Shown here one piece after another: positions 1 through 64,000 of a stretch of DNA of 64,000 nt (position 1 is the first letter of the stretch; the number at the start of each line of letters is the position of its first letter). The stretch is from the NCBI RefSeq assembly GCF_020131355.1, contig NZ_JAHLEL010000038.1, positions 558,001 to 622,000 of the forward strand, in the 5' to 3' direction. Source of the DNA: Pseudonocardia sp. ICBG1293. GTDB taxonomy: Bacteria; Actinomycetota; Actinomycetes; Mycobacteriales; Pseudonocardiaceae. The position numbers and the translations under genes were made by a program. The notes beneath the pieces are model-generated. The model saw only the letters and a list, made by a program, of their open reading frames with translations, did not search any database and was not told the DNA's origin.

Positions 1-816
1 ACCGTCGCCCGGCTGGGCGAGCAGCGGTTCCAGGTCGGCGCGAACTCCCACCTCGACCTCGACCACCTGCGCCGTGCGCTGCCCGACGACCACTCGGTGG
101 TCCTGCGCGACGTCACCGGCGGCACCTGCTGCATCGGCGTCTGGGGCCCGCTGGCCCGCGAGCTGGTCCAGCCGCTGTCGCGCGACGACTTCTCCCACCA
201 GGGACTGAAGTACTTCCGGGCGATGTCCACGCACATCGCGGGGATCCCGGTGACCGCGATGCGGCTGTCCTACGTGGGCGAGCTCGGCTGGGAGATCTAC
301 ACCGGCGCCGAGTACGGCCGGAAGCTGTGGGACGTGCTGTACGAGGCCGGCCGCCCGCTCGGCGTCGTCGCGGCCGGGCGCGCGGCGTTCAACAGCCTGC
401 GACTGGAGAAGGGCTACCGCTCCTGGGGCGCGGACATGTCCACCGAGCACAACCCCTACGAGGCAGGCCTGGGCTTCGCCGTCCGCCCGCACACCACGGG
501 CGACTTCGTCGGCCGCGCGGCCGTCGAGAAGATCGACCCGGACGCCGTCACCCGCAGGCTGACCTGCCTCACGGTCGACGACCGCCGCAGCGTGGTCCTC
601 GGTCAGGAGGCCGTGCTCGTCGACGGCGAGCCCGCCGGTCACGTCACCTCCGCCGCGTACGGTCATACCCTGGGCACCCCGGTCGCCTACGCCTGGCTGC
701 CCGCCGGGCTGCCGGTCGGGGCGACGGTCGAGATCCAGTACTTCGACCGCCGCATCCGCGCCTCGGTCGCGGCCGAGCCACTGTTCGACCCGGACATGAG
801 CCGCATCCGGCGCTGA
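1..816 (+). CDS. GcvT-family C-terminal part of dimethylglycine/sarcosine dehydrogenase-like protein (5' partial)
   Basis: The frame is open from base 1, so the start and probably an N-terminal FAD domain lie outside the window. The visible 271 residues carry the aminomethyltransferase fold: VGELGWEIYTG (folate-binding GcvT signature), LEKGYRSWGADMS, then a GcvT C-terminal barrel ending FDPDMSRIR. Such domains end dimethylglycine or sarcosine dehydrogenases and pass the oxidised methyl group to tetrahydrofolate as 5,10-methylene-THF. The next genes handle that product and a GbcA-like oxygenase lies nearby, which favours dimethylglycine/sarcosine demethylation over the glycine cleavage T protein. 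A stand-alone GcvT cannot be excluded because the 5' end is missing. Confidence 0.75.
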   Translation, partial: TVARLGEQRFQVGANSHLDLDHLRRALPDDHSVVLRDVTGGTCCIGVWGPLARELVQPLSRDDFSHQGLKYFRAMSTHIAGIPVTAMRLSYVGELGWEIYTGAEYGRKLWDVLYEAGRPLGVVAAGRAAFNSLRLEKGYRSWGADMSTEHNPYEAGLGFAVRPHTTGDFVGRAAVEKIDPDAVTRRLTCLTVDDRRSVVLGQEAVLVDGEPAGHVTSAAYGHTLGTPVAYAWLPAGLPVGATVEIQYFDRRIRASVAAEPLFDPDMSRIRR

Positions 817-907
817 CCCGGCCGGGCGGGGCGACGCGACCCGCCGCCCCACGCCGGACCTGGCGCCCGACGACGCACCGTCGCCCCCGCCGCACGGAAG
901 GACCCGC

Positions 908-1528
908 ATGCGTTCCGACACCCTCGACCGGTTCCTCTGGGACCTGGCCGCACGCGTCCCCGCCCCGGGCGGGGGTGCGACGGCAGGCCTGCACCTCGCC
1001 CAGGCCGCCGCCCTGCTGGGCATGGTCGCCCGCTACACCGACGGCGAGCGCCACGCCGAGCACGCCGACACCGTGCTCGACATCCGCAACCGGGCCGACG
1101 CGCTGCGCATCACCGGGCTCGGCCTCGCCGAGGACGACGCCCGGGCGTTCGGCGCGGTCGGTGCGGCCTACGCGCTGCCCCGCGACACCGACGAGGAGAA
1201 GCGCGCCCGCGCGGCCGCGATCGCCGACGCGCTGGTCGAGGCGGGACGGGTCCCGGCGCAGGTCGTCCGGGCCGCGGAGCAGGTGGTCCACCTCGCCGAA
1301 CGGCTGCGGCCGATCGGCAACCCGAACGTGATCAGCGACGTGGGCGCCGCCGCCGACGCGGCACGGGCCGCGGCGAGCACCGCCCGGCTCAACGTCGAGA
1401 TCAACCTGGCGGGCCTCACCGACCCCGCGGCGCGCAGCGAGCTGTCCGCGGCGCTGGTCGGCGTCGACGACCTGCTGCGCCGGGCCGACACGGTGACCGA
1501 CGACGTACGGGAGCAGATCCGCCGATGA
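908..1528 (+). CDS. fchA: Cyclodeaminase/methenyl-THF cyclohydrolase (FTCD_C family, FchA-like)
   Basis: 206 residues of the formiminotransferase-cyclodeaminase C-terminal family. The N-terminal APGGG signature (FLWDLAARVPAPGGGATAG) and IGNPNVISDVGAAADAARAA segment are typical. The family holds formimino-THF cyclodeaminases and the cyclohydrolase FchA, which hydrolyses 5,10-methenyl-THF to 10-formyl-THF. No formiminotransferase or histidine-degradation gene is present, while a FolD-like gene overlaps the 3' end by four bases (ATGA) and purU is close, so FchA activity is the better guess. GGAAGGA lies 8 bases before the ATG. Family call is firm; exact reaction is inferred from context. Confidence 0.8.
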   Translation: MRSDTLDRFLWDLAARVPAPGGGATAGLHLAQAAALLGMVARYTDGERHAEHADTVLDIRNRADALRITGLGLAEDDARAFGAVGAAYALPRDTDEEKRARAAAIADALVEAGRVPAQVVRAAEQVVHLAERLRPIGNPNVISDVGAAADAARAAASTARLNVEINLAGLTDPAARSELSAALVGVDDLLRRADTVTDDVREQIRR

Positions 1529-2433
1529 CCGGGACCCCCGCCGGGAACACCCCCGGGAACACTCCGGAGAACACCACCGCCCATCCCGGACACCGCGTGC
1601 TCGACGGCACCGCTCGCGCCCGTGACCTGCGTGCCGGGGTGCAGGCCGAGGCCGCCGCGCTGACCCTGCTCGGCGTGCCGCCGACCCTCGCCGTCGTCGT
1701 CGCGACCGACGACGAGGGCGCCGGCTGGTACGTCCGCTCGGTGTCCGGCGCCGCCCGCCGCCTCGGCGTCGCGTGCGAGGTCGTCGACCTCGGCGCGTCC
1801 GCGGCGCCGGAGCTCATCGAGGCCACCCTGGCCCGCCTGAGCAGCGACGACAGGGTGCACGGCATCCTCCTGCAGACCCCGCTGCCCGACGGCGCGCGGG
1901 TCGAGCAGCTGGCCGCGTCGATCGTCCCGGAGAAGGACGTCGACGGCGCCAACCCGCTGTCCGCGGGCCGGCTCGCGGCCGGGCTGCCCGCCTACCCGCC
2001 TGCCACCGCGGCCGCGGTGCTGGACCTGCTCGACCACCACGGCGTCGAGCCGGCCGGGCGCACCGCGGTCGTCGTCGGACGCTCGCCCGCCGTGGGGAGG
2101 CCGACCGCGCAGCTGCTGCTGCAGCGCGACGCGACGGTGCAGATCTGCCACCGCCACACCAAGGACCTCGCCGCGCACACCCGCACCGCGGACATCCTCG
2201 TCGTCGCGGTCGGGCGGGCCGGGCTCATCCGGGCCGAGCACGTGGCCGACGGTGCGGTCGTCGTCGACGTCGGGACGAACACCGCGTCCGACGGCAGCCT
2301 GGTCGGCGACGTCGACGCCGCCGACGTCGCCCGCAGGCCCGGCGCGCTCACGCCGGTGCCCGGTGGTGTCGGCCCGGTGACCACGGCCCTGCTGCTGACC
2401 CACACCGTCCGCTCGGCCCGGGCGCAGGTCTGA
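1525..2433 (+). CDS. folD: FolD-family methylene-THF dehydrogenase lacking the cyclohydrolase lysine
   Basis: 302 residues of the FolD family, oxidising 5,10-methylene-THF with NAD(P). Visible motifs are GILLQTPLPD, PEKDVDGANPLSAGRL, the Rossmann stretch VVVGRSPAVGRPTAQLLL and TPVPGGVGPVT near the end. In bifunctional FolD the active site reads Y-x-x-x-K; here it is Y69-V-R-S-V73, so the lysine needed for cyclohydrolase activity is valine. In yeast MTD1, a dehydrogenase-only enzyme, the same lysine is also replaced. The preceding FchA-like gene, overlapping by ATGA, can supply the missing step. An N-terminal extension of about 22 residues rich in T, N, P and G precedes the fold. Confidence 0.88.
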   Translation: MTGTPAGNTPGNTPENTTAHPGHRVLDGTARARDLRAGVQAEAAALTLLGVPPTLAVVVATDDEGAGWYVRSVSGAARRLGVACEVVDLGASAAPELIEATLARLSSDDRVHGILLQTPLPDGARVEQLAASIVPEKDVDGANPLSAGRLAAGLPAYPPATAAAVLDLLDHHGVEPAGRTAVVVGRSPAVGRPTAQLLLQRDATVQICHRHTKDLAAHTRTADILVVAVGRAGLIRAEHVADGAVVVDVGTNTASDGSLVGDVDAADVARRPGALTPVPGGVGPVTTALLLTHTVRSARAQV

Positions 2434-2449
2434 GCCCGGGCCGGGGGCC

Positions 2450-3115
2450 TCAGACGACCTCGCGCACGGCCTTCTCGAACCCGATGACGTGCGCGCGGGC
2501 CCGGTCGGCCGCCTCGTCGGCCTGCTGGGCGGCGATGGCCCGCAGCAGGCCCGAGTGCTCCCCGACGTGCCGGTCGAAGTACGTCATCCGGTCCAGGAAC
2601 AGGCAGAAGATGCGGGTCGCCAGGTTGTCGTAGCGGATCAGGGTGTCCTCGAGGTGCGGGTTGGCCGCCGCGGCGTAGATCGTCCGGTGCACGTGCAGGT
2701 CCCAGCGCATCAGCGTGTCGCGGTCCAGCGTGCGCACGTCGATCCGGTCGATGGTGTCCGCCAGCTCGGCGAGGTCGGCCCGGGTGGCGGGGCCGGTGTA
2801 CTCGGCGGCGCGGCGGGCGGCGAGCGGCTCCAGCTGCACCCGGATCTCGGAGATGTAGGCCAGGTCGGTGATGTCGACGCCGGTCGCGAACGTCCCGCGC
2901 CGCGGGTAGGAGACGACCAACCGGTCGATCTCCAGGCGCTTGAGGGCCTCCCGGACCGGGGTGCGACCGACCTCGAGCGACGTGGCGAGGGCGACGTCGT
3001 CGATCGCGGTCATCGGGGGGATGTCCAGCATGATCAGCCGGTCCCGGATCACCGTGTACGCCTTGTCGGCGAGCGAGGTGTACTCCGGCTCGGCGTCGTC
3101 GGGTAGTGCGGTCAC
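2450..3115 (-). CDS. GntR-family (FCD subfamily) transcriptional regulator
   Basis: 221 residues. An N-terminal winged helix (YTVIRDRLIMLDIPPM, then VGRTPVREALKRLE) is followed by an all-alpha FCD effector domain with metal-ligand-type D and H residues (RWDLHVHRTIY, HVGEHSGLLRAI). It starts with GTG, converges on folD (16-bp gap) and diverges from purU. Members of this group usually sense a small acid and repress their neighbours. Its position inside the one-carbon cluster suggests it controls purU and perhaps the upstream genes; the ligand is unknown. Confidence 0.85.
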   Translation of the reverse strand: MTALPDDAEPEYTSLADKAYTVIRDRLIMLDIPPMTAIDDVALATSLEVGRTPVREALKRLEIDRLVVSYPRRGTFATGVDITDLAYISEIRVQLEPLAARRAAEYTGPATRADLAELADTIDRIDVRTLDRDTLMRWDLHVHRTIYAAAANPHLEDTLIRYDNLATRIFCLFLDRMTYFDRHVGEHSGLLRAIAAQQADEAADRARAHVIGFEKAVREVV

Positions 3116-3252
3116 GCCCGCATGCTAGCCCGACACGAGTGCGTAACAGTCCCCGGACGTCCCCACACCTCTTGACTATGACTGATATATCAATGCACCA
3201 TCGAGCGGGTCGCGGTCGTCACGGTCCGCGTCGGAGCCGAGGAGAGGCCGCC
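3116..3252. promoter_or_regulatory. Divergent gntR/purU promoter region with TGATATATCA palindrome
   Basis: The 137-bp spacer between the divergent regulator and purU is much more AT-rich than its surroundings at 3170-3195. It contains a perfect 10-bp palindrome TGATATATCA at 3183-3192, just after CTTGACTATGA, a plausible promoter segment. FCD-type GntR proteins often bind palindromes in such spacers, so this is a candidate operator. A related AT-rich sequence (AGATATATTAAT) lies at 6109-6120 upstream of the Rieske gene, and TGCGTAACA at 3140-3148 recurs at 5884-5892. Confidence 0.45.
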
Positions 3253-4101
3253 GTGTCCCGTTCCTTCATCCTGACCCTGAGCTGCCCGAACCGCACCGGC
3301 ATCGTGCGCGCGGTCAGTGCGTTCCTGTTCGAGCACGGCTGCGACATCGGCGAGTACCAGCAGTTCGACGACCCGGTCCGCGGCCGCCTCCACCTGCGCA
3401 CCCGGGCCGACGCGGAGCACGAGGTGGACCTCGACATGATCCGCCGCGACTTCGAGGCGGTCGCGGCCGAGTTCGGCATGACCGCCACCGTCCACGACGG
3501 CGCCCCCGCCCGGATCCTGGTCATGGTCTCCAGGCTGGGGCACTGCCTCAACGACCTGATCTACCGGTGGCGGGCCGGCAGTCTGGGCGCCGACATCGTC
3601 GCGGTCGTGTCCAACCACGAGGACCTGCGGCCGATGGCCGAGGCGGCCGGGCTGCCGTTCGTGCACGTGCCGGTGAGCGCGGAGACCAAGCCCGAGGCGG
3701 AGGCGCGGCTGCTGTCGCTGGTCGAGCAGTTCGACGCCGAGCTCGTCGTGCTGGCCCGCTACATGCAGGTGCTCTCCGACGAGACCTGCAAGGCGCTGGA
3801 GGGCCGGGCGATCAACATCCACCACTCGTTCCTGCCCGGCTTCAAGGGCGCCCGCCCCTACCACCAGGCCTACGAACGCGGCGTGAAGCAGGTCGGCGCC
3901 ACCGCCCACTACGTCACCCCGGACCTGGACGAGGGCCCGATCATCGAGCAGGAGGTGATCCGGATCGACCACTCCCACGATCCGACGGCGCTGCAGATGG
4001 TCGGCCGCGACGCCGAGGCGCTGGCCCTGTCCCGTGCGGTGCGCTGGCACTGCGAGCGCCGGGTGCTGCTGACCGGCGGCAGCACGGTCGTCTTCCGGTA
4101 G
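3253..4101 (+). CDS. purU: Formyltetrahydrofolate deformylase
   Basis: 282 residues, close to the E. coli length. An N-terminal ACT domain (SRSFILTLSCPNRTGIV) is followed by the formyltransferase fold with INIHHSFLPGFKGARPY and TAHYVTPDLDEGPIIEQ, which carry the catalytic Asn, His and Asp. It hydrolyses 10-formyl-THF to formate and THF. GTG at 3253 is chosen because GAGGAGAGG lies just upstream and translation begins at the ACT domain; a longer in-frame start at 3106 would run through the promoter region. Next to folD and fchA it completes a route from methylene-THF to formate, recycling THF during methyl-group catabolism. Confidence 0.93.
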   Translation: MSRSFILTLSCPNRTGIVRAVSAFLFEHGCDIGEYQQFDDPVRGRLHLRTRADAEHEVDLDMIRRDFEAVAAEFGMTATVHDGAPARILVMVSRLGHCLNDLIYRWRAGSLGADIVAVVSNHEDLRPMAEAAGLPFVHVPVSAETKPEAEARLLSLVEQFDAELVVLARYMQVLSDETCKALEGRAINIHHSFLPGFKGARPYHQAYERGVKQVGATAHYVTPDLDEGPIIEQEVIRIDHSHDPTALQMVGRDAEALALSRAVRWHCERRVLLTGGSTVVFR

Positions 4102-4119
4102 CGCCGCTCCCGCGAGCCC

Positions 4120-4154
4120 ACGGCCCCGTCCCCGCGCCGCGGGGACGGGGCCGT
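4120..4154. terminator. Strong hairpin after purU
   Basis: A perfect 14-bp inverted repeat (ACGGCCCCGTCCCC at 4120-4133 and its complement at 4141-4154) with a 7-base loop starts 18 bases after the purU stop. There is no long T tract, as is usual for hairpin terminators in GC-rich actinobacteria. It can serve purU and, on the other strand, the converging Rieske gene. Confidence 0.75.
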
Positions 4155-4166
4155 TCCGCGCTGTGT

Positions 4167-4239
4167 CCGCCGCCGCCCGACCCGCCGCCGCCCGACCCGC
4201 CGCCGCCCGACCCGTCCCCGCCCGACCGCCGCCGCCCGG
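4167..4239. repeat. 15-bp tandem repeat in the purU-Rieske spacer
   Basis: The unit CCGCCGCCGCCCGAC is repeated three times perfectly (4167-4211), followed by a variant copy and a partial one. It lies in the 329-bp non-coding spacer 4102-4430 between the converging purU and Rieske genes. Apart from the hairpin at 4120-4154 and a short GGTGGCC-type repeat around 4327-4352, I see nothing else in this spacer. Confidence 0.7.
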
Positions 4240-4430
4240 CCCGGCGACTCCTCGCGTCCCGCGGCACCCGATGCGTGGGGTGCCACGCCTCGTGACGGGG
4301 TGCCACGGCGGCCGTGCGCTCCTGCCGGTGGCCGGTGGCCGGTGGCCGGTGGTGGGAAGGGGAGGTGCGCACGGACGCCCCGCGCCGGCGGGGCCGGGCG
4401 GGGCGTCCGTGACGGTGCGGAGCGGCGGGC

Positions 4431-5579
4431 TCAGCCCACGCGCTCGCGCACCCAGTCGTGGAACTCGCCGATGTGGTGCTCGCTGGGCACGAGCACGCCG
4501 CCCTTGTCGTAGGCGCGCGAGTCCATCGCGAGCTGGCAGCGCTCGCAGGCGTCGAAGTCCTGCAGGTTGACCCGGTGGAACAGCTCGACCGAGCGGTCGA
4601 TGTCGGCCCCGGAGTCGACGACCTCGGGCAGGTAGAGCCAGTCGCACACCACCACGGTGTGCTCGGGCGTCAGTGGGAACATGCGGTGGAACACCACGTG
4701 GTCGGGGACCAGGTTGATGAACACCGACGGTCGCACGGTGATGGCGTAGTAGCGGCGGTCCTGCTCCTGTGCGACGCCCGGGAGGCGGGCGAGCCCCGCC
4801 GAGCCGTCGACGGTGAAGCCCTCGATCTCCTCGCCGAACTCGGCGCCGTGCCCGACGAAGTACTGGGCGGCGAGGCCGTCGGCGAACTCCGGCAGTACCT
4901 CGGTGAGCTCGGGATGGATCGTCGCGCAGTGGTAGCACTCCATGAAGTTCTCGACGATCTGCTTCCAGTTCGCCCGGACGTCGTAGGAGATGCGCCGGCC
5001 GAGCTTCAGGTTCCCGACGTCGTAGCCGACGATCGCGTCCGGCGAGCCGAGCCGGGTGCTGACGTCACCGATCACCGTGTCCTCGAACGACGGCGGGACC
5101 TCGGCCAGGCACAGCCAGACGTAGCCCAGCCACTCGCGCACGTGCACGGTGTGCAGGCCGTACCCGGCCTTGTCGACGTCGGGCATCGAGCTCAGGTTCG
5201 GTGCCGCGACGAGCGTGCCGTCCAGACCGTAGGTCCAGGCGTGGTACGGACACTGGAAGGAGCGCCTGACCTCGCCCTTCTCCTCCGTGCACAGCCGCGC
5301 GCCGCGGTGCCGGCAGACGTTGAGGTAGGCCCGCACGGAGTGGTCCCTGGCCCGGGTGACGATGACGCTCTCCCGGCCGATCCGGACGGTCTCGAACGCG
5401 CCGGGCCGGTCGAGGTCGGCGGCGAGCACGGCGCAGAACCACGTCGTGTGGAAGATGGCGTCCTGCTCGGCCCGGAAGACGGCCGGGTCGGTGTAGTAGT
5501 GGCCGGCGAGGGTCTCTCGCAGGCTGTCCGGGAGGCTCTGCGCCCCGGTGGCGGGGGTGGACAACTCGCCGGTCGTCAT
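4431..5579 (-). CDS. gbcA: Rieske oxygenase alpha subunit, glycine betaine monooxygenase-like (GbcA)
   Basis: 382 residues. The Rieske [2Fe-2S] site is visible as Cys89-x-His91 (CRHRGARLC) and Cys110-x-x-His113 (CPYHAWTYG). The C-terminal catalytic domain has the mononuclear-iron motif in NFMECYHCATIHPEL and a later acidic residue in NLQDFDACERCQ. The spacing and ENFMECYHC block resemble GbcA and related carnitine/stachydrine oxygenases, which demethylate betaine to dimethylglycine plus formaldehyde. The start is supported by GAGGAG about 8 bases upstream. No reductase partner (GbcB) is in the window, so it lies elsewhere or to the left. Substrate is inferred from resemblance and from the linked one-carbon genes. 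Confidence 0.8.
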   Translation of the reverse strand: MTTGELSTPATGAQSLPDSLRETLAGHYYTDPAVFRAEQDAIFHTTWFCAVLAADLDRPGAFETVRIGRESVIVTRARDHSVRAYLNVCRHRGARLCTEEKGEVRRSFQCPYHAWTYGLDGTLVAAPNLSSMPDVDKAGYGLHTVHVREWLGYVWLCLAEVPPSFEDTVIGDVSTRLGSPDAIVGYDVGNLKLGRRISYDVRANWKQIVENFMECYHCATIHPELTEVLPEFADGLAAQYFVGHGAEFGEEIEGFTVDGSAGLARLPGVAQEQDRRYYAITVRPSVFINLVPDHVVFHRMFPLTPEHTVVVCDWLYLPEVVDSGADIDRSVELFHRVNLQDFDACERCQLAMDSRAYDKGGVLVPSEHHIGEFHDWVRERVG

Positions 5580-6222
5580 GGCGGTGCTCCTCGAGGGCGA
5601 CGGTCGTGCGGGGTGGCGTGCGGGTCCGGGTGGCCGCGGCGACGGGGCGCGCCCGCGCGGGCCGGGCCCGGAGTCGGTGCGGCGGCGTCGCTCGTGGGGC
5701 CGGTCGTCATCACTGCGGGACCGCGGACCCGCGCGACGGCCGGACGCCGGAGGAGGCCGGTGTGCGGTCACGGCGGACGGCATGGCGGCACAGCGGATCA
5801 CCTCCTGCGATGGGGTTCCGACGCGAGGACGACGACGGCGGCGGTCGGAGCCGCGGACACACCCGGGAAATACCGGAAACTGTTGCGTAACAAGCAACTG
5901 GTCGCTCCATACGCACCACGATGGGAGCGCGTCGCCCGGGGTGGTGTCAAGGGGCTGCAACGGTGGTGTTCCGGCAGGCCGGGGCGCGGTCGGGCGGAGG
6001 CGGGTCGCGGTGTCGGCGCTGCGGGGGGCACGAGGCGGCTCCGGGGGCTCGGGCTCCGGTCGATCGGCGACGCTGTGACCGCCGCTCCGGCGACACCATA
6101 TCGTGCACAGATATATTAATCGAGTATCTAGTGGGCCCGCGATCCCGCGCCGGGCCCACGTCCCTCCCCTCGGGAACCGGTCGTCCGCGGGGCGACGCGG
6201 CGGCCGGCCGAGGGCCCCGGGG
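5580..6222. promoter_or_regulatory. 643-bp upstream region of the Rieske gene with a GTTGC-N7-GCAAC palindrome
   Basis: No credible gene is seen on either strand. Two AT-richer islands stand out: 5865-5925, with the inverted repeat GTTGCGTAACAAGCAAC at 5882-5898, and 6095-6130, with ACAGATATATTAATCG. The first is a plausible operator/promoter for the leftward Rieske gene. The second resembles the palindrome between gntR and purU and could be a site for the same regulator, though it is about 530 bases from the Rieske start. Confidence 0.4.
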
Positions 6223-6798
6223 TCAGCCGGTGCGGACCTGCACCCCGGCGTCGGCGAGCTCGGCCAGTGCCCGCTCGGTCGTCGCCGGCGCCACCCCGGC
6301 GCAGTGCGCCAGCAGCACCGTGGTCGCCAGCCCGAGCCGGGCGGCGTCCAGCGCGGTCGCCCGTACGCAGTGGTCGGTCGCGAGGCCGACGACGTCGACC
6401 TCGCCCACCCCGCGCGCGTCGAGCCAGTCGGCGAGCCGGGTCCCCGACTCGTGGTCGCTCGCACCCTCGAAGCCCGAGTACGCGCTCGTGTAGGCGCCCT
6501 TGTCGAAGACGCACTCGATCGGCGCCACGTCCAGCGCCGGGTGGAACGACGCACCCGGCGTCCCGGCGCGGCAGTGCGGCGGCCACGAGTCCACGAAGTC
6601 CGGGGTGTCGGAGAAGTTCGGACCCGGGTCGACGTGCACGTCGCGCGTCGCGACGACGTGGTCGTAGACCGCACCGTCACGGCCACCGGTGGCGAGCGGC
6701 CCGATCCCCGCCGCGACGGCGGCGCCGCCCGCGACCGCGAGCGCGCCGCCCTCGCAGAAGTCGTTCTGGACGTCGACGACGATCAGCGCGCGTGCCAT
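6223..6798 (-). CDS. pncA: Nicotinamidase
   Basis: 191 residues of the isochorismatase-like fold. It hydrolyses nicotinamide to nicotinate and ammonia in NAD salvage. The catalytic Asp is in VVDVQNDFCEGG, the Lys in FDKGAYTSAYSGF and the nucleophilic Cys in GLATDHCVRATALD. The metal-binding segment D-x-H-x-D (RDVHVDPGPNF) is present. The gene begins 3 bp after the stop of pncB, so the two are co-transcribed and act in consecutive steps. Confidence 0.95.
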   Translation of the reverse strand: MARALIVVDVQNDFCEGGALAVAGGAAVAAGIGPLATGGRDGAVYDHVVATRDVHVDPGPNFSDTPDFVDSWPPHCRAGTPGASFHPALDVAPIECVFDKGAYTSAYSGFEGASDHESGTRLADWLDARGVGEVDVVGLATDHCVRATALDAARLGLATTVLLAHCAGVAPATTERALAELADAGVQVRTG

Positions 6799-6801
6799 GG
6801 C

Positions 6802-8088
6802 TCAGCTCCCGGTGAGGAAGGTGGTCGGGATCGCGGGCTCGCCGCGGGACAGCTTCAGTCCCTCCCACGGTACGGCGACCAGTGCCGTCCGCAGCCGTTC
6901 CCGCGCGGCCCCCAGCCCGGTGACGGCGTCGTCGGCGACGACCTCGCCGTCGCGCACCAGCGGTACCGGCAGCGCCCGGTCGTGCGGCCCGAGGACCGGG
7001 TCCGTGCCGTAGGGGTACACGACCTCCTCGACCGCGGTGCCGGTCGGCTTGAACCGGCGCAGCGCCGCCTTGCGCCCGCCGCGGGACTCCTTCGCGCTGG
7101 AGCGCTTCGACACCGGTCGCCCGTCGACCTCGACGAGCTTGTAGACCATCCCGGCCGTCGGCGAGCCCGATCCGGTGACCACCGAGGTCCCCACGCCGTA
7201 GGAGTCGACCGGTTCGGCGCGCAGCGAGGCGATCGCGTACTCGTCCAGGTCGCCGGACAGCACGATCCGGGTCCCGGTGGCGCCGAGCGCGTCGAGCTGC
7301 TCGCGGGCCTGGCGGGCCAGCTCGCCGAGGTCCCCGGAGCCGATGCGGACCGCGCCCAGCCCGGGCCCGGCCGCCGCGACGGCGTGCTCGATACCGCGGC
7401 GGATGTCGTAGGTGTCGACGAGCAGCGTCGTACCGGTGCCGAGCGCGGCGACCTGGCTGGCGAAGGCGGCCGGCTCGTCGTCGTGCAGCAGGACCCAGGC
7501 GTGCGCGGCGGTGCCCGCGGTCGGGATGCCGTGCCGGGCGCCCGCGGCGAGGTTCGACGTCGTCGCGAAGCCCGCCAGGTACGCGGCCCTGGCCGCGGCC
7601 ACCGCGGCCTCCTCGTGGGTGCGCCGCGAGCCCATCTCGATCAGCGGCCTGCCCGCCGCCGCGGTCACCATGCGCGCCGCCGCCGAGGCGATCGCGCTGT
7701 CGTGGTTGTAGATCGACAGGGCGACGGTCTCCAGGATCACCGCGTCGGCGAAGGTGCCGGTCACGGTGAGGACGGGGGAGCCGGGGAAGTACAGCTCACC
7801 CTCGGGGTAGCCGTCGACGTCGCCGGAGAAGCGGTAGCCGCGCAGGCGCTCCAGGGTCGCCGGGTCGAGGACCGGGGCGAGGAACCCGAGGTCGGCGTCG
7901 GAGAAGCGGAAGCGCGCCAGCGCCTCCAGCAGCCGCCCCGTCCCGGCCACGACGCCGTAGCGGCGCCCGTCCGGGAGGCGGCGGGCGAACAGCTCGAACA
8001 CGCAGTGCCGTTCCGCGGTGCCGTCGGCGAGGGCCGCCGCCACCATGGTCAGCTCGTAGCGGTCGGTCAGCAGGGCCGTGCCGGTCAT
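6802..8088 (-). CDS. pncB: Nicotinate phosphoribosyltransferase
   Basis: 428 residues. It joins nicotinate and PRPP to nicotinate mononucleotide (Preiss-Handler pathway) using ATP. Family features include [15 protein letters not shown] at the N-terminus, [12 protein letters not shown] with the phosphorylatable-His region, and [22 protein letters not shown]. It is the first gene of the pncB-pncA pair and diverges from clpS (146-bp spacer), exactly as M. tuberculosis Rv1330c (pncB1) diverges from the clpS homologue Rv1331. Confidence 0.94.
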
Positions 8089-8234
8089 GGCGGGGAGCCT
8101 ACGGGCAGCCGCGGTGCCGGGGTCGGCGCCGCCGCCGTCGGTGTCCCCGGCCGGTGCCCTCCGGTGCCGCCGTCGCCGCTCCCCGCCACCGGTGCGGTCG
8201 GGCGCGGCGCCCCGCCTGTGCCACCATGGGGCGC

Positions 8235-8543
8235 ATGTCCGCGCCGTCCCCAGCGCCGTCCCCAGCGCCCACCGAGCAGGTCACACCCGACCTGGACGAG
8301 TCGGCAGGCCCCGACACGCCGTGGCAGGCCATCGTCTGGAACGACCCGGTCAACCTCATGTCGTACGTGACCTACGTGCTGCAGAAGGTGTTCCACTACC
8401 CCGAGGCGAAGGCCACCGCGCTGATGCTCGACGTGCACCACAAGGGACGCGCCGCGGTGTCGGCGGGGGACAAGGACACCGTGGAGGGCCACGTCGCCCA
8501 GCTCCACGCGGCCGGCCTGTGGGCCACCATGCAGCGGGCCTGA
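8235..8543 (+). CDS. clpS: ATP-dependent Clp protease adaptor
   Basis: 102 residues. ClpS binds N-degron substrates and hands them to ClpC/ClpA-ClpP. The core [19 protein letters not shown] and the helix with HHKGRAAV are family hallmarks. An ATG at 8226 (MGRM) is an alternative start; the second ATG at 8235 is preferred because the extra residues add nothing conserved. A disordered Pro/Ala stretch leads into the domain. The DUF2017 gene follows after 2 bases. Confidence 0.92.
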
Positions 8544-8545
8544 GC

Positions 8546-9097
8546 GTGAACGGCTGGAAGCGCAGCGGCCGGGGCGACCGCGTCCGCTACACGTCCGGGT
8601 TCTCCGGCGAGGAGGCCGTCGTCCTGCGGGGTCTGTTCACCGAGATCCGCCAGATGCTCGCCGGGCGCGCGGAGCTGGCGCCCACCGACGAGCTCGCCGA
8701 GCTCACCGGCATCCGCACCGGCCCGACGTCGCGGCCCACCGACCGGGTCCTGGCCCGGCTGCTGCCGGACTTCACGACCGAGGACTCGGACCTCGCAGGC
8801 GGGATGCGCTCGCTGCACGAGCCGGCACTGATCGAGGCCAAGGACACCGCGGCGGCGACCGTGCTGGACGCCCTGCCCGAGGCGGGCGGGCGGCTCGAGC
8901 TCACCGAGGCCCAGGTCGACGCCTGGCTGACCGCCCTGAACGACGTACGGCTGGCCCTCGGGACCGCCCTCGACGTCGACGAGCAGATGCCCGAGCAGCT
9001 CCCCGACGACGACCCGCGGGCCCAGCACCTGGGCGTCTACCACTGGCTGACCTACGTGCAGGACTCCCTGGTCCGGGTCCGCGTCCGGGGGCTCTGA
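8546..9097 (+). CDS. DUF2017 family protein
   Basis: 183 residues, GTG start two bases after the clpS stop, so co-translated with it. It matches the DUF2017 family (Rv1332 in M. tuberculosis), which always follows clpS in actinobacteria. The middle is acidic (LPDDDPRA) and the end is YHWLTYVQDSLV. Function is unknown; the constant clpS linkage hints at a role in protein turnover, but nothing in the sequence shows a catalytic site. Confidence 0.88.
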   Translation: MNGWKRSGRGDRVRYTSGFSGEEAVVLRGLFTEIRQMLAGRAELAPTDELAELTGIRTGPTSRPTDRVLARLLPDFTTEDSDLAGGMRSLHEPALIEAKDTAAATVLDALPEAGGRLELTEAQVDAWLTALNDVRLALGTALDVDEQMPEQLPDDDPRAQHLGVYHWLTYVQDSLVRVRVRGL

Positions 9098-9118
9098 CCC
9101 GCCCGGCCGCCGATCCGG

Positions 9119-10813
9119 TCAGCGCCGCACGACGCGGTCGGTCGACGGCGGGGCCAGGCCCGGGTTCGCTCCCAGGTAGGCCACGAACGCGTCCAGGTCC
9201 ACCGGGCCGCCGACCAGCTCGGTCCCCGCGGTGAAGGTGTCGAACCCGTCGCCGCCGGCGGCCAGGAAGTTGTTCGTGGCGACCCGGTAGCGGCCGTCGT
9301 CGACGACCGGGGCACCGCCGACGGAGATGTCGCCGACCCGGTTCCCGGCCACCGTGTAGCGCAGGTTCGAGGAGCTCTGGAGCACCGTCGGACCGTCGTC
9401 GACGGTGAACTGCTGGTCGAGCACCGCACGCAGCTGGGCACCGGTGAGCGTCATGGTCTGCAGGATGTTGCCGAACGGCTGCACGGTGTAGGCCTGCCCG
9501 TAGGTGACCCGCCCGTCCGCGTCCGGCACCAGGTCGGCGCGCACCCCGCCGGGGTTGGTCAGCGCGAGCTGGGCGCCGTCGCCGCGCGAGGCCGCCAGCT
9601 GGGCGTCGGCGATCACCGTGCCGAGCGGGGACAGGCCCGACGGCGCGGGTGCGCGCAGCAGCGGGCCGGCCAGGGTGCCGACCGGGCGCTCGGCCAGCGG
9701 TCGCGACTGCGCGACCGCGCGGTCCACGATCGGTGCGACCGCCGGGTCGGGGGCGACGTCGCGGGTGACCACGACGTTGCGGGCGGTGCCGGTCGCGGCG
9801 CGGTCCACGTCGCCGTCGCCGGTCAGGGCGAGGTCGACCACCGACAGCAGCCTGCCGAACGACAGGCCCTGCACGAACGGCCGCGGGTTCCCGGCCGGGT
9901 CGGTCGCCGAGCACGAGTACTGCTGGTGGGTGTGCGCGGAGAACACCGCGTCGACGTCGGCGGACACCGCGGCCGCGATCCGTGACCCCGGCCCGCCCGG
10001 CTCCACCGCGCAGGCGTCGGGTCCGCCGTCGCCTGTCGCCTCGTCCCCCTGGTGCAGCAGCAGCAGCAGCACCTGCGCCCGCACGCCCTATGCGGTCAGC
10101 TCCCGCGACGCCGCGTCGACCGCGGCGACCTCGTCACCGATCTCCAGGCCGCGGATGCCGTCGGGGGAGACCACGTCGGCCAGCTCGGACAGGGTCGCCC
10201 CGATGACGCCGATCCGGGCGCCACCGGCCTCGACGACCGTCGACGCCGCGAGCGCAGGCCGCCCGGAGCCGTCGGTCACGTTCGCGGACAGGAACGGGAA
10301 GGCGGCCCCGTCGTAGGCCGGGGTGAAGCCGCACCCGTCGACCGGGTGGCAGCCGCCGTCCTGCAGCCGTCGCAGCTCGGCGATGCCCTCGTCGAACTCG
10401 TGGTTGCCGGCGGCGGACGCGGCGACGCCGATCCGCTCCAGCACCTCGACGGTCGGCTCGTCGTGGAACAGCGCCGACGCCAGCGGGGAGGCGCCGACGT
10501 TGTCTCCGGTGGAGAGCACCACGCTCGCCGGGGCCTGCGCCCGCAGCGCCGCGACGTGCGCGGCCAGGAACTCGACGCCGCCGGCCTCGACCTCGGCACC
10601 GGCGTCGTCGGTCACCCGGCCCGAGGAGCCCGTGGGCGGCTCCAGGTTGCCGTGCAGGTCGTTGAGGGCGATGAGCCGCACCGTGCCGGCGCCGGGCGCG
10701 CCCGGGTCCGGGCGGGCCGCGAGCGTCACCGCCTCGACGGTGACCCCCACCGCCAGGACGACGACGAGCACGGCGGCGAGGACGAACCCGACACGGCGAC
10801 CGGAGGAGGGCAC
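9119..10813 (-). pseudogene. 5'-nucleotidase/UDP-sugar hydrolase family gene interrupted by an amber codon
   Basis: One frame encodes a signal/anchor segment (VGFVLAAVLVVVLAVGVTV), a metallophosphatase domain (IALNDLHGNLEP, STGDNVGASP, GNHEFDEG) and the 5'-nucleotidase C-terminal domain (LTNPGGVRADL, GGDGFDTF). It is cut at codon 242 by TAG (10090-10088). Both halves stay in the same frame and CAG (Gln) to TAG would restore ELTAQGVRAQ, so this is a single C-to-T change or a sequence error. The histidine part of the metal site (HTHQQYS) lies after the stop, so a truncated product would be inactive. It sits between DUF2017 and mec, a position empty in mycobacteria. Confidence 0.85.
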
Positions 10814-10946
10814 GGGGGCAGTATGGCCGCAGCCGTGCCCGGACGCCCGTGGCCGGGGTCACAGACCGGGGTGTCGGCCGTGTGAACCTCGGGGTACGCC
10901 CCGGCGGGTGTTCGGCCCCGCGGGCGGGGCCGCGTATCCTCGCGGC

Positions 10947-11441
10947 GTGCTCGCCCTCCGGTCCGACCTCGTCGATGCAGTCGTCGCGCATGCCCGCCGG
11001 GACTTCCCGGTCGAGTCGTGCGGGCAGCTCGTCGGCCCCGAGGCCGGTGAGCACCCCGAGCGCTACGTGCCGATGACGAACGCCGACGAGGTGGCCAGCG
11101 ACTTCGCCTTCTCCCCGGCCGAGGACATCCGCCTGGAGCGCGAGCTCGACGTGGCCGGTGAGCGCCGCATGCTCGTCGTCCACTCGCACACCCGGCTGCC
11201 GCGCCGGCCGGTGGCGCACACCGGCCTGCCCGAGGCCTACCCGTCGCCCAAGGACGTCGCCCAGATGGAGTGGACCCCCGACCAGCACTGGCTGATCGTG
11301 GGTCTCGCCGCGGCCGACGCCGAGCCCGAGGTGCGCTCCTACCACCTCGTCGACGGCGAGGTCGTGGAGGACGAGCTGGCGGTCGTGGAGTCCTACATGT
11401 TCTCCCACACCGGCTCCGACGACGTGCCCGACCGGGCCTGA
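10947..11441 (+). CDS. mec: JAMM/MPN+ metalloprotease acting on CysO-cysteine (Mec)
   Basis: 164 residues. The JAMM zinc site is visible: Glu in VESCGQLVG, His-x-His in VVHSHTR and Ser-x-x-Asp in YPSPKDV. M. tuberculosis Mec+ (Rv1334) releases cysteine from the CysO-cysteine adduct in sulphide-dependent cysteine synthesis. cysO and cysM follow on the same strand. GTG at 10947 begins directly at the domain. Confidence 0.92.
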   Translation: MLALRSDLVDAVVAHARRDFPVESCGQLVGPEAGEHPERYVPMTNADEVASDFAFSPAEDIRLERELDVAGERRMLVVHSHTRLPRRPVAHTGLPEAYPSPKDVAQMEWTPDQHWLIVGLAAADAEPEVRSYHLVDGEVVEDELAVVESYMFSHTGSDDVPDRA

Positions 11442-11554
11442 ACGACCCTCTCGCGCACCCGCGCCGGAGGTCGCGCGGGAATGTCGCCGTACTCCGGCTG
11501 CGTTGCCGCGTGCAGGATCCACGCCAGAGCGACCCACCAGGAGTGATCAACGAG

Positions 11555-11830
11555 ATGGCCGTCTCCGTCTCCATCCCCACCATCCTTCGCACGCACACCG
11601 GCGGTGAGAAGACCGTCGAGGCGAAGGGCGACACCGTCTCGGCGGTCATCGACGACCTGGAGTCGCGGCACAGCGGCATCAAGGACCGTCTGATCACCGA
11701 CGGCAAGCTGCACCGCTTCGTCAACATCTACGTCGACGACGAGGACATCCGCTTCGCCGGTGGCCTGGAGGCCCCCGTCAAGGAGTCCTCCACGTTCACG
11801 ATCCTCCCGGCCGTGGCCGGCGGTCGCTGA
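11555..11830 (+). CDS. cysO: Ubiquitin-like sulfur carrier protein CysO
   Basis: 91 residues of the ThiS/MoaD beta-grasp fold. SVSIPTILRTHTGGEK, GKLHRFVNIYVDDEDIRF and FTILPAVAGG are nearly as in Rv1335. The C-terminal Gly-Gly is thiocarboxylated and donates sulphur to O-phosphoserine on CysM. Unlike M. tuberculosis CysO, which ends in GG, this protein ends GGR: an extra Arg91 follows the diglycine and would have to be removed before activation, perhaps by the adjacent Mec. CAGGAG lies 12 bases upstream of the ATG. Confidence 0.94.
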   Translation: MAVSVSIPTILRTHTGGEKTVEAKGDTVSAVIDDLESRHSGIKDRLITDGKLHRFVNIYVDDEDIRFAGGLEAPVKESSTFTILPAVAGGR

Positions 11831-11845
11831 GCCCCACCGGACCTC

Positions 11846-11874
11846 GGCACCGGGCGGCGTCCCCGCCCGGTGCC
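11846..11874. terminator. Hairpin between cysO and cysM
   Basis: A perfect 12-bp stem (GGCACCGGGCGG / CCGCCCGGTGCC) with a 5-base loop lies between the cysO stop and the cysM ribosome site (AGGAGA at 11883-11888). Because cysM continues the operon, it may be a partial terminator or attenuator that sets CysO above CysM, or an mRNA-processing stem. Confidence 0.6.
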
Positions 11875-11883
11875 GTCGTGTGA

Positions 11884-12840
<957 letters not shown>

Positions 12841-12888
12841 CCGGGCGAACCGGGCATAACGGGCGGCCGTGCCGGTACCGTGGGTGAC

Positions 12889-13485
12889 ATGACCGCACTC
12901 CCGGACGGCCGTCCCGCCCGTGTGCTGCCGCCGGCGCCGGTGCGCGCCGCGGTGATCATGCTGGCGTTCACCGCCGCGCTCTACGTGATCGAGGCGATCG
13001 ACCAGGCCTCGGGCGGGATGGTCGACGCCGCCGCGGCGATCTACCCCCGGCAGACCGACGGGCTGTCCGGGATCCTCGCCGCCCCGTTGCTGCACGGCGA
13101 CTACGCCCACCTCGCCGCGAACAGCGTGCCGTTCCTGGTCTTCGGGTTCCTCGCGATGTCCGGCGGCCCGGTCCAGTGGTTCGCGGTCACCGCCACGATC
13201 TGGCTGGTCAGCGGTTTCGGTGTGTGGCTCACCTCGCCGGCCCCGGTCCTCGGCGCCTCCGGCATCGTGTTCGGCTGGTTCCTGTTCCTGCTCACCCGCG
13301 GCTTCTACGCCCGCAACGGCAGGCAGATCCTGCTCGCGCTCGTGCTGTTCCTGTTCTACGGCTCGATCCTCTGGGGCGTGCTGCCCTCCGACCCGAGCGT
13401 GTCCTGGCAGGGCCACCTGTTCGGCGCGATCGGCGGCGTCGTCGCCGCCTACTGGGTGGCGAAGGCCGACCGCCTACCCTCCTAG
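12889..13485 (+). CDS. Rhomboid-family intramembrane serine protease
   Basis: 198 residues with six hydrophobic segments. The catalytic Ser is in LGASGIVFGW and the His in WQGHLFGAIGG, the standard GxSG/H dyad of rhomboids. The N-terminal loop HGDYAHLAANSVPFL holds the conserved H-x-x-x-N. It corresponds to Rv1337 in the same genomic position. ATG at 12889 is preferred over GTG at 12880; neither has a strong ribosome site. Substrate unknown. Confidence 0.9.
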   Translation: MTALPDGRPARVLPPAPVRAAVIMLAFTAALYVIEAIDQASGGMVDAAAAIYPRQTDGLSGILAAPLLHGDYAHLAANSVPFLVFGFLAMSGGPVQWFAVTATIWLVSGFGVWLTSPAPVLGASGIVFGWFLFLLTRGFYARNGRQILLALVLFLFYGSILWGVLPSDPSVSWQGHLFGAIGGVVAAYWVAKADRLPS

Positions 13486-13488
13486 GGT

Positions 13489-14319
13489 GTGAGCGACGCA
13501 CCCGGGATCGACGCCCCGATCGGCCTCTTCGACTCCGGGGTCGGCGGGCTCACCGTCGCCCGCTCGGTGATCGACCTGCTGCCCGCCGAGCAGATCGTCT
13601 ACGTCGGTGACACCGCGCACAGCCCCTACGGGCCGCGCTCGCTGGCCGACATCCGGCGCCTGGCACTCGGCATCGGCGACGAGCTCGTCGACTCGGGGGT
13701 CAAGGCGCTGGTCATCGCCTGCAACTCCGCCTCGGCCGCCTGCCTCGCCGACTTCCGCGAGCGCTACCCGGTGCCCGTCGTCGAGGTCGTCCGCCCGGCC
13801 GTGCGCCGTGCCGTCGCCACCACCCGCAACGGCCGGATCGGCGTCATCGGCACCGCCGCCACGATCGCCTCGGGCGCCTACGCCGACGCCTTCGACGCCG
13901 CCCCCGACACCGAGATCACCTCCGTGGCCTGCCCCCGGTTCGTCGACTTCGTCGAGCGTGGCACCACCAGCGGCCGGCAGGTCCTCGGCGTCGCCCAGGG
14001 GTACCTGGAGCCGCTGCAGCGGGCCGGGGTCGACACCGTCGTCCTCGGCTGTACCCACTACCCCCTGCTGTCCGGGGTGCTGGAGATCGTCCTCGGCCCG
14101 GACGTGACGCTGGTGTCCTCCGCCGACGAGACCGCCCGCACCCTGGTCCGGACCCTGCACGCGCACGAGCTGCTGCGCGACGCCACCGCCCCACCCGCAC
14201 CGCACCGCTTCCTCGCCACCGGGGACCCGGAGCCCTTCGCCCGCCTGGGCCGCCGATTCCTGGGCCCCGAGATCGGCTCGGTCGTGGGCCGCGCGGGCGC
14301 CGCGCTCCCGTCCGCCTGA
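13489..14319 (+). CDS. murI: Glutamate racemase
   Basis: 276 residues. It makes D-glutamate for peptidoglycan. Both catalytic cysteines are visible, in [11 protein letters not shown] and LGCTHYPLL, with the N-terminal [15 protein letters not shown] signature. GTG start, three bases after the rhomboid stop, so co-translated. Same place as Rv1338. Confidence 0.96.
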
Positions 14320-14340
14320 CCGTCACACCCCTCTCCCCGG

Positions 14341-14368
14341 ACCCACACCCGCCGCGGCAGGTGTGGGT
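14341..14368. terminator. Hairpin after murI
   Basis: A 9-bp perfect stem (ACCCACACC / GGTGTGGGT) with a 10-base loop begins 21 bases after the murI stop. It would separate murI from the following small membrane protein genes. Confidence 0.6.
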
Positions 14369-14439
14369 ACCGGCGGACAGGTGTGGTGGCGAGCCGGGTC
14401 CCCGCGGCGTGCGGGGGCGGCGGGGGTAGCGTTCCCGGT

Positions 14440-14814
14440 GTGATCGGAACGCTCGTCCTGGTGATCACCGTGGCGCTCTCGGCCACCGCGCTGTTCGGGC
14501 TGGTCACGACCGCGCTGAACCGGCCCCCGAGCCGGGTGCACACCGTCGCCGTCGGGATCTGTGTGGCACTCGTCGCCGTGCAGGCGGCGATCGCCGCCTA
14601 CCAGGTGGTGCTCGGCGGGGTCACCCTCCCCGAGCAGACGACCTTCCTCATCTACCTGGCCGTCGCGATCTGCGTCCCGGTCATCGCGCTGCAGTTCGCC
14701 ACCGCCGAACCGAGCCGCTGGGGCGGCGCCGTGATCGCCGTCGGTGCGATCGGGACGCTCGTCGCCGTGCTGCGGCTGCAGGGGCTGTGGATCCCGGGGG
14801 TGCCCGGTGCCTGA
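14440..14814 (+). CDS. Small four-helix membrane protein, function unknown
   Basis: 124 residues, mostly hydrophobic, with four predicted membrane segments (about residues 3-24, 36-58, 69-84 and 92-112). I do not recognise the family. GTG start. Its last eight bases overlap the start of the next membrane-protein gene, so the two are translationally coupled and may form a complex. In this conserved gene block mycobacteria have no matching pair between murI and Rv1339. Confidence 0.75.
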   Translation: MIGTLVLVITVALSATALFGLVTTALNRPPSRVHTVAVGICVALVAVQAAIAAYQVVLGGVTLPEQTTFLIYLAVAICVPVIALQFATAEPSRWGGAVIAVGAIGTLVAVLRLQGLWIPGVPGA

Positions 14815-15223
14815 GCCGCACACCCCCGGGTCCCGCGCCACCGCGACCGGCCCCGGCCGCATCCTCATCGCCGTCTACGGGGTCTTCGCGCTCTCGGCGT
14901 CGGCGCGGGCGGGTGTGCAGATCGCCGAACGTTTCGGCGAGGCCCCGCTGGCGTACTCGCTGTCCGCGCTCGCCGGCTTCGTCTACATCCTCGCCACCGT
15001 CGGCCTGGCGGGCACCGGCCCCGGCTTCCGGCGCCTCGCCCTGTCCGCGGTGGTGTTCGAGCTCGTCGGTGTGCTCGCCGTCGGCGCGTTCACCACGTTC
15101 GTCCCCGCCGACTTCCCGCGGGAGACGGTCTGGTCGCACTTCGGCGCCGGTTACGGCTTCGTGCCGCTCGTGCTGCCGTTCGTCGGGCTCTGGTGGCTGC
15201 GGCGTACCTCACGAACGGGTTAG
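14807..15223 (+). CDS. Small membrane protein, function unknown
   Basis: 138 residues with four hydrophobic helices (roughly 18-38, 46-66, 74-95 and 106-130) after a short Pro/Gly-rich N-terminus. GTG start overlaps the previous gene by eight bases. The family is not recognised. A conserved-looking aromatic/charged loop (PADFPRETVWSHFGAGYGF) precedes the last helix. The metallo-beta-lactamase-fold gene follows after 8 bp. Confidence 0.78.
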   Translation: MPEPHTPGSRATATGPGRILIAVYGVFALSASARAGVQIAERFGEAPLAYSLSALAGFVYILATVGLAGTGPGFRRLALSAVVFELVGVLAVGAFTTFVPADFPRETVWSHFGAGYGFVPLVLPFVGLWWLRRTSRTG

Positions 15224-15231
15224 GGTCGCGC

Positions 15232-16017
15232 ATGCGGCTGATCGTTCTCGGGTGCTCCGGCAGCGGACCCGGACCCGAGTCCCCGGCGTCGGGCTACCTG
15301 GTCGAGGCCGGCGCGACCCGGTTCACCCTCGATCTCGGCAACGGCACCCTCGGCGCCCTGCAACGCCACGCCGACCCGTTCGCCCTCGACGCCGCGGTGT
15401 TCAGCCACCTGCATCCCGACCACTGCTCGGACTTCCCGTCGCTGGTGGTGCACCGGCGCTACCACCCCCGGCCCCCGTTCGACGCGACCGCGCGCAAGCT
15501 CGCCGTGCACGCCCCGGCCGGCGCACACACCCGCTTCGCCCGCGCCGACGCCGTCACCGAGGACGACTACGCCCGCACCGACCTCACCGACGTCTTCTCC
15601 TTCCACGACCTCGTGGCAGGAGAGCCGTTCACCGTCGGCACCGGGGACGACGCCGTCACCGTCACCGCCCACGAGGTCGTGCACGTCTGCCCCGCCTACG
15701 CACTGCGCGTCGAGCACCGCGGCCGGGTCCTGACCTACTCCGGGGACACGGCTGCCTGCCCGGGGCTCGTCGAGGCCGCCCGCGACGCCGACCTGCTGCT
15801 CTGCGAGGCCAGCTGGCCGCACGCCGAGGCCGGACCGCCCGGGGTGCACCTGTCCGGGCGGGAGGCGGGCGAGCACGCCGCGGCCGCCGGCGCGCGACGC
15901 CTGGTCGTCACCCACGTCCCGGCCTGGTTCGACCGCGAGTCCGTGGGCGCCGAGGCGAAGGCGGCCTTCGGGGGCACCGTCGAGCTCGCCCGGCCCGACG
16001 CGGTGTTCGAGGTCTGA
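15232..16017 (+). CDS. Metallo-beta-lactamase-fold phosphodiesterase (Rv1339-like)
   Basis: 261 residues. The metal-binding motif [12 protein letters not shown], the Asp in [12 protein letters not shown] and a C-terminal His ([10 protein letters not shown]) form the dinuclear site. It is the positional and sequence counterpart of M. tuberculosis Rv1339, reported as an atypical cAMP phosphodiesterase; RNase Z-like activity is the alternative. It lies upstream of rph as in mycobacteria. Confidence 0.87.
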
Positions 16018-16039
16018 ACCGGCTTCCTACGATGGCCGG

Positions 16040-16837
16040 GTGACACGAACAGAGGGCAGGGCCGACGGCCGGACCGACGACGAGATGCGGCCGGTGACCA
16101 TCACCCGGGGCTTCCAGAAGCACCCCGCGGGATCGGTGCTGGTGGAGTTCGGTGACACGAAGGTGCTGTGCGCCGCCAGCGTCACCGACGGGGTACCGCG
16201 CTGGCGCAAGGGATCCGGCCTCGGCTGGGTCACCGCCGAGTACGCGATGCTGCCCTCGGCCACCGACACCCGGTCCTCGCGGGAGTCGGTGAAGGGCAGG
16301 ATCGGCGGCCGTACCCACGAGATCTCCCGGCTGATCGGCCGGTCCCTGCGCGCCTGCATCGACCTGCGTGCGCTCGGCGAGAACACCATCGCGATCGACT
16401 GCGACGTGCTGCAGGCCGACGGCGGCACCCGCACCGCGGCCATCACCGGCGCCTACGTCGCCCTGTGCGACGCGGTCACCTGGCTCGGCGAGCAGGGGAA
16501 GCTGTCGGACCCGAAGCCGATCTCCTGCCAGGTCGCCGCGGTGTCGGTCGGTGTCGTGGACGGCCGGGTCCGGCTCGACCTGCCCTACGAGGAGGACTCG
16601 CGGGCCGAGGTCGACACGAACGTCGTCGCCACCGAGACCGGCACCCTGATCGAGGTCCAGGGCACCGGCGAGGGCGCCACCTTCTCCCGCTCCACCCTCG
16701 ACGCCATGCTCGACTCCGCACTCGCCGGGATCGCCGAGCTGGCCCGGCTCCAGGTCGAGGTGCTCGCCGCACCGCACCCGAAGATCGCCGCGCAGGCCGC
16801 CGAGGCCTCGGACACCGCGGGGGAGGGCGGCGCGTGA
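16040..16837 (+). CDS. rph: Ribonuclease PH
   Basis: 265 residues. A phosphorolytic 3'-5' exoribonuclease that trims tRNA 3' ends. Family blocks are [51 protein letters not shown] and [19 protein letters not shown]. The stop overlaps the start of rdgB by GTGA. A polar N-terminal tail of about 15 residues precedes the fold. Same context as Rv1340. Confidence 0.95.
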
Positions 16838-17478
16838 GGATCCTGCTCGCCACCCGCAACGCCAAGAAGCTCGTCGAGCTGCGCCGCATCACCGAGGCGG
16901 CGGGCCTGTCCGGTGTCGAGATCGTCGGCCTCGCCGACGTCCCCGGGTTCCCGGAGGCCCCGGAGGTCGGCGCGACGTTCGCGGCGAACGCACTGGCCAA
17001 GGCCCGCGACGCGGCCGCCGCGACCGGGCTGCCCGCGGTCGCCGACGACTCCGGCATCACCGTCGACGCCCTCAACGGCATGCCGGGCATCTTCTCCGCC
17101 CGCTGGTCCGGCCGCCACGGCGACGACGAGGCGAACCTGCAGCTGCTGCTCGGGCAGACCGCCGACGTCCCCGACGAACGCCGCGGCGCCGCGTTCGTCT
17201 GCGCCGCCGCGCTCGTCACCCCGGACGCGGCCGCCGCCCCCGGGTTCGACGCCGAGGGCGAGCTGCCCGGGCGCACCGTCGTGCACGGCACCTGGCGCGG
17301 CACCCTGCTGCGCGCCCCCCGCGGCGGGAACGGCTTCGGCTACGACCCGATCTTCGCCCCGGAGGGCGACACCCGGTCCTCGGCCGAGCTGTCGGCAGCG
17401 GAGAAGGACGCCGCCTCGCACCGCGGGATCGCGCTGCGGGCACTCGTCGGGCACCTGCAGGCGCTCGCGGGCGCCTGA
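16834..17478 (+). CDS. rdgB: XTP/dITP pyrophosphatase (Ham1/RdgB family)
   Basis: 214 residues. It removes non-canonical purine nucleotides. Motifs are [13 protein letters not shown] at the N-terminus, [19 protein letters not shown] with the metal-binding acids, and [14 protein letters not shown] near the end. GTG start overlaps the rph stop (GTGA), so translation is coupled. Confidence 0.95.
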
Positions 17479-17482
17479 GGGC

Positions 17483-17881
17483 CTACTCGGGGGCGGGCTC
17501 GGCCAGGACGCGCTGCGCGATCCGGAACGCCGAGTTCGCCGCCGGGACCCCGCAGTAGATCGCGGTCTGCAGCACGATCTCGACGATCTCGCCGTCGGTC
17601 ACGCCGTTGCGCCGTGCCGCCCGCACGTGCATCTCGAACTCCTCCCAGTGCCCGTGCGCGATCAGCGCCGTCAGCGTCACCGCCGAACGCATCCGCCGCT
17701 CCAGCCCGGGCCGGGTCCAGATCTCGTTCCACGCGTAGCGGGTGATCAGCTTCTGGAAGTCCGCGGTGGTGCCGTCGACGCGCGCCAGCGCCGCGGCGAC
17801 GTAGTCCTCGCCGAGCACCTCACGGCGCACGGCCAGACCGTCGGCGTCCAGCTCGGCGGGGTCGATACCCGAATCGCTCAT
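17483..17881 (-). CDS. pcaC: 4-carboxymuconolactone decarboxylase
   Basis: 132 residues, the usual stand-alone PcaC length. TRYAWNEIWTRPGLERRMRS, HVRAARRNGVTDGEIVEI and GVPAANSAFRIA are typical of true PcaC rather than AhpD-type peroxidases. It decarboxylates gamma-carboxymuconolactone in the protocatechuate branch of the beta-ketoadipate pathway. The pathway's pcaHG and pobA lie 35 kb away in this window, so the pca genes are scattered. It converges on rdgB with a 4-bp gap. Confidence 0.88.
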   Translation of the reverse strand: MSDSGIDPAELDADGLAVRREVLGEDYVAAALARVDGTTADFQKLITRYAWNEIWTRPGLERRMRSAVTLTALIAHGHWEEFEMHVRAARRNGVTDGEIVEIVLQTAIYCGVPAANSAFRIAQRVLAEPAPE

Positions 17882-17971
17882 GACCGGCAGCCTCCCACGC
17901 CGACCGGCGGGCGCGGGGCGGCCCACCGGGTGGGCGGGCTGGGGCCCGGTGCCGTCGTGGACCTCGGTACC

Positions 17972-18664
17972 GTGATCCACGTGCGGTGGTGGCGGTTTCT
18001 GCTGGGCTGCCTCGGGCTGGTGCTCGCGGCCGCCGTCGTCGTACTCGTGGCCCGGTCGCTCGGCCTGTCCGCGGTCCCCCGCTTCGGCGAGCTGCGCCGT
18101 GCCGTGGAGTCCGCCGGGCTGTGGGGACCGGTCGTGTTCGTGTTGCTCCAGGTCGCGCTGAACGTCCCGCCGTTCCCGCGCACCGTGTTCACCGTCTCCG
18201 CCGGGGTGCTGTTCGGCGCCGTCGGCGGGGCGGCGCTCACCCTGTTCGCGACGGCACTCTCCGCGGTCGTCGCGTTCGCGCTCGTGCGAGCCACCGGCGG
18301 CAGCCTCGTGGCCCGCTACGCCGGGCACCCCCGCGCGGTGTGGGTACGGCGGCGCCTCGACCACCACGGCGTGCTCGCCGTGACCTCGTTGCGGCTCATC
18401 CCGATGGTGCCGTTCGCGGTGCTCAACTACCTGTCCGGGCTGTCCCAGGTGCGGTTCTGGCCCTACCTGGTCGGGACGGTGATCGGCTCGGCGCCCAGCA
18501 CGATCGCCGTCGTCGCCCTCGGCGACGCGGTCACCGGGCACGTGCCGCCGGCACTGCTGCTCGTCTCCGCGGTGTGCGCGGTGGTGGGGCTGGGCGGAGT
18601 GCTCCTGGCCGCACGCAGGCCGCTGCCGGACGAGCCGGGGAGCACCGCGCCGCCCACCGGATGA
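17972..18664 (+). CDS. VTT-domain (TVP38/DedA-like) membrane protein
   Basis: 230 residues with five or six membrane segments. The central SNARE-associated/VTT domain shows VPPFPRTVFTVSAGVLFG and LRLIPMVPFAVLNYLSGL, the paired G/P-rich re-entrant motifs of TVP38/DedA proteins thought to move lipids across membranes. Start is uncertain between GTG 17972 and GTG 17981. The gene diverges from pcaC. Confidence 0.83.
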   Translation: MIHVRWWRFLLGCLGLVLAAAVVVLVARSLGLSAVPRFGELRRAVESAGLWGPVVFVLLQVALNVPPFPRTVFTVSAGVLFGAVGGAALTLFATALSAVVAFALVRATGGSLVARYAGHPRAVWVRRRLDHHGVLAVTSLRLIPMVPFAVLNYLSGLSQVRFWPYLVGTVIGSAPSTIAVVALGDAVTGHVPPALLLVSAVCAVVGLGGVLLAARRPLPDEPGSTAPPTG

Positions 18665-18682
18665 GGCGGGCGGCGCGCCACG

Positions 18683-18755
18683 TGCCGGCGGCGGGATTCG
18701 AACCCGCACTTGCGGCCACCTAAAGACCGTGCCTCTGCCGTTGGGCTACGCCGGC
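18683..18755 (-). tRNA. Class I-shaped tRNA with UAG anticodon (reads CUA, nominally Leu)
   Basis: A full cloverleaf can be drawn: acceptor GCCGGCG/CGCCGGC, three-pair D stem GCC/GGC with loop GGC, anticodon stem CGGTC/GGCCG, loop TTTAGGT, a 5-base variable region CAAGT, T arm GCGGG-TTCGAAT-CCCGC, discriminator A, no encoded CCA. The anticodon UAG is that of tRNA-Leu, but bacterial tRNA-Leu has a long variable arm and this one does not. Its first ten bases overlap the end of the HNH gene upstream. It may be a degenerate or phage-type tRNA; amino-acid identity is uncertain. Confidence 0.75.
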
Positions 18756-19396
18756 CGTTCCTTGCGGACACACCACGTGGAGGTCTGAGCGTGGCAGTTC
18801 GGGCACAGGATACGGAGGTTCTCCAGCCGGTTGTCGGTGTGGTCACCGTTGACGTGGTCCAGATGCAACGGCAGCGGCTGCGCCCGCCAGTCGTGGATGC
18901 CGCAGATCTCGCACCGGGCCTGCTTCAGCCCGGCGGCGATCAGGCGCTTGCGCAGGTGGCCCGTACTGCGCATCGGTGAGTCGCGGACCAGTACCTCGGC
19001 CAGCGGCCGCGGCGACCGGGTCGCCTCCGCCCGCCCGCGGGACCACCCCTGCCCGCGGAAATGACCGGTGTCCAGACCCAGACGCCGGATGTGGCCGTTC
19101 ACCAGCCGGTGCATGCCACCGCTCGGCGCGTAGCCCAGCCGCCGCAGCACGGCCGCGACCGACTCCGACGTGCGTACCGCCGCGGCCAGCTCGTCGTCGG
19201 TCCAGTGCCGGCGCCGCCGCGAGGCGTCCGGGCCGGGCAGGTGAGCGCCGTGCGCCCCGACCCGCGCGATGTGCGCGCGCAACCAGTCGTAGCGTCCGGG
19301 ACGCAGGCCGAGCGCCCGGCACACCTCGGCCAGGGTGCGCGCCGCCGCCACCGCCTCGACCAGCTGCTCGTCGGTCCACCGGCGGGCGCGGGGCAC
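18746..19396 (-). CDS. HNH endonuclease with two N-terminal helix-turn-helix repeats
   Basis: 216 residues. Two related N-terminal segments (RWTDEQLVEAVAAARTLAEV and HWTDDELAAAVRTSESVAAV) look like DNA-binding helical repeats. The C-terminus is an HNH nuclease: CEICGIHDW, LHLDHVNGDHTDNRLENL and CPNCHAQT, with two Cys-x-x-Cys zinc ligands. Genes of this kind are common in phages and as free-standing homing-like endonucleases. The stop codon TAG is formed by bases 8-10 of the tRNA downstream. GTG start. Confidence 0.85.
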   Translation of the reverse strand: MPRARRWTDEQLVEAVAAARTLAEVCRALGLRPGRYDWLRAHIARVGAHGAHLPGPDASRRRRHWTDDELAAAVRTSESVAAVLRRLGYAPSGGMHRLVNGHIRRLGLDTGHFRGQGWSRGRAEATRSPRPLAEVLVRDSPMRSTGHLRKRLIAAGLKQARCEICGIHDWRAQPLPLHLDHVNGDHTDNRLENLRILCPNCHAQTSTWCVRKERPA

Positions 19397-19431
19397 GGCC
19401 GCTCACCCCGCGCCCACCGGCCGGAGTCGCA

Positions 19432-19899
19432 TCAGACCTTCCAGTCCTTGCGCAGCTTCGCCACGTGCCCGGTCGCCCGCACGTTGTACTGCGCGTCCAG
19501 GATCGTGCCGTCCTCGCCGACCAGGAACGTCGAACGGATCACCCCGGTGACGGTCTTGCCGTACATCTTCTTCTCCCCGAACGCGCCCCACGCGGTCAGC
19601 ACCTCGCGGTCCGGGTCGGACAGCAGCGGGAAGGTGAGGCCCTCCGCGTCGCGGAACGTCGCGAGCTTCGCGGGCTTGTCCGGGGAGATGCCGAGCACGT
19701 CGATGCCCTGGCCGTTCAGCTCGGCCAGGTTGTCGCGGAAGTCGCAGGCCTCCTTCGTGCAGCCCGGGGTGCTCGCGGCCGGGTAGAAGTAGACGACGAC
19801 CTTGCGGCCGCGGTGGTCGGCCAGCGAGACCGGGTTGCCGTCGGCGTCGTCGAGGGTGAAGTCCGGGGCGGGGTCGCCCGCCTGCAGTCGGGTGCTCAT
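19432..19899 (-). CDS. bcp: Thioredoxin-dependent peroxiredoxin (Bcp/PrxQ)
   Basis: 155 residues. The peroxidatic Cys lies in YPAASTPGCTKEACDF, with a resolving Cys five residues later as in PrxQ/Bcp enzymes. It reduces hydroperoxides with electrons from thioredoxin. Bcp proteins in some selenium-using bacteria carry Sec at the first position; here the codon is Cys (TGC), so this is not a selenoprotein despite the sel genes in the window. Confidence 0.93.
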   Translation of the reverse strand: MSTRLQAGDPAPDFTLDDADGNPVSLADHRGRKVVVYFYPAASTPGCTKEACDFRDNLAELNGQGIDVLGISPDKPAKLATFRDAEGLTFPLLSDPDREVLTAWGAFGEKKMYGKTVTGVIRSTFLVGEDGTILDAQYNVRATGHVAKLRKDWKV

Positions 19900-19986
19900 G
19901 ACGATGAGCGTGCCACCCGCCGGCCCGCCGCCGACGCCGAGTCCGCGGCCTGTGGACGGACGACCCGGTCGTGGACGGATCCCGGG

Positions 19987-20379
19987 TCAGGGCTCGCGGG
20001 CGAGACGCTCCAGCCGGCGCAGCTGCCCGTCGAGGTAGGGCCGGGCGCGCCGCCGTCCGCCGCGCTCGGCGATCGTCGCGGCCAGCGAGCGCAGGGTGCC
20101 CAGCACCGCGGGCAGGTCGGGGTCCCAGCCTCGCCTGCGGCACTCGGCGAGCCAGTCGGCGGGGCTCGCGTGCCCGCGGGCGCGGTTGCAGCGCCCGCAG
20201 GCGACGACCTCGTTCTCCAGCCACGACGGCCCGCCCTTCACCTTCGGGACGAGGTGGTCGGTGGTGGCGCGGACCGGCCCGGTGCAGTCGCGCCGGCACC
20301 ACACGCAGTGCCCGCCGTCGCGGAGCGCGGCCTGCTCCAGGCGTCGGGCACGCCCGGGCTGGGCGGGGGAGGGGGCCAC
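19987..20379 (-). CDS. HNH endonuclease domain protein
   Basis: 130 residues. A compact HNH fold: CVWCRRDC, TDHLVPKVKGGPSWLENEVVACGRCNRARG, with the DH catalytic pair, the central Asn and two Cys-x-x-Cys zinc ligands. A basic C-terminal tail follows. It ends the operon begun by the SPL-like gene, 7 bp after its stop. These small HNH proteins are widespread in actinobacterial chromosomes; no substrate is evident. Confidence 0.85.
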   Translation of the reverse strand: MAPSPAQPGRARRLEQAALRDGGHCVWCRRDCTGPVRATTDHLVPKVKGGPSWLENEVVACGRCNRARGHASPADWLAECRRRGWDPDLPAVLGTLRSLAATIAERGGRRRARPYLDGQLRRLERLAREP

Positions 20380-20386
20380 GACGCGC

Positions 20387-21451
20387 TCAGAACGCGTAGC
20401 GGATGCGCAGCCAGGGCGCGTGCCGCTCGACGAGCCCGCGCAGCTCCCGCACCCCGCGGGCCTTGACCGCGTCGCGGTACCGGACGTTCCACATGCCGTT
20501 GCCGCTGCGCTTGCCCTGCTGCAGCGCGGGCCGCCACAGCACCTCCTCGGCGCGCGGGTGCCAGCCGAGGTTCACCTCGTGCAGCCCCTCGTTGTGGGTC
20601 AGCAGGATCACCTCGGCCGCGGCCTGCGCACGGAACGCGGGGCCGGTGACGTCGCCGATCCGGGTCAGGAGCTCGGCCCAGTCGGCCTGCCAGCCCTCGC
20701 GCAGCACCACCGGGGACAGGTTGAGGTGCACCTCGTAGCCGGCGGCCACGAAGTCGTCGATCGCGGCGATCCGCCGGGCGACGGGTGTCGTGCGCACGTC
20801 GAGCAGCCTGCTGTCGCGTTCGGGCATCAGGGAGAACCGGATGCGGGTGCCGCCGCGCGGGTCGAGACCGAGCAGGTCCCGGTTGACGTACTTCGTCGCG
20901 AAGCTGGCCCGCGCGCCGGGCAGGTCCCGGAAGCAGCCGACCAGGTCGGCGACGTTGTCCGAGAGCAGCGCGTCGACCGCGACGTCGGAGTTCTCCCCGA
21001 TGTCGTAGACCCAGTCGGTCGGGTGCACCTGGTTCGGCTCGGGCTTGGGTCCCTGGCGCCGTACGTGCCCGCGCAGGTAGCGGACGATCCGGTCGATGTT
21101 GGTGAACACGGTGACCGGGTTCGCGTAGCCCTTCTGCCGGGGCACGTAGCAGTAGGCGCAGGCCAGTGCGCATCCGTTCGCCGTGGAGGGCGCGATGAAG
21201 TCCGCGGAGCGGCCGTTCGGGCGGGCCGAGAGCGACTTCTTCTCGCCGAGCACGAGGTTCTCGGTCTTCACCCGGACCCAGCGGTCGACGTTGCCCGCGT
21301 TGCCGTGCAGCGCCTCGATGTTCCAGTGCGAGGCGACCTCGACGATCTCGGCGTCGGGGAAGGACAGTGCCACCTGCTGTCCGCGTGGCGAGGCCAGCGC
21401 GTCCGGTTCGGCCCAGATCCGGCGGATGTCGAACAACCGTTCCGCACTCAC
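20387..21451 (-). CDS. Spore-photoproduct-lyase-family radical SAM protein
   Basis: 354 residues. The radical SAM cluster motif Cys-x3-Cys-x2-Cys is in ANGCALACAYCYVPRQKG. The family is Rv2578c/SPL-like, common in actinobacteria. True SPL repairs the thymine spore photoproduct; whether this branch does is not established. KTENLVLGEKKSL and THNEGLHEVNLGWHPRAEEVL are conserved blocks. Start ATG at 21451. It is followed closely by the HNH gene, a pairing that suggests a nucleic-acid repair role. Confidence 0.82.
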   Translation of the reverse strand: MSAERLFDIRRIWAEPDALASPRGQQVALSFPDAEIVEVASHWNIEALHGNAGNVDRWVRVKTENLVLGEKKSLSARPNGRSADFIAPSTANGCALACAYCYVPRQKGYANPVTVFTNIDRIVRYLRGHVRRQGPKPEPNQVHPTDWVYDIGENSDVAVDALLSDNVADLVGCFRDLPGARASFATKYVNRDLLGLDPRGGTRIRFSLMPERDSRLLDVRTTPVARRIAAIDDFVAAGYEVHLNLSPVVLREGWQADWAELLTRIGDVTGPAFRAQAAAEVILLTHNEGLHEVNLGWHPRAEEVLWRPALQQGKRSGNGMWNVRYRDAVKARGVRELRGLVERHAPWLRIRYAF

Positions 21452-21672
21452 CGGCCCAGCCTCGCAGGATCGCGGGGGTAGCGCCCGTCGACCACTCGCC
21501 GCACCCCGATCCGGCGGCGCGCCGTGGGCGGGCGCGCGGAGCGGGCCGTCCGGTGGCTACGGTGTGTGCCACGTCGTTCGCGGTACCCGGACATCGGCGT
21601 CCGGGCCCCTCGGGCGCGAGCAACAGGAGTCCCGGGCGCGTGCGCGTACCGGCCGAGTCGGAGGTGGACGTG

Positions 21673-21894
21673 GTGGCCCGCGACCCCGAGAACATCCAGC
21701 GTGAGATCGAGAAGACCCGGGACGCGCTGGCCGAGAGTCTGGACGCCCTGGCGGACCGGGCGAACCCGAAGAACCTGATCGAGGGAGGCAAGGAGCAGCT
21801 CGCGGAGCGGCTCGCCGACCCCAAGATCAAGTACTCGCTGATCGCGGTGGGCGCGCTTGTCGGGCTGGTCCTGGTCCGCTCGATCTTCCGCTAG
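21673..21894 (+). CDS. DUF3618 small membrane-anchored protein
   Basis: 73 residues. The N-terminal DUF3618 helix (ENIQREIEKTRDALAESLDALADR) is followed by a charged linker and one C-terminal membrane segment (YSLIAVGALVGLVLVRSIF). GTG at 21673 is chosen because GGAGG lies 8 bases upstream and the protein then begins MARDPENIQ, as typical; GTG 21640 is a longer alternative. Function unknown; homologues are often near envelope-stress genes. Confidence 0.85.
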   Translation: MARDPENIQREIEKTRDALAESLDALADRANPKNLIEGGKEQLAERLADPKIKYSLIAVGALVGLVLVRSIFR

Positions 21895-21958
21895 GTCCGT
21901 ACCCGTCGGGCCCGGCCGGTGTCGCCACCGTCCGGGCCCGACGTCGGTCCGGGGCCGT

Positions 21959-23179
21959 TCAGGCCAGCTCGTCGCGCAGCGCCAGCGCCGCCGCGCGGTC
22001 GGCGCCCTCGGCCAGCGGGCGGCGGTAGCGGGCGACGAGCCGGGCGGCACCGAACCCGGCGACGGCGACGAGCTCGTCGCCGCGCAGGTACCCGAGCACC
22101 GTGCCCTTCACCGGGCCGCCGTCGAGACCCGCGCCGTGCAGCGGCAACAGCGCGTCCGCGCGGTCCGGCCGTCCGACGAGCTGGATCTTCATCCCGAACT
22201 GGTCGGACCAGAAGAACGGCACGGCGGCCGGGGGCGGCTCGGTGCCGGTGATGTCCGCGGCGACCACGGCGGCCTGGTCGCTCGCCGAGGTCCAGTGCTC
22301 CAGCCGGGTGCGTCCGCCGGTGCCGGGGTCGGTCCAGGCGGCGGCGTCACCGGCCGCCCACACCCCGGGCAGCCCGTCGACCCGGCCGCGGTGGTCGCAG
22401 GGGATGCCGTCGGAGACGTCGACGCCGGTGGCCTCCAGCCAGCCCAGGTCCAGCATCCCGCCGACGCCGACGACGATCTCGTCGGCGGTCACCGTCGACC
22501 CGTCGGAGAGGGTGGCGCCCGCGTCGGTCAGCTCCGACACCGAGACCCCGGTGCGCAGGTCCACTCCGGCCCCGGTCATCAGGGTGGCCACCACCGCGCC
22601 GGCCCGCTCGCCGAGCAGCCGGGCCATCGGCACGGAGCCGGTCTCGACCACGGTCACCGCGAGGCCCCGCTCGCGGGCGGTGCTCGCGACCTCGGCCCCG
22701 ATGAACCCGGCACCCACCACGAGCAGCGACGACGCCGACGCGAGCGCGTCGCGCAGCTGCTCGGACTCGTCGACGGCGCGGAGCAGGTGGGCGGACCCGG
22801 GCTGGTCGTCGAGCATCCGGGAGGTGACCCCCACGGCGAGGACGACGGCGTCGGCGTGCAGCACGGTGCCGTCGTCGAGCTCGACCTCGGAGCCGTCGGC
22901 CGGGTCGTCGCCGCCGCGCCGCAGGGCGACCGCGGAGCGCCCGAGATGGGTCCGCACGCCCAGCTCGTCGAGGTCCTCGGCGGTACAGAGATCCACCTTC
23001 GTGCGCTCCCACTGCCCGGCCAGGAACTGCTTGGACAGCGGCGGACGGTCGTAGGGGAGGTGCTCCTCGGCCCCCACCAGGCTGATCCGGCCCTCGTAAC
23101 CGTCCCGGCGCAGGTTCTCCACCGTGCGCAGCCCGGCCAGTCCGGCGCCGACCACCAGCACGTGTTCCGGCACGCTCAT
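21959..23179 (-). CDS. Ferredoxin-reductase-like FAD/NAD(P) oxidoreductase
   Basis: 406 residues. Two Rossmann folds (VVGAGLAGLRTVENL for FAD, VVGAGFIGAEVASTA for NAD(P)H) and the FAD motif GVWAAGDAAAW, with a C-terminal reductase domain. This is the family of ferredoxin reductases that feed P450s and Rieske oxygenases (BphA4/FdR type). It could serve as electron donor to the Rieske enzyme at 4.4-5.6 kb or to a P450 elsewhere; no ferredoxin gene is adjacent. Confidence 0.88.
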   Translation of the reverse strand: MSVPEHVLVVGAGLAGLRTVENLRRDGYEGRISLVGAEEHLPYDRPPLSKQFLAGQWERTKVDLCTAEDLDELGVRTHLGRSAVALRRGGDDPADGSEVELDDGTVLHADAVVLAVGVTSRMLDDQPGSAHLLRAVDESEQLRDALASASSLLVVGAGFIGAEVASTARERGLAVTVVETGSVPMARLLGERAGAVVATLMTGAGVDLRTGVSVSELTDAGATLSDGSTVTADEIVVGVGGMLDLGWLEATGVDVSDGIPCDHRGRVDGLPGVWAAGDAAAWTDPGTGGRTRLEHWTSASDQAAVVAADITGTEPPPAAVPFFWSDQFGMKIQLVGRPDRADALLPLHGAGLDGGPVKGTVLGYLRGDELVAVAGFGAARLVARYRRPLAEGADRAAALALRDELA

Positions 23180-23267
23180 CTCCTACCTCCCCGCTCCGGG
23201 CCCGGGCGGTGCGCCGGTCCCGGCCCCGATCTTCGCGGACGGGCGACGACGCCGCGCGGCCCGGGCG

Positions 23268-24044
23268 TCAGAAGGTGCGGTCCTCCGGGTCGAGCCGGTT
23301 GCGCAGCCGCGACAGCGTCTGGGCGAGCAGCCGGGAGACGTGCATCTGGGAGATGCCGACCTCCTGGGCGATCTGGGTCTGGGTGCGGTTGCCGAAGAAC
23401 CGCAGCATGACGATCGTCCGCTCGCGGGGCGCGAGCTCGGCGAGCAGCGGACGCAGCGACTCGCGGTAGTCGACGCGGTCGAGCTCGGCGTCGGCGTCGC
23501 CGACCAGCTCGCCCACGGTGGCGCTGCCGTCCTCCGAGGACAGCATCTCGTCGAGCGAGGAGCTGCGGTAGGCCTCGGCGGCCTCCAGCCCCTCCAGGAC
23601 CTCGCCGACGGGCAGGTCGAGGTGCTCGGCGAGCTCGGACGGACGGGGCGCGCGGCCCAGGGTCTGGGACAGCTCGGACACCGCGCCGTTGATCGACACG
23701 TGCATGTCCTTGAGCCGCCGCGGCACCCGCATCGACCAGCTCTGGTCCCGGAAGTGCCGGCGCACCTCACCGGAGATGGTGGGCACCGCGAAGGAGAAGA
23801 ACTCGCCGCCCTTCTCCGGGTCGAACCGGTCGATGGCGTTGATCAGGCCGACCGTCGCGACCTGGACCAGGTCGTCGAGCGGCTCGCCGCGGTGGTTGAA
23901 CCGGCGGGCGATGTGCTGGGCGACGGGCAGGTAGCCGGTGACCAGCTGCTCGCGCAGCCGCTCGCGTCGGGGGTCGCCGTCGCCGAGGGCTGCGTACTGC
24001 TCGAGCAGCGGGGTGAGGTGGGCGTACTGGGGGTCCACCGTCAC
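23268..24044 (-). CDS. sigF: SigB/SigF-type alternative sigma factor
   Basis: 258 residues with regions 2, 3 and 4: LDDLVQVATVGLINAIDRFDPEKG (region 2.2-2.3), FAVPTISGEVRRHFRDQSW, and a helix-turn-helix IAQEVGISQMHVSRLLAQTL. It matches SigF of mycobacteria and the B/F/G group. GTG at 24044 begins one base after the rsbW stop, the usual coupled arrangement. Regulation is by partner switching: RsbW binds it, and a dephosphorylated STAS antagonist frees it. Confidence 0.93.
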   Translation of the reverse strand: MTVDPQYAHLTPLLEQYAALGDGDPRRERLREQLVTGYLPVAQHIARRFNHRGEPLDDLVQVATVGLINAIDRFDPEKGGEFFSFAVPTISGEVRRHFRDQSWSMRVPRRLKDMHVSINGAVSELSQTLGRAPRPSELAEHLDLPVGEVLEGLEAAEAYRSSSLDEMLSSEDGSATVGELVGDADAELDRVDYRESLRPLLAELAPRERTIVMLRFFGNRTQTQIAQEVGISQMHVSRLLAQTLSRLRNRLDPEDRTF

Positions 24045-24045
24045 G

Positions 24046-24477
24046 TCACAGTCCGTGACCTGCGCGCTTGTGCAGCCGGATGGTGAGGGCCGGGCGGCCG
24101 CCGTCCTCCTCACCGGTCTCGACGGCGACGTGGTCGGCCAGCGTCTGCAGGACGCGCCAGCCGAAGCTGTCGGTGGGCAGCTGGGTACCCGCGGCGGTCT
24201 CGACCAGGGCGGCGACCTCGATCCGCTCGTCGGAGACGGCGAAGGTGCACCGCAGCGGCGACCCGGGGGCGGCCACCGCGACCAGGGTCGCGCACGCCTC
24301 GTCGACGGCCATCCGCAGGTCGGAGACCGCGTCCAGGTCGAAGTCCGCGCGTGCGGCGAGGTCGGAGGCCACCGCACGGACCGTGGGGATCAGTGCGGGG
24401 CGCGCCGCGACCCTGATCTCGACGGTGTTGTCGGTGCCGGCGTCCTGCGCCGTGCCTGCCACGTCCTCCTGGGCCAC
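24046..24477 (-). CDS. rsbW: Anti-sigma factor, RsbW/UsfX-type serine kinase
   Basis: 143 residues of the HATPase_c fold. The N box LRMAVDEACATLV and the later G-box region (DSFGWRVLQTLADHV) are visible. It should bind SigF and phosphorylate the STAS antagonist encoded upstream. GTG start; tightly followed by sigF. Confidence 0.92.
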   Translation of the reverse strand: MAQEDVAGTAQDAGTDNTVEIRVAARPALIPTVRAVASDLAARADFDLDAVSDLRMAVDEACATLVAVAAPGSPLRCTFAVSDERIEVAALVETAAGTQLPTDSFGWRVLQTLADHVAVETGEEDGGRPALTIRLHKRAGHGL

Positions 24478-24558
24478 GCTGACGAGTCCTTTCGTGCGAC
24501 GGGGTGTCGGGCCGGATCATGTCGCCTCCGGCCGGGGTGTGCAGGACCGGGTGCCCGC

Positions 24559-25071
24559 TCAGGCGCCGGGAATGCCGTCCTGGTCGGGGAGGACGGTGAA
24601 CAGCTGGGCAGAGCCGGTGACCTCGAGCGGCCGGAGCACGGCCCGGTTGGTGGCGACGACGAACAGCCGCCGTCCGTCCCGGGCCGCCCGCCGGGCGGTG
24701 TGGATGAGGACGCCGAGCCCGCTGGAGGCGAGGAACGACACCCCCTCCAGGTCGACGGCGAGGTCACGACCGTCACCGTCGGCGTCGAGACCCAGCAGCT
24801 CGTCGAGGGCCGTCTCGAGGCGCGGTGCGGTCAGGGTGTCGACCTCGCCGCGCACGGTGAGCACGGTGAGGCCGGTGCGGGGTGAGGAGAAGCCGACGCC
24901 GAGGTGGGCGGAGTCGGTGCCGTCCAGCTCGGCGTCCCCGTCCCCCCGGGACGGTTGTGCCGGCGCGGATCCGGGCAGGGTGATCACCTCCGTGTCGGGC
25001 GCCGGGCGGCGCGGAAGCGGTGTGGAGCACCGCCGGGCTCTCGACGGGGCAGGTGCCTTCTCACGCCGCAC
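24559..25071 (-). CDS. STAS-domain anti-sigma factor antagonist (RsbV-like)
   Basis: Up to 170 residues. The STAS fold starts near residue 65 (LTVLTVRGEVDTLTAP) and has the phosphorylatable serine region in VSFLASSGLGVLIHTA. It lies 81 bp upstream of rsbW on the same strand. The N-terminal 60 residues are Pro/Arg/Asp-rich and may not all be translated; GTG near 24987 is an alternative start. The region upstream is interrupted at 25189 by the insertion-sequence nest, which may separate the operon from its original promoter. Confidence 0.85.
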   Translation of the reverse strand: MRREKAPAPSRARRCSTPLPRRPAPDTEVITLPGSAPAQPSRGDGDAELDGTDSAHLGVGFSSPRTGLTVLTVRGEVDTLTAPRLETALDELLGLDADGDGRDLAVDLEGVSFLASSGLGVLIHTARRAARDGRRLFVVATNRAVLRPLEVTGSAQLFTVLPDQDGIPGA

Positions 25072-25215
25072 GACGCACCGGTGTCGCGGCGGGGCCGTCC
25101 TGGCCCGCGCCGGTCCGGTCCACCTACGACAGGAGACCGGGCCCGACGATACCGGCCGGGCTCGGCGGGCCGGGCACGGCGCCTGCCCTTAGAGGTCGCG
25201 CGGATTGGTTGGTGA

Positions 25216-25708
25216 TCATGGACGTCGTGCAGGTCGGGCGTTCCAGCGGTGTGTGGTCCAGGCCTGCCGAATCAAGCTACGGAGTGTGACGATCGTGTCG
25301 GCGAGGTCGAAGAACGCGTCGACGACGATTTCTCGTCGTTCGTAGCAGCGCTGCAGCCGGTTGAAGCTGTTGTGCCAAGCGTTGGTCCGCTCGACGTGCC
25401 AGCGGCGGGTGGCCTGGATCGGCGCTTTCTCACCCTTGTGCGCGATCTCGCCGTGCAGGCCTCGTTCGGCCAGCGTGTCGCGGGTCTTGCCGGAGTCATA
25501 GCCGGCGTCGAGGTGCACGGTGATGTCGTCGGGCAGCGGGCCGAGAGCATCGAGGCGGTCGAGGGTGGGGCCCAGTAGCGGGGAGTCGTGCCGGTTGGCT
25601 CCGGCCAGGACTCGGCCCAGCGGGATGCCGTATCCCTCGACGAGCACCGAACGTTTCATACCCTGTTTGCGCCGGTCCACCGGCGACGGACCGGCGACCT
25701 CGCCGCCG
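25216..25708 (-). pseudogene. 5'-truncated IS5-family transposase (IS-A remnant)
   Basis: The region 25192-25712 is identical, as far as I can read, to the left half of the complete IS-A copy at 53987-54507, beginning with the same terminal repeat GAGGTCGCGCGGATTGGT. Only the C-terminal half of the transposase remains (DAGYDSGKTRDTLAERG, then HVERTNAWHNSFNRLQR with the catalytic Glu). Homology stops at a 7-base sequence shared with the inverted IS-B end. The protein cannot be functional. Confidence 0.88.
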
Positions 25709-25845
25709 CCGGCACCACCTCGGTCAGGACGATCTCCAACTCGAAAATCTTCGTCTTCTCAGACACACGAGGCGCGACCATCAGCCGATGCTGCCAGCCC
25801 CGCCGTCACCGGCAGAACCGGGCCCACCACTTCTGAAACGACGTC
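25706..25845 (-). repeat. Inverted terminal fragment of IS-B
   Basis: This 140-bp segment is the reverse complement of the left end of IS-B (27457-27596), including its terminal repeat and the first codons of the PRiA4b-type gene. It is a solo end left after deletion of the rest. The two facing IS-B ends flank IS-C, forming a long inverted repeat around it. Confidence 0.85.
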
Positions 25846-25848
25846 TTA

Positions 25849-27453
25849 GCTTGATCTTTAACCTTCCGGAGCTGCTGCTGGGAGGTTGATGTAGTTCGGG
25901 CGGCGTGTCGGCGGGACATGGGTACGGCCACCGCTTGATCATCTTCGGGTTCCTTCCACAGAACATCGAAGACGAAAGCGGTGGCCGTGGTGGTCAGTGT
26001 GGCTTCTGCCGGGCCAGTGGTGCTCGGTGACACTCCGGTCGGGCGGGGTGATCTTGCCGGGTTTCGGCAGGAGTTCTACGCGTCGTTGACTGCGCGAGCG
26101 GATGCGCTGTTCGAGCTCACCGACGCCGTGTTGTGCGCGGACGGCCCGGTTCGCTCGCTACCGGAGCTGACCTTGGTGGCTGAGCACCGTCGCGGGCACG
26201 GCGCGATGTACGACGCGTTGGCCTGTGGCAGGATCTCCGCCCGGAGGCTGCGCCGGGTGCTGGCCGGTCTCCCGTTGCCCCGTGCCGTCGACGGTCGGAT
26301 CGTGCTCGCCGTGGATGTCAGCCCGTGGCTGCGCCCGGACGCTACGACCAGCGATCAGCGGCTGTTCTGCCATGTCTACGGACGCGGAAAGGGCAACGCG
26401 CAGCTGATCCCGGGCTGGCCATACTCGTTCGTCGCCGCCCTGGAGACGGGCCGGACGTCGTGGACGGCGGTCCTGGACGCGGTTCGACTCGGCCCGGCCG
26501 ACGACGCCACCGCGGTGACCGCCACCCAGCTACGCGCGGTCATCGAGCGACTGACCAGCGCCGGGCACTGGCGCCCCGGGGACCCGGACATCGTGATCGT
26601 CACCGACACCGGATACGACATCACCCGCCTCGCCTACGTACTGGCCGATCTGCCCGTCGAGCTGGTCGGACGACTGCGCTCGGACCGGGTCCTGCGCCTG
26701 CCCAAGCCGCCACGGCTGCCCGGCACGACCGGGCGCCCACCCAAGCACGGCCCGGAGATCGCCTTGAACCGGCCCGCCACCTGGATCGAACCGGTGCACA
26801 CCACGACGACCAAGACCACCCGCTACGGCACTGCCGTCGCGACCAGCTGGGACCGGGTCCACCCCCGGCTGACCCGGCGCACGTGCTGGATCGACCACGC
26901 CGGCGAACTGCCGATCATCGAGGGCACCCTGCTCCGGCTGCAGGTCGACCACCTACCCGGCGACCGCGACCCGAAGCCCGTGTGGCTATGGAGCTCCGCC
27001 ACCGACGCGAGCGCCGCCGACGTGGACCGCTGGTGGCAGGCGTTCCTCCGCAGATTCGATCTCGAGCACACATTCCGCCTGCTCAAGCAGACCCTCGGCT
27101 GGACAACCCCGAAGCTGCGCACCCCCGAAGCCGCCGACCGCTGGACCTGGCTGATCATCGCCTCCCACACCCAACTCCGCCTGGCCCGACCACTGGCCGC
27201 CGACCTACGCCGCCCCTGGGAACGACCCGCCGCCCCCACCCGGCTCACCCCGGCCCGGGTTCGCCGCGCCTTTCGGAACATCCGCGCGCGGACCGTCCTC
27301 CCGGCCAGTGCACCGAAACCCAGCCGACCCGGTCCCGGCCGCCCACCCGGCTCCCGCAACCGGCACACCCCGACCAGCCACGACGTCGGGAAAACGGTCA
27401 AACGCGACCGCACCATCACCGCGCGACGACAACACACAGGTTAAAAACCAAGC
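25849..27453 (+). mobile_element. IS-C, insertion sequence with NF041680-type transposase
   Basis: 1,605 bp with imperfect 16-bp ends (GCTTGATCTTTAACCT at the left, GCTTGGTTTTTAACCT as the complement of the right; 14 of 16 match). TTA flanks both sides (25846-25848 and 27454-27456). It carries one transposase gene filling most of its length and was inserted at the junction of two inverted IS-B ends. Confidence 0.8.
25981..27444 (+). CDS. Transposase of IS-C (DDE family)
   Basis: 487 residues. A likely DDE triad is visible: Asp in VLAVDVSPWLRPD, Asp in VIVTDTGYDI and Glu in DLEHTFRLLKQTLGW. The C-terminal tail is basic and Pro-rich (RPGPGRPPGSRNRH). The family corresponds to the putative transposases found in many actinobacteria and related to IS4/IS701 groups. 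It appears intact. Confidence 0.85.
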   Translation: MAVVVSVASAGPVVLGDTPVGRGDLAGFRQEFYASLTARADALFELTDAVLCADGPVRSLPELTLVAEHRRGHGAMYDALACGRISARRLRRVLAGLPLPRAVDGRIVLAVDVSPWLRPDATTSDQRLFCHVYGRGKGNAQLIPGWPYSFVAALETGRTSWTAVLDAVRLGPADDATAVTATQLRAVIERLTSAGHWRPGDPDIVIVTDTGYDITRLAYVLADLPVELVGRLRSDRVLRLPKPPRLPGTTGRPPKHGPEIALNRPATWIEPVHTTTTKTTRYGTAVATSWDRVHPRLTRRTCWIDHAGELPIIEGTLLRLQVDHLPGDRDPKPVWLWSSATDASAADVDRWWQAFLRRFDLEHTFRLLKQTLGWTTPKLRTPEAADRWTWLIIASHTQLRLARPLAADLRRPWERPAAPTRLTPARVRRAFRNIRARTVLPASAPKPSRPGPGRPPGSRNRHTPTSHDVGKTVKRDRTITARRQHTG

Positions 27454-27520
27454 TTAGACGTCGTTTCAGAAGTGGTGGGCCCGGTTCTGCCGGTGACGGC
27501 GGGGCTGGCAGCATCGGCTG

Positions 27521-28114
27521 ATGGTCGCGCCTCGTGTGTCTGAGAAGACGAAGATTTTCGAGTTGGAGATCGTCCTGACCGAGGTGGTGCCGGCGGTCCG
27601 GCGTCGGGTGCAGGTGCCGGGCGAGGTCGACTTGGCGGTGTTACACGAGGTGGTGCAGTCAGTGATGGGCTGGACGAACTCTCATTTGCACGAGTTCGAG
27701 ATCGTCGGGCGCCGCTACGGGATCCCAGACCCGGACTGGCCCGGACAGGATGTCGCCGACGAGACGAAAGAGAAGCTGTTTCGGCTGGTCAAGGCTGGTG
27801 ACCGGTTCGGTTACGTCTACGACTTCGGTGACAACTGGGCCCACGAGATCACCGTCGAGGCGGTCGCGGCCGTCGAGCCGGGAGTGTGCTATCCGCGATG
27901 CGTCGCCGGGCAGGGGGCGTGCCCGCCCGAGGACGTCGGCGGGATCGGGGGGTATGAGGACTTCCAGGCCGTGCTCGCCGACCCTGACCATCCCGACCGC
28001 GCCGAGCGCCTGGAGTGGGCGGGCGGGCCGTTCGACCCGCACCGCTTCGACCCTGACGAGGCCGACCGGGCCTTGGAGTGGCTGGCCTGGCGGCCGCTGG
28101 CCCCGACCTCGTAG
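27521..28114 (+). CDS. Plasmid pRiA4b ORF-3 family protein (IS passenger)
   Basis: 197 residues. Hallmarks of the family are TNSHLHEFEIVGRRYG, FGYVYDFGDNWAHEITVE and CVAGQGACPPEDVGGIGGYEDF. Function unknown; these proteins are common on plasmids and transposons. Here it lies inside the IS-B terminal repeats and converges on the transposase, so it moves with the element. Start ATG at 27521. Confidence 0.88.
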   Translation: MVAPRVSEKTKIFELEIVLTEVVPAVRRRVQVPGEVDLAVLHEVVQSVMGWTNSHLHEFEIVGRRYGIPDPDWPGQDVADETKEKLFRLVKAGDRFGYVYDFGDNWAHEITVEAVAAVEPGVCYPRCVAGQGACPPEDVGGIGGYEDFQAVLADPDHPDRAERLEWAGGPFDPHRFDPDEADRALEWLAWRPLAPTS

Positions 28115-28145
28115 GCGAGTGCCTCAGCGAGGGCTGGGTCGACCA

Positions 28146-28991
28146 TCACTTCGGCTTCGGCTTCGGCTTGGTGAGGCGGCGGTGGCAGATCAGGGCGCAG
28201 GCCAGCGATAACAGCGCGGTGATCGTGGATTCGGCGCGGTCGTAGCGCAGCGCGAGGCGGCGGAAGTCCAGCAGCCAGGACATGGTGCGCTCGACGACCC
28301 AGCGGACCCGCCCGAGCCGGGTGGAGTCCTCGATCCCGCGCCGGGCGATCCGCACCCCGATCCCACGCCCACTCAGGTAGCGGCGGCAGCGGGGATAGTC
28401 GTAGCCCTTGTCGGCGTGCACCTTGTCCGGCCGACGTCGCGGACGCCCCGGCTGTCCCGCCCGTTCGCGGACGCCGGGGTTGGTGTCCAGCAGCGGGGCG
28501 AGCATCCGACTGTCGTGGGTGTTCGCCCCGGTGACCAGCGCATGCAGCGGGAGCCCGCCTCGGTCGCAGAGCACGTGGTACTTGCTGCCCGCCTTCCCGC
28601 GATCGGTCGGCGAGGGCCCGGTGGCCTCGCCGCGGCGCTTGGCCCGCACGCTCACGCTGTCCACCGCCGCCCGCGACCAGTCCAGCAGGCCCTGCTGGGC
28701 GAGGCGGTCGAGCATCACCCGGTGCAGCTGGGCCCAGACCCCGGCCTGCTGCCACTGCCGTAGCCGCCGCCAGCAGGTCACTCCGGACCCACAGCCGAGC
28801 TCGGCGGGCAGCGCGTTCCAGCTGATCCCGGTCTTGAGCACGAACACGATCCCGGCCAGAGCGGCCCGATCCGGCACCCGCGGACGGCCTGTCCGTCCCC
28901 GCTTGTGCTTGCGCGGCTTGGGCAGCAGCGGCTCCACCAGCGCCCACAGCTCGTCGCTCACCAATCGCTCGACACAAGATCGCCGCGCCAC
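28146..28991 (-). CDS. IS5-family transposase of IS-B
   Basis: 281 residues. N-terminal DUF4096-type segment (LVSDELWALVEPLLP, FVLKTGISWNALP), then a DDE domain: AAVDSVSVRAKRRGE, HADKGYDYPRCR and RWVVERTMSWLLDFRRLA. Ends in a Lys-Pro repeat (KPKPKPK) made by a short TTCGGC repeat. Appears full length and in one frame. Confidence 0.9.
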   Translation of the reverse strand: MARRSCVERLVSDELWALVEPLLPKPRKHKRGRTGRPRVPDRAALAGIVFVLKTGISWNALPAELGCGSGVTCWRRLRQWQQAGVWAQLHRVMLDRLAQQGLLDWSRAAVDSVSVRAKRRGEATGPSPTDRGKAGSKYHVLCDRGGLPLHALVTGANTHDSRMLAPLLDTNPGVRERAGQPGRPRRRPDKVHADKGYDYPRCRRYLSGRGIGVRIARRGIEDSTRLGRVRWVVERTMSWLLDFRRLALRYDRAESTITALLSLACALICHRRLTKPKPKPK

Positions 28992-29062
28992 GACCGGACA
29001 TGATCAGCTACCAGCGCCGATCCACACAGGACCGACACGCCGACTTCTGAAACGACCTCTAA

Positions 29063-29183
29063 GAGGTCATTTCAGAACGAGGTCGACGTGTCTGTTGTAG
29101 ACGACAAGCGGCTATCTGACCTGCCGTTTGATCTGTCGTCGAGGGGTCAATGGAAACTCGACAAGTCGTTCTGAAACGACCTC
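29063..29183. repeat. 121-bp MITE-like element, copy 1
   Basis: Imperfect 18-bp ends (GAGGTCATTTCAGAACGA and the complement of the other end GAGGTCGTTTCAGAACGA). No transposase. Flanked by TAA on both sides (29060-29062 and 29184-29186). Identical to copies at 29187-29307 and 53863-53983. The terminal GAGGTCGTTTCAGAA is shared with IS-B, so IS-B's transposase is the likely mover. Confidence 0.85.
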
Positions 29184-29186
29184 TAA

Positions 29187-29307
29187 GAGGTCATTTCAGA
29201 ACGAGGTCGACGTGTCTGTTGTAGACGACAAGCGGCTATCTGACCTGCCGTTTGATCTGTCGTCGAGGGGTCAATGGAAACTCGACAAGTCGTTCTGAAA
29301 CGACCTC
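29187..29307. repeat. 121-bp MITE-like element, copy 2
   Basis: Identical to copy 1 and directly adjacent to it, separated by TAA; TTA follows at 29308-29310. It contributes an ATG (29274) with GAGGGG just upstream that opens into the downstream LOV phosphatase frame. Confidence 0.85.
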
Positions 29308-31619
29308 TTAGGCTCGCGCGGGCGACGCGGTATTCCGATCCCGGCCCCGACGCCCCGGCCGGCCCGCCCGGCGACGCGGTGGACCGGGCCGTCGACCAGG
29401 CGGTCGCGACCTCGGTGGAGTCCTTCGGCGAGCAGCCGAGCACCCCCGCGATGCCGCACGTGCGGGGCGACGCCCAGGTGGCCGTGCTCATGATCGACAT
29501 CGCCGAGCGCCGGATCGTCTACGCCAACACCACCGCGTTGGAGCTGCCCGGTGACCACCCGCTGCAGCTGCCGATCGGGGTCCGCGAGTGGAGCGACGCC
29601 GCGCGCCTGACCGACCTCGACGGCCGGCCCTACAGCGACGAGGGGTCGCCACTGGCCCGGATCGCCTCCGGGGAGGCGGTGTCCGGCGAGCCGGTGGCGC
29701 TGCACGGGCCGGGCCTGATGCCCGACCGCGACGGCGTGCCGGTACCGGGGGAGGGCGCGACGGCCAGCAGCACGCTGGTCTGGGTCACCGGGTTCGCGCT
29801 GGCCGACCCGGCCGCCCAGGGGCGGGGCACCTTCGCCCAGGCCTCGACCACCGGCCCCGGCCGGGCGCTGGCCGTGCTGCTGCCGCTCTCGGACTCCGAG
29901 GCGGGCCACGGCGGGGACCGCGACCGGATGGGGTTCCTGCGCGATCGCGCCGTGCTGGCCACCGAGATGTCGTTCACGATCTCCGACCCCCAGCTCGAGG
30001 ACGACCCGCTGGCCTGGGTGAACCCCTCGTTCGAACGGCTGACCGGGTACCCGCTGGACGAGGTCGTCGGCCGGAACTGCAGGTTCCTGCAGGGCCCCAA
30101 CACCGACCGGTCGTCGGTCCGCCGGGTGCGCGAGGCGCTGCGGGAACGGCGGGCGATCACCGAGGTGCTGCTCAACTACCGCCGCGACGGCACCGCGTTC
30201 TGGAACCAGGTGTCCATCTCGCCGGTGCACGACGGCGACGGCGAGCTCGTCAACTTCGTCGGCGTGCAGAGCGACGTGACCGAGCGGGTCGTCGTCGAGC
30301 AGGAACGGCGGGCGGCACTGGCCGACGCCGAGGCGGCCCGGGCTCAGCTGCGGCTGCTCGCCGAGGCGACCACCCAGATGACCTCGGCGCTCGACGTCGC
30401 CGACGCCTGCCGCCGCTTCTCCCGGATCGTGGTCCCGGAGCTGGCCGACCTGTGCACGGTGGACCTGCTCGACGCCCCCGACGGGGCCACCCGCGAGCGG
30501 ATGGCCGTCGCCGCCCGGGACGCCGACGACGAGGCGCTGCTGTCCCGGTCCGGTCCGCTCGGCACGAGCCCGATCGAGCAGCAGGCCGAGACCGCGGTCC
30601 GGACCGGGAAGCCCTACCTGGTGCAGGAGCTGCCCGACGACGGTCGTGAGGTGCACCCGGACGACCCGGAGGCGGCCGACGCCTACGAGCGGCTGCGGCT
30701 GCGCTCGGCCATGGTCGTCCCGCTGCTCGGCCGCGGGCGGGTGCTCGGCCTGGTCACCCTGTCCACCCAGTTCCCCTACGGCCGTCGCTGGACCCAGCGC
30801 GACGTGCACCTGGCCTCGGACCTGGCGGGCCGGGCCGGGCTGGCCGTCGACAACGCCCGGCTCTACGAGGTCGAGCGGGCCGCGGCGGCGACGCTGCAGC
30901 ACAGCCTGCTCCCGGCGCTGCCGCAGGTGTCGGGGATGCGGGTCGCGGCCCGCTACCTGGTCGGCGCAGACGGCAACCAGGTGGGCGGGGACTGGTACGA
31001 CGTGCTGCCGATGCCGGACGGCTCGGTCGGTGCCGCGGTGGGTGACGTCGTGGGGCACGACCTGTCCGCGGCGGCCGCGATGGGACAGCTGCGCGGCGTG
31101 CTGCGCTCCTACGCCTGGGGTGGTGACGCGCCCGGCCCGGTGCTCGACCGCTGCGACCAGCTGGTGCAGGGCCTGGACATCGCCGCGATGGCGACCGCGG
31201 TCTACGCCCGGTTCGGGTCGGCGGGCCCCGACGGCGCACGCGAGCTCACCTACGCCAACGCCGGGCACCCGGCGCCGCTGCTGCGCGACCCGCAGGGCAG
31301 GCTGCACCGGCTCGACGCGCACCACTCACCGATGCTCGGAGCGGTCCCGGAGTTCGGGCGGGCCGCCGGGGCGCATCGCGACGGCGCCACCGTGGCGTGC
31401 GCGGCGGGGTCGCTGCTGGTCTTCTACACCGACGGCCTGACCGACATCGTCGGCGAGGACGCCGACGCCCGGACCGAGCTCATCGAGCGGACGGTGGAGG
31501 AGCTGCCCTCCGACGCCGACCCCGAGCGGGTGGTGGAGCGGGTGCTCGAGGTGTGCCTGCCCGACCGGCTCGACGACGACATCGCGCTGCTCGCGATCCG
31601 GCTGGACCGCCCGGCCTGA
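29274..31619 (+). CDS. LOV-photosensor PP2C (RsbU/SpoIIE-type) serine phosphatase
   Basis: Up to 781 residues: an N-terminal PAS-like segment (about 60-200), a LOV domain (about 226-335), a GAF domain (about 366-533) and a PP2C phosphatase (541-781). The LOV core has GRNCRFLQGPNTD, with Cys269 as the flavin-adduct cysteine, plus NYRRDGTAFWNQ and VGVQSDVTER with the FMN-contacting Asn and Gln. PP2C motifs are GGDWYDV, GDVVGHDLSAAAAMG, YANAGHPAPLL and VFYTDGLTD. It should dephosphorylate STAS antagonists when light is sensed and so free SigF. The first 11 codons lie in the MITE; native starts could be GTG 29379 or ATG 29451. Confidence 0.88.
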   Translation: METRQVVLKRPLRLARATRYSDPGPDAPAGPPGDAVDRAVDQAVATSVESFGEQPSTPAMPHVRGDAQVAVLMIDIAERRIVYANTTALELPGDHPLQLPIGVREWSDAARLTDLDGRPYSDEGSPLARIASGEAVSGEPVALHGPGLMPDRDGVPVPGEGATASSTLVWVTGFALADPAAQGRGTFAQASTTGPGRALAVLLPLSDSEAGHGGDRDRMGFLRDRAVLATEMSFTISDPQLEDDPLAWVNPSFERLTGYPLDEVVGRNCRFLQGPNTDRSSVRRVREALRERRAITEVLLNYRRDGTAFWNQVSISPVHDGDGELVNFVGVQSDVTERVVVEQERRAALADAEAARAQLRLLAEATTQMTSALDVADACRRFSRIVVPELADLCTVDLLDAPDGATRERMAVAARDADDEALLSRSGPLGTSPIEQQAETAVRTGKPYLVQELPDDGREVHPDDPEAADAYERLRLRSAMVVPLLGRGRVLGLVTLSTQFPYGRRWTQRDVHLASDLAGRAGLAVDNARLYEVERAAAATLQHSLLPALPQVSGMRVAARYLVGADGNQVGGDWYDVLPMPDGSVGAAVGDVVGHDLSAAAAMGQLRGVLRSYAWGGDAPGPVLDRCDQLVQGLDIAAMATAVYARFGSAGPDGARELTYANAGHPAPLLRDPQGRLHRLDAHHSPMLGAVPEFGRAAGAHRDGATVACAAGSLLVFYTDGLTDIVGEDADARTELIERTVEELPSDADPERVVERVLEVCLPDRLDDDIALLAIRLDRPA

Positions 31620-32109
31620 GGCTCCGGCTCGATCCGATCCGACCCGATCCGCCCCGACACCGGATCGGCCTGCCGCCCCGTCGGCACGGGTCCGCGGCGG
31701 TATCCGCCCCGGCCGCCGCCCGGCCGCCGCCCGGCCGCCGCCCGGCCGCCGTCCGGCCGCCGTCCGGCCGCCGTCCGGCCGCCGTCCGGCCGCCGTCCGG
31801 CCGCAGGGACGGCGCGGTCGCGCCGGACGCGGTGTTCGGCCGTTCGGGGCGGGCGGTCACCGACGGTGTATCGCCGGACGGTAGGAGGGGGCCGTCCGAC
31901 CGCCCGGCCCGTCCGCGCTACCGGCGGACGGGTGAAGGTCACGGTCGGGTCGCGGCCGGAGCCGTCCGTGGACCCCGTCGGGGCCGTCATCCCCCGCTCG
32001 TGGAACGGGTGAGTCCACTCGTCCGTCCGGCCGGGTAGCCGGCCATCGAATCGGGGACTCCGGCGTTGTACTCGTCGAGGGACGAGGACGCGGATCGACG
32101 GGGGCGAGC
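31620..32109. other. Non-coding spacer after the LOV phosphatase, mostly repeats
   Basis: No gene is supported here. Near the start there is a short GATCCGA-type repeat (31631-31668), then the 11-bp tandem array listed separately. From 31804 to 32109 I see only GC-rich spacer with no clear promoter or hairpin. Confidence 0.5.
31709..31803. repeat. 11-bp tandem repeat, about 8.6 copies
   Basis: The unit is CCGGCCGCCG followed by C in the first three copies and T in the next five, plus a partial copy. The array is uninterrupted and non-coding. The ordered switch of the variable base suggests growth by slippage from two founder units. It is a candidate variable-number locus. Confidence 0.8.
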
Positions 32110-32231
32110 GTGAGGCAGGGGACGACGCGACCGCGCAGGCTGGTCGCGGTGGCACTGACCGCGGCGGAGTCCGCCCGTGCGGGGGCCCGCTCGCGGCGCT
32201 GTCCGGCGAGGCGGGGGAGACCGACCTGCTG

Positions 32232-32669
32232 GTGGTGCGGGACGACCCGGCCCCCACGCGACGCCCGCTGACGGCGGCCGAGGCGCGGGAGCTGCTGGCG
32301 TCCGAGGACGACACCGACAGCGACAGCGACAACGACACCGGGATCGGCACCGGGGGCGTGCCGACCGGGTCGCTGCCGGCCGAGCGGGTGCGGGTGCACC
32401 GGCTGGGTCTGCGCTGGGCGGTGCAGGACGGCGACGAGGCCGACCTGGTCGCGGCGCTCTCGGAGCTGGTCGGGTTCGACCCCGACGACGACACCTGGTG
32501 CGTGGCCCCGGCGGCCAGTGGGCCGGTGGCCGACCCGGAGATCGAGGTGGTCCGCCGCGCGGTGCGCCGCGTCGCCCGGGTCTACGGGCTCCCGGTGCTG
32601 CCCTACCGGCCCGCCGGCCCGGTCCCGGAGGGTGTCACCGAGCCCGACGCGCTCCCGTCGGCGGTCTGA
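32232..32669 (+). CDS. Hypothetical acidic protein, probably longer through a frameshift
   Basis: 145 residues from GTG 32232: a Thr/Ala-rich start, an Asp/Ser-rich run (DDTDSDSDNDTG) and a C-terminal domain (RVHRLGLRWAVQDGDEADLVAALSELVGFDPDDD). No family recognised. The same frame is open upstream (PLAALSGEAGETDLLVVRDD), and GTG 32110 in the next frame encodes MRQGTTRPRRLVAVALTAAE ending at a run of five G (32181-32185). One extra G would fuse both into a protein of about 186 residues. So the present start may be artificial. Its place between LOV phosphatase and WhiB suggests a regulatory context only. Confidence 0.6.
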   Translation: MVRDDPAPTRRPLTAAEARELLASEDDTDSDSDNDTGIGTGGVPTGSLPAERVRVHRLGLRWAVQDGDEADLVAALSELVGFDPDDDTWCVAPAASGPVADPEIEVVRRAVRRVARVYGLPVLPYRPAGPVPEGVTEPDALPSAV

Positions 32670-32721
32670 GGCCGTCGGCGGTCCGCCCGGTGCCCGTCCG
32701 ACGGGACGTCCGGGCAGCAGA

Positions 32722-32750
32722 ACGGCCCACCCGGCTCGCGGGTGGGCCGT
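32722..32750. terminator. Hairpin between converging hypothetical gene and whiB
   Basis: Perfect 11-bp stem (ACGGCCCACCC / GGGTGGGCCGT) with a 7-base loop, placed between two converging genes, so it can end both transcripts. Confidence 0.78.
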
Positions 32751-32778
32751 GTCGGATCCCCGGTCCGGAGCAGATCCG

Positions 32779-33105
32779 TCACACGACGGCGGCCAGGCCC
32801 GGGCCCCCTTCGGCGACGATGCGCTCGGCGTCCCGGCGCTCGATGATGGCGCGGCGCTCGGACTCGCCGAGCCCGCCCCAGACCCCGAACGGCTCACGGC
32901 TGGCCAGCGCGAAGCGCCGGCACTGCTGGAGCACCGGACAGCCCCGGCAGACCTGCTTCGCCCGCTCGGTCCGGCGCGACCGGGAGGGGTTGCGCTCCCC
33001 GTCGGGGTGGAAGAACACGGCGCTGTCCATGCCGCGGCACGCACCCAGCCGCTGCCACTCCCACACGTCGTCCATCGGGCCGGGAAGCCGGGAAACGTCG
33101 CTCAC
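32779..33105 (-). CDS. whiB: WhiB-family iron-sulfur transcription regulator
   Basis: 108 residues. Four cysteines of the [4Fe-4S] site are visible: one in LGACRGMD, two in [10 protein letters not shown] and one in QQCRRFAL, followed by the beta-turn GVWGG and a basic C-terminal stretch. WhiB proteins bind region 4 of sigma factors and respond to NO or oxygen. Which paralogue this is cannot be settled from length alone. It lies between the LOV phosphatase and a STAS gene, all regulatory. Confidence 0.93.
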
Positions 33106-33364
33106 GTGCTCACCTCGTCGCTCGGGGCCCGGGAGGACCGGGTTGGCTCCTCATCCCGTTTCCCGAGGGGCTCCGAGATCAAACCTGCGCGACGACCGGA
33201 TCGGTGCTAGCGACGGTGCGCTCCGGGCTCCGGGTGCGGGCCGGGTGGCCGGACGAACCGGCGATCGGCCCTGTTCACGGCGCCGCCCCGCGTCGGCACG
33301 TACTCGGCGGGGCGTCCGGCGCGACCCGTCGGCCGTACGTCGGTGATGTGACTCAGGTCACTGA

Positions 33365-33778
33365 TCAGGAGGCGAGTGCGGCCTGCACGTCGTCGTGGAT
33401 GTCGAACAGATGGTGCAGCCCGGCGATGCCGATCGGGCGCAGGACACGCCGCTCGGTGCAGGCCAGACGCAGCTCGACGCCGTCGCGGTGCGCCTGCTCC
33501 CGCAGCTCGATCAGTGCCGCCAGACCCGAGGTGCCGAGGAAGCGGACCCCGTCGAGATCCAGTACGACCAGCGACGCCGCGGACATCTGCTCGGCCACCG
33601 AGCCCCGCAGCTCCGGCGCCGTCAGCATGTCCAGCTCACCGGCGACCGCGACGACGACGACCCCGTCGGACGGCCGGGAGGTCTCCAGGCGCAGCCCGTC
33701 GCAGGAGTCGGTGACTTCCGACGACACTCCGCCGGTGCCGTCGGTGGTGCCGGCGGCGGGTGGACGGGAGTCGGTCAT
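33365..33778 (-). CDS. STAS-domain anti-sigma factor antagonist
   Basis: 137 residues from ATG 33778. STAS fold with [18 protein letters not shown] and the phospho-acceptor region [16 protein letters not shown], where Thr-Ser replaces the usual Ser pair. Likely a substrate of RsbW-type kinases and PP2C phosphatases such as the LOV protein nearby. A Ser/Thr/Asp-rich N-terminal 35 residues precedes it. A small inverted repeat (TGACTCAGGTCA, 33349-33360) lies just after the stop. Confidence 0.85.
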
Positions 33779-33826
33779 GGGGCCGACGGTAGGCACCGTG
33801 GCACGGGGACGCCACTCGGAGCCGGG

Positions 33827-35647
33827 TCAGCGCAGACGATGGGTCCCGTCCGGCATCCGCACCGTGAGTCCCCTGCGGGCCAGCAGCTCCAGCAGCGGGA
33901 CGACGACCCGGCGGCTGCTGCGCAGCGCCTCCCGGGCGGCCGAGACGGTGAACCCCCCGTCGAGACCGCCGAGCACCGCGACCGCCAGCCCGGGGGCGTC
34001 GGGACCCAGCACCACGTCCGGGGCCACCCGCAGCAGCTCCCCGGCACGGTCGAGCACCGCCAGCTCCCGCGGCCCGAGTCCCAGCTCGGCCAGCCGCGCC
34101 GCGCCCGGCGCGGCGAACGGGTCGTCGGCGAGGTCGGCGCGGAGCCGGGCAGCGGCCTCGCGCAGCGCGGCGGGCGGGCCGGTGTCCGCCGCGACCCGCA
34201 CCCGTCCGTCGCGCAGGTCGAGACCGGTTCCGCCGACCGCGGACAGCACCGCGGCGACCAGCGCCGCGTCCGGGAGCCCGGCCGCCCGCCGGGCCGCGGC
34301 GAGCGACAGCCCGGGATCGAGCGGGTCCTCGGCGTCGTGCGCGGCGACGGCGGCGGCCAGCGCTGCGGCCGCGGAGGCGGCGGTGGCCGGGTGCACCAGC
34401 CGGCCCGCGGCACCCGGAACCCGGGCCGCGAGCGCGGCCACCTCGTCGGCGGGCACCCCCCACCGCACCAGGTCGTCGGCCCGGACGGTGCCGCGCCGGG
34501 CCAGCTCGGAGTCGGCGTCGGGGACGGCACCGACCCCGGCCAGCTCGGCGGCCCGGCGGCGGGCGGCACCCCGGCGGCGCAACGGTGACGGCGCCGGGTC
34601 CAGCACGGTCACCCCGGCCACGATCCGCCCCGCGCCCGGATCACGCAGCACCGCCCGGTCCCCGATCCGCAACGGCAACGGCCGTGCCGGCGCCAGCCGC
34701 ACGAGCGGGTCCCCGCCCGCCGGGCCCGGGCCGAGCGGACGGACCCGTACCGGCACGGCCGCCGACCCGACGTGCAGGGTCAGCCCGACCGGCGTCGACG
34801 GCAGCGGCACCGGACCCGCGACCCCGTGCAGCCGGACGTCGGCCTCCCCGGTGACCGGCCACGCTCCCGGCCCGAGCAGGGCGTCGCCCCGGTCGACCCG
34901 GTCCCTCGGGACGCCCCGCAGGTTGAGGGCCACCCGCGCGACCGCGGTCGCGGCGCCGACCGGCTCGCCGAGCTCCTGCACCCCGCGCACGGTGACCGGG
35001 GCCCTGCCGGTCGCGCCGTCGAGCTCCAGGACGTCGCCGGGACGCACGGTGCCGCTGCCCAGCGTGCCGGTGACGACCGTCCCGGCCCCACGGACGGTGA
35101 ACGCCCGGTCCACCCACAGCCGGACCGGCCCGTGCGGGTCGGGGGCGGGCAGCCGGGTGGTGAGGGCGGCCAGCGCGGTGCGCAGCACGTCCAGGCCGGC
35201 GCCGGTGCGGGCGGAGACCTCGACGCAGGGCCATCCGCCGAGCCCGCGGCGGGCGAGCTCGTCCCGGGCATCGTCCCGGGCGAGCTCGGGATCGAGCAGG
35301 TCGGAGCGGGTCACCACGAGCAGCCCGTCGGCGACGCCCGCGGCGGCGAGCGCGTCGGCGTGCTCCCCGGACTGCGGCATCCAGCCCTCGTCCGCGGCCA
35401 CGACGAACAGCGCCGCCGGGACCGGACCCGCCCCGGCGAGCATCGTGCCGACGAACCGTTCGTGCCCGGGGACGTCGACGAACGCGACGGTGCCCGCCCC
35501 CGCCACCGTGGTCCAGGCGAAGCCGAGGTCGATCGTCATCCCGCGGCGTCGTTCCTCGGCGTACCGGTCGGGCTCCATCCCGGTCAGTGCCCGGACCAGC
35601 GTGGACTTGCCGTGGTCGACGTGGCCCGCGGTGCAGAGCACGTGCAC
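33827..35647 (-). CDS. selB: Selenocysteine-specific elongation factor
   Basis: 606 residues. GTPase motifs: [15 protein letters not shown] (P loop), [12 protein letters not shown] (switch), [11 protein letters not shown] and [11 protein letters not shown]-Tu-like beta barrels follow, and the C-terminal third is a set of winged helices that bind the SECIS hairpin in mRNA. It delivers Sec-tRNA to in-frame UGA codons. GTG start, 3 bp after the selA stop, so the two are translated together. A tRNA-Sec gene lies 6 kb away. Confidence 0.95.
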
Positions 35648-35650
35648 GGC

Positions 35651-36982
35651 TCAGCCCACCGGCCGGTCCGCGACCGCCCGCACGGCCCCGGCCAGCGCCG
35701 CGTCCGACGACGACGGCAGCGCCCGCAGGTCGAGCAGACAGCGCCCGTCGGCGATCCGGCCCAGCACCGGCGGGTCGCCCGCGCGCAGCGCCGCCGCGTA
35801 GCGCTCGGGCAGCGCGACGGCCGCGCTGGGCAGCTCCACCCCGGGCGCACCGCCGCCGCCGACCCCGGCGACGGTGTCGAGGGCGGTCGCGTCGACGCCG
35901 TCGGCGGCCAGTGCCGCGGCCAGCGCGCCGGCGCGGTCGCGCAGCCCGGCCGGGTCGGCGTCGAGGAACTCCCGCACGGGTGTCGGGGGGCCGTCGACCG
36001 AGGCCTCCAGCGCGGCGAGGGTCAGCTTGTCGACGCGCACCGCCCGGGCCAGCGGGAACCGCCGCACCCGCTCGACCAGGGCGGTCCCGCGGTCCCCGCC
36101 GCCGAACAGCAGCCCGGCCTGCGGCCCGCCGAGCAGCTTGTCGCCGGAGGCGGTGACCAGGTCGGCACCGGCGGCGAGGGTGCTCGCGGCGTCGGGCTCG
36201 TCGGGCAGCAGCGGGTGCGGGGCCAACAGCCCGGATCCGATGTCCACGACGACCGGCGGCCCCAGCCCGGCCAGCTCGCGCACCCCCACGGCCGAGACGA
36301 ACCCCGACACCACGAAGTTCGACGGGTGCACCACGAGCAGGAACGCGGTGTCCGGGCCGACCGCGTCGGCGTAGTCGCGCAGGTGGGTGCGGTTGGTGGT
36401 GCCGACCGGTCGGAGCCGGGCCCCGGTGGACTCGATCAGCTCCGGGATGCGGAAGCCGTCGCCGATCTCGACGAGCTGCCCGCGGGAGACGACGACCTCG
36501 CCCCCGGTACCGGCGAGCGCGGCGCACACCAGGGCCAGGGCGGCGGCGCCGTTGTTCGCGACCCAGGTCGCCCCGGCCCCCGGGACGGCGTCGCGCAGCG
36601 CGGCCAGTACGCCGCTGCCGCGGGGGCCGCGCCGTCCGGTGGCCAGGTCCAGCTCGACGTCGCAGGTGCCCGCGGCCACCCGCAGCGCGTCGACGGCGGC
36701 GGCGGACAGCGGCGCCCGGCCCAGATTGGTGTGCAGCAGGACGCCGCTGGCGTTCAGGACCGCCCGGATGCCGGTCGCGGTGGCCGGCAGCGCGGCCCGG
36801 GCGGCGGCGGCGACCTCCTCCGGCGCGATCCGGCCCTCCCGCGCGGCCTGCTGGGCCGCGACGACGGCGCGTTTGACCCGGTCCCGGCCCCACCGCGCCG
36901 TGGCCCCGTCCAGCACCGGGTCGGCCAGGACCGCGTCGGTCCGCGGCACCCGCCGGCGCGGGTCGGGCTCGGCGGTGGGCAC
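35651..36982 (-). CDS. selA: L-seryl-tRNA(Sec) selenium transferase
   Basis: 443 residues from GTG 36982. PLP lysine in [19 protein letters not shown]. Other family blocks are [23 protein letters not shown] and [11 protein letters not shown]. It converts Ser-tRNA(Sec) to Sec-tRNA(Sec) with selenophosphate from SelD. A longer start at 37027 adds 15 basic residues (RDSRWWRRYRAP); the shorter one fits the usual SelA beginning and has GGAGG about 12 bases upstream. Overlaps nothing; selB follows directly. Confidence 0.94.
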
Positions 36983-37044
36983 CGGCGCACGGTACCTCCG
37001 CCACCACCGGCTGTCCCGCGTCCGCACGGGCCGGCGGCCCGCGG

Positions 37045-37920
37045 TCAGGACCTCCGTCGGCCGCTGCCCTCCGCCGCGTCGGCCGGGGCGCCCGGGGTCG
37101 TGCCGGCGGGCTGCTCCGGCTCCCGCTGCTCCGGCAGCACCACCACCGGGAGCGGCGCGGCCCCGTCGACGTGGGGGTCGGCGTCACCGGCGGGGAGCTC
37201 GTCGGAGGCGGGAGCGTCCCCGGTCCGCAGCGCGTGCGCCGGGCCGTCCGCCGGGCGCCGGACACGCTCACCGGGGTCGGTTCCCCGCACGGGCCGGGCG
37301 GGCGCGTCCAGCCTGCCCAGCTCGGACCCCAGCAGCTCGTGCAGCCGGGCGATCTCCGCGCGCACCGACGAGCGCACCGCGGACACGTGCGCGTGCATCG
37401 ACGCCGCGGTGTCCGCGACGAGGTCGCTGTCCCGGCGTGCCGCCGCCCCGGCCGCGTGCACCCGGTCGACCTCCGCACGGGCACCGTCGACGAGCCGGAC
37501 GGCCTCGTCGCGGGCGGCCTCCACCAGCTGCGCGGCCTCGGCGGCCCGCCGGCGCATCGCGGCCTCGTGCTCGGCCATCCGCAGCACCTTGTCCGCGCGC
37601 ATGCCGAAGGTCTCCGCGGGGCGCGAGCGGGCCTCCTCCAGCGCTGCGGCGAGCGCCTCGGCCCGGCGCTCCGCGGCGTCGCGGGCGTGCTCGGCCGCGG
37701 CCAGGCGTCCCAGCAGGTCCTCGACGGTGTGCTCGACACTGCGGGCGCCGTCGCCGCCGCGCGGCGTGCGCAGCGGCAGCCCGGCGGCGGTCGTCCCCGC
37801 GGCCGCGGTGCCGGGGACCGGCCCGGAGCCGGGCGGCGTGCCCCCGGAACGGGTCGTCTCGTCGTCGCGCACGTCCTCGGCCGTCACCTCGGCGCCGGTA
37901 TCCGTGACACCGTCGGTCAC
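37045..37920 (-). CDS. DivIVA-like coiled-coil protein
   Basis: 291 residues. A flexible N-terminus rich in Thr, Gly and Pro is followed by a long Ala/Glu/Arg coiled coil from about residue 60 to 215 (VEDLLGRLAAAEHARDAAER onward), then a Pro/Asp-rich tail. The layout and the MRADKVLRMAEHEAAMRRRA segment resemble DivIVA/Wag31-type polar scaffold proteins. No enzyme motif. It is just upstream of selA on the same strand; the link to selenium is unclear. Confidence 0.7.
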   Translation of the reverse strand: MTDGVTDTGAEVTAEDVRDDETTRSGGTPPGSGPVPGTAAAGTTAAGLPLRTPRGGDGARSVEHTVEDLLGRLAAAEHARDAAERRAEALAAALEEARSRPAETFGMRADKVLRMAEHEAAMRRRAAEAAQLVEAARDEAVRLVDGARAEVDRVHAAGAAARRDSDLVADTAASMHAHVSAVRSSVRAEIARLHELLGSELGRLDAPARPVRGTDPGERVRRPADGPAHALRTGDAPASDELPAGDADPHVDGAAPLPVVVLPEQREPEQPAGTTPGAPADAAEGSGRRRS

Positions 37921-38092
37921 CTCGTCGATCCCCCCGTGCTGCTCCCTCGCTGGACACCCGTCCTGCTCACGGTGCGTCAGTCTCCGTGTTCGCGGCGCAG
38001 CTCGACAGCCCCCGTTCGGCGGACGGCACCGGCCCGGCGGTCGACGGTGCGTGACCTGGTGGCCCCCGGGGCGTCGCTGTCACCATGGAGGG

Positions 38093-39127
38093 ATGTCCGA
38101 CACCGGTGTCGTCCGCCGTCTCACCGAGTTCAGCCACGGGGCGGGGTGCGGCTGCAAGCTCGGGCCCGCCCAGCTGGCGGAGGTCCTCGCCGCGGTGACG
38201 CCCCCGTCGCACCCGGACCTGCTCGTCGGCACCGACACCGGGGACGACGCCGCGGTCTGGCGGCTGTCGGCGGACCGGGCACTGGTCGCCACCACCGACT
38301 TCTTCACCCCGATCGTCGACGACCCCGGTACCTGGGGGGCGATCGCCGCCACCAACGCCGTCTCCGACGTCTACGCCATGGGCGGGCGCCCGCTGTTCGC
38401 GCTGAACCTGGTCTGCTGGCCCTCGGAGGCGCTCGGACCGGACGTGCTGGCCGCCGTCCTGGAGGGCGGGGCCGCGGTGGGGCGGCGGTGCGGGTTCGCC
38501 GTCGTCGGCGGGCACACGATCGATGATCCGGAGCCGAAGTACGGCCTCGCCGTGGTGGGGGAGGTCCACCCGGACCGGGTCCTGACCAACGCCGGGCTGC
38601 GCCCGGGCGACGAGCTGGTGCTGACCAAGCCGCTCGGGATCGGCGTGACCACGACCGCGGTGAAGCGCGGGGTGCCCGCGGACGTCGACGCCGCCGTCGC
38701 CGTCATGACCACCCCGAACGACGACGCCGCCGCGGCCGCCCGGGAGGCGGGCGCCACCGGCTGCACCGACGTCACCGGCTACGGCCTGCTCGGGCACCTC
38801 ACGAAGATGACCGTCGCCTCGGGGGTGGACGCGCACGTCGACGTCGCCGCGGTCCCGCTGCTCGGCGGGGTGCGGCGGCTCGTCGCCGACGGTGTCGTCC
38901 CCGGCGGCACGCTGCGCAACCGCGCCTGGATCGCCGACCGGGTCGTCGCCGGCTCGGCCGCCGAGGAGGACCTGCTGGTCCTGTCCGACGCCCAGACCTC
39001 GGGCGGACTGCTGTTCGGCGCGGCCCCCGGCCGGGGGGACGAGGCCGTGGCGTGGCTGCGCGGGCGCGGTCACGGGGCGGCCCGGATCGGCACCGTCACC
39101 GAGGGGACCGGACTGGTCCGGCTCTGA
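38093..39127 (+). CDS. selD: Selenide, water dikinase (selenophosphate synthase)
   Basis: 344 residues. The catalytic Cys is in HGAGCGCKLGPAQL (Cys rather than Sec), followed by the ATP-binding glycine-rich segments VGTDTGDDAAVW and NAVSDVYAMGGRPL. It makes selenophosphate from selenide and ATP for SelA. It diverges from the selB-selA block. GGAGGG abuts the ATG. Confidence 0.95.
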   Translation: MSDTGVVRRLTEFSHGAGCGCKLGPAQLAEVLAAVTPPSHPDLLVGTDTGDDAAVWRLSADRALVATTDFFTPIVDDPGTWGAIAATNAVSDVYAMGGRPLFALNLVCWPSEALGPDVLAAVLEGGAAVGRRCGFAVVGGHTIDDPEPKYGLAVVGEVHPDRVLTNAGLRPGDELVLTKPLGIGVTTTAVKRGVPADVDAAVAVMTTPNDDAAAAAREAGATGCTDVTGYGLLGHLTKMTVASGVDAHVDVAAVPLLGGVRRLVADGVVPGGTLRNRAWIADRVVAGSAAEEDLLVLSDAQTSGGLLFGAAPGRGDEAVAWLRGRGHGAARIGTVTEGTGLVRL

Positions 39128-39148
39128 GGCCGCTCTAGGGTCACGGGG

Positions 39149-40249
39149 GTGCAGCCCGTCGACCGCTCCTGTGCCCGTACCCGCGCCTGGGTCGACGAGG
39201 CGATGCGCCGCGTCCAGGCCGATGCGAACCGTTCCGCCGACACGCACCTGCACGTGCTGGAGCTGCCCGCCGAGTGGGACGTGCAGGTCTACCTCAAGGA
39301 CGAGTCGGTGCACCCGACGGGCAGCCTCAAGCACCGGCTGGCCCGCTCGCTGTTCCTCTACGCACTGGCGTCGGGCTGGATCACCGACGGGACCACGGTC
39401 GTCGAGGCCAGCTCCGGGTCGACCGCGGTGTCCGAGGCCTACTTCGCCCGGCTGCTCGGTCTGCCGTTCGTGGCGGTCATGCCGCGCTCGACGAGCCCGG
39501 AGAAGGTCGCGCTGATCGAGCGGGAGGGCGGGCGCTGCCACTTCGTCGAGCACGGCGGGGAGGTCTACGCCGAGGCCGAGCGGCTGGCCGCGGCCACCGG
39601 CGGGCACTACCTCGACCAGTTCACCTACGCCGAGCGCGCGACCGACTGGCGCGGCAACAACAACATCGCCGAGTCCATCCTGGCCCAGCTGGCCGAGGAG
39701 CCGCACCCGGTGCCGGAGTGGATCGTGGTCGGCGCCGGGACCGGGGGCACCTCGGCGACGATCGGCCGCTACCTGCGCTACCGGCGGCTCGCGACCCGGC
39801 TGGCCGTCGTCGACCCGGAGGGGTCGGCGTTCCTGCCCGGATGGACGGCGGGGGACCCGTCGTACGCGACCGGGGCGGGGTCGCGGATCGAGGGGATCGG
39901 GCGCCCCCGGATGGAGCCGAGCTTCGTCCCGTCGGTGATCGACCGGATGGTCCCGGTGCCCGACGCGGCCAGCGTCGCCGCCGCCCGCGACCTGCGGGAG
40001 CGCACCGGCCGCTGGGCGGGCGGGTCGACCGGCACCAACCTGTGGGGCGTCTACCAGGTCGTCGCCGAGATGCTGCGCGCCGGCTGTGCGGGCAGCGTCG
40101 TGACGCTGTTGTGCGACGGCGGCGAGCGCTACCGCCACAGCTACTACGACGACGCCTGGGTCGCGGCCCAGGGGATGGACCTGGCGCCGTACACGGCGAC
40201 CCTCGATCGGTTCGTCGCCACCGGGGTCTGGTCCCCGCCCGCGGGCTGA
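39149..40249 (+). CDS. cds1: PLP-dependent cysteine desulfhydrase (Cds1-like)
   Basis: 366 residues, fold-type II PLP enzyme. PLP lysine in [15 protein letters not shown], substrate loop [15 protein letters not shown] and [15 protein letters not shown]. The sequence resembles M. tuberculosis Rv3684 (Cds1), which breaks cysteine to pyruvate, ammonia and sulphide. It starts 21 bp after selD on the same strand. That linkage suggests it may release sulphide, or selenide from selenocysteine, near SelD; this is inference only. Confidence 0.85.
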
Positions 40250-40266
40250 GCCGGACCGTCGCCGGG

Positions 40267-41520
40267 TCAGCCCCGGGCGAGCAGGGCGGCGGTCGCGAGC
40301 AGCCGCCGCTCCGATCCGGGCCGCCCGACGAGCTGCACGCACCCGTGCTCACCGGACCGGTGCACCGGCGCGACCAGTGACGGCAGCCCGGCCAGGTTCC
40401 AGGCGGCGACGCCGGTGGAGCCGGCCCCGGACGCCCCGGGAGGTGCGGGCAGCAGCCCGGCCTCGGCGCCGGCGTCGTCGAGCCAGGCGACCATCCGCTG
40501 CCGCCACGACGCGGGCGTCGCCGGACGCAACCCGCCCAGGCGCCGGACGCGGCGGCCGCGGCGGACCAGGCTGCGGGCGCTGCGCGGCAGCTCGGCGGGA
40601 TCCAGCCCGAGGTCCTCCACCCGGCGGGCGAGCCCGGCCTGACGGCGGCGGGCGGAGTGCACGACCAGGACGGCCCGGTAGGGCGGGTCGGCCGCGACCA
40701 GCCCCAGCCCGTCGTCCTGCAGCAGCCGGATGGCCGCGTGCACGGCCGACGCCGCGTCGGGCCCGGCCAGCCGGGTGCGACCCGTGCGCAGCGACGCGGC
40801 CAACGAGGAGACGGGCGCCGCCGGAGGGCGGGAGCCGGTGTCGGCGGGTGCGGCCCGCCGGATCACCGACGACGGCGCGGGCGGTCCGGCGGCGCCCCGG
40901 GAGAGCGCGTCGAGCACCGTGGTGAGGTCGTCGGGGTGCCGGGCGAGCAGGGTCGGCTCGGCGAGCCCGCACCAGCGCCGCTCGGCGGCGTCGGGTACCG
41001 GGAGCACCCGGCGGCCCGGCTTGAGGGCGGCGATCCCGTGGGCCGCGGCGGCGCAGCGCAGGGTGCCGTCGCCGTCGACCCCGATCCCGAGCGGGACGGC
41101 ACCGGAGGCGACCACGGCGGCGGTGGCCCGGCCACCGGGCGTGCCGTCGAGCCCGACCTCGTGCTCGGCGGTGCGTGCCCACCCGGCGACGAGCGCGCCC
41201 GCCGCCCGCAGTCTGCGCACGACCTCGTCCCCGCGCCCGGCGACGGAGATGCCGTCCTCGACCACGACGGGGACCCCGGCGAGCGGGAGGGCGAACCGGT
41301 CGGTGCGCCGGTCGAGGGCTGCGGCCGCCGCCCGCAGCGCACCGGGATCCACCACGAGCCCGACCCCGTCCGGGACGGCGTCGTCGATCGCGGTGAGGAG
41401 CCGTTCGGCGACGGTGGCCGCGCTCAGCCGTCCCTCCCGCACCGCGGCGGCGAGGTCCGGCACACCGGACGGGCCGTCGTCCGAGGTGGAGGACGGCTCG
41501 TCCAGGTGCAGGATGCTCAT
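40267..41520 (-). CDS. Amidase-family protein missing the catalytic triad
   Basis: 417 residues aligned to the amidase-signature family but without its chemistry. The catalytic Lys segment reads PVVVEDGISVAG (Lys to Glu), the GGSSGG loop is replaced by GTPGGRATAAVVASG, and the nucleophile segment reads GVDGDGTLRCAAAAHG (Ser to Thr). The fold-supporting IAALKPGRR and C-terminal AAWNLAGLPSLVAPV remain. It is long and intact, so a non-enzymatic or binding role is likely. ATG start 44 bases after tRNA-Sec on the same strand. Confidence 0.8.
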   Translation of the reverse strand: MSILHLDEPSSTSDDGPSGVPDLAAAVREGRLSAATVAERLLTAIDDAVPDGVGLVVDPGALRAAAAALDRRTDRFALPLAGVPVVVEDGISVAGRGDEVVRRLRAAGALVAGWARTAEHEVGLDGTPGGRATAAVVASGAVPLGIGVDGDGTLRCAAAAHGIAALKPGRRVLPVPDAAERRWCGLAEPTLLARHPDDLTTVLDALSRGAAGPPAPSSVIRRAAPADTGSRPPAAPVSSLAASLRTGRTRLAGPDAASAVHAAIRLLQDDGLGLVAADPPYRAVLVVHSARRRQAGLARRVEDLGLDPAELPRSARSLVRRGRRVRRLGGLRPATPASWRQRMVAWLDDAGAEAGLLPAPPGASGAGSTGVAAWNLAGLPSLVAPVHRSGEHGCVQLVGRPGSERRLLATAALLARG

Positions 41521-41563
41521 CGCGGTGGGGCCCGTCGTCCCGGTCGTCGGGGGTGGTGGTCGG

Positions 41564-41656
41564 CGGAGGCGGACGGGAATCGAACCCGCCTGGCCGAGGT
41601 GCTCGGCCACGTCGGTGTTGAAGACCGCGGGGGCCACCAGGCACCCATACGCCTCC
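41564..41656 (-). tRNA. selC: Selenocysteine tRNA (anticodon UCA)
   Basis: 93 bases. Eight-base acceptor arm GGAGGCGT with CCGCCTCC (last pair mismatched), long D arm, anticodon stem GGT/ACC with loop CTTCAAC giving UCA, a long variable arm (GTGGCCGAG...CTCGGCCAG) and T loop TTCGATT. Discriminator G followed by CC and then G, so CCA is only partly encoded. It lies 6 bases after the STAS gene and 44 before the amidase-like gene, all on the same strand. With selA, selB and selD it gives a full Sec-insertion set. Confidence 0.95.
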
Positions 41657-41662
41657 AGGTCG

Positions 41663-42055
41663 TCAGGCCGTGCGGAGCGCGTCGGTCACGCCGTCGGCCA
41701 CGTCGAACAGGGACATCAGGTTGGTCGCCTCGAGTGCACGGGTCACGGCGTGCGAGCCGCAGACCAGCCGCAGCCGGCTGCCGGCGTTCTCGGCCTTCTC
41801 CTTGCCCTCGACGAGCGCCGCCAGTCCGGCCGACCCGAGGAACGTGACCCGGGTCAGGTCCACCACGAGCAGGCTCGCGGAACCGATCCGCTCGGCGAGT
41901 CGTTCGCTCAGCACGGGCGCGGTCATCGTGTCGATCTCGCCGTGCACACCGACGACGACGGCGCCGTCACCGTGCTCGGTAACCTCGAAGCGGACGACCT
42001 CGCCGACGTCGGGGCCCTGGTCTCCCCCCACCCCGGTGGGCGTCTCACTGCTCAT
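41663..42055 (-). CDS. STAS-domain anti-sigma factor antagonist
   Basis: 130 residues. GAVVVGVHGEIDTMTAPVL, then the phospho-acceptor Ser in VTFLGSAGLAALVEG, and ALEATNLMSLFDVADGV at the end: a standard RsbV/BldG-like STAS protein. Third such gene in the window. It ends 6 bases before tRNA-Sec, so a shared transcript is likely. Confidence 0.9.
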   Translation of the reverse strand: MSSETPTGVGGDQGPDVGEVVRFEVTEHGDGAVVVGVHGEIDTMTAPVLSERLAERIGSASLLVVDLTRVTFLGSAGLAALVEGKEKAENAGSRLRLVCGSHAVTRALEATNLMSLFDVADGVTDALRTA

Positions 42056-42309
42056 GTGTCGTGCTCCCTCGCGAGTCGTCGCCGTCGGTGCCGTCGAGGA
42101 GCCGGTGATCCGTTCCCGGAGGCGCCATCGACTTCACCGTGAGTGACAACCGGCCGCCGTTGCTTGACGAACCGCTCGTGCTGCCTCCACGCCAGCCTAG
42201 CCAGCGCGGCCACTCACCCTACGACCGCGGTCGGCGGTGACACAAACGTCCGGCGACGCGGTCCGGCCGTCCGTCGGGGCCGTGCGGCCCGGCTGGCAGG
42301 GTGGTGCCC

Positions 42310-42786
42310 ATGTACGTCGAGCAGTCTCGGCCGTTCGTGGTCCGGATCGGTGTCCGCAGCTACGAGATGGACGTGAACGGGCACGTCAACCACGCCGTCT
42401 ACCACCAGTACGGCGAGCACGCCCGGATGGAGCACTTCCGGGCGGCGGGGCTGTCCCAGCACGCGCTCGGCACGCACGGGCTGACGATCGTGCTGCTGTC
42501 GACGACGGCGCACTTCCGGGCCGAGCTGCGTGCCGGCGACGAGCTGGAGATCGACTCGCTGATCGCGTTCACGGCCCGGAAACCGTTCACGATGCGTCAC
42601 CGGATCGTCCGGGTGGCCGCGGACGGCGGCGACCGGACGGAGGACCTCGCGGCGGAGGTGGAGTGCACCCTCGGGGCCCTCGACACCACGACGCGTCGGC
42701 TGGTGGCCGGCCCGCACGCCCGGCTGGCCGCCGCCGCCTCGGACCCGGCCCTGCTGGGGCCGGGTCCGGAGGGTACGACGGCGTAG
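42310..42786 (+). CDS. Acyl-CoA thioesterase, hotdog fold (4HBT family)
   Basis: 158 residues. The 4-hydroxybenzoyl-CoA thioesterase signature YEMDVNGHVNHAVYHQYGEHAR carries the catalytic Asp. FRAELRAGDELEIDSLI forms the beta core. Substrate unknown. ATG at 42310 with GTG 42301 as alternative. The 254-bp spacer to the divergent STAS gene holds no further gene. Confidence 0.88.
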   Translation: MYVEQSRPFVVRIGVRSYEMDVNGHVNHAVYHQYGEHARMEHFRAAGLSQHALGTHGLTIVLLSTTAHFRAELRAGDELEIDSLIAFTARKPFTMRHRIVRVAADGGDRTEDLAAEVECTLGALDTTTRRLVAGPHARLAAAASDPALLGPGPEGTTA

Positions 42787-42810
42787 CGGCCGACGGCTGC
42801 CGCGAGCGGC

Positions 42811-44223
42811 TCAGCCCTGCCGGGCGGGATCCGCGCCGTAGGGGCCGCCGGTGCGGGCGGGGACCGACCGGTACCCGCCGGTGTCCTGCGGCCGGGCCGG
42901 GGTGACGGCCGGGTACCCACCGGTGCCCTGCGGCCGGGCGGGGGTCACGGCCGGGTACCCACCGGTCGACAGGATCTTGTGCGGGGCGGTCGTCCCGGCC
43001 CGGGTCGGCCCGATCAGCGGCGGCACGGCTCCGCCGGCACGCCGCACCGCGCGGCGCGACCGCAGGTAGGCCCGCGGGCCGTTCAGCAGACCCCGGTTGC
43101 GCGTCTGGTCGGCGTCGGCGGGCATCGCCACGCCGGCGCCGGCCTCGCGGTCGGAGATGTGGCGCAGTCGGGCGACGGCGGCGGGGAGTCGGCGCAGGGC
43201 GACCGAGCGTCCCTGGGGCGAGAGCGCGACCTTGGCCAGGAAGCTGCCGAGTCCGACGGCGTAGCCCTCCATCTGCTTGCGCAGGGCGGCCTGGTCGGGG
43301 CGGTGGTGGTGCCAGAGGTAGGCGCCGGGGGCGTAGCCCAGGACGTGGCCGGCGAGGATCATGCGGACGAGGAACTCGCAGTCCTCGCCGCCGTGGGTGG
43401 GGGTGCCGGGGCCCATGGCCTCGTCGAAGCCGCCGACGGCGCGGGCGGCGGCGGCGCGGACGGCGAGGTTGGCGCCGATGCCGAACAGGCCGGGGGCGAA
43501 GGGGAAGATCGGGGAGTCGGCGGGGGGTTCGGCGAGGGTGAACCGGCGGGGGGTGAAGCCCTTGTTCCAGGCCAGGGCGATGTCGGCGGCGCGTTCCTCG
43601 GGGCTGGCGAGGCGGGCGGCGAGGACGGGGCCCGAGACGCAGGCGAGTGCGGGGTCGGTGGCGAAGGCGCCGGCGATGCGGGAGGCCCAGGCGGGGTCGA
43701 CCTCGGTGTCGTCGTCGGTGAAGGCGACGATCTCGGTGCGGGCCTCGGCCAGGCCGCGGTTGCGCCCGACCGACGCGCCGCGGCGCGGCTCCCGGACGTA
43801 GCGGACCCGGGGCGACCCGGCGGCGGCGACGGCGTCCCGGGTGAGCTCGTCCGTCGGGTCGTTGTCGACCACGATGACCGAGAGCGCCGGGTGGTCCGAG
43901 GCGAGGACCGCGCGCAGGCAGCGGGCCAGCGACTCGGGCCGGTTGCGGGTCGCGATCACCACCGTCACCGGGTCGGCGGCGACCGGTGCCGGAGTCACCT
44001 GCTCGGGCGACCCCAGGGTGATCAGTGCGGATCGCAGCTCCGCGACGGTCGCGCGACCGCCACGCAGCGGCACGGTCACCTGACCCTGTGGAGTGCCACC
44101 CACGGTGACGAGCAGACGGGCGGCGTGGAACGCGGGCGCGACCCGCAGCTCGCGCAGCGGGCCCAGGCGATCCAGCTCTCCCACCCAGGTCGCGGCGTCG
44201 TCCGGCGCAGACATCCCTGACAT
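42811..44223 (-). CDS. Family 2 glycosyltransferase with C-terminal repeats
   Basis: 470 residues. GT-A catalytic core from about residue 85: VTVVIATRNRPESLARCL, VVDNDPTDELTR, FTDDDTEVDPAW (DxD-type metal site) and GGEDCEFLVRMILAG. An unusual C-terminal tail repeats TGGYPAVTPARPQG twice plus a third variant, Pro-rich and probably disordered. It may glycosylate cell-wall or secreted material; no acceptor is evident. ATG 44223 with a second ATG at 44214. Confidence 0.85.
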   Translation of the reverse strand: MSGMSAPDDAATWVGELDRLGPLRELRVAPAFHAARLLVTVGGTPQGQVTVPLRGGRATVAELRSALITLGSPEQVTPAPVAADPVTVVIATRNRPESLARCLRAVLASDHPALSVIVVDNDPTDELTRDAVAAAGSPRVRYVREPRRGASVGRNRGLAEARTEIVAFTDDDTEVDPAWASRIAGAFATDPALACVSGPVLAARLASPEERAADIALAWNKGFTPRRFTLAEPPADSPIFPFAPGLFGIGANLAVRAAAARAVGGFDEAMGPGTPTHGGEDCEFLVRMILAGHVLGYAPGAYLWHHHRPDQAALRKQMEGYAVGLGSFLAKVALSPQGRSVALRRLPAAVARLRHISDREAGAGVAMPADADQTRNRGLLNGPRAYLRSRRAVRRAGGAVPPLIGPTRAGTTAPHKILSTGGYPAVTPARPQGTGGYPAVTPARPQDTGGYRSVPARTGGPYGADPARQG

Positions 44224-44621
44224 GGGACACAGTGTCGGGTATGCGTCCTGTGCTCACACTGAGAGTGCGCGGTTGCGGGTGAACGGACACCGTGCGTGTG
44301 CGCGACCGCCGAGTTCACCGGAAGTGGTGCGACGGACGGCGTCGACGCAGGTCGGAGCCGTGAGGTCCGGTCGTGCGCCGTACGGGTGACGACGCCGTCG
44401 CCGTGGGGTGGTTGCCCGCGACCCTCCGGGCGCACGACGAGCGGCGTCGGTGGAGCGACGACACGCCGAGAGGGTCCGGATCCGGGCGTGTCGTACCGGA
44501 TTCGTCACCCGACCGGGTGGCGAGTCCACTGCGGACGGCGTGGCGGCGCTCCGGACCTGCACCGATGGTGACCTCCCGCGCGACCGGGGTACGGGCGGCC
44601 GGTCACGGGTAGGTTCGGATC
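44224..44621. other. 398-bp intergenic region before cinA
   Basis: The divergent spacer between the glycosyltransferase and cinA. Open frames here are arginine-rich shadows without ribosome sites. I see no tRNA, repeat or convincing hairpin; it presumably holds the two promoters. Confidence 0.4.
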
Positions 44622-45914
44622 ATGAGCGAGCCCCGTCCCACCGCGTCGGTCCTGGTCACCGGGAGCGAGCTGCTGACCGGTCACGTGGCCGACGCCAACG
44701 GCCCCTTCGTCGCCCGCGCCCTCGGCGAGCTCGGCTTCGCCGTCTCCCGGGTCCTGCTGGTGGGGGACCGCCCGGAGGACCTGCGCTCCGGTCTGGAGTT
44801 CGTCGCCTCCGACGACCTCGTCGTCACCTCGGGCGGTCTCGGCCCCACGGCGGACGACCTGACCGCCGACGTCGTCGCCGAGTTCGTCGGCGCGCCGATG
44901 GAGGTCGACACCGCGCTGCAGGGCCGGATCCACGACCGCGTCGCGGGGTGGGCGAGCCGCGCCGGGTGGGCGGGGCCAGCGCTCGACGCCGCGACGGCCA
45001 AGCAGGCACGGGTGCCCCGCGGCGCAGGTGTGCTGGAGCCGGTCGGGACGGCGCCGGGGCTGGCGGTGACGCGGCCGGGCGGGCCCCTGGTGGTCGTGCT
45101 GCCGGGGCCGCCGCGCGAGCTGCAGGGCATGTGGCCGGCCGCGCTGGCGTCGGCGCCGGTGGCCGAGCTGCTCGCGCGGGTGCCCCGGGCGGAGGCGACC
45201 CTGCTGCGTTTCGCCGGGCTGCCCGAGTCCGAGATCGCCGAGACGCTGCGTGAGCTGGGGACCGAGCTGGACCTGTCCGGTGTCGAGGTGACCACCTGCC
45301 TGCGCCGCTCGGAGCTGGAGGTGGACCTGCACCCGCTCCCGGGTGCCGAGGACGTCGCGCGCGACCTCGCGGGCCGGATCGTGGAGCGGCACCGCCGCAG
45401 GCTGCTCAGCGACGACGGCCGCACCACCGACGAGCTGCTGGCCGTGGCGCTGCAGGAGAAGAGCTGGACGGTCGCGACCGGGGAGTCCTGCACCGGTGGG
45501 CTGCTCGCCGGGCGGCTCGTCGACCGGGCCGGCTCGTCCGCGTACGTCGCCGGGGGCGTGGTCGCCTACTCGAACGAGGCCAAGACCGCGCTGCTCGACG
45601 TCCCGGCCGCGATGATCGCCGAGCACGGAGCCGTGTCGCCGCAGGTCGCACGGGCACTCGCCGATGGCGCACGGGCCCGGTTCGGGGCCGACGTGGGCGT
45701 CGGCATCACCGGGGTCGCGGGGCCCGGTGGTGGTACCGAGGCCAAGCCGGTCGGCTACGTCTGCCTCTGCGTGACCACCGCCGACGGCCAGGTCGTCGCC
45801 CGGGACCCGCAGCTGCCGGGCGGGCGGGCGGACGTGCGCGAACGCTCGGTGGACCTGGCGATGCACCTGCTGCTGCGCGCCACCGGGGTGACCGGTCCCG
45901 GCGCGCACCGCTGA
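44622..45914 (+). CDS. cinA: CinA family protein / nicotinamide-nucleotide amidase
   Basis: 430 residues. N-terminal MoCF-like domain (VLVTGSELLTGHVADANG, VTSGGLGPTADDLT, VVLPGPPRELQGMW) and C-terminal CinA amidase domain (TVATGESCTGGLLAGRLV, VGVGITGVAGPGGGTEAKPVG). Full-length CinA removes deamidated NMN/ADP-ribose products and links to NAD recycling. ATG at 44622. Confidence 0.93.
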   Translation: MSEPRPTASVLVTGSELLTGHVADANGPFVARALGELGFAVSRVLLVGDRPEDLRSGLEFVASDDLVVTSGGLGPTADDLTADVVAEFVGAPMEVDTALQGRIHDRVAGWASRAGWAGPALDAATAKQARVPRGAGVLEPVGTAPGLAVTRPGGPLVVVLPGPPRELQGMWPAALASAPVAELLARVPRAEATLLRFAGLPESEIAETLRELGTELDLSGVEVTTCLRRSELEVDLHPLPGAEDVARDLAGRIVERHRRRLLSDDGRTTDELLAVALQEKSWTVATGESCTGGLLAGRLVDRAGSSAYVAGGVVAYSNEAKTALLDVPAAMIAEHGAVSPQVARALADGARARFGADVGVGITGVAGPGGGTEAKPVGYVCLCVTTADGQVVARDPQLPGGRADVRERSVDLAMHLLLRATGVTGPGAHR

Positions 45915-45917
45915 CGC

Positions 45918-45957
45918 CCGGCGTCCCGGGCGGGTGGGGACCCGGGCGGGACGCCGG
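45918..45957. terminator. Bidirectional hairpin between cinA and sodA
   Basis: Perfect 11-bp stem (CCGGCGTCCCG / CGGGACGCCGG) between the converging cinA and sodA genes, starting 4 bases after the cinA stop. The loop is also GC-rich and can extend the fold. Confidence 0.78.
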
Positions 45958-45965
45958 CGCGGGTG

Positions 45966-46565
45966 TCAGCCCTGCGCGGCGGCGAGGCGCTCGGCGGCGT
46001 CGGCCCAGTTGACGACGTTCCACCAGGCCTTGACGTAGTCCGGCTTCACGTTCTTGTACTGCAGGTAGAAGGCGTGCTCCCACATGTCGAGCAGGACGAT
46101 CGGGGTCTGGCCCGCGGGGAGCTGGGACTGCTGGTCGTAGAGCTGGTGGACCAGGAGCCGGTCCCCGAGGGCGTCGTGGCCCAGGATGGCCCAGCCGGAG
46201 CCCTGGATGGTGGTGGCGGCGGCGGTGAAGTGGGCCCGGAACGCGTCGAAGGAGCCGAAGTCCTTCTCGATGGCGGTGGCGAGGTCGCCGGTGGGCTCGT
46301 CGCCGCCGTCGGGGGAGAGGTTGTTCCAGAAGGCGGAGTGGTTGACGTGGCCGCCGAGGTTGAACGCGAGGGTCTTCTCGAGTCCGACGATGGCGCCGAA
46401 GTCGTTCTTGTCCCGGGCCTCGGCGAGCTTGTCCAGGGTGGTGTTGAGGCCCTGGACGTAGGTGTTGTGGTGCTTGCTGTGGTGCAGCTCCATGATTTCG
46501 GGCGCGATGTGCGGCGCGAGCGCGGAGTAGTCGTAGGGCAGGTCCGGGAGCGTGTACTCGGCCAT
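45966..46565 (-). CDS. sodA: Fe/Mn superoxide dismutase
   Basis: 199 residues. Metal ligands are His26-type ([14 protein letters not shown]), His in [15 protein letters not shown], and Asp/His in [15 protein letters not shown]. The [10 protein letters not shown] segment is closer to iron/cambialistic forms. It is the counterpart of Streptomyces SodF. Two Nur-box-like palindromes lie 50 and 131 bp upstream, so expression is likely repressed when nickel is available and Ni-SOD takes over. Confidence 0.94.
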
Positions 46566-46614
46566 GGTCCTCTCCTGGTTCGGGGCCGCGCGACGCTGTG
46601 CCGCGCGGGATCAC

Positions 46615-46631
46615 TTGCCACTATGTAGCAA
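46615..46631. promoter_or_regulatory. Nur-box-like operator 1 upstream of sodA
   Basis: TTGCCACTATGTAGCAA: inverted TTGC/GCAA with nine bases between, matching the Streptomyces Nur consensus TTGCAA-N5-TTGCAA in its outer four positions on each side. It is centred about 57 bases before the sodA start, at a likely promoter position. Confidence 0.6.
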
Positions 46632-46695
46632 CTGCCGACTACCCGCGACCATCGCCGCGCACGCATGGACGGATCGATCCGCCACATGTAGTCTG

Positions 46696-46712
46696 CTGCA
46701 AGTCACTTGCAG
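46696..46712. promoter_or_regulatory. Nur-box-like operator 2 upstream of sodA
   Basis: CTGCAAGTCACTTGCAG is a perfect 17-bp palindrome. Written as cTGCAA-GTCAC-TTGCAg it fits the Nur consensus except at the two outermost bases. Its centre is 81 bp from that of box 1. The rest of the 46566-46837 spacer has no gene. Confidence 0.65.
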
Positions 46713-46837
46713 GAATGCGGGCGACGCGGTGGGGATCGTTCTGGCAGCTCGACATCCGCCGTCGACGGCGCCGCGGCGTCGCGTCCGACCGGGCGCGGGT
46801 CGCGGCGCCGTCGCGTCCCGTGCCGTCCTCCCGCGTC

Positions 46838-47401
46838 TCAGTCCAGGAGCTCGGCGAGCTTCCGGACGGTCGCGAGGTTGCGCATCGTCCCGCCCTGGTC
46901 GGGCTCGGCCGTGCGGGCCGCGAGCCGGCCGGCGAGCTCGCTGCGGCCCAGCCCGTCGGGCAGGTGCAGCCACACCACCCGCCCGTCGACGACGGCATCG
47001 CCCCGGCCGCCCTTCGCGCGCTCGGCCGCCAGCGCGGCCGCGACCCGCTCGTGGCCCGCGGCGGACAGCGGCCGGGCGTGGAACGCCGCGTGGAGCTGCG
47101 TCGGCTCGGTGACCCGGGCGAACGGGTTCGCGGCCACCGCGGCGAGGTAGTCCTCGCGGCCGAGGACGACCACCGGGCGCTCCAGCGCGAACTCCTCGAC
47201 GAGAGCGGCGGCGATCGTCGCCGCGACCTCCTCGTCGCCGGCGGAGCTGGTCAGGGCCACGTTGCCGGACTGGACGTGCGTGACGACGTCGTCGAGCCCG
47301 CGCTCGCCCAGTGCCCGGCGGAGCTCGGCCATCGGCACCTTCCCGTGGCCGCCGACGTTGATCCCGCGCAGCAGCGCGACATGGGTACGCACGCCGGCCA
47401 T
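46838..47401 (-). CDS. DUF1697 family protein
   Basis: 187 residues. The DUF1697 signature HVALLRGINVGGHGKVPMAELR and THVQSGNVALTSS are clear. Function unknown. It sits between the two SOD genes on the same strand; the 182-bp gap from sodN suggests its own transcript or a read-through one. Confidence 0.88.
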   Translation of the reverse strand: MAGVRTHVALLRGINVGGHGKVPMAELRRALGERGLDDVVTHVQSGNVALTSSAGDEEVAATIAAALVEEFALERPVVVLGREDYLAAVAANPFARVTEPTQLHAAFHARPLSAAGHERVAAALAAERAKGGRGDAVVDGRVVWLHLPDGLGRSELAGRLAARTAEPDQGGTMRNLATVRKLAELLD

Positions 47402-47583
47402 GGTGCCGTTACCGGGCGGGTGCGGGGAGGGTGGACGCCGACGCGACGTAACGACGGCGCGAGTCCGGGGGCTGTCGCGCCCGAGGAACCCGACCGGGCC
47501 GCCGCCACGCAGGCCCGGAACGCGCAACGGCACCGACCGGCAGGACACGATCCCACCGGTCGGCGCCGTTGCGGAGCCCGGGA

Positions 47584-47991
47584 TCAGGCAGCCTGCTTGG
47601 TCTCCCAGAAGATCTTGTCGATCTGGGCGATGTAGTCGAGCAGCTCCTGGCCGGTCGCCGGGTCGTTCGAGCCCTTGGTGCCCGACGCGCCGGCGGCCTT
47701 GGTGGCCTTGTTGAACAGCACGTGCAGCTCCGGGTACTTCTCGAAGTGCGGCGGCTTGAAGTAGTCGGTCCACAGCACCCACAGGTGGTGCTTGACCAGG
47801 TCGGAGCGCTGCTCCTTGATCTCGATGGCGCGGGCCCGGAAGTCCACGTCCTCGTTGCCCTGGTACTTCTCCTGGATCGCCTTGACCGACTCGGCCTCGA
47901 TCCGGGCCTGGGCCGGGTCGTACACGCCGCAGGGGAGGTCGCAGTGCGCGGTGGCCTCCAGTCGCGGACGGAGAATGCGGGACAGCCGCAT
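47584..47991 (-). CDS. sodN: Nickel superoxide dismutase
   Basis: 135 residues. The nickel hook HCDLPCGVYDP follows a 16-residue leader (MRLSRILRPRLEATA...) that must be cleaved so that His becomes residue 1. The rest (YQGNEDVDFRARAIEIKEQ, HHLWVLWTDYF) is typical of SodN. GGGAGGA precedes the ATG. The maturation protease gene sodX is divergent, 111 bp away. Confidence 0.96.
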   Translation of the reverse strand: MRLSRILRPRLEATAHCDLPCGVYDPAQARIEAESVKAIQEKYQGNEDVDFRARAIEIKEQRSDLVKHHLWVLWTDYFKPPHFEKYPELHVLFNKATKAAGASGTKGSNDPATGQELLDYIAQIDKIFWETKQAA

Positions 47992-48102
47992 GAGTGTCCT
48001 CCCTGGTGGGGTGATCGTTCTGGCATCGGCGACCCTACCCTCGCGGCGGTGGCCGGGCAGGACGACCACGTCACGGGAGATCCACTCTGGAGGGAGTCGG
48101 CG

Positions 48103-48411
48103 ATGCGCCTGCGGCGGGTGACGGTGCGGGGGCCGTCGATGTCCCCGGCCCTGTCCGACGGCGACGTCGTCCTGGTCCGGTTCGGTGCGCCGGTCCGGCC
48201 CGGCGACGTCGTTCTCGTGACCTGGGAGTCCCGCCCCGAGCAGCTGTCGGTGAAACGGGCGGTGCATCCCGACGGCGACGGCTGGTACGTGCGGGGCGAC
48301 AACCCGTTCGGCTCGACGGACTCGGCGACGCTGGGGCCCGCCCGGGTCCGCGCCGTCGTCCGTGCCCGTCTCTGGCCCCGTCCCGGGCGGGTCCCGGTGC
48401 CCCGTCGCTGA
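48103..48411 (+). CDS. sodX: Nickel-type SOD maturation protease (S26 family)
   Basis: 102 residues, a small signal-peptidase-like enzyme without a membrane anchor. Catalytic Ser in VRGPSMSPALSDGD and Lys in LSVKRAVHP. It removes the SodN leader to expose the nickel-binding His. GGAGGGA lies 7 bases before the ATG. In Streptomyces sodX follows sodN in one operon; here the genes diverge. Confidence 0.93.
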   Translation: MRLRRVTVRGPSMSPALSDGDVVLVRFGAPVRPGDVVLVTWESRPEQLSVKRAVHPDGDGWYVRGDNPFGSTDSATLGPARVRAVVRARLWPRPGRVPVPRR

Positions 48412-48461
48412 GGTCGTGCGGCACCCGGTGGGCCGCGGCGGGCTGACGTAGCGTCGGGCCC

Positions 48462-49691
48462 GTGGCAGCGGGCGAGGGCGTGCGGGTCGGCGACGGGCTG
48501 GCGGTCGGACCCGACCTCACCGGCGCCGCGGAGGTCGCGACGGGTCAGGCGCTGGCCGCGCTCGGCGTCGTCCCCGACCTCGTGGTGTTCTTCGTCTGCC
48601 CCGGCGCGGGCCCCGCCGCGCCGGTCGAGGAGGTCGAGGCCGCGGGGCTGCGGGTGATGGAGCTCGCCGCGCCCGCCGCGACAATCGGCACGACCGCGCA
48701 CGGCGTGATGGCCGACGGCCGCGGGGTCGAGGGCGAGCCGGCGGTCGCGGTCTGGGCGGCCTCGCTGCCCGGCACCCGGATCCGGACGGTCTTCCCGGTC
48801 GCCGAGCGCCGCCCCGGCGCCGGGACCGACGGCCGGGACGCCATCGGGGTGCGCGGACTGGTCCCGCCCGCCGAGGACGACCGCGTCGCCGTCCTGTTCG
48901 CGGACCCGTTCACCTTCCCGGTCAGCGGTGTCCTGGACCGGCTCGCGTCGACCGACCCGGGGTTCCCGGTGATCGGGGGCCTGGCCGGCGGCTCCGGGGT
49001 GCCCGGGTCCGACCGGCTGTTCGCCGGGGGCACCGTGCACCACGGTGGAGCGGTCGGGGTGCTGCTCGGCGGTCCGACCGCCCCGCGCGTCGTCGTCAGC
49101 CAGGGGTGCCGCCCGATCGGGCCGCCGATGGTCGTGACCCGTGCGGAGCGGAACCGGATCGCCGAGCTGGCCGGGCGGCCCGCGGCCGAGCGGCTGCGCG
49201 AGATCGTGACCGCGCTACCGCCCGAGGACCAGCGCCACGCGCTGACCGGGCTGCACCTGGGCGTCGCCGTCGACGAGTACGCCGAGTCCCACGACCGGGG
49301 CGACTTCCTGGTCCGCGCCGTGCGGGCCGTCGACGTCGGCGACGGCGCCGTCATCGCCGGTGACGTCGTGGAGGTCGGCACCACCGTGCGCTTCCAGGTC
49401 CGTGACGCCGCGGGCGCCGCCCAGGACCTGCACGAGCTGCTCGCCCCGGTGCGCCGCGCCGCGCCGGTGGCGGGCGCGCTGCTGTTCTCCTGCAACGGAC
49501 GCGGGGCCGCCATGTTCGGCGACGCCGACCACGACGTGCGCGCCGTGCGTGCCGGCCTCGACCCGCACGCCACCGGATCCGGTGCCGGGGGCGGTCCCCG
49601 GGTGGCCGGGTTCTTCGCCGCCGGGGAGATCGGCCCGGTCGGGCCGGGCAACCACCTGCACGCGTTCACCGCGGCCGTGCTGGTGCTCTGA
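48462..49691 (+). CDS. FIST-domain sensory protein
   Basis: 409 residues. FIST N domain (VVFFVCPGAGPAAPVEE, FPVIGGLAGGSG) and FIST C domain (LFSCNGRGAAMFG, VAGFFAAGEIGPVG). FIST proteins are proposed to bind small ligands, perhaps amino acids, and often accompany signalling genes. GTG start. Converges on the epoxide-hydrolase-like gene. Confidence 0.87.
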   Translation: MAAGEGVRVGDGLAVGPDLTGAAEVATGQALAALGVVPDLVVFFVCPGAGPAAPVEEVEAAGLRVMELAAPAATIGTTAHGVMADGRGVEGEPAVAVWAASLPGTRIRTVFPVAERRPGAGTDGRDAIGVRGLVPPAEDDRVAVLFADPFTFPVSGVLDRLASTDPGFPVIGGLAGGSGVPGSDRLFAGGTVHHGGAVGVLLGGPTAPRVVVSQGCRPIGPPMVVTRAERNRIAELAGRPAAERLREIVTALPPEDQRHALTGLHLGVAVDEYAESHDRGDFLVRAVRAVDVGDGAVIAGDVVEVGTTVRFQVRDAAGAAQDLHELLAPVRRAAPVAGALLFSCNGRGAAMFGDADHDVRAVRAGLDPHATGSGAGGGPRVAGFFAAGEIGPVGPGNHLHAFTAAVLVL

Positions 49692-49696
49692 GCAGA

Positions 49697-50824
49697 TCAG
49701 CGCAGGGTCCGGAAGAAACCCCGCACCTCGTCGACGAAGGACTCGGGCTGTTCCAGCGACGGGAAGTGCCCGCCGATGTCGGGGCGGGAGAACCAGCGCA
49801 GGTCGGTGTAGCGGCGCTCCAGCCAGGACCGGGGGAGCTTGACCATCTCGTGCGGGAACTGGGCGACGCCGGTGGGGACCTCGACGTCGTCGAGGCGGCG
49901 GCGGGCGAAGCTCTCCCAGTAGATCCGCGCCGACGACGCGCCCGCCGCGCCCAGCCAGTACTGCATGACGTTGTCCAGCAGCCGGTCCCGGCTGATCACG
50001 TTCTCCGGGTGCCCCGCGCAGTCGGTCCAGTCCCAGAACTTCTCCACGATCCACGTGCACTGCGCGGCGGGGGAGTCGACCAGGCCGTAGCCGACGGTCT
50101 GCGGGCGGGTGGACTGCTCGGCGGAGTAGCCGGAGCCGTAGCGGGAGAACTCCTTGGAGAAGCGGATGTCGGCCTTCTCCTGGTCGGTGAGGCCCGCCGC
50201 GTCGTCGGGCCGGGGGGCCAGCGCCATCGTGAGGTGGATGCCGTACAGCAGCTCCGGGGCGGCCGTCCCCAGCGCCGAGGTGATCATCGATCCCCAGTCG
50301 CCGCCCTGCGCGGCGAACCGCTCGTAGCCCAGCCGGTCCATCAGCTGCGCCCAGGCGACGGCGATCCGCTCGACCCCCCAGCCCGCCGCCGTCGGCTTGC
50401 CGGAGAACCCGAAGCCGGGCAGCGTCGGCACGACGACGTGGAAGGCGTCGGCCGGGTCCTCGGGGTCGGTCAGCGCGGGCAGCACGCCGAGGAACTCGAC
50501 GAGCGAGCCCGGCCAGCCGTGGGTGAGCAGCAGCGGCATCGCGTCCGGGTGCCGCGAGCGGGCGTGCAGCACGTGGACCTCGACGGAGTCGTCACCGCCG
50601 CCGTCGAGGCCGGTGCGGAACTGCGGCCACGCGTTGATCTCGGCCTCGACGCGGCGCCAGTCGTAGCCGGTGCGCCAGTACTCGCAGAGCTCGCGGGCGT
50701 AGTCGAGCGGGACGCCCTGGGTCCAGCCCCCGACCGTCGCCGGGTCCGGCCAGCGGGTCCGGGCGAGCCGCTCACGCAGGTCGTCCAGCTCGGCGTCGGG
50801 GATCTCGATCCGGAAGTCGCGCAC
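49697..50824 (-). CDS. Epoxide-hydrolase-type alpha/beta hydrolase
   Basis: 375 residues. N-terminal EHN domain (FRIEIPDAELDDLRERLARTRW), oxyanion HGWPGSLVEF, nucleophile Asp in AQGGDWGSMITSAL and catalytic His in GGHFPSLEQPESF. These are the marks of microsomal-type epoxide hydrolases. Substrate unknown; proximity to aromatic-degradation genes is suggestive only. Confidence 0.9.
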   Translation of the reverse strand: MRDFRIEIPDAELDDLRERLARTRWPDPATVGGWTQGVPLDYARELCEYWRTGYDWRRVEAEINAWPQFRTGLDGGGDDSVEVHVLHARSRHPDAMPLLLTHGWPGSLVEFLGVLPALTDPEDPADAFHVVVPTLPGFGFSGKPTAAGWGVERIAVAWAQLMDRLGYERFAAQGGDWGSMITSALGTAAPELLYGIHLTMALAPRPDDAAGLTDQEKADIRFSKEFSRYGSGYSAEQSTRPQTVGYGLVDSPAAQCTWIVEKFWDWTDCAGHPENVISRDRLLDNVMQYWLGAAGASSARIYWESFARRRLDDVEVPTGVAQFPHEMVKLPRSWLERRYTDLRWFSRPDIGGHFPSLEQPESFVDEVRGFFRTLR

Positions 50825-50880
50825 GTGTCACGGTGACACGGAACGCCGGGGCGGGCGTACCGGCGACGGCATCGGAACGA

Positions 50881-51639
50881 TCACGATGCGGCGAGGGCCC
50901 GGCTGATGCCGCGGGCCGCCGCGCGGACCGCCGGTACCAGGGTGTGCGGGTTCGTCGCGGCCGGCACGACGATCGACAGCCCCGCGACGACCGGCCCGTC
51001 CCCGGTGCGCACCGGGGCGGCCACCGACATCGACACCTCCTCGATCTGCCGGTCGGACACCACGAACCCGCCGGTGCGGGCCTGGGCGAGCAGCGTCCGG
51101 ACGCCGTCGGGCCGGCACACCGTCCACGGGGTGAACCGGCGGATCGGCCGGGCCAGCACCGACTCGACCGCGGCCGGGTCGGCGTGCGCGAGGAGCACGA
51201 GCCCGACCCCGGTCGCCGTCGAGGGCAGCCGCGACCTGGTGCGGGTGACGATCGAGACGGCGTCGTGGCTGGACAGGCGCTCCACGTAGACCACCTCGCC
51301 CGGGTCGTCGGGGTCGAGCACGGCGAGCTGCACGTTGTGCCGGGTGACCTCGTGCAGGTCCTCCAGGAACGGCATCGCCGACTCCCGCAGACCGTGGCTG
51401 GCCGGGGCCAGGTGGGCGATCTCCCAGAGCCGCAGCCCGATCCGGTAGCGGCCGTCGTCGCCGCGGTCCAGCGCGCCGCCCGCGGCCAGCTCTCCGACGA
51501 TCCGGTGCACCGTGGTCAGCGGGAGCCCGGTGCGCCGGGCGATGTCGCTCAGCCCGAGCACGGGCGCCTGCACGCTGAACGCACCGAGCACGTCCAGCAC
51601 CCGTGCGGTGACCCCGGAGCGGACCGGACGCGTCGTCAT
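50881..51639 (-). CDS. IclR-family regulator, probably of the pob/pca genes
   Basis: 252 residues. N-terminal winged helix (LGLSDIARRTGLPLTTVHRI) and C-terminal IclR effector domain (VYVERLSSHDAVSIVTRTRS). It diverges from pobA with a 69-bp spacer, the usual place for a PobR/PcaR-type activator that senses 4-hydroxybenzoate or protocatechuate. Start ATG 51639. Confidence 0.88.
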   Translation of the reverse strand: MTTRPVRSGVTARVLDVLGAFSVQAPVLGLSDIARRTGLPLTTVHRIVGELAAGGALDRGDDGRYRIGLRLWEIAHLAPASHGLRESAMPFLEDLHEVTRHNVQLAVLDPDDPGEVVYVERLSSHDAVSIVTRTRSRLPSTATGVGLVLLAHADPAAVESVLARPIRRFTPWTVCRPDGVRTLLAQARTGGFVVSDRQIEEVSMSVAAPVRTGDGPVVAGLSIVVPAATNPHTLVPAVRAAARGISRALAAS

Positions 51640-51708
51640 GACCGGGCAGTCTTCCGCAGAACGGAAGCGGGGTCGAACGCCCGCGCCCGGGAACGGGACA
51701 GTGACCCC

Positions 51709-52932
51709 ATGACGCAGCGGCGCGAGTCCCGGACCCAGGTCGGCATCGTCGGAGCCGGCCCCGCCGGGCTCGTGCTGGCGAAGCTGCTCGACCTGGCGGG
51801 CGTCGAGGCGGTCGTGCTGGAGGCCCGGGACCGCGGCTACGTCGAGGCCCGGGTCCGGGCCGGGGTGCTCGAGGCCCCCACGGTCGAGCTGCTGCGGGAG
51901 ATGGGCGTCGCCGGACGGCTGGAGCGGGAGGGCATGCCGCACACCGGGATCTCCCTGCGGTTCGCCGAGGCCCCGGGCGCCCCCGCGCAGGACCACCGGA
52001 TCGACTTCGCCGACCTCGTCGGCACCGGCATCACCGTGTACGGCCAGCAGGAGGTCGTGAAGGACCTGCTCGCCGACCGGGTCGACGACGCCGGGCTGCC
52101 CGTCGAGTTCGGGGTGGCGGACCTGGCCCTGCACGACGTCGACTCCGACGCCCCGTCGATCACCTGGACCGACGCCGACGGCGCGGACCGGGTGCTGCAC
52201 TGCGACGTGATCGCCGGCTGCGACGGCTTCCACGGCGTCTCCCGGCCGCTGGTCGCCCCGGACATCGCCGAGCGGGTCTACCCGTTCTCCTGGCTCGGCG
52301 TGCTCGCGAAGGCCGCGCCGACCACCGACGAGCTCGTCTACGCCCACCACGACGACGGCTTCGCGCTCTACTCGATGCGCAGCCCCGAGGTGACCCGGCT
52401 CTACGTCCAGGTCCCGAACGACACCGACCCGTCCGACTGGTCCGACGCCCGCATCTGGGACGCCCTGCACACCCGCCTGGCCTGCGACGGGTTCACCATC
52501 AACGAGGGCGAGTTCATCGAGAAGCCCTCGGTCACCCCGATGCGCAGCATGGTCGCCTCGCCGATGCGCCGCGGACGGCTGTTCCTCGCCGGCGACGCCG
52601 CGCACATCGTCCCGCCCACCGGCGCCAAGGGCATGAACCTCGCCATCGCCGACGTCCGGGTGCTGGCCGACGCGGTCGTCCGCGCGCTGCGCGAGGGCGA
52701 CGACGCGGGTCTGGCGGCCTACTCCGACACCTGCCTGCGCCGGGTCTGGCGGGCCGAGCACTTCTCCTGGTTCATGACCTCGATGCTGCACCGCTTCGAC
52801 CCCGCCACCGAGGGCGGCGACGCGTTCGGCGTCGGCCTGCAGCGCTCCCAGCTGCGGTACACAGTGACCTCCCGCGCCGCTGCGACGAGCCTCGCCGAGA
52901 ACTACGTCGGCCTCCCGCACGGCGCCGTCTAG
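51709..52932 (+). CDS. pobA: 4-hydroxybenzoate 3-monooxygenase
   Basis: 407 residues. FAD fingerprint VGIVGAGPAGLVLAKLL, substrate and NADPH region RVRAGVLEAPTVELLREMG, and second FAD motif FLAGDAAHIVPPTGAKGMNL. It makes protocatechuate, the substrate of PcaHG encoded downstream. The stop codon TAG is part of the short repeat flanking an inserted IS, so the gene itself is intact but cut off from pcaHG. Confidence 0.94.
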   Translation: MTQRRESRTQVGIVGAGPAGLVLAKLLDLAGVEAVVLEARDRGYVEARVRAGVLEAPTVELLREMGVAGRLEREGMPHTGISLRFAEAPGAPAQDHRIDFADLVGTGITVYGQQEVVKDLLADRVDDAGLPVEFGVADLALHDVDSDAPSITWTDADGADRVLHCDVIAGCDGFHGVSRPLVAPDIAERVYPFSWLGVLAKAAPTTDELVYAHHDDGFALYSMRSPEVTRLYVQVPNDTDPSDWSDARIWDALHTRLACDGFTINEGEFIEKPSVTPMRSMVASPMRRGRLFLAGDAAHIVPPTGAKGMNLAIADVRVLADAVVRALREGDDAGLAAYSDTCLRRVWRAEHFSWFMTSMLHRFDPATEGGDAFGVGLQRSQLRYTVTSRAAATSLAENYVGLPHGAV

Positions 52933-52979
52933 GGCGCGTCTCCTAACCCGGCTGGTCGGGCCTGCGCGATGATCAGTAG

Positions 52980-53919
52980 GTGTCGCGCCGTGCCGTCCTG
53001 ACCGATGCCCAGTGGGACCGACTCGAGCCGTTACTGCCCTCGTCGGACGGGATGCCAGGGCGCCCGTTCGCCGATCACCGCAGAGTGATCGAGGGGATCA
53101 TCTACCGGTTCCGCTGCGGGCGGGCCTGGCGTGATGTCCCGGTCGAGTTCGGGCTGTGGCAGACCCTATGGAAACGCCACCGCCGCTACTGCGGTGACGG
53201 CACCTGGGACCAGGTTCTCGCAGCTCTGCTCGCCGATGCCGACTCCGCCGGTCTCGTGGACTGGGCCGTGTCGGTCGACTCGACGATCATCCGCGCTCAC
53301 CAACACGCCGCGACCCTGCAGCGGGACACAGGGGGCCGGATCGAACTACAAGAATCTGCTGATCGAGCCGCCCGATCACGCGTTGGGCCGCTCCCGCGGA
53401 GGGCTCGGCACGGAGATCCACCAGCTCGTTGACGGACACGGCCGCCCGCTGGTCGTACTGGTCGGCCCTGGCCAGGCCGGTGACGCCCCGATGTTCGCGC
53501 ACCTGATGTCACATCTGAGCGTCGGACGGGTCGGTCCGGGCCGACCGCGGACCCGGCCCGAGCGGGTCCGCGCAGATAAGGCCTACTCCTCACGCGCCAT
53601 CCGCGCCCACCTGCGCAGACGACGGATCGTCGCGGTCATCCCGGAGCCGGCTGACCAGCAGGGACACCGGAAACGACGCGGCACACGCGGCGGTCGACCA
53701 CCGGCGTTCGACCGGGTCGACTACCGCGGCCGCAACGTCGTCGAACGCGGGTTCTGCGAGGTCAAGCAGTGGCGCGGCCTCGCGACCCGCTACGACAAAC
53801 TCGCCCTGACCTACCGCGGCGGAGTTGCACTGAAGGCCATCGTCACCTGGTTGCGCACTTTAGAGGTCATTTCAGAACGAGGTCGACGTGTCTGTTGTAG
53901 ACGACAAGCGGCTATCTGA
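52980..53919 (+). pseudogene. IS-D transposase in two overlapping frames, C-terminus altered
   Basis: The first frame from GTG 52980 encodes VLTDAQWDRLEPLLPSSDG and the first catalytic region VSVDSTIIRAHQHAA. The second frame, joined near the run of five G at 53333, encodes DHALGRSRGGLGTEIH, RADKAYSSRAIR and NVVERGFCEVKQWRGLATRY. Such two-frame transposases are normal in the IS427 group. The MITE insertion replaced the last residues: the native end read LRTLGDTP and stop, but now the frame continues into the MITE to 53919. Confidence 0.82.
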
Positions 53920-53983
53920 CCTGCCGTTTGATCTGTCGTCGAGGGGTCAATGGAAACTCGACAAGTCGTTCTGAAACGACCTC
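53863..53983. repeat. 121-bp MITE-like element, copy 3
   Basis: Identical to the copies at 29.1-29.3 kb, 24.6 kb away. Flanked by TTA at 53860-53862 and 53984-53986, and immediately followed by a complete IS-A. The target was the TTA in the right end of IS-D. Confidence 0.88.
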
Positions 53984-53986
53984 TTA

Positions 53987-54966
53987 GAGGTCGCGCGGAT
54001 TGGTTGGTGATCATGGACGTCGTGCAGGTCGGGCGTTCCAGCGGTGTGTGGTCCAGGCCTGCCGAATCAAGCTACGGAGTGTGACGATCGTGTCGGCGAG
54101 GTCGAAGAACGCGTCGACGACGATTTCTCGTCGTTCGTAGCAGCGCTGCAGCCGGTTGAAGCTGTTGTGCCAAGCGTTGGTCCGCTCGACGTGCCAGCGG
54201 CGGGTGGCCTGGATCGGCGCTTTCTCACCCTTGTGCGCGATCTCGCCGTGCAGGCCTCGTTCGGCCAGCGTGTCGCGGGTCTTGCCGGAGTCATAGCCGG
54301 CGTCGAGGTGCACGGTGATGTCGTCGGGCAGCGGGCCGAGAGCATCGAGGCGGTCGAGGGTGGGGCCCAGTAGCGGGGAGTCGTGCCGGTTGGCTCCGGC
54401 CAGGACTCGGCCCAGCGGGATGCCGTATCCCTCGACGAGCACCGAACGTTTCATACCCTGTTTGCGCCGGTCCACCGGCGACGGACCGGCGACCTCGCCG
54501 CCGCCGGGGGCCTTGGTGATGGCGCCATCGACGGCGATGTCGTGCAGCAGCAGACCGACGATGCGGTCGTAGGCGTCCAGGACGATCCGACGCAGCTGGG
54601 CGAAGACCCCGAGCCTGATCCACTCGTCACGACGATCGCGGATGGTGGTCGCCGAGCAGGTGCTGTCAGCGATGCCCTCATACGAGCAGCCGAACCGCAG
54701 TACCTGCAGGAGCTTGTCGAACACGATCCGATCCGCGATCCGGCGGCGATGGCAGCCCAGCGGATGGGTGGGATCGAACTCGTCTCGATGAGGCAGCAGC
54801 GCGGTGAACTGGTCCCACAACGGCTCGGTCAGCCATGATGGCAGGGTGGGCACGCGGCCTCCAGACGATCACGAAGCGTAGATAACTTCATGATCGGCAG
54901 GCCCGTACCCGCCCTCGCCCCCAGACACTCGACCGCGGCCAAGCTGTGACCAATCCGCGCGACCTC
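53987..54966 (-). mobile_element. IS-A, complete copy
   Basis: 980 bp with perfect 18-bp ends (GAGGTCGCGCGGATTGGT and its complement) and TTA on both sides (53984-53986, 54967-54969). One transposase gene. The truncated copy at 25192-25712 shares its left end. Confidence 0.9.
54011..54853 (-). CDS. IS5-family transposase of IS-A
   Basis: 280 residues. N-terminal DUF4096-like segment (SWLTEPLWDQFTALLPHRDE), helix-turn-helix (GIADSTCSATTIRDRRDEW), then DDE region with DIAVDGAITKAPGGGE, HLDAGYDSGKTRD and HVERTNAWHNSFNRL. Full length and in one frame, so probably active. Confidence 0.92.
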   Translation of the reverse strand: MPTLPSWLTEPLWDQFTALLPHRDEFDPTHPLGCHRRRIADRIVFDKLLQVLRFGCSYEGIADSTCSATTIRDRRDEWIRLGVFAQLRRIVLDAYDRIVGLLLHDIAVDGAITKAPGGGEVAGPSPVDRRKQGMKRSVLVEGYGIPLGRVLAGANRHDSPLLGPTLDRLDALGPLPDDITVHLDAGYDSGKTRDTLAERGLHGEIAHKGEKAPIQATRRWHVERTNAWHNSFNRLQRCYERREIVVDAFFDLADTIVTLRSLIRQAWTTHRWNARPARRP

Positions 54967-55013
54967 TTAGGAGACACGCCCTAGACCCCACCCACCACGA
55001 GGAAGGACCGCCG

Positions 55014-55712
55014 ATGCAGGGCTACGCCCCCGTCCCGGCCGGGACCCACGCCCCGCTGCTCTCGCCGGAGTACCGCAGCACCGCGCTGCGGGCGCCGTCC
55101 GAGCAGCCGGTGATCCTGCCCCAGCGGCTCACCGAGATCACCGGCCCGCTGCTCACCGGCCCGGTCCGCCCCGGCGACGACGACCTCACCGTCGGCGCGC
55201 ACGGCGAGGCCCAGGGCCAGCGGATCGTCGTGTCCGGCCGGGTGCTGGACTCCGACGGGCGACCCGTCCCGGACACCCTGGTCGAGGTGTGGCAGGCCAA
55301 CGCCGCGGGCCGCTACGCCCACCGCTGGGACAACTGGCCCGCCCCGCTCGACCCGAACTTCACCGGTGGCGGTCGCGTCCTCACCGACTCGTCGGGTCAC
55401 TACTCGTTCACCACGATCAAGCCCGGCGCCTACCCGTGGGGCAACCACCACAACGCGTGGCGACCCGCCCACATCCACTTCTCGCTGTTCGGGCGCGCGT
55501 TCACCCAGCGGCTGGTGACCCAGATGTACTTCCCGGACGACCCGCTGTTCGGCCAGGACCCGATCTACAACGCGACGCCCGAGGCGGCCCGCGAGCGGCT
55601 GGTGTCCACCTTCGACCTGGACGCGACCCGCCCCGAGTGGGCGCTGGCGTTCCGGTTCGACATCGTGCTGCGCGGCCACGGCGCCACCCCGTTCGAGGAG
55701 CCCCACGCATGA
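55014..55712 (+). CDS. pcaH: Protocatechuate 3,4-dioxygenase beta subunit
   Basis: 232 residues. The non-haem Fe(III) ligands are visible: Tyr in NAAGRYAHRWDN, Tyr in PGAYPWGNHHN and the His pair in WRPAHIHFSLFG. It cleaves protocatechuate between the hydroxyls to beta-carboxymuconate. GAGGAAGGA precedes the ATG. The gene begins 32 bp after IS-D; its original promoter, probably at pobA, is now 2 kb away. Confidence 0.95.
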   Translation: MQGYAPVPAGTHAPLLSPEYRSTALRAPSEQPVILPQRLTEITGPLLTGPVRPGDDDLTVGAHGEAQGQRIVVSGRVLDSDGRPVPDTLVEVWQANAAGRYAHRWDNWPAPLDPNFTGGGRVLTDSSGHYSFTTIKPGAYPWGNHHNAWRPAHIHFSLFGRAFTQRLVTQMYFPDDPLFGQDPIYNATPEAARERLVSTFDLDATRPEWALAFRFDIVLRGHGATPFEEPHA

Positions 55713-56263
55713 GCCTGCCGCTGACCCCCAGCCAGACCGTGGGCCCCTACCTGTCGCTGGGGCTGCCCTGGCCGGACGGGCCGGACGTCGTGCCCGACGG
55801 AACCCCCGGCGCCGTGCTCGTCGGCGGGACCGTCCACGACGGCACCGGTGCGCTCGTGCCCGACGCGCTCGTCGAGACGTGGCAGGCCGATCCGGACGGC
55901 CGCTTCGACCACCCCGACGACCCGCGCGGCGCGGCGAAGTCCACCGTCGAGGGCTTCCGCGGCTTCGGCCGCTGCCCCACCGACGACGAGGGCCGCTGGC
56001 AGATCCGCACGGTGCTGCCCGGCGCCCTCCCCGACGAGGCACCCCACATCGACGTCTCGGTGTTCGCCCGCGGCCTGCTCGACCGCGTGGTCACCCGCAT
56101 CTACTTCCCCGAGCACGCCGACGCCCACGCGTCCGACCCGCTGCTCACCGCGGTCCCGGCCGGGCGCCGGCACACGCTCCTCGCCGTCGCGGACGGACCG
56201 GGCCGCTACCGGTTCGACATCCGGCTGCGCGGCGAGGGGGAGACGGTGTTCCTGGCGCTGTGA
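55709..56263 (+). CDS. pcaG: Protocatechuate 3,4-dioxygenase alpha subunit
   Basis: 184 residues. SQTVGPYLSLGLPW, VPDALVETWQADPDGRF and EAPHIDVSVFARGLLDRV are typical of the alpha subunit, which lacks the iron ligands. ATG overlaps the pcaH stop (ATGA), ensuring equal amounts for the heterodimer. Confidence 0.94.
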   Translation: MSLPLTPSQTVGPYLSLGLPWPDGPDVVPDGTPGAVLVGGTVHDGTGALVPDALVETWQADPDGRFDHPDDPRGAAKSTVEGFRGFGRCPTDDEGRWQIRTVLPGALPDEAPHIDVSVFARGLLDRVVTRIYFPEHADAHASDPLLTAVPAGRRHTLLAVADGPGRYRFDIRLRGEGETVFLAL

Positions 56264-56393
56264 GCGTCCGGGCCGCGGCGGACACCGGGCCCGGTGGCAC
56301 GCCGGGGTGAGGAGTGTGACGCGTCCGGTTGATTCCCGGTGATCCGTCGCGGGTACTCCTGCGAAGATCTACCCAGCAGGGGCGGGAGGACCG

Positions 56394-56972
56394 GTGGACG
56401 CAGCACACTCGTCGGCACACGGGTCGTTCGTGGACCCGGTCCCGTCCGCGGCCCGGGTGCACGGGCGCGTGGCGGCCGTGGTCGCGGACCTGTCGCGGCG
56501 GTACCCGCTGGCCGTGCAGCTCGCCCGCTACGCCGCCGTCGGCGGCGGGGCGACGGCGTTGAACGCCGCGCTGTTCCTGCTGTTCCGGCCGGTGCTCCCG
56601 GCCGTCCCGGCGAACCTGCTCGCGCTGGTCCTCACCACCGCGGTCAGTACCGAGGCCAGCCGTCGTCTCGCCTTCGACGGTGCTCCCGCGCACCGGCTCC
56701 GCGAGTGGGTGCAGGACGCGGGCACCGTCGCGTTCTACGCGACCTACACCTCCGCGGTGCTGCTCGCGCTGCACCAGCTCGCCGGCGCCACCACACCGGG
56801 TGAGGAGGCGGCGGTCGTCGCGGTCGCCAGCCTCGCCGGTGGCCTGCTGCGGTTCGCGGTGCTGCGGTTCTGGGTGTTCGATGTGGCACGGCCGGCCGCC
56901 GCCGGCGCGCTGCCCGACCAGGGAGGACGGCACCCGTGCCCGGAACAGTCGAGTTCGACCCCTTCGACCTGA
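56394..56972 (+). CDS. GtrA-family membrane protein
   Basis: 192 residues with four membrane helices between residues 40 and 160. RYAAVGGGATALNAALFLLF and the C-terminal LLRFAVLRFWVFD are GtrA signatures. Such proteins help move or modify lipid-linked sugars for cell-wall polysaccharides. GTG start. Its end overlaps the next gene by 37 bases in another frame. Confidence 0.82.
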   Translation: MDAAHSSAHGSFVDPVPSAARVHGRVAAVVADLSRRYPLAVQLARYAAVGGGATALNAALFLLFRPVLPAVPANLLALVLTTAVSTEASRRLAFDGAPAHRLREWVQDAGTVAFYATYTSAVLLALHQLAGATTPGEEAAVVAVASLAGGLLRFAVLRFWVFDVARPAAAGALPDQGGRHPCPEQSSSTPST

Positions 56973-57848
56973 CCGTCGGCCCGCCGGAGGAGCGGGTCGT
57001 CGTGCACGGGGTGCGCGGGGGCGAGGTCCCGCCGGTGCTCCTGCTGCACGGGTTCCCGCAGACCCACGCGATGTGGGGGCCGCTCGCGGCGGACCTGGCC
57101 CGCGACCACACCGTCGTCGCCACGGACCTGCGCGGCTACGGGGAGTCCGGCCGCCCCGCCGACGGCGAGAACCACGCGGGGTACTCGTTCCGGGCGATGG
57201 CCGCCGACCAGGTCGACGTCATGGCGCGTCTCGGGTTCGACACCTTCGCCGTCGTCGGCCACGACCGTGGCGCCCGGGTCACCCACCGGATGTTGCTCGA
57301 CCATCCCGAGCGCGTCGCACAGGCCGCGTTGCTCGACATCCTCCCCACCGGCTACGTCTACTCCCACACCGACCGGGCGCTGGCGACGGCGTACTACCAC
57401 TGGTTCCTGTTCATCCAGCCCGCCGACCTGCCCGAGCGGCTGATCGCCGGGGACCCGGTCGGGTACCTGCACTCGCTGCTCGGCGGCTGGGGGTCCGGGC
57501 TGGACGCGCACCCGCCCGAGGCGCTGGCCTCCTACGAGCGCGCGTTCGCCGACCCGGCCGCCCGGCACGCGATGATGGAGGACTACCGCGCCGGCGCGTC
57601 GATCGACCTCGAGCACGACGCCGCCTCCGCCGCCGCGCACGAGCGGATCGCCGCACCCACGCTCGTGCTGTGGGGGCGAGCGCGGTGTCGTCGGCGCCAA
57701 CGCGGAGAGCCCGCTCGAGGTGTGGCGGCGCGCGGCCGCCGACCCCGCACTGGTCACCGGCGACGCGGTCGCCGGCGCCGGGCACTTCCTCGTCGACGAG
57801 CAGCCCGCCGCGACGACCGCGGCGGTACGGGCCTTCCTCGGCGGCTGA
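56936..57848 (+). pseudogene. Haloacetate-dehalogenase-like alpha/beta hydrolase with a frameshift
   Basis: The first 246 codons encode the family core: LLLHGFPQTHAMW, ATDLRGYGESGRP and the nucleophile Asp in VGHDRGARVTHRML. After TLVLWG (about 57673-57677) the frame is lost; the family's end continues in the +1 frame as ERGVVGANAESPLEVWR and GAGHFLVDEQPAA, which holds the catalytic His. A one-base insertion next to a run of five G explains it. In the present frame translation runs into the next gene and lacks the His. Mutation or sequence error cannot be told apart here. Confidence 0.82.
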
Positions 57849-57874
57849 CCGGAGGATCCGGGAGACTCGCCCGT

Positions 57875-58171
57875 ATGCGACGAACCACCCCCATCCGGGC
57901 ACTGCTCGGCACGCTGGCAGCGCTCGCGCTCGTCCTCACCACCGCCGCGTCGTGCGGCGGCGCGCCCGCGACGCCCGCTCCGGCACCCGCACCCCCGCAG
58001 CAACAGCAGCAGGACGGTGACGACCGGGACGGTGACGACCAGGACGGCGACGACGACCGGGACGGCGACGACGGGAACGACACCGACAGCGGGAACGACG
58101 CCGACGGGAGCGACGACGGGGACGACACCGGCGGGAACGACACCGGCGGGAACGACACCGACGACGGCTGA
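57875..58171 (+). CDS. Small Asp/Asn/Gly-rich lipoprotein
   Basis: 98 residues. A signal peptide (RALLGTLAALALVLTTAA) ends in lipobox AASCGG with Cys27. The mature part is Pro/Ala-rich, then five Gln, then a long run of D, G and N built on repeats such as DGDD and GNDT. Highly acidic and low-complexity; it may bind divalent cations at the cell surface, but no known motif is complete. ATG start, preceded by a GGAG-type site. Convergent with the methyltransferase gene. Confidence 0.7.
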   Translation: MRRTTPIRALLGTLAALALVLTTAASCGGAPATPAPAPAPPQQQQQDGDDRDGDDQDGDDDRDGDDGNDTDSGNDADGSDDGDDTGGNDTGGNDTDDG

Positions 58172-58185
58172 GCCGCCGGCGGGCC

Positions 58186-59022
58186 TCAGCCGCGCACGGC
58201 GTGCACGATCCCCCAGGTGAGCTTCCCGGCCCGCCCGCCGTCCACCCAGTGCTGCAGGCCCGCCTTCATCGCGGTCAGGTAGGGCCCCGAGATCGAGGAC
58301 GACAGCTCCTCCTCGTGGGCCACCAGCTCCTCGCGCACCCGGCGGTAGTGGGTCGGCAGGTGCTCGGCGTGGTCGTGGAACCCGACGTCGGTGAACCCCC
58401 GCCGCTCCAGCCCCTCGGTGTAGAACCCGGGCGTGGCCATCGACGACAGCGCGATGCGGTCGAGGATCGGCTGGATCGAGGACTGGTCGAGGTCGTCGAC
58501 GGCCATCGGGTCGGTGAAGACCACCTGTCCTCCCGGACGCAGCACCCGGGCGATCTCGTCCAGCACGGTGTCGCGCGATCCGGAGTGCAGGAACGCGTCC
58601 TGGGACCAGACCAGGTCGACCGAGGCGGTCTCGACCGGCACGTCCTCGTAGCTCCCGGTGGTGACCTCCACCTGCCCGGACAGTCCCTGCTCGCGGGTCA
58701 TCCGCTCGTTGCGGGCGTTCTCCACGGGGGACAGGTTGAGGCAGTGCACCGTGGCCCCGTGCGCGGACGCCAGCCGGCGGGCGGCACCGCCGTAGCCCGC
58801 CCCGAGGTCCAGCACCCTGGTGCCGGGCCCGACCCCGGCGACCTCGGCCATCCGGGTCACCGTGCGTGCGCTGGCCACGGAGATGAGCTCGTCCGGTGTC
58901 GCGTAGACGCCGACGTGGATGTCCTCCCCGCCCCAGACCCGGGAGTAGAAGGTGTCGGCGTCGTCGGAGTCGTAGTACGAGCGGGCGGTGTGCTCGGCGG
59001 TGTCGTGGGGCGTCCGTGTCAC
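58186..59022 (-). CDS. Sarcosine/dimethylglycine N-methyltransferase
   Basis: 278 residues. SAM-binding LDLGAGYGGAARRLA and family-specific YYDSDDADTFYSRVWGGEDI and SQDAFLHSGSRDTVLDEIA, as in the halophile SDMT enzymes. It carries out the last methylations of glycine betaine synthesis. GTG start overlaps the GSMT stop (GTGA), so both are made together. Confidence 0.92.
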   Translation of the reverse strand: MTRTPHDTAEHTARSYYDSDDADTFYSRVWGGEDIHVGVYATPDELISVASARTVTRMAEVAGVGPGTRVLDLGAGYGGAARRLASAHGATVHCLNLSPVENARNERMTREQGLSGQVEVTTGSYEDVPVETASVDLVWSQDAFLHSGSRDTVLDEIARVLRPGGQVVFTDPMAVDDLDQSSIQPILDRIALSSMATPGFYTEGLERRGFTDVGFHDHAEHLPTHYRRVREELVAHEEELSSSISGPYLTAMKAGLQHWVDGGRAGKLTWGIVHAVRG

Positions 59023-59870
59023 TCGGCGTCCTCCTGGTCGAGGTAGGCCTTCTCGGCGATGTGCACGAAGAAGTCGGGCTCGTCGTCGGCGTAGGTCGAC
59101 TGGAAGTCGCCGAAGGTCTCGACCCGCTGGAACCCGACCTCGTGCATGAGACGACGGGTGTAGTCCTTGCGCAGCGGGAACATGTTCAGGTGGTACTGGG
59201 ACCCGTCGGGGAACCGGTAGCGGAACCGGGCGAGGCCGTCGTCGACGTACTCCGGCTCGGCGACGATGTCGTCGCCGCAGTAGTAGTAGCGGTGCTTCGA
59301 GGTGAAGCCGTTGTCCAGGATCGCGTCGTAGTTGCGCTGGTCCAGGATCAGCACGCCGTCGTGGGAGAGCATCGCGTAGAACTCGGCGAGCGCCTTGCGG
59401 CGGTCACGCTCGGAGAACAGGTGGGTGAACGAGTTGCCGAGGCAGATGATCGCGTCGTACTCGCCGTGCACGTCCCGGTTGAGCCAGCGCCAGTCGGCCT
59501 GCACGACGCGCAGCACGTGCCCGCCGAACTTCATCCCGTTGTCGAAGGCCTTCGCCAGCATCTCGGCGCTGCCGTCGGCGGACACGACGGTCTCGAAGCC
59601 CTCCTCCAGCAGCCGCACGGAGTGGAAGCCGGTGCCGGTCGCCACGTCGAGCACGCTGGTGACCCCGCGCCTGCGGAGCTGGTCCACGAAGAACCGCCCC
59701 TCGCTGGCGTAGCGGGCCCGCCAGTCGATCAGCTCGTCCCACTTGTCGACGAAGGTCTGCACGTACTCGTGCTTGTAGTGGGTGGACTCGCGGACCTCGG
59801 TGGGCGTGTCGCCGAACTCCTGCACGGTGCTGGCGGGCCCCCGGAGCCCGCTGCGGTGGTCTGCCGTCAT
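59019..59870 (-). CDS. Glycine/sarcosine N-methyltransferase
   Basis: 283 residues. SAM motif LDVATGTGFHSVRLLEEGF, then IICLGNSFTHLFSERDRRKAL and LDQRNYDAILDNGF, all characteristic of GSMT. It methylates glycine to sarcosine and dimethylglycine; the downstream enzyme finishes betaine. The operon gives de novo synthesis of the osmolyte, while the left end of the window encodes its breakdown. Confidence 0.93.
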   Translation of the reverse strand: MTADHRSGLRGPASTVQEFGDTPTEVRESTHYKHEYVQTFVDKWDELIDWRARYASEGRFFVDQLRRRGVTSVLDVATGTGFHSVRLLEEGFETVVSADGSAEMLAKAFDNGMKFGGHVLRVVQADWRWLNRDVHGEYDAIICLGNSFTHLFSERDRRKALAEFYAMLSHDGVLILDQRNYDAILDNGFTSKHRYYYCGDDIVAEPEYVDDGLARFRYRFPDGSQYHLNMFPLRKDYTRRLMHEVGFQRVETFGDFQSTYADDEPDFFVHIAEKAYLDQEDAE

Positions 59871-60211
59871 GGGCGCGCCTCCTCGGCGCTCGGGTGCGGG
59901 ACGGCCCTGACGGTAGGTGCCCCCGCGGCCCCTGTCCGCTCACCGAGGGTGAGCCTGGAACGGCCGCCGGAGTTGTGCTATGCGCAACTCACCCGGTCAT
60001 CCGGTGTCTTTCCGGGCAGCGACGACACAGGTCGCCACGGGGGTGGACGGCGCGCGGGCCCACCAGTGACGTCACGTGGTCGTCACACGCCGTCGGTCCG
60101 GAATGGACGCCGCGTCACGGCCGTGCGGCCGGTCCCGGCTCGCGCCCGGGACGCCGGTGATCCGTTCACCCCGGGTGATCTGTGGTTCCGGTCACAGTAC
60201 GGGATCGGAGT
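59871..60211. promoter_or_regulatory. Upstream region of the betaine synthesis operon with AGTTG palindrome
   Basis: The 341-bp spacer holds AGTTGTGCTATGCGCAACT at 59971-59989, a 19-bp palindrome with one mismatch, about 100 bases before the GSMT start. Its core 17 bases (GTTG...CAAC) have the same size and ends as GTTGCGTAACAAGCAAC upstream of the Rieske gene. No gene is seen in the spacer. Confidence 0.5.
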
Positions 60212-61418
60212 TCACTCGTCCGGGGTAACGGCGTCGCCCCACAGGGAGCCCAGCGCGCGTCGCCGCTCGGTGCGTCCGAGCCCCCGCAGGTCCGCCGTAC
60301 CCCGGTCGGTGACGACCACGTCGACGTCGTGCGACGGTGTCGTCACCGGCCCGCCGAGCCGCTCGACCAGCGTGGGGCGGCCGCGGTGGGCCGACGGCAG
60401 CGCGATCACCGAGAGCCCCGGCCCGCGGGCGGCGGCCGCCGCGAAGTCCGGGTGCCCCCCGATCATCCCGGCCGCCGACCCGGCGACGCCCTCGACGTTG
60501 ACCTGGCCGTCGAGATCGATCTCCAGGGCGGTGTTCAGCGCGACCAGCGGGCCCGGGTCGGTGCTGAGCCGGGACACGTCGTGGGTGTACCCGACCGGCC
60601 GGACGGTCCCGTGCCCGGCGCGGCCGAGCCGGTCGGCCCAGTCGTGGAGCCGGGGGCCGCCGTAGAGCGCCGTCGAGGACGGCGTGGCACGCAGCAGCCC
60701 GCGGGCGTCCAGGTCGACGACCGCGTCGGCGAGCAGGCCGGAGTCCACCGCGACCGGCACGTCCAGGGCGTCGACGAGCGCGGCGGCCAGCCGACCCGGC
60801 CCGAACTGGATCCGGGCCCCGGCGGGGACGAGGCGGGCGACCGCGGCGGGCGACCGCCCGGTCGGCGTCGGTCGGGGTCGGGCCCGCGACGGCGAACGGG
60901 GCCCCGGCCGGCCCGTCGACCTCGCCGAGCACGCTCACCCCGGTCAGCGGGGGGCCGACATCGGCGTGCGGGGCGGTGGCGGACACGACCGCGGCGACCG
61001 GCACCCCGGCGTCGTACAGCGCGCGCATCCAGGACACCTCCGCGCCGAACCGCAGCTCGCCCCGGTCGTCGCGGACGACGGTGGCCAGCAGCAGGTCCGG
61101 GCGCAGCGGCCCGGTCAGCACCGCGGGCGTCGCCGAGAGCCGGGCCGGGACCCGGTGCGCGTGCCCGGACTCGACCAGCGCGCGCACCCCCGGCCCGCCC
61201 ACGACCGTGCGGATGTCGGCGAACGCAGCCGGGTCGATGTCCGGGGCGGGGCCGGGCACCCAGCCCAGCACCAGCCGTACGCCCCCGACCCGCCCCGCGA
61301 CCTCCGACAGCGGGCGGGCGAGCGCGTAGGGGAGCCCGCAGCCGTCGGCCACCGCCACCCGGCAACCCGGTGCGACCAGCTCGGACAGACCGCGTGCGAG
61401 GTCACCGTCGACGCCCAT
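60212..61418 (-). pseudogene. Acetyl-CoA hydrolase/transferase family gene with a frameshift
   Basis: From ATG 61418 the frame gives the N-terminal domain (VAVADGCGLPYALARPL, VLGWVPGPAPD). Near 60843-60855 the frame changes by one base: the continuation VARLVPAGARIQFGPGRLAA and the C-terminal domain (VNVEGVAGSAAGMIGGHPDF, PVTTPSHDVDVVVTDRG) are in the next frame. Together they make about 400 residues of the CoA-transferase/hydrolase family. The site lies in a local repeat GGGCGACCGC, prone to slippage or misreading. Confidence 0.8.
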
Positions 61419-61452
61419 GCGTCCATCCGACCACAGCGCTAGCGTTCCGGGC

Positions 61453-62442
61453 ATGGGGACCGACCAGGACAGCGGTGAGTTCGTGCGGGACGCGCTCGGG
61501 GTGGCCGAGCGGATCACGGCCGACGGGTCGTCACCGTGGCCGGTCGAGGCGGGCCGCTACCGCCTGGTCGGCGCGCGGGCCTGCCCGTGGGCGAACCGGG
61601 TCATCATCACCCGGCGGCTGCTCGGGCTGGAGGGCGCCATCTCGATGGGTGTCGCCGGCCCGCTGCACGACGAGCGGAGCTGGCGCTTCCACCTCGACCC
61701 CGGCGACGTGGACCCGGTGCTGGGCATCGAGTACCTGCGCGAGGCCTACGAGAAGGCCGTCCCCGGCTACGACGAGGGCGTCACCGTCCCGGCGATGGTC
61801 GAGATCTCCTCGGGCAAGGTCGTCACCAACGAGTACGCGTTGCTGGAGCGCGACCTGTCCGGCCAGTGGCGGGAGTTCCACCGCGAGGGCGCCCCGGACC
61901 TGTGGACCGACGAGGACGCGATCGAGCGGATCGGGAAGGGGATCTTCCACGACGTCAACAACGGCGTCTACAAGTGCGGGTTCGCCTCGTCCCAGCGGGC
62001 CTACGACCGTGCCTACGACGCCCTGTGGTCCCGGATGGACGAGCTGTCCGAGCACCTGTCGACGCGCCGCTACCTGGTCGGCGACTCCATCACCCAGGCC
62101 GACATCCGGCTGTGGGTGACCCTGGTCCGCTTCGCCGCCGCCTACCACGGCCACTTCAAGGCCAACCGGCACAAGCTGACCGAGCTGCCGGTGCTCTGGG
62201 CCTACGCCCGGGACCTGTTCCAGACCCCCGGCTTCGGCGACACGATCGACTTCGAGCAGGTCAAACAGCACTACTACGGCGTGCACACGTCGGTGAACCC
62301 GACCGGGATCGTCCCGAAGGGGCCGGACTCGGCGAACTGGCTCACCGCGCACGGCCGCGAGGAGCTGGGCGGGCGCCCGTTCGGCGACGGGACCCCGCCC
62401 GGCCCGCCGCCGGAGTCCGAGCGGGTCCCCCCGCTCACCTGA
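61453..62442 (+). CDS. GST-family reductase (glutathionyl-hydroquinone-reductase/Xi class-like)
   Basis: 329 residues. Thioredoxin-like domain with ARACPWANRVIITRRLLGLE (active Cys in CPW) and a C-terminal helical domain (VYKCGFASSQRAYDRAYDAL, YLVGDSITQADIRLWVTLVRF). Actinobacteria lack glutathione, so mycothiol conjugates are the likely substrates. It may reduce thiol adducts of quinones made during aromatic breakdown. Confidence 0.88.
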   Translation: MGTDQDSGEFVRDALGVAERITADGSSPWPVEAGRYRLVGARACPWANRVIITRRLLGLEGAISMGVAGPLHDERSWRFHLDPGDVDPVLGIEYLREAYEKAVPGYDEGVTVPAMVEISSGKVVTNEYALLERDLSGQWREFHREGAPDLWTDEDAIERIGKGIFHDVNNGVYKCGFASSQRAYDRAYDALWSRMDELSEHLSTRRYLVGDSITQADIRLWVTLVRFAAAYHGHFKANRHKLTELPVLWAYARDLFQTPGFGDTIDFEQVKQHYYGVHTSVNPTGIVPKGPDSANWLTAHGREELGGRPFGDGTPPGPPPESERVPPLT

Positions 62443-62504
62443 CCCGGGGAGCGGCCGCCCGTCGCGGCGCGGCGGGGGAGCCGGGACCGGGCGGGCCTGT
62501 CACG

Positions 62505-63731
62505 ATGGTCGCGATGCGACTGCCCCGACGACTCCACCCCGTGATCCGGCAGCGACGCCGTCGCAGCACCGGACTGCTCACCGCCGCCGTCGTGGGCGCG
62601 CTGACGGCGGGCCTCGTCGCCGTCGCCGGGCCGCAGCTCACCGCGAACAGCACCGACGCCGCCCAACCGGGCGCCCGGCCGCAGGCGGCGCCGGCGGCAC
62701 AGCCGGCGCCGGACCCGGACACCTGCGCCCCGATGGTGGCGGCACTGTCCCCGCGCGACCGGCTCGCCCAGCGCCTCATGGTCGGGGTGGACGCCGCCGA
62801 CCCGGCCGGGGCGACCGCGATCGTCCGGGCCTCGCAGGTCGGCGGGGTGTTCCTCGGCGGCAACGACACCGCGCTGCTGCAGCAGGACCGGCTCGCGGCG
62901 CTGCAGACGGCGTCCCGCACGCCGCTCGCCGTCGCCGTGGACGAGGAGGGCGGCCGGGTCCAGCGCATCGACGAGCTCGACGGTGACGTCCCCAGCGCCC
63001 GGCAGATGGCCGCGTCCGAGAGCCCCGAGCAGGTCACCGAGATCGCCCGGGAGCGCGCCGGACAGCTGAGGGCCCGCGGCGTCACCTGGAACCTCGCGCC
63101 GTCGGTGGACGTCTCCGACCAGCCGCGCACCGCCGTCATCGGGGACCGGTCGTTCTCCGACGACCCGGCCACCGTCACCCGCTACGCCGCGGCCTGGGCC
63201 GAGGGGCAGCAGGCCGGCGGAGTGTTCGGGGTCCTCAAGCACTTCCCCGGTCACGGGCACAGCTCCGGCGACTCGCACAAGGGATCGGTGAGCACCCCGC
63301 CGCTGGAGCAGCTGCGCGGGAACGACCTGCGGCCCTACGCCGACCTCGTCGGGCCGGGGAAGCCGCTCGACGGGCGGGTCGGGGTCATGCTCGGCCACCT
63401 CGACGTACCCGGTCTGACCTCCGACGTGCCCACCAGCATCGACGCGGCCACCTACCGCCTGCTGCGAGCCGACTACCGGTTCGACGGTCTGGCCATGACC
63501 GACGACCTCGGCGCGATGAAGGCGATCACCGACCGGTTCGGGCTCGCCGAGGCCGCCACCCGGGCACTGAGCGCCGGTGCGGACATGGCGCTGTTCTCCA
63601 ACGTCACCCCGGTCGCGCCGCTGCTCGACGCCGCGGAGAAGGCACTGGCCGACGGGCGGATCACGGCGCAGGACAACGACACCGCCGTCGCCCGGGTGCT
63701 GGCGGCCAAAGGGCTCTGCACCCGGGGCTGA
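62505..63731 (+). CDS. Exported family 3 glycoside hydrolase (beta-N-acetylglucosaminidase, LpqI/NagZ-like)
   Basis: 408 residues. An N-terminal arginine-rich start and hydrophobic segment (GLLTAAVVGALTAGLVAVAG) act as signal/anchor, followed by an Ala/Pro linker. The GH3 domain shows AVDEEGGRVQRI, the histidine loop KHFPGHGHSSGDSH and the nucleophile Asp in AMTDDLGAM. It probably removes GlcNAc from muropeptides during cell-wall recycling. ATG 62505 or 62514. Confidence 0.9.
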   Translation: MVAMRLPRRLHPVIRQRRRRSTGLLTAAVVGALTAGLVAVAGPQLTANSTDAAQPGARPQAAPAAQPAPDPDTCAPMVAALSPRDRLAQRLMVGVDAADPAGATAIVRASQVGGVFLGGNDTALLQQDRLAALQTASRTPLAVAVDEEGGRVQRIDELDGDVPSARQMAASESPEQVTEIARERAGQLRARGVTWNLAPSVDVSDQPRTAVIGDRSFSDDPATVTRYAAAWAEGQQAGGVFGVLKHFPGHGHSSGDSHKGSVSTPPLEQLRGNDLRPYADLVGPGKPLDGRVGVMLGHLDVPGLTSDVPTSIDAATYRLLRADYRFDGLAMTDDLGAMKAITDRFGLAEAATRALSAGADMALFSNVTPVAPLLDAAEKALADGRITAQDNDTAVARVLAAKGLCTRG

Positions 63732-63738
63732 CGCGGGC

Positions 63739-64000
63739 TCAGCCGGCGAAGAACGCCCGGATGTCGGCGGCCAGCTCGGCGGGCCGCTCCAGGGCGGCGA
63801 AGTGTCCGCCCTCCTCGTGGGTGCTCCAGTGCTCGATCTGGGTGTTGTCCCGCTCGGCGAACACCCGGACCGTGCGGAAGTCCGAGGCGAACACCGCGAC
63901 CCCGGTCCGCGCGTGGTTCACCCGCGGCTCCGCGCCGGCGCGTGCGTCCTCGAAGTAGATCCGGGCCGAGGTCGCCGCGGTGTTGGTCAGCCAGTACAGC
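63739..64000 (-). CDS. Epoxide-hydrolase-type alpha/beta hydrolase (5' part outside window)
   Basis: The frame is open to the window edge; only the C-terminal 86 residues are seen. LYWLTNTAATSARIYFED and the catalytic His in EEGGHFAALERPAEL match EHN-type hydrolases like that at 49.7-50.8 kb. It converges on the GH3 gene with a 7-bp gap. Confidence 0.8.
   Translation of the reverse strand, partial: LYWLTNTAATSARIYFEDARAGAEPRVNHARTGVAVFASDFRTVRVFAERDNTQIEHWSTHEEGGHFAALERPAELAADIRAFFAG

Follow-up and report, generated by a model that had tools for sequence, protein, structure and literature searches.

The window, by which we mean the whole stretch of 64,000 nucleotides analysed (C38:558001-622000), belongs to a draft genome of 7.96 Mb in 86 contigs. 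A PAS-LOV-GAF-PP2C gene on its plus strand is divergent from a STAS1-rsbW-sigF operon on the minus strand, with a mobile island of 4.1 kb between them. This Pseudonocardia-like genome thus pairs a likely blue-light sensor-phosphatase with genes for a stress sigma factor, and the arrangement, kept in many relatives, suggests that a stress program can be turned on by light, although mobile DNA has entered the control region of the copy in this strain. The closest records of the LOV protein were from Pseudonocardia (at most 74% over the best segment), and the best relatives among the genomes of the genus revealed LOV proteins that were 94-95% identical (94% in G002). The following features were assigned:

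23268-24086, minus strand: SigF-type sigma factor (Pfam sigma-70 regions 2, 3 and 4; NCBIfam family models)
24046-24477, minus strand: RsbW, an anti-SigF factor of the kind without the N-box Asn (Pfam HATPase_c_2; solved relatives; orthologue alignment)
24559-25071, minus strand: STAS1, candidate substrate (Pfam STAS); likely true start at 24978 (CTG) or 24987 (GTG)
25145-25157, minus strand: putative -10 (TAnnnT) of the STAS1-rsbW-sigF operon (by eye, in aligned close relatives)
25188-29311, no strand: mobile island including the CTTAG copies on either side; it holds the remnant of one transposase, a complete transposase gene, an IS carrying a PRiA4_ORF3 gene, and two MITE copies
29274-31619, plus strand: PAS-LOV-GAF-PP2C phosphatase gene, ORF as it stands (Pfam, structure model, solved relatives); ATG inside the MITE
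29309-29324, plus strand: TAGGCT, a kept hexamer, at 29309-29314, followed at 29322-29324 by GCG, a codon that is GTG in close relatives (relatives aligned)
29946-30302, plus strand: LOV domain, residues 225-343, adduct Cys269 (Pfam, solved relatives, orthologue alignment)
30393-30851, plus strand: GAF domain, residues 374-526 (Pfam)
30990-31604, plus strand: SpoIIE/PP2C domain with conserved Asp 573, 591, 720 and 768 (Pfam, orthologues, solved relative)
33365-33796, minus strand: STAS2, third gene after selA-selB (Pfam STAS)
41663-42055, minus strand: STAS3, 6 bp before tRNA-SeC (Pfam STAS)

An intact LOV signature with Cys269, fused to a SpoIIE-type phosphatase, had been reported in a preliminary description of this DNA, and both the Pfam domains (PAS/LOV at residues 242-337, GAF at 394-525, and SpoIIE at 581-777, the last with 125.4 bits against a cut-off of 25) and the context of the cysteine (GRNCRFLQG) bear this out. 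A structure model, which had a mean pLDDT of 71.5 with low values in the LOV part and served for domain order only, revealed an extra PAS-like fold at residues 70-204, where Pfam is silent, and long helices at residues 336-370 and 508-545. As modelled, the domain order is PAS-LOV-GAF-PP2C, which corrects the earlier LOV-GAF-PP2C. The five best solved relatives of the LOV part were aureochrome LOV chains, and Rv1364c (3ke6) was the closest solved relative of the phosphatase domain and its only match at E ≤ 0.001. Residues C269, R270, Q273, N301, N311 and Q332 as well as the four PP2C aspartates were kept in all 38 orthologues from the genus (N268 in 37/38), and the adduct cysteine was invariant in an alignment of 24 sequences including other genera. 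At the sequence level, the protein resembles a LOV photoreceptor in carrying this cysteine in a GxNCRFLQ motif together with the conserved Asn/Gln positions, which we take to be the flavin contacts. The YtvA family model (NF052652, NCBIfam) matched the LOV part only, with 141.4 bits against a cut-off of 250, and the LOV-STAS layout was not present. A search of the strain's own genome for a second clear LOV domain revealed none, the sole other match being 29% identical (E = 1.9e-4).

On the minus strand, Pfam places STAS, HATPase_c_2 and the sigma-70 regions, in agreement with the divergent STAS-rsbW-sigF operon described before. The sigma factor passed the SigB/SigF/SigG model TIGR02980 (290.7 bits, cut-off 234.35) and stayed under the cut-off of the narrower SigF model NF005514 (349.6 versus 372). 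In RsbW, the N-box Asn, which we take to serve ATP binding, is replaced by Thr in all 61 orthologues, with the Glu kept, and all RsbW equivalogs scored below their cut-offs, so that the protein does not group with the RsbW/SpoIIAB kinases. Its best solved matches, 8ih8_C and 8jzt_B, presumably mycobacterial chains, are named anti-sigma-F factor RsbW and have Arg at the N-box position. Being nearest to anti-SigF chains and devoid of the N-box Asn, the protein matches the mycobacterial anti-SigF type (RsbW1/UsfX). Since this Asn is missing, the three genes probably do not make up the whole textbook switch, and the kinase opposing LOV-PP2C is probably encoded elsewhere. In the likely design, RsbW acts as a plain anti-sigma factor, and a separate kinase works against the phosphatase under light control. 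The strain's own genome holds 29 HATPase_c_2 matches, several RsbW-like ones of which keep the N-box by pattern (candidates at C38:478852, C54:395709 and C44:509079 in G000), one of them belonging to a long protein that also has SpoIIE and STAS portions. Another of them, at L272:2801-4318, is divergent from a second sigF-like gene (57% to SigF); as its N-box is intact, this RsbW-like protein is a candidate for the kinase.

With regard to SigF targets, the promoter consensus used was the mycobacterial one, and it had 0 matches in the window. In the whole genome it gave 11 matches versus 2 for the backward control, which we do not count as support, as 8 of the 11 were one repeated sequence. M. 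smegmatis SigF is described as controlling carotenoid genes (PMC4694148), and the genome of the window strain holds one gene of the phytoene/squalene synthase type; as nothing links this gene to SigF, a tie to carotenoids was dropped.

The loop serine of STAS1 was found in 48/48 sequences and aligns with the serine of solved antagonists including RsfB; its solved matches were the antagonist 4qtp and RsfB (8ih8). STAS1, STAS2 and STAS3 all scored over the cut-off of TIGR00377, as antagonists of the RsbV/SpoIIAA type do. A CTG at 24978 lies behind a perfect GGAGGTGATC ribosome-binding sequence (24976-24991) shared with close relatives and is a likelier start of STAS1 than the ORF start at 25071. 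The gap between the two transcription units with the IS removed, given earlier as about 190 bp, hinges on this choice and amounts to c. 131 bp with 25071 or c. 224 bp with 24978.

For the conservation of this pairing we used 62 genomes of the genus including that of the window strain, 38 of which revealed LOV-PP2C (E ≤ 1e-120; weaker LOV-PP2C proteins were scored as absent) and 61 an rsbW orthologue. Eight of the 38 LOV matches hold 1-3 stops, six of them a single one. In 28 of the 38, the LOV gene lies at most 1.3 kb from rsbW, so the pairing is not due to chance; the whole gene block is syntenic, though, and adjacency by itself therefore lends weak support. The remaining spacings were 4.8 kb in the window strain, due to the island, 13.6-25.0 kb in six genomes and a location on another contig in three. 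In 18 of 20 stretches from LOV-less genomes, hyp145 stays beside the operon while the LOV gene is cleanly missing. In the window, hyp145 (32232-32669), which has no Pfam family, sits between the LOV gene and a WhiB gene. One LOV-less genome, G021, harbors another SpoIIE phosphatase near STAS1 and STAS2 (L199:3252-4262), possibly an exchange of the sensor; no PAS/LOV match was found in the 337-residue stretch scanned.

Domains, key residues and neighborhood are conserved, and STAS1 is present wherever LOV is, with a full-length copy in 38/38 LOV genomes. The comparison with LOV-less genomes leaves out G006, which is 72% complete and had no rsbW match. Among the 23 LOV-less genomes with rsbW, STAS1 was full-length in 10, reduced to a C-terminal remnant in one (G072) and not found beside rsbW in 12; tblastn had given 13/23 as absent, and the more sensitive profile search recovered the G072 remnant. 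Fisher's test on these genomes, which are related, gave p = 1.7e-7, or 7.8e-7 with G072 counted as present, and the losses run one way only, STAS1 never being missing where LOV is present. A tree built from RsbW, SigF and WhiB requires a minimum of 9 changes for LOV and of 5-6 for STAS1; the tree-aware test of the association was not significant (median p 0.5), with 3 supported independent pairs, too few for significance. The full STAS1 in 10 LOV-less genomes indicates that it has other inputs.

STAS1 and STAS2 were the two antagonists compared, and it is STAS1 that tracks LOV. The two further STAS genes reported at 33.4 and 41.7 kb are real by Pfam, and STAS2 follows selB at a distance of 30 bp as the last gene of a selA-selB-STAS2 run; the proposal that several antagonists serve as light inputs, however, found no support, as nothing ties STAS2 or STAS3 to light. 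Of the 23 LOV-less genomes, 19 retain STAS2, two lack it in the fetched stretch, and in two more it would lie beyond the contig end. The loop residue in the window strain is Thr in STAS2 and Ser in STAS3 (motif tallies for these two were left out, as paralogues were mixed). Both are surrounded by selenocysteine genes, namely selA (35651-37027), selB (33827-35647), selD (38093-39127) and tRNA-SeC (41562-41656). An amidase-like ORF (40267-41637) overlaps tRNA-SeC, so that the start given for it in the ORF list probably lies too far upstream. A survey of 150 genomes revealed selB in 95; in the 30 loci fetched, only that of the window strain had a STAS gene in the flank of selB, and the 29 others of the order had none.

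The mobile island extends from about 25193 to 29306, between CTTAG copies at 25188-25192 and 29307-29311, and relative G002 has a single CTTAG and no island at this site. Within it, an IS-like unit (27453-29063) with inverted ends of 37 nt carries a PRiA4_ORF3 gene beside its transposase, and a tandem pair of a 124-nt MITE lies at 29045-29292; of a 122-nt stretch of the MITE, the rest of the genome holds at least 41 identical copies, with 40 out of 265 candidates having been scored. In 33 of 37 LOV genes, a TAnnnT hexamer precedes an in-frame GTG by 6-7 nt (4.9 expected from shuffles; G066 was left out because its upstream sequence was too short), a layout that, as far as the sequence tells, resembles that of leaderless genes. 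The four genes for which it was not scored were those of the window strain, G001, which shows it by eye, and G022 and G050. In the window strain, the conserved -10-like TAGGCT hexamer survives, abutted by the island edge, and the GTG reads GCG, which makes expression uncertain. The strain may have no LOV-PP2C protein from the native start, and the gene may have been silenced or rewired through the island and the loss of the GTG; the GCG at 29322 may also be a sequencing error. The ATG at 29274 is MITE sequence, and relatives start elsewhere.

LOV- or BLUF-linked SpoIIE phosphatases are described as a named class of bacterial blue-light receptors, and the window protein shares with its LOV members the fusion of LOV to a SpoIIE/PP2C phosphatase (PMC4844311); what sets it apart is its place next to a SigF operon that includes a likely substrate, together with its additional PAS and GAF domains. 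Like YtvA and Lmo0799, LOV-STAS proteins that raise sigma-B activity, it would bring a LOV light input to a general-stress sigma factor, but with a phosphatase instead of a STAS output (PMC4844311). Rv1364c of M. tuberculosis and RsbP of B. subtilis likewise join sensor domains to a PP2C acting on STAS antagonists; Rv1364c, however, has kinase-like and STAS domains of its own, whereas the window protein has LOV and no further domain behind PP2C, and the sensor of RsbP is a PAS domain in place of LOV. The account of M. smegmatis in PMC7693655 has RsfB phosphorylated by RsbW2 only and not by the anti-SigF factor RsbW1, with RsbW1 and RsbW3 clustering with anti-sigma factors without kinase activity, and assigns the RsfB phosphatase tentatively. 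That switch (RsbW1, RsbW2, RsfB) and the present locus have in common SigF, an anti-sigma RsbW devoid of the kinase N-box and a STAS antagonist that bears a serine in its loop; here, STAS1 lies in the rsbW-sigF operon with the LOV phosphatase beside it, while in M. smegmatis rsfB is in an operon with rsbW2 (PMC7693655). Among titles and abstract openings of the searched literature, which excludes most subscription journals, we found no LOV phosphatase acting on SigF.

Altogether, we consider it probable, with some reserve, that LOV-PP2C is a blue-light-regulated input phosphatase for STAS1 in the SigF partner switch, and we infer flavin binding, the light effect and its direction, the substrate and the kinase accordingly as follows. 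Blue light would form an adduct between flavin and Cys269 in the LOV domain; the change would travel along the helices at 336-370 and 508-545 and alter PP2C activity; PP2C would take the phosphate off the loop serine of STAS1; and unphosphorylated STAS1 would pull RsbW off SigF, leaving SigF free to work. As RsbW has no kinase N-box Asn, another kinase, e.g., an RsbW homolog elsewhere in the genome, would re-phosphorylate STAS1. The earlier proposal that light acts on SigF through partner switching is thus partly supported and remains the best reading, based on the intact residues, the conserved neighborhood and the presence of STAS1 wherever LOV is; because of the missing N-box Asn in the adjacent RsbW, it has to be amended by a kinase encoded elsewhere.

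Against this reading stand the lack of a match to the mycobacterial SigF promoter consensus in the window, the six genomes in which the pair is 13.6-25.0 kb apart and the loci outside the genus, i.e., the 67 without the name Pseudonocardia among 80 loci kept: in 65 of them the fetched flanks, which were short in some cases, revealed no gene for STAS, RsbW or SigF, and the other two have a STAS gene there. These orthologues would fit a light-regulated LOV-PP2C that acts on other STAS proteins or phosphoproteins and came to lie beside sigF through joint inheritance of the block, as would the surrounding genes being conserved with or without LOV (hyp145 above) and the non-significant tree-aware test. 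We regard this as rather unlikely, considering that LOV was never found without STAS1, which is lost or decayed in 13 of the 23 LOV-less genomes, and that STAS1 is the STAS gene nearest to LOV-PP2C and divergently arranged. Even less probable in our view is a LOV domain serving mainly as a dark redox or flavin sensor, by which the protein would, in the manner of PAS-PP2C proteins, signal energy or redox stress to SigF. RsbP, a PAS-phosphatase, is described as reporting energy limitation (PMC3183031), M. smegmatis SigF as induced on respiration inhibition (PMC7693655), and the window protein carries a GAF domain and a further PAS-like one besides LOV; the adduct cysteine, however, is kept throughout the genus orthologues and the 24-sequence alignment, as expected if photochemistry matters.

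For the window strain only, the LOV-PP2C gene could be a silent relic after insertion of the island. Its hexamer and GTG layout is missing, and G022 and G050, the two other genomes without it, carry 2-3 stops in their LOV matches; in the window strain, by contrast, no stop interrupts the 781 codons of the frame, every key residue is kept, and the MITE holds the ATG with an upstream GAGGGG, so that we lean against a relic while taking it seriously. Somewhat more speculative is a broader scenario at the level of the genus, in which a free-standing blue-light phosphatase joined a SigF operon with a non-kinase anti-sigma factor as a Pseudonocardia invention, light works against a distant kinase by tipping the balance, with no stressosome involved, and the MITE at the promoter of the window strain now provides the start codon, by which the pathway is rewired or made blind.

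The light-to-stress-sigma routes of B. subtilis and Listeria are described as using LOV-STAS proteins, in B. subtilis within the stressosome (PMC4844311). With a LOV domain built into the phosphatase that we favor as the input of STAS1, the route would be shorter, and transcription could be placed under light control with a compact tool. Genomes of the same genus with LOV and STAS1, with STAS1 alone or with neither provide a natural comparison of the effect of a light input, and the division of labor known from mycobacteria, where the anti-sigma factor is no kinase and a separate protein phosphorylates the antagonist, becomes testable in a second group.
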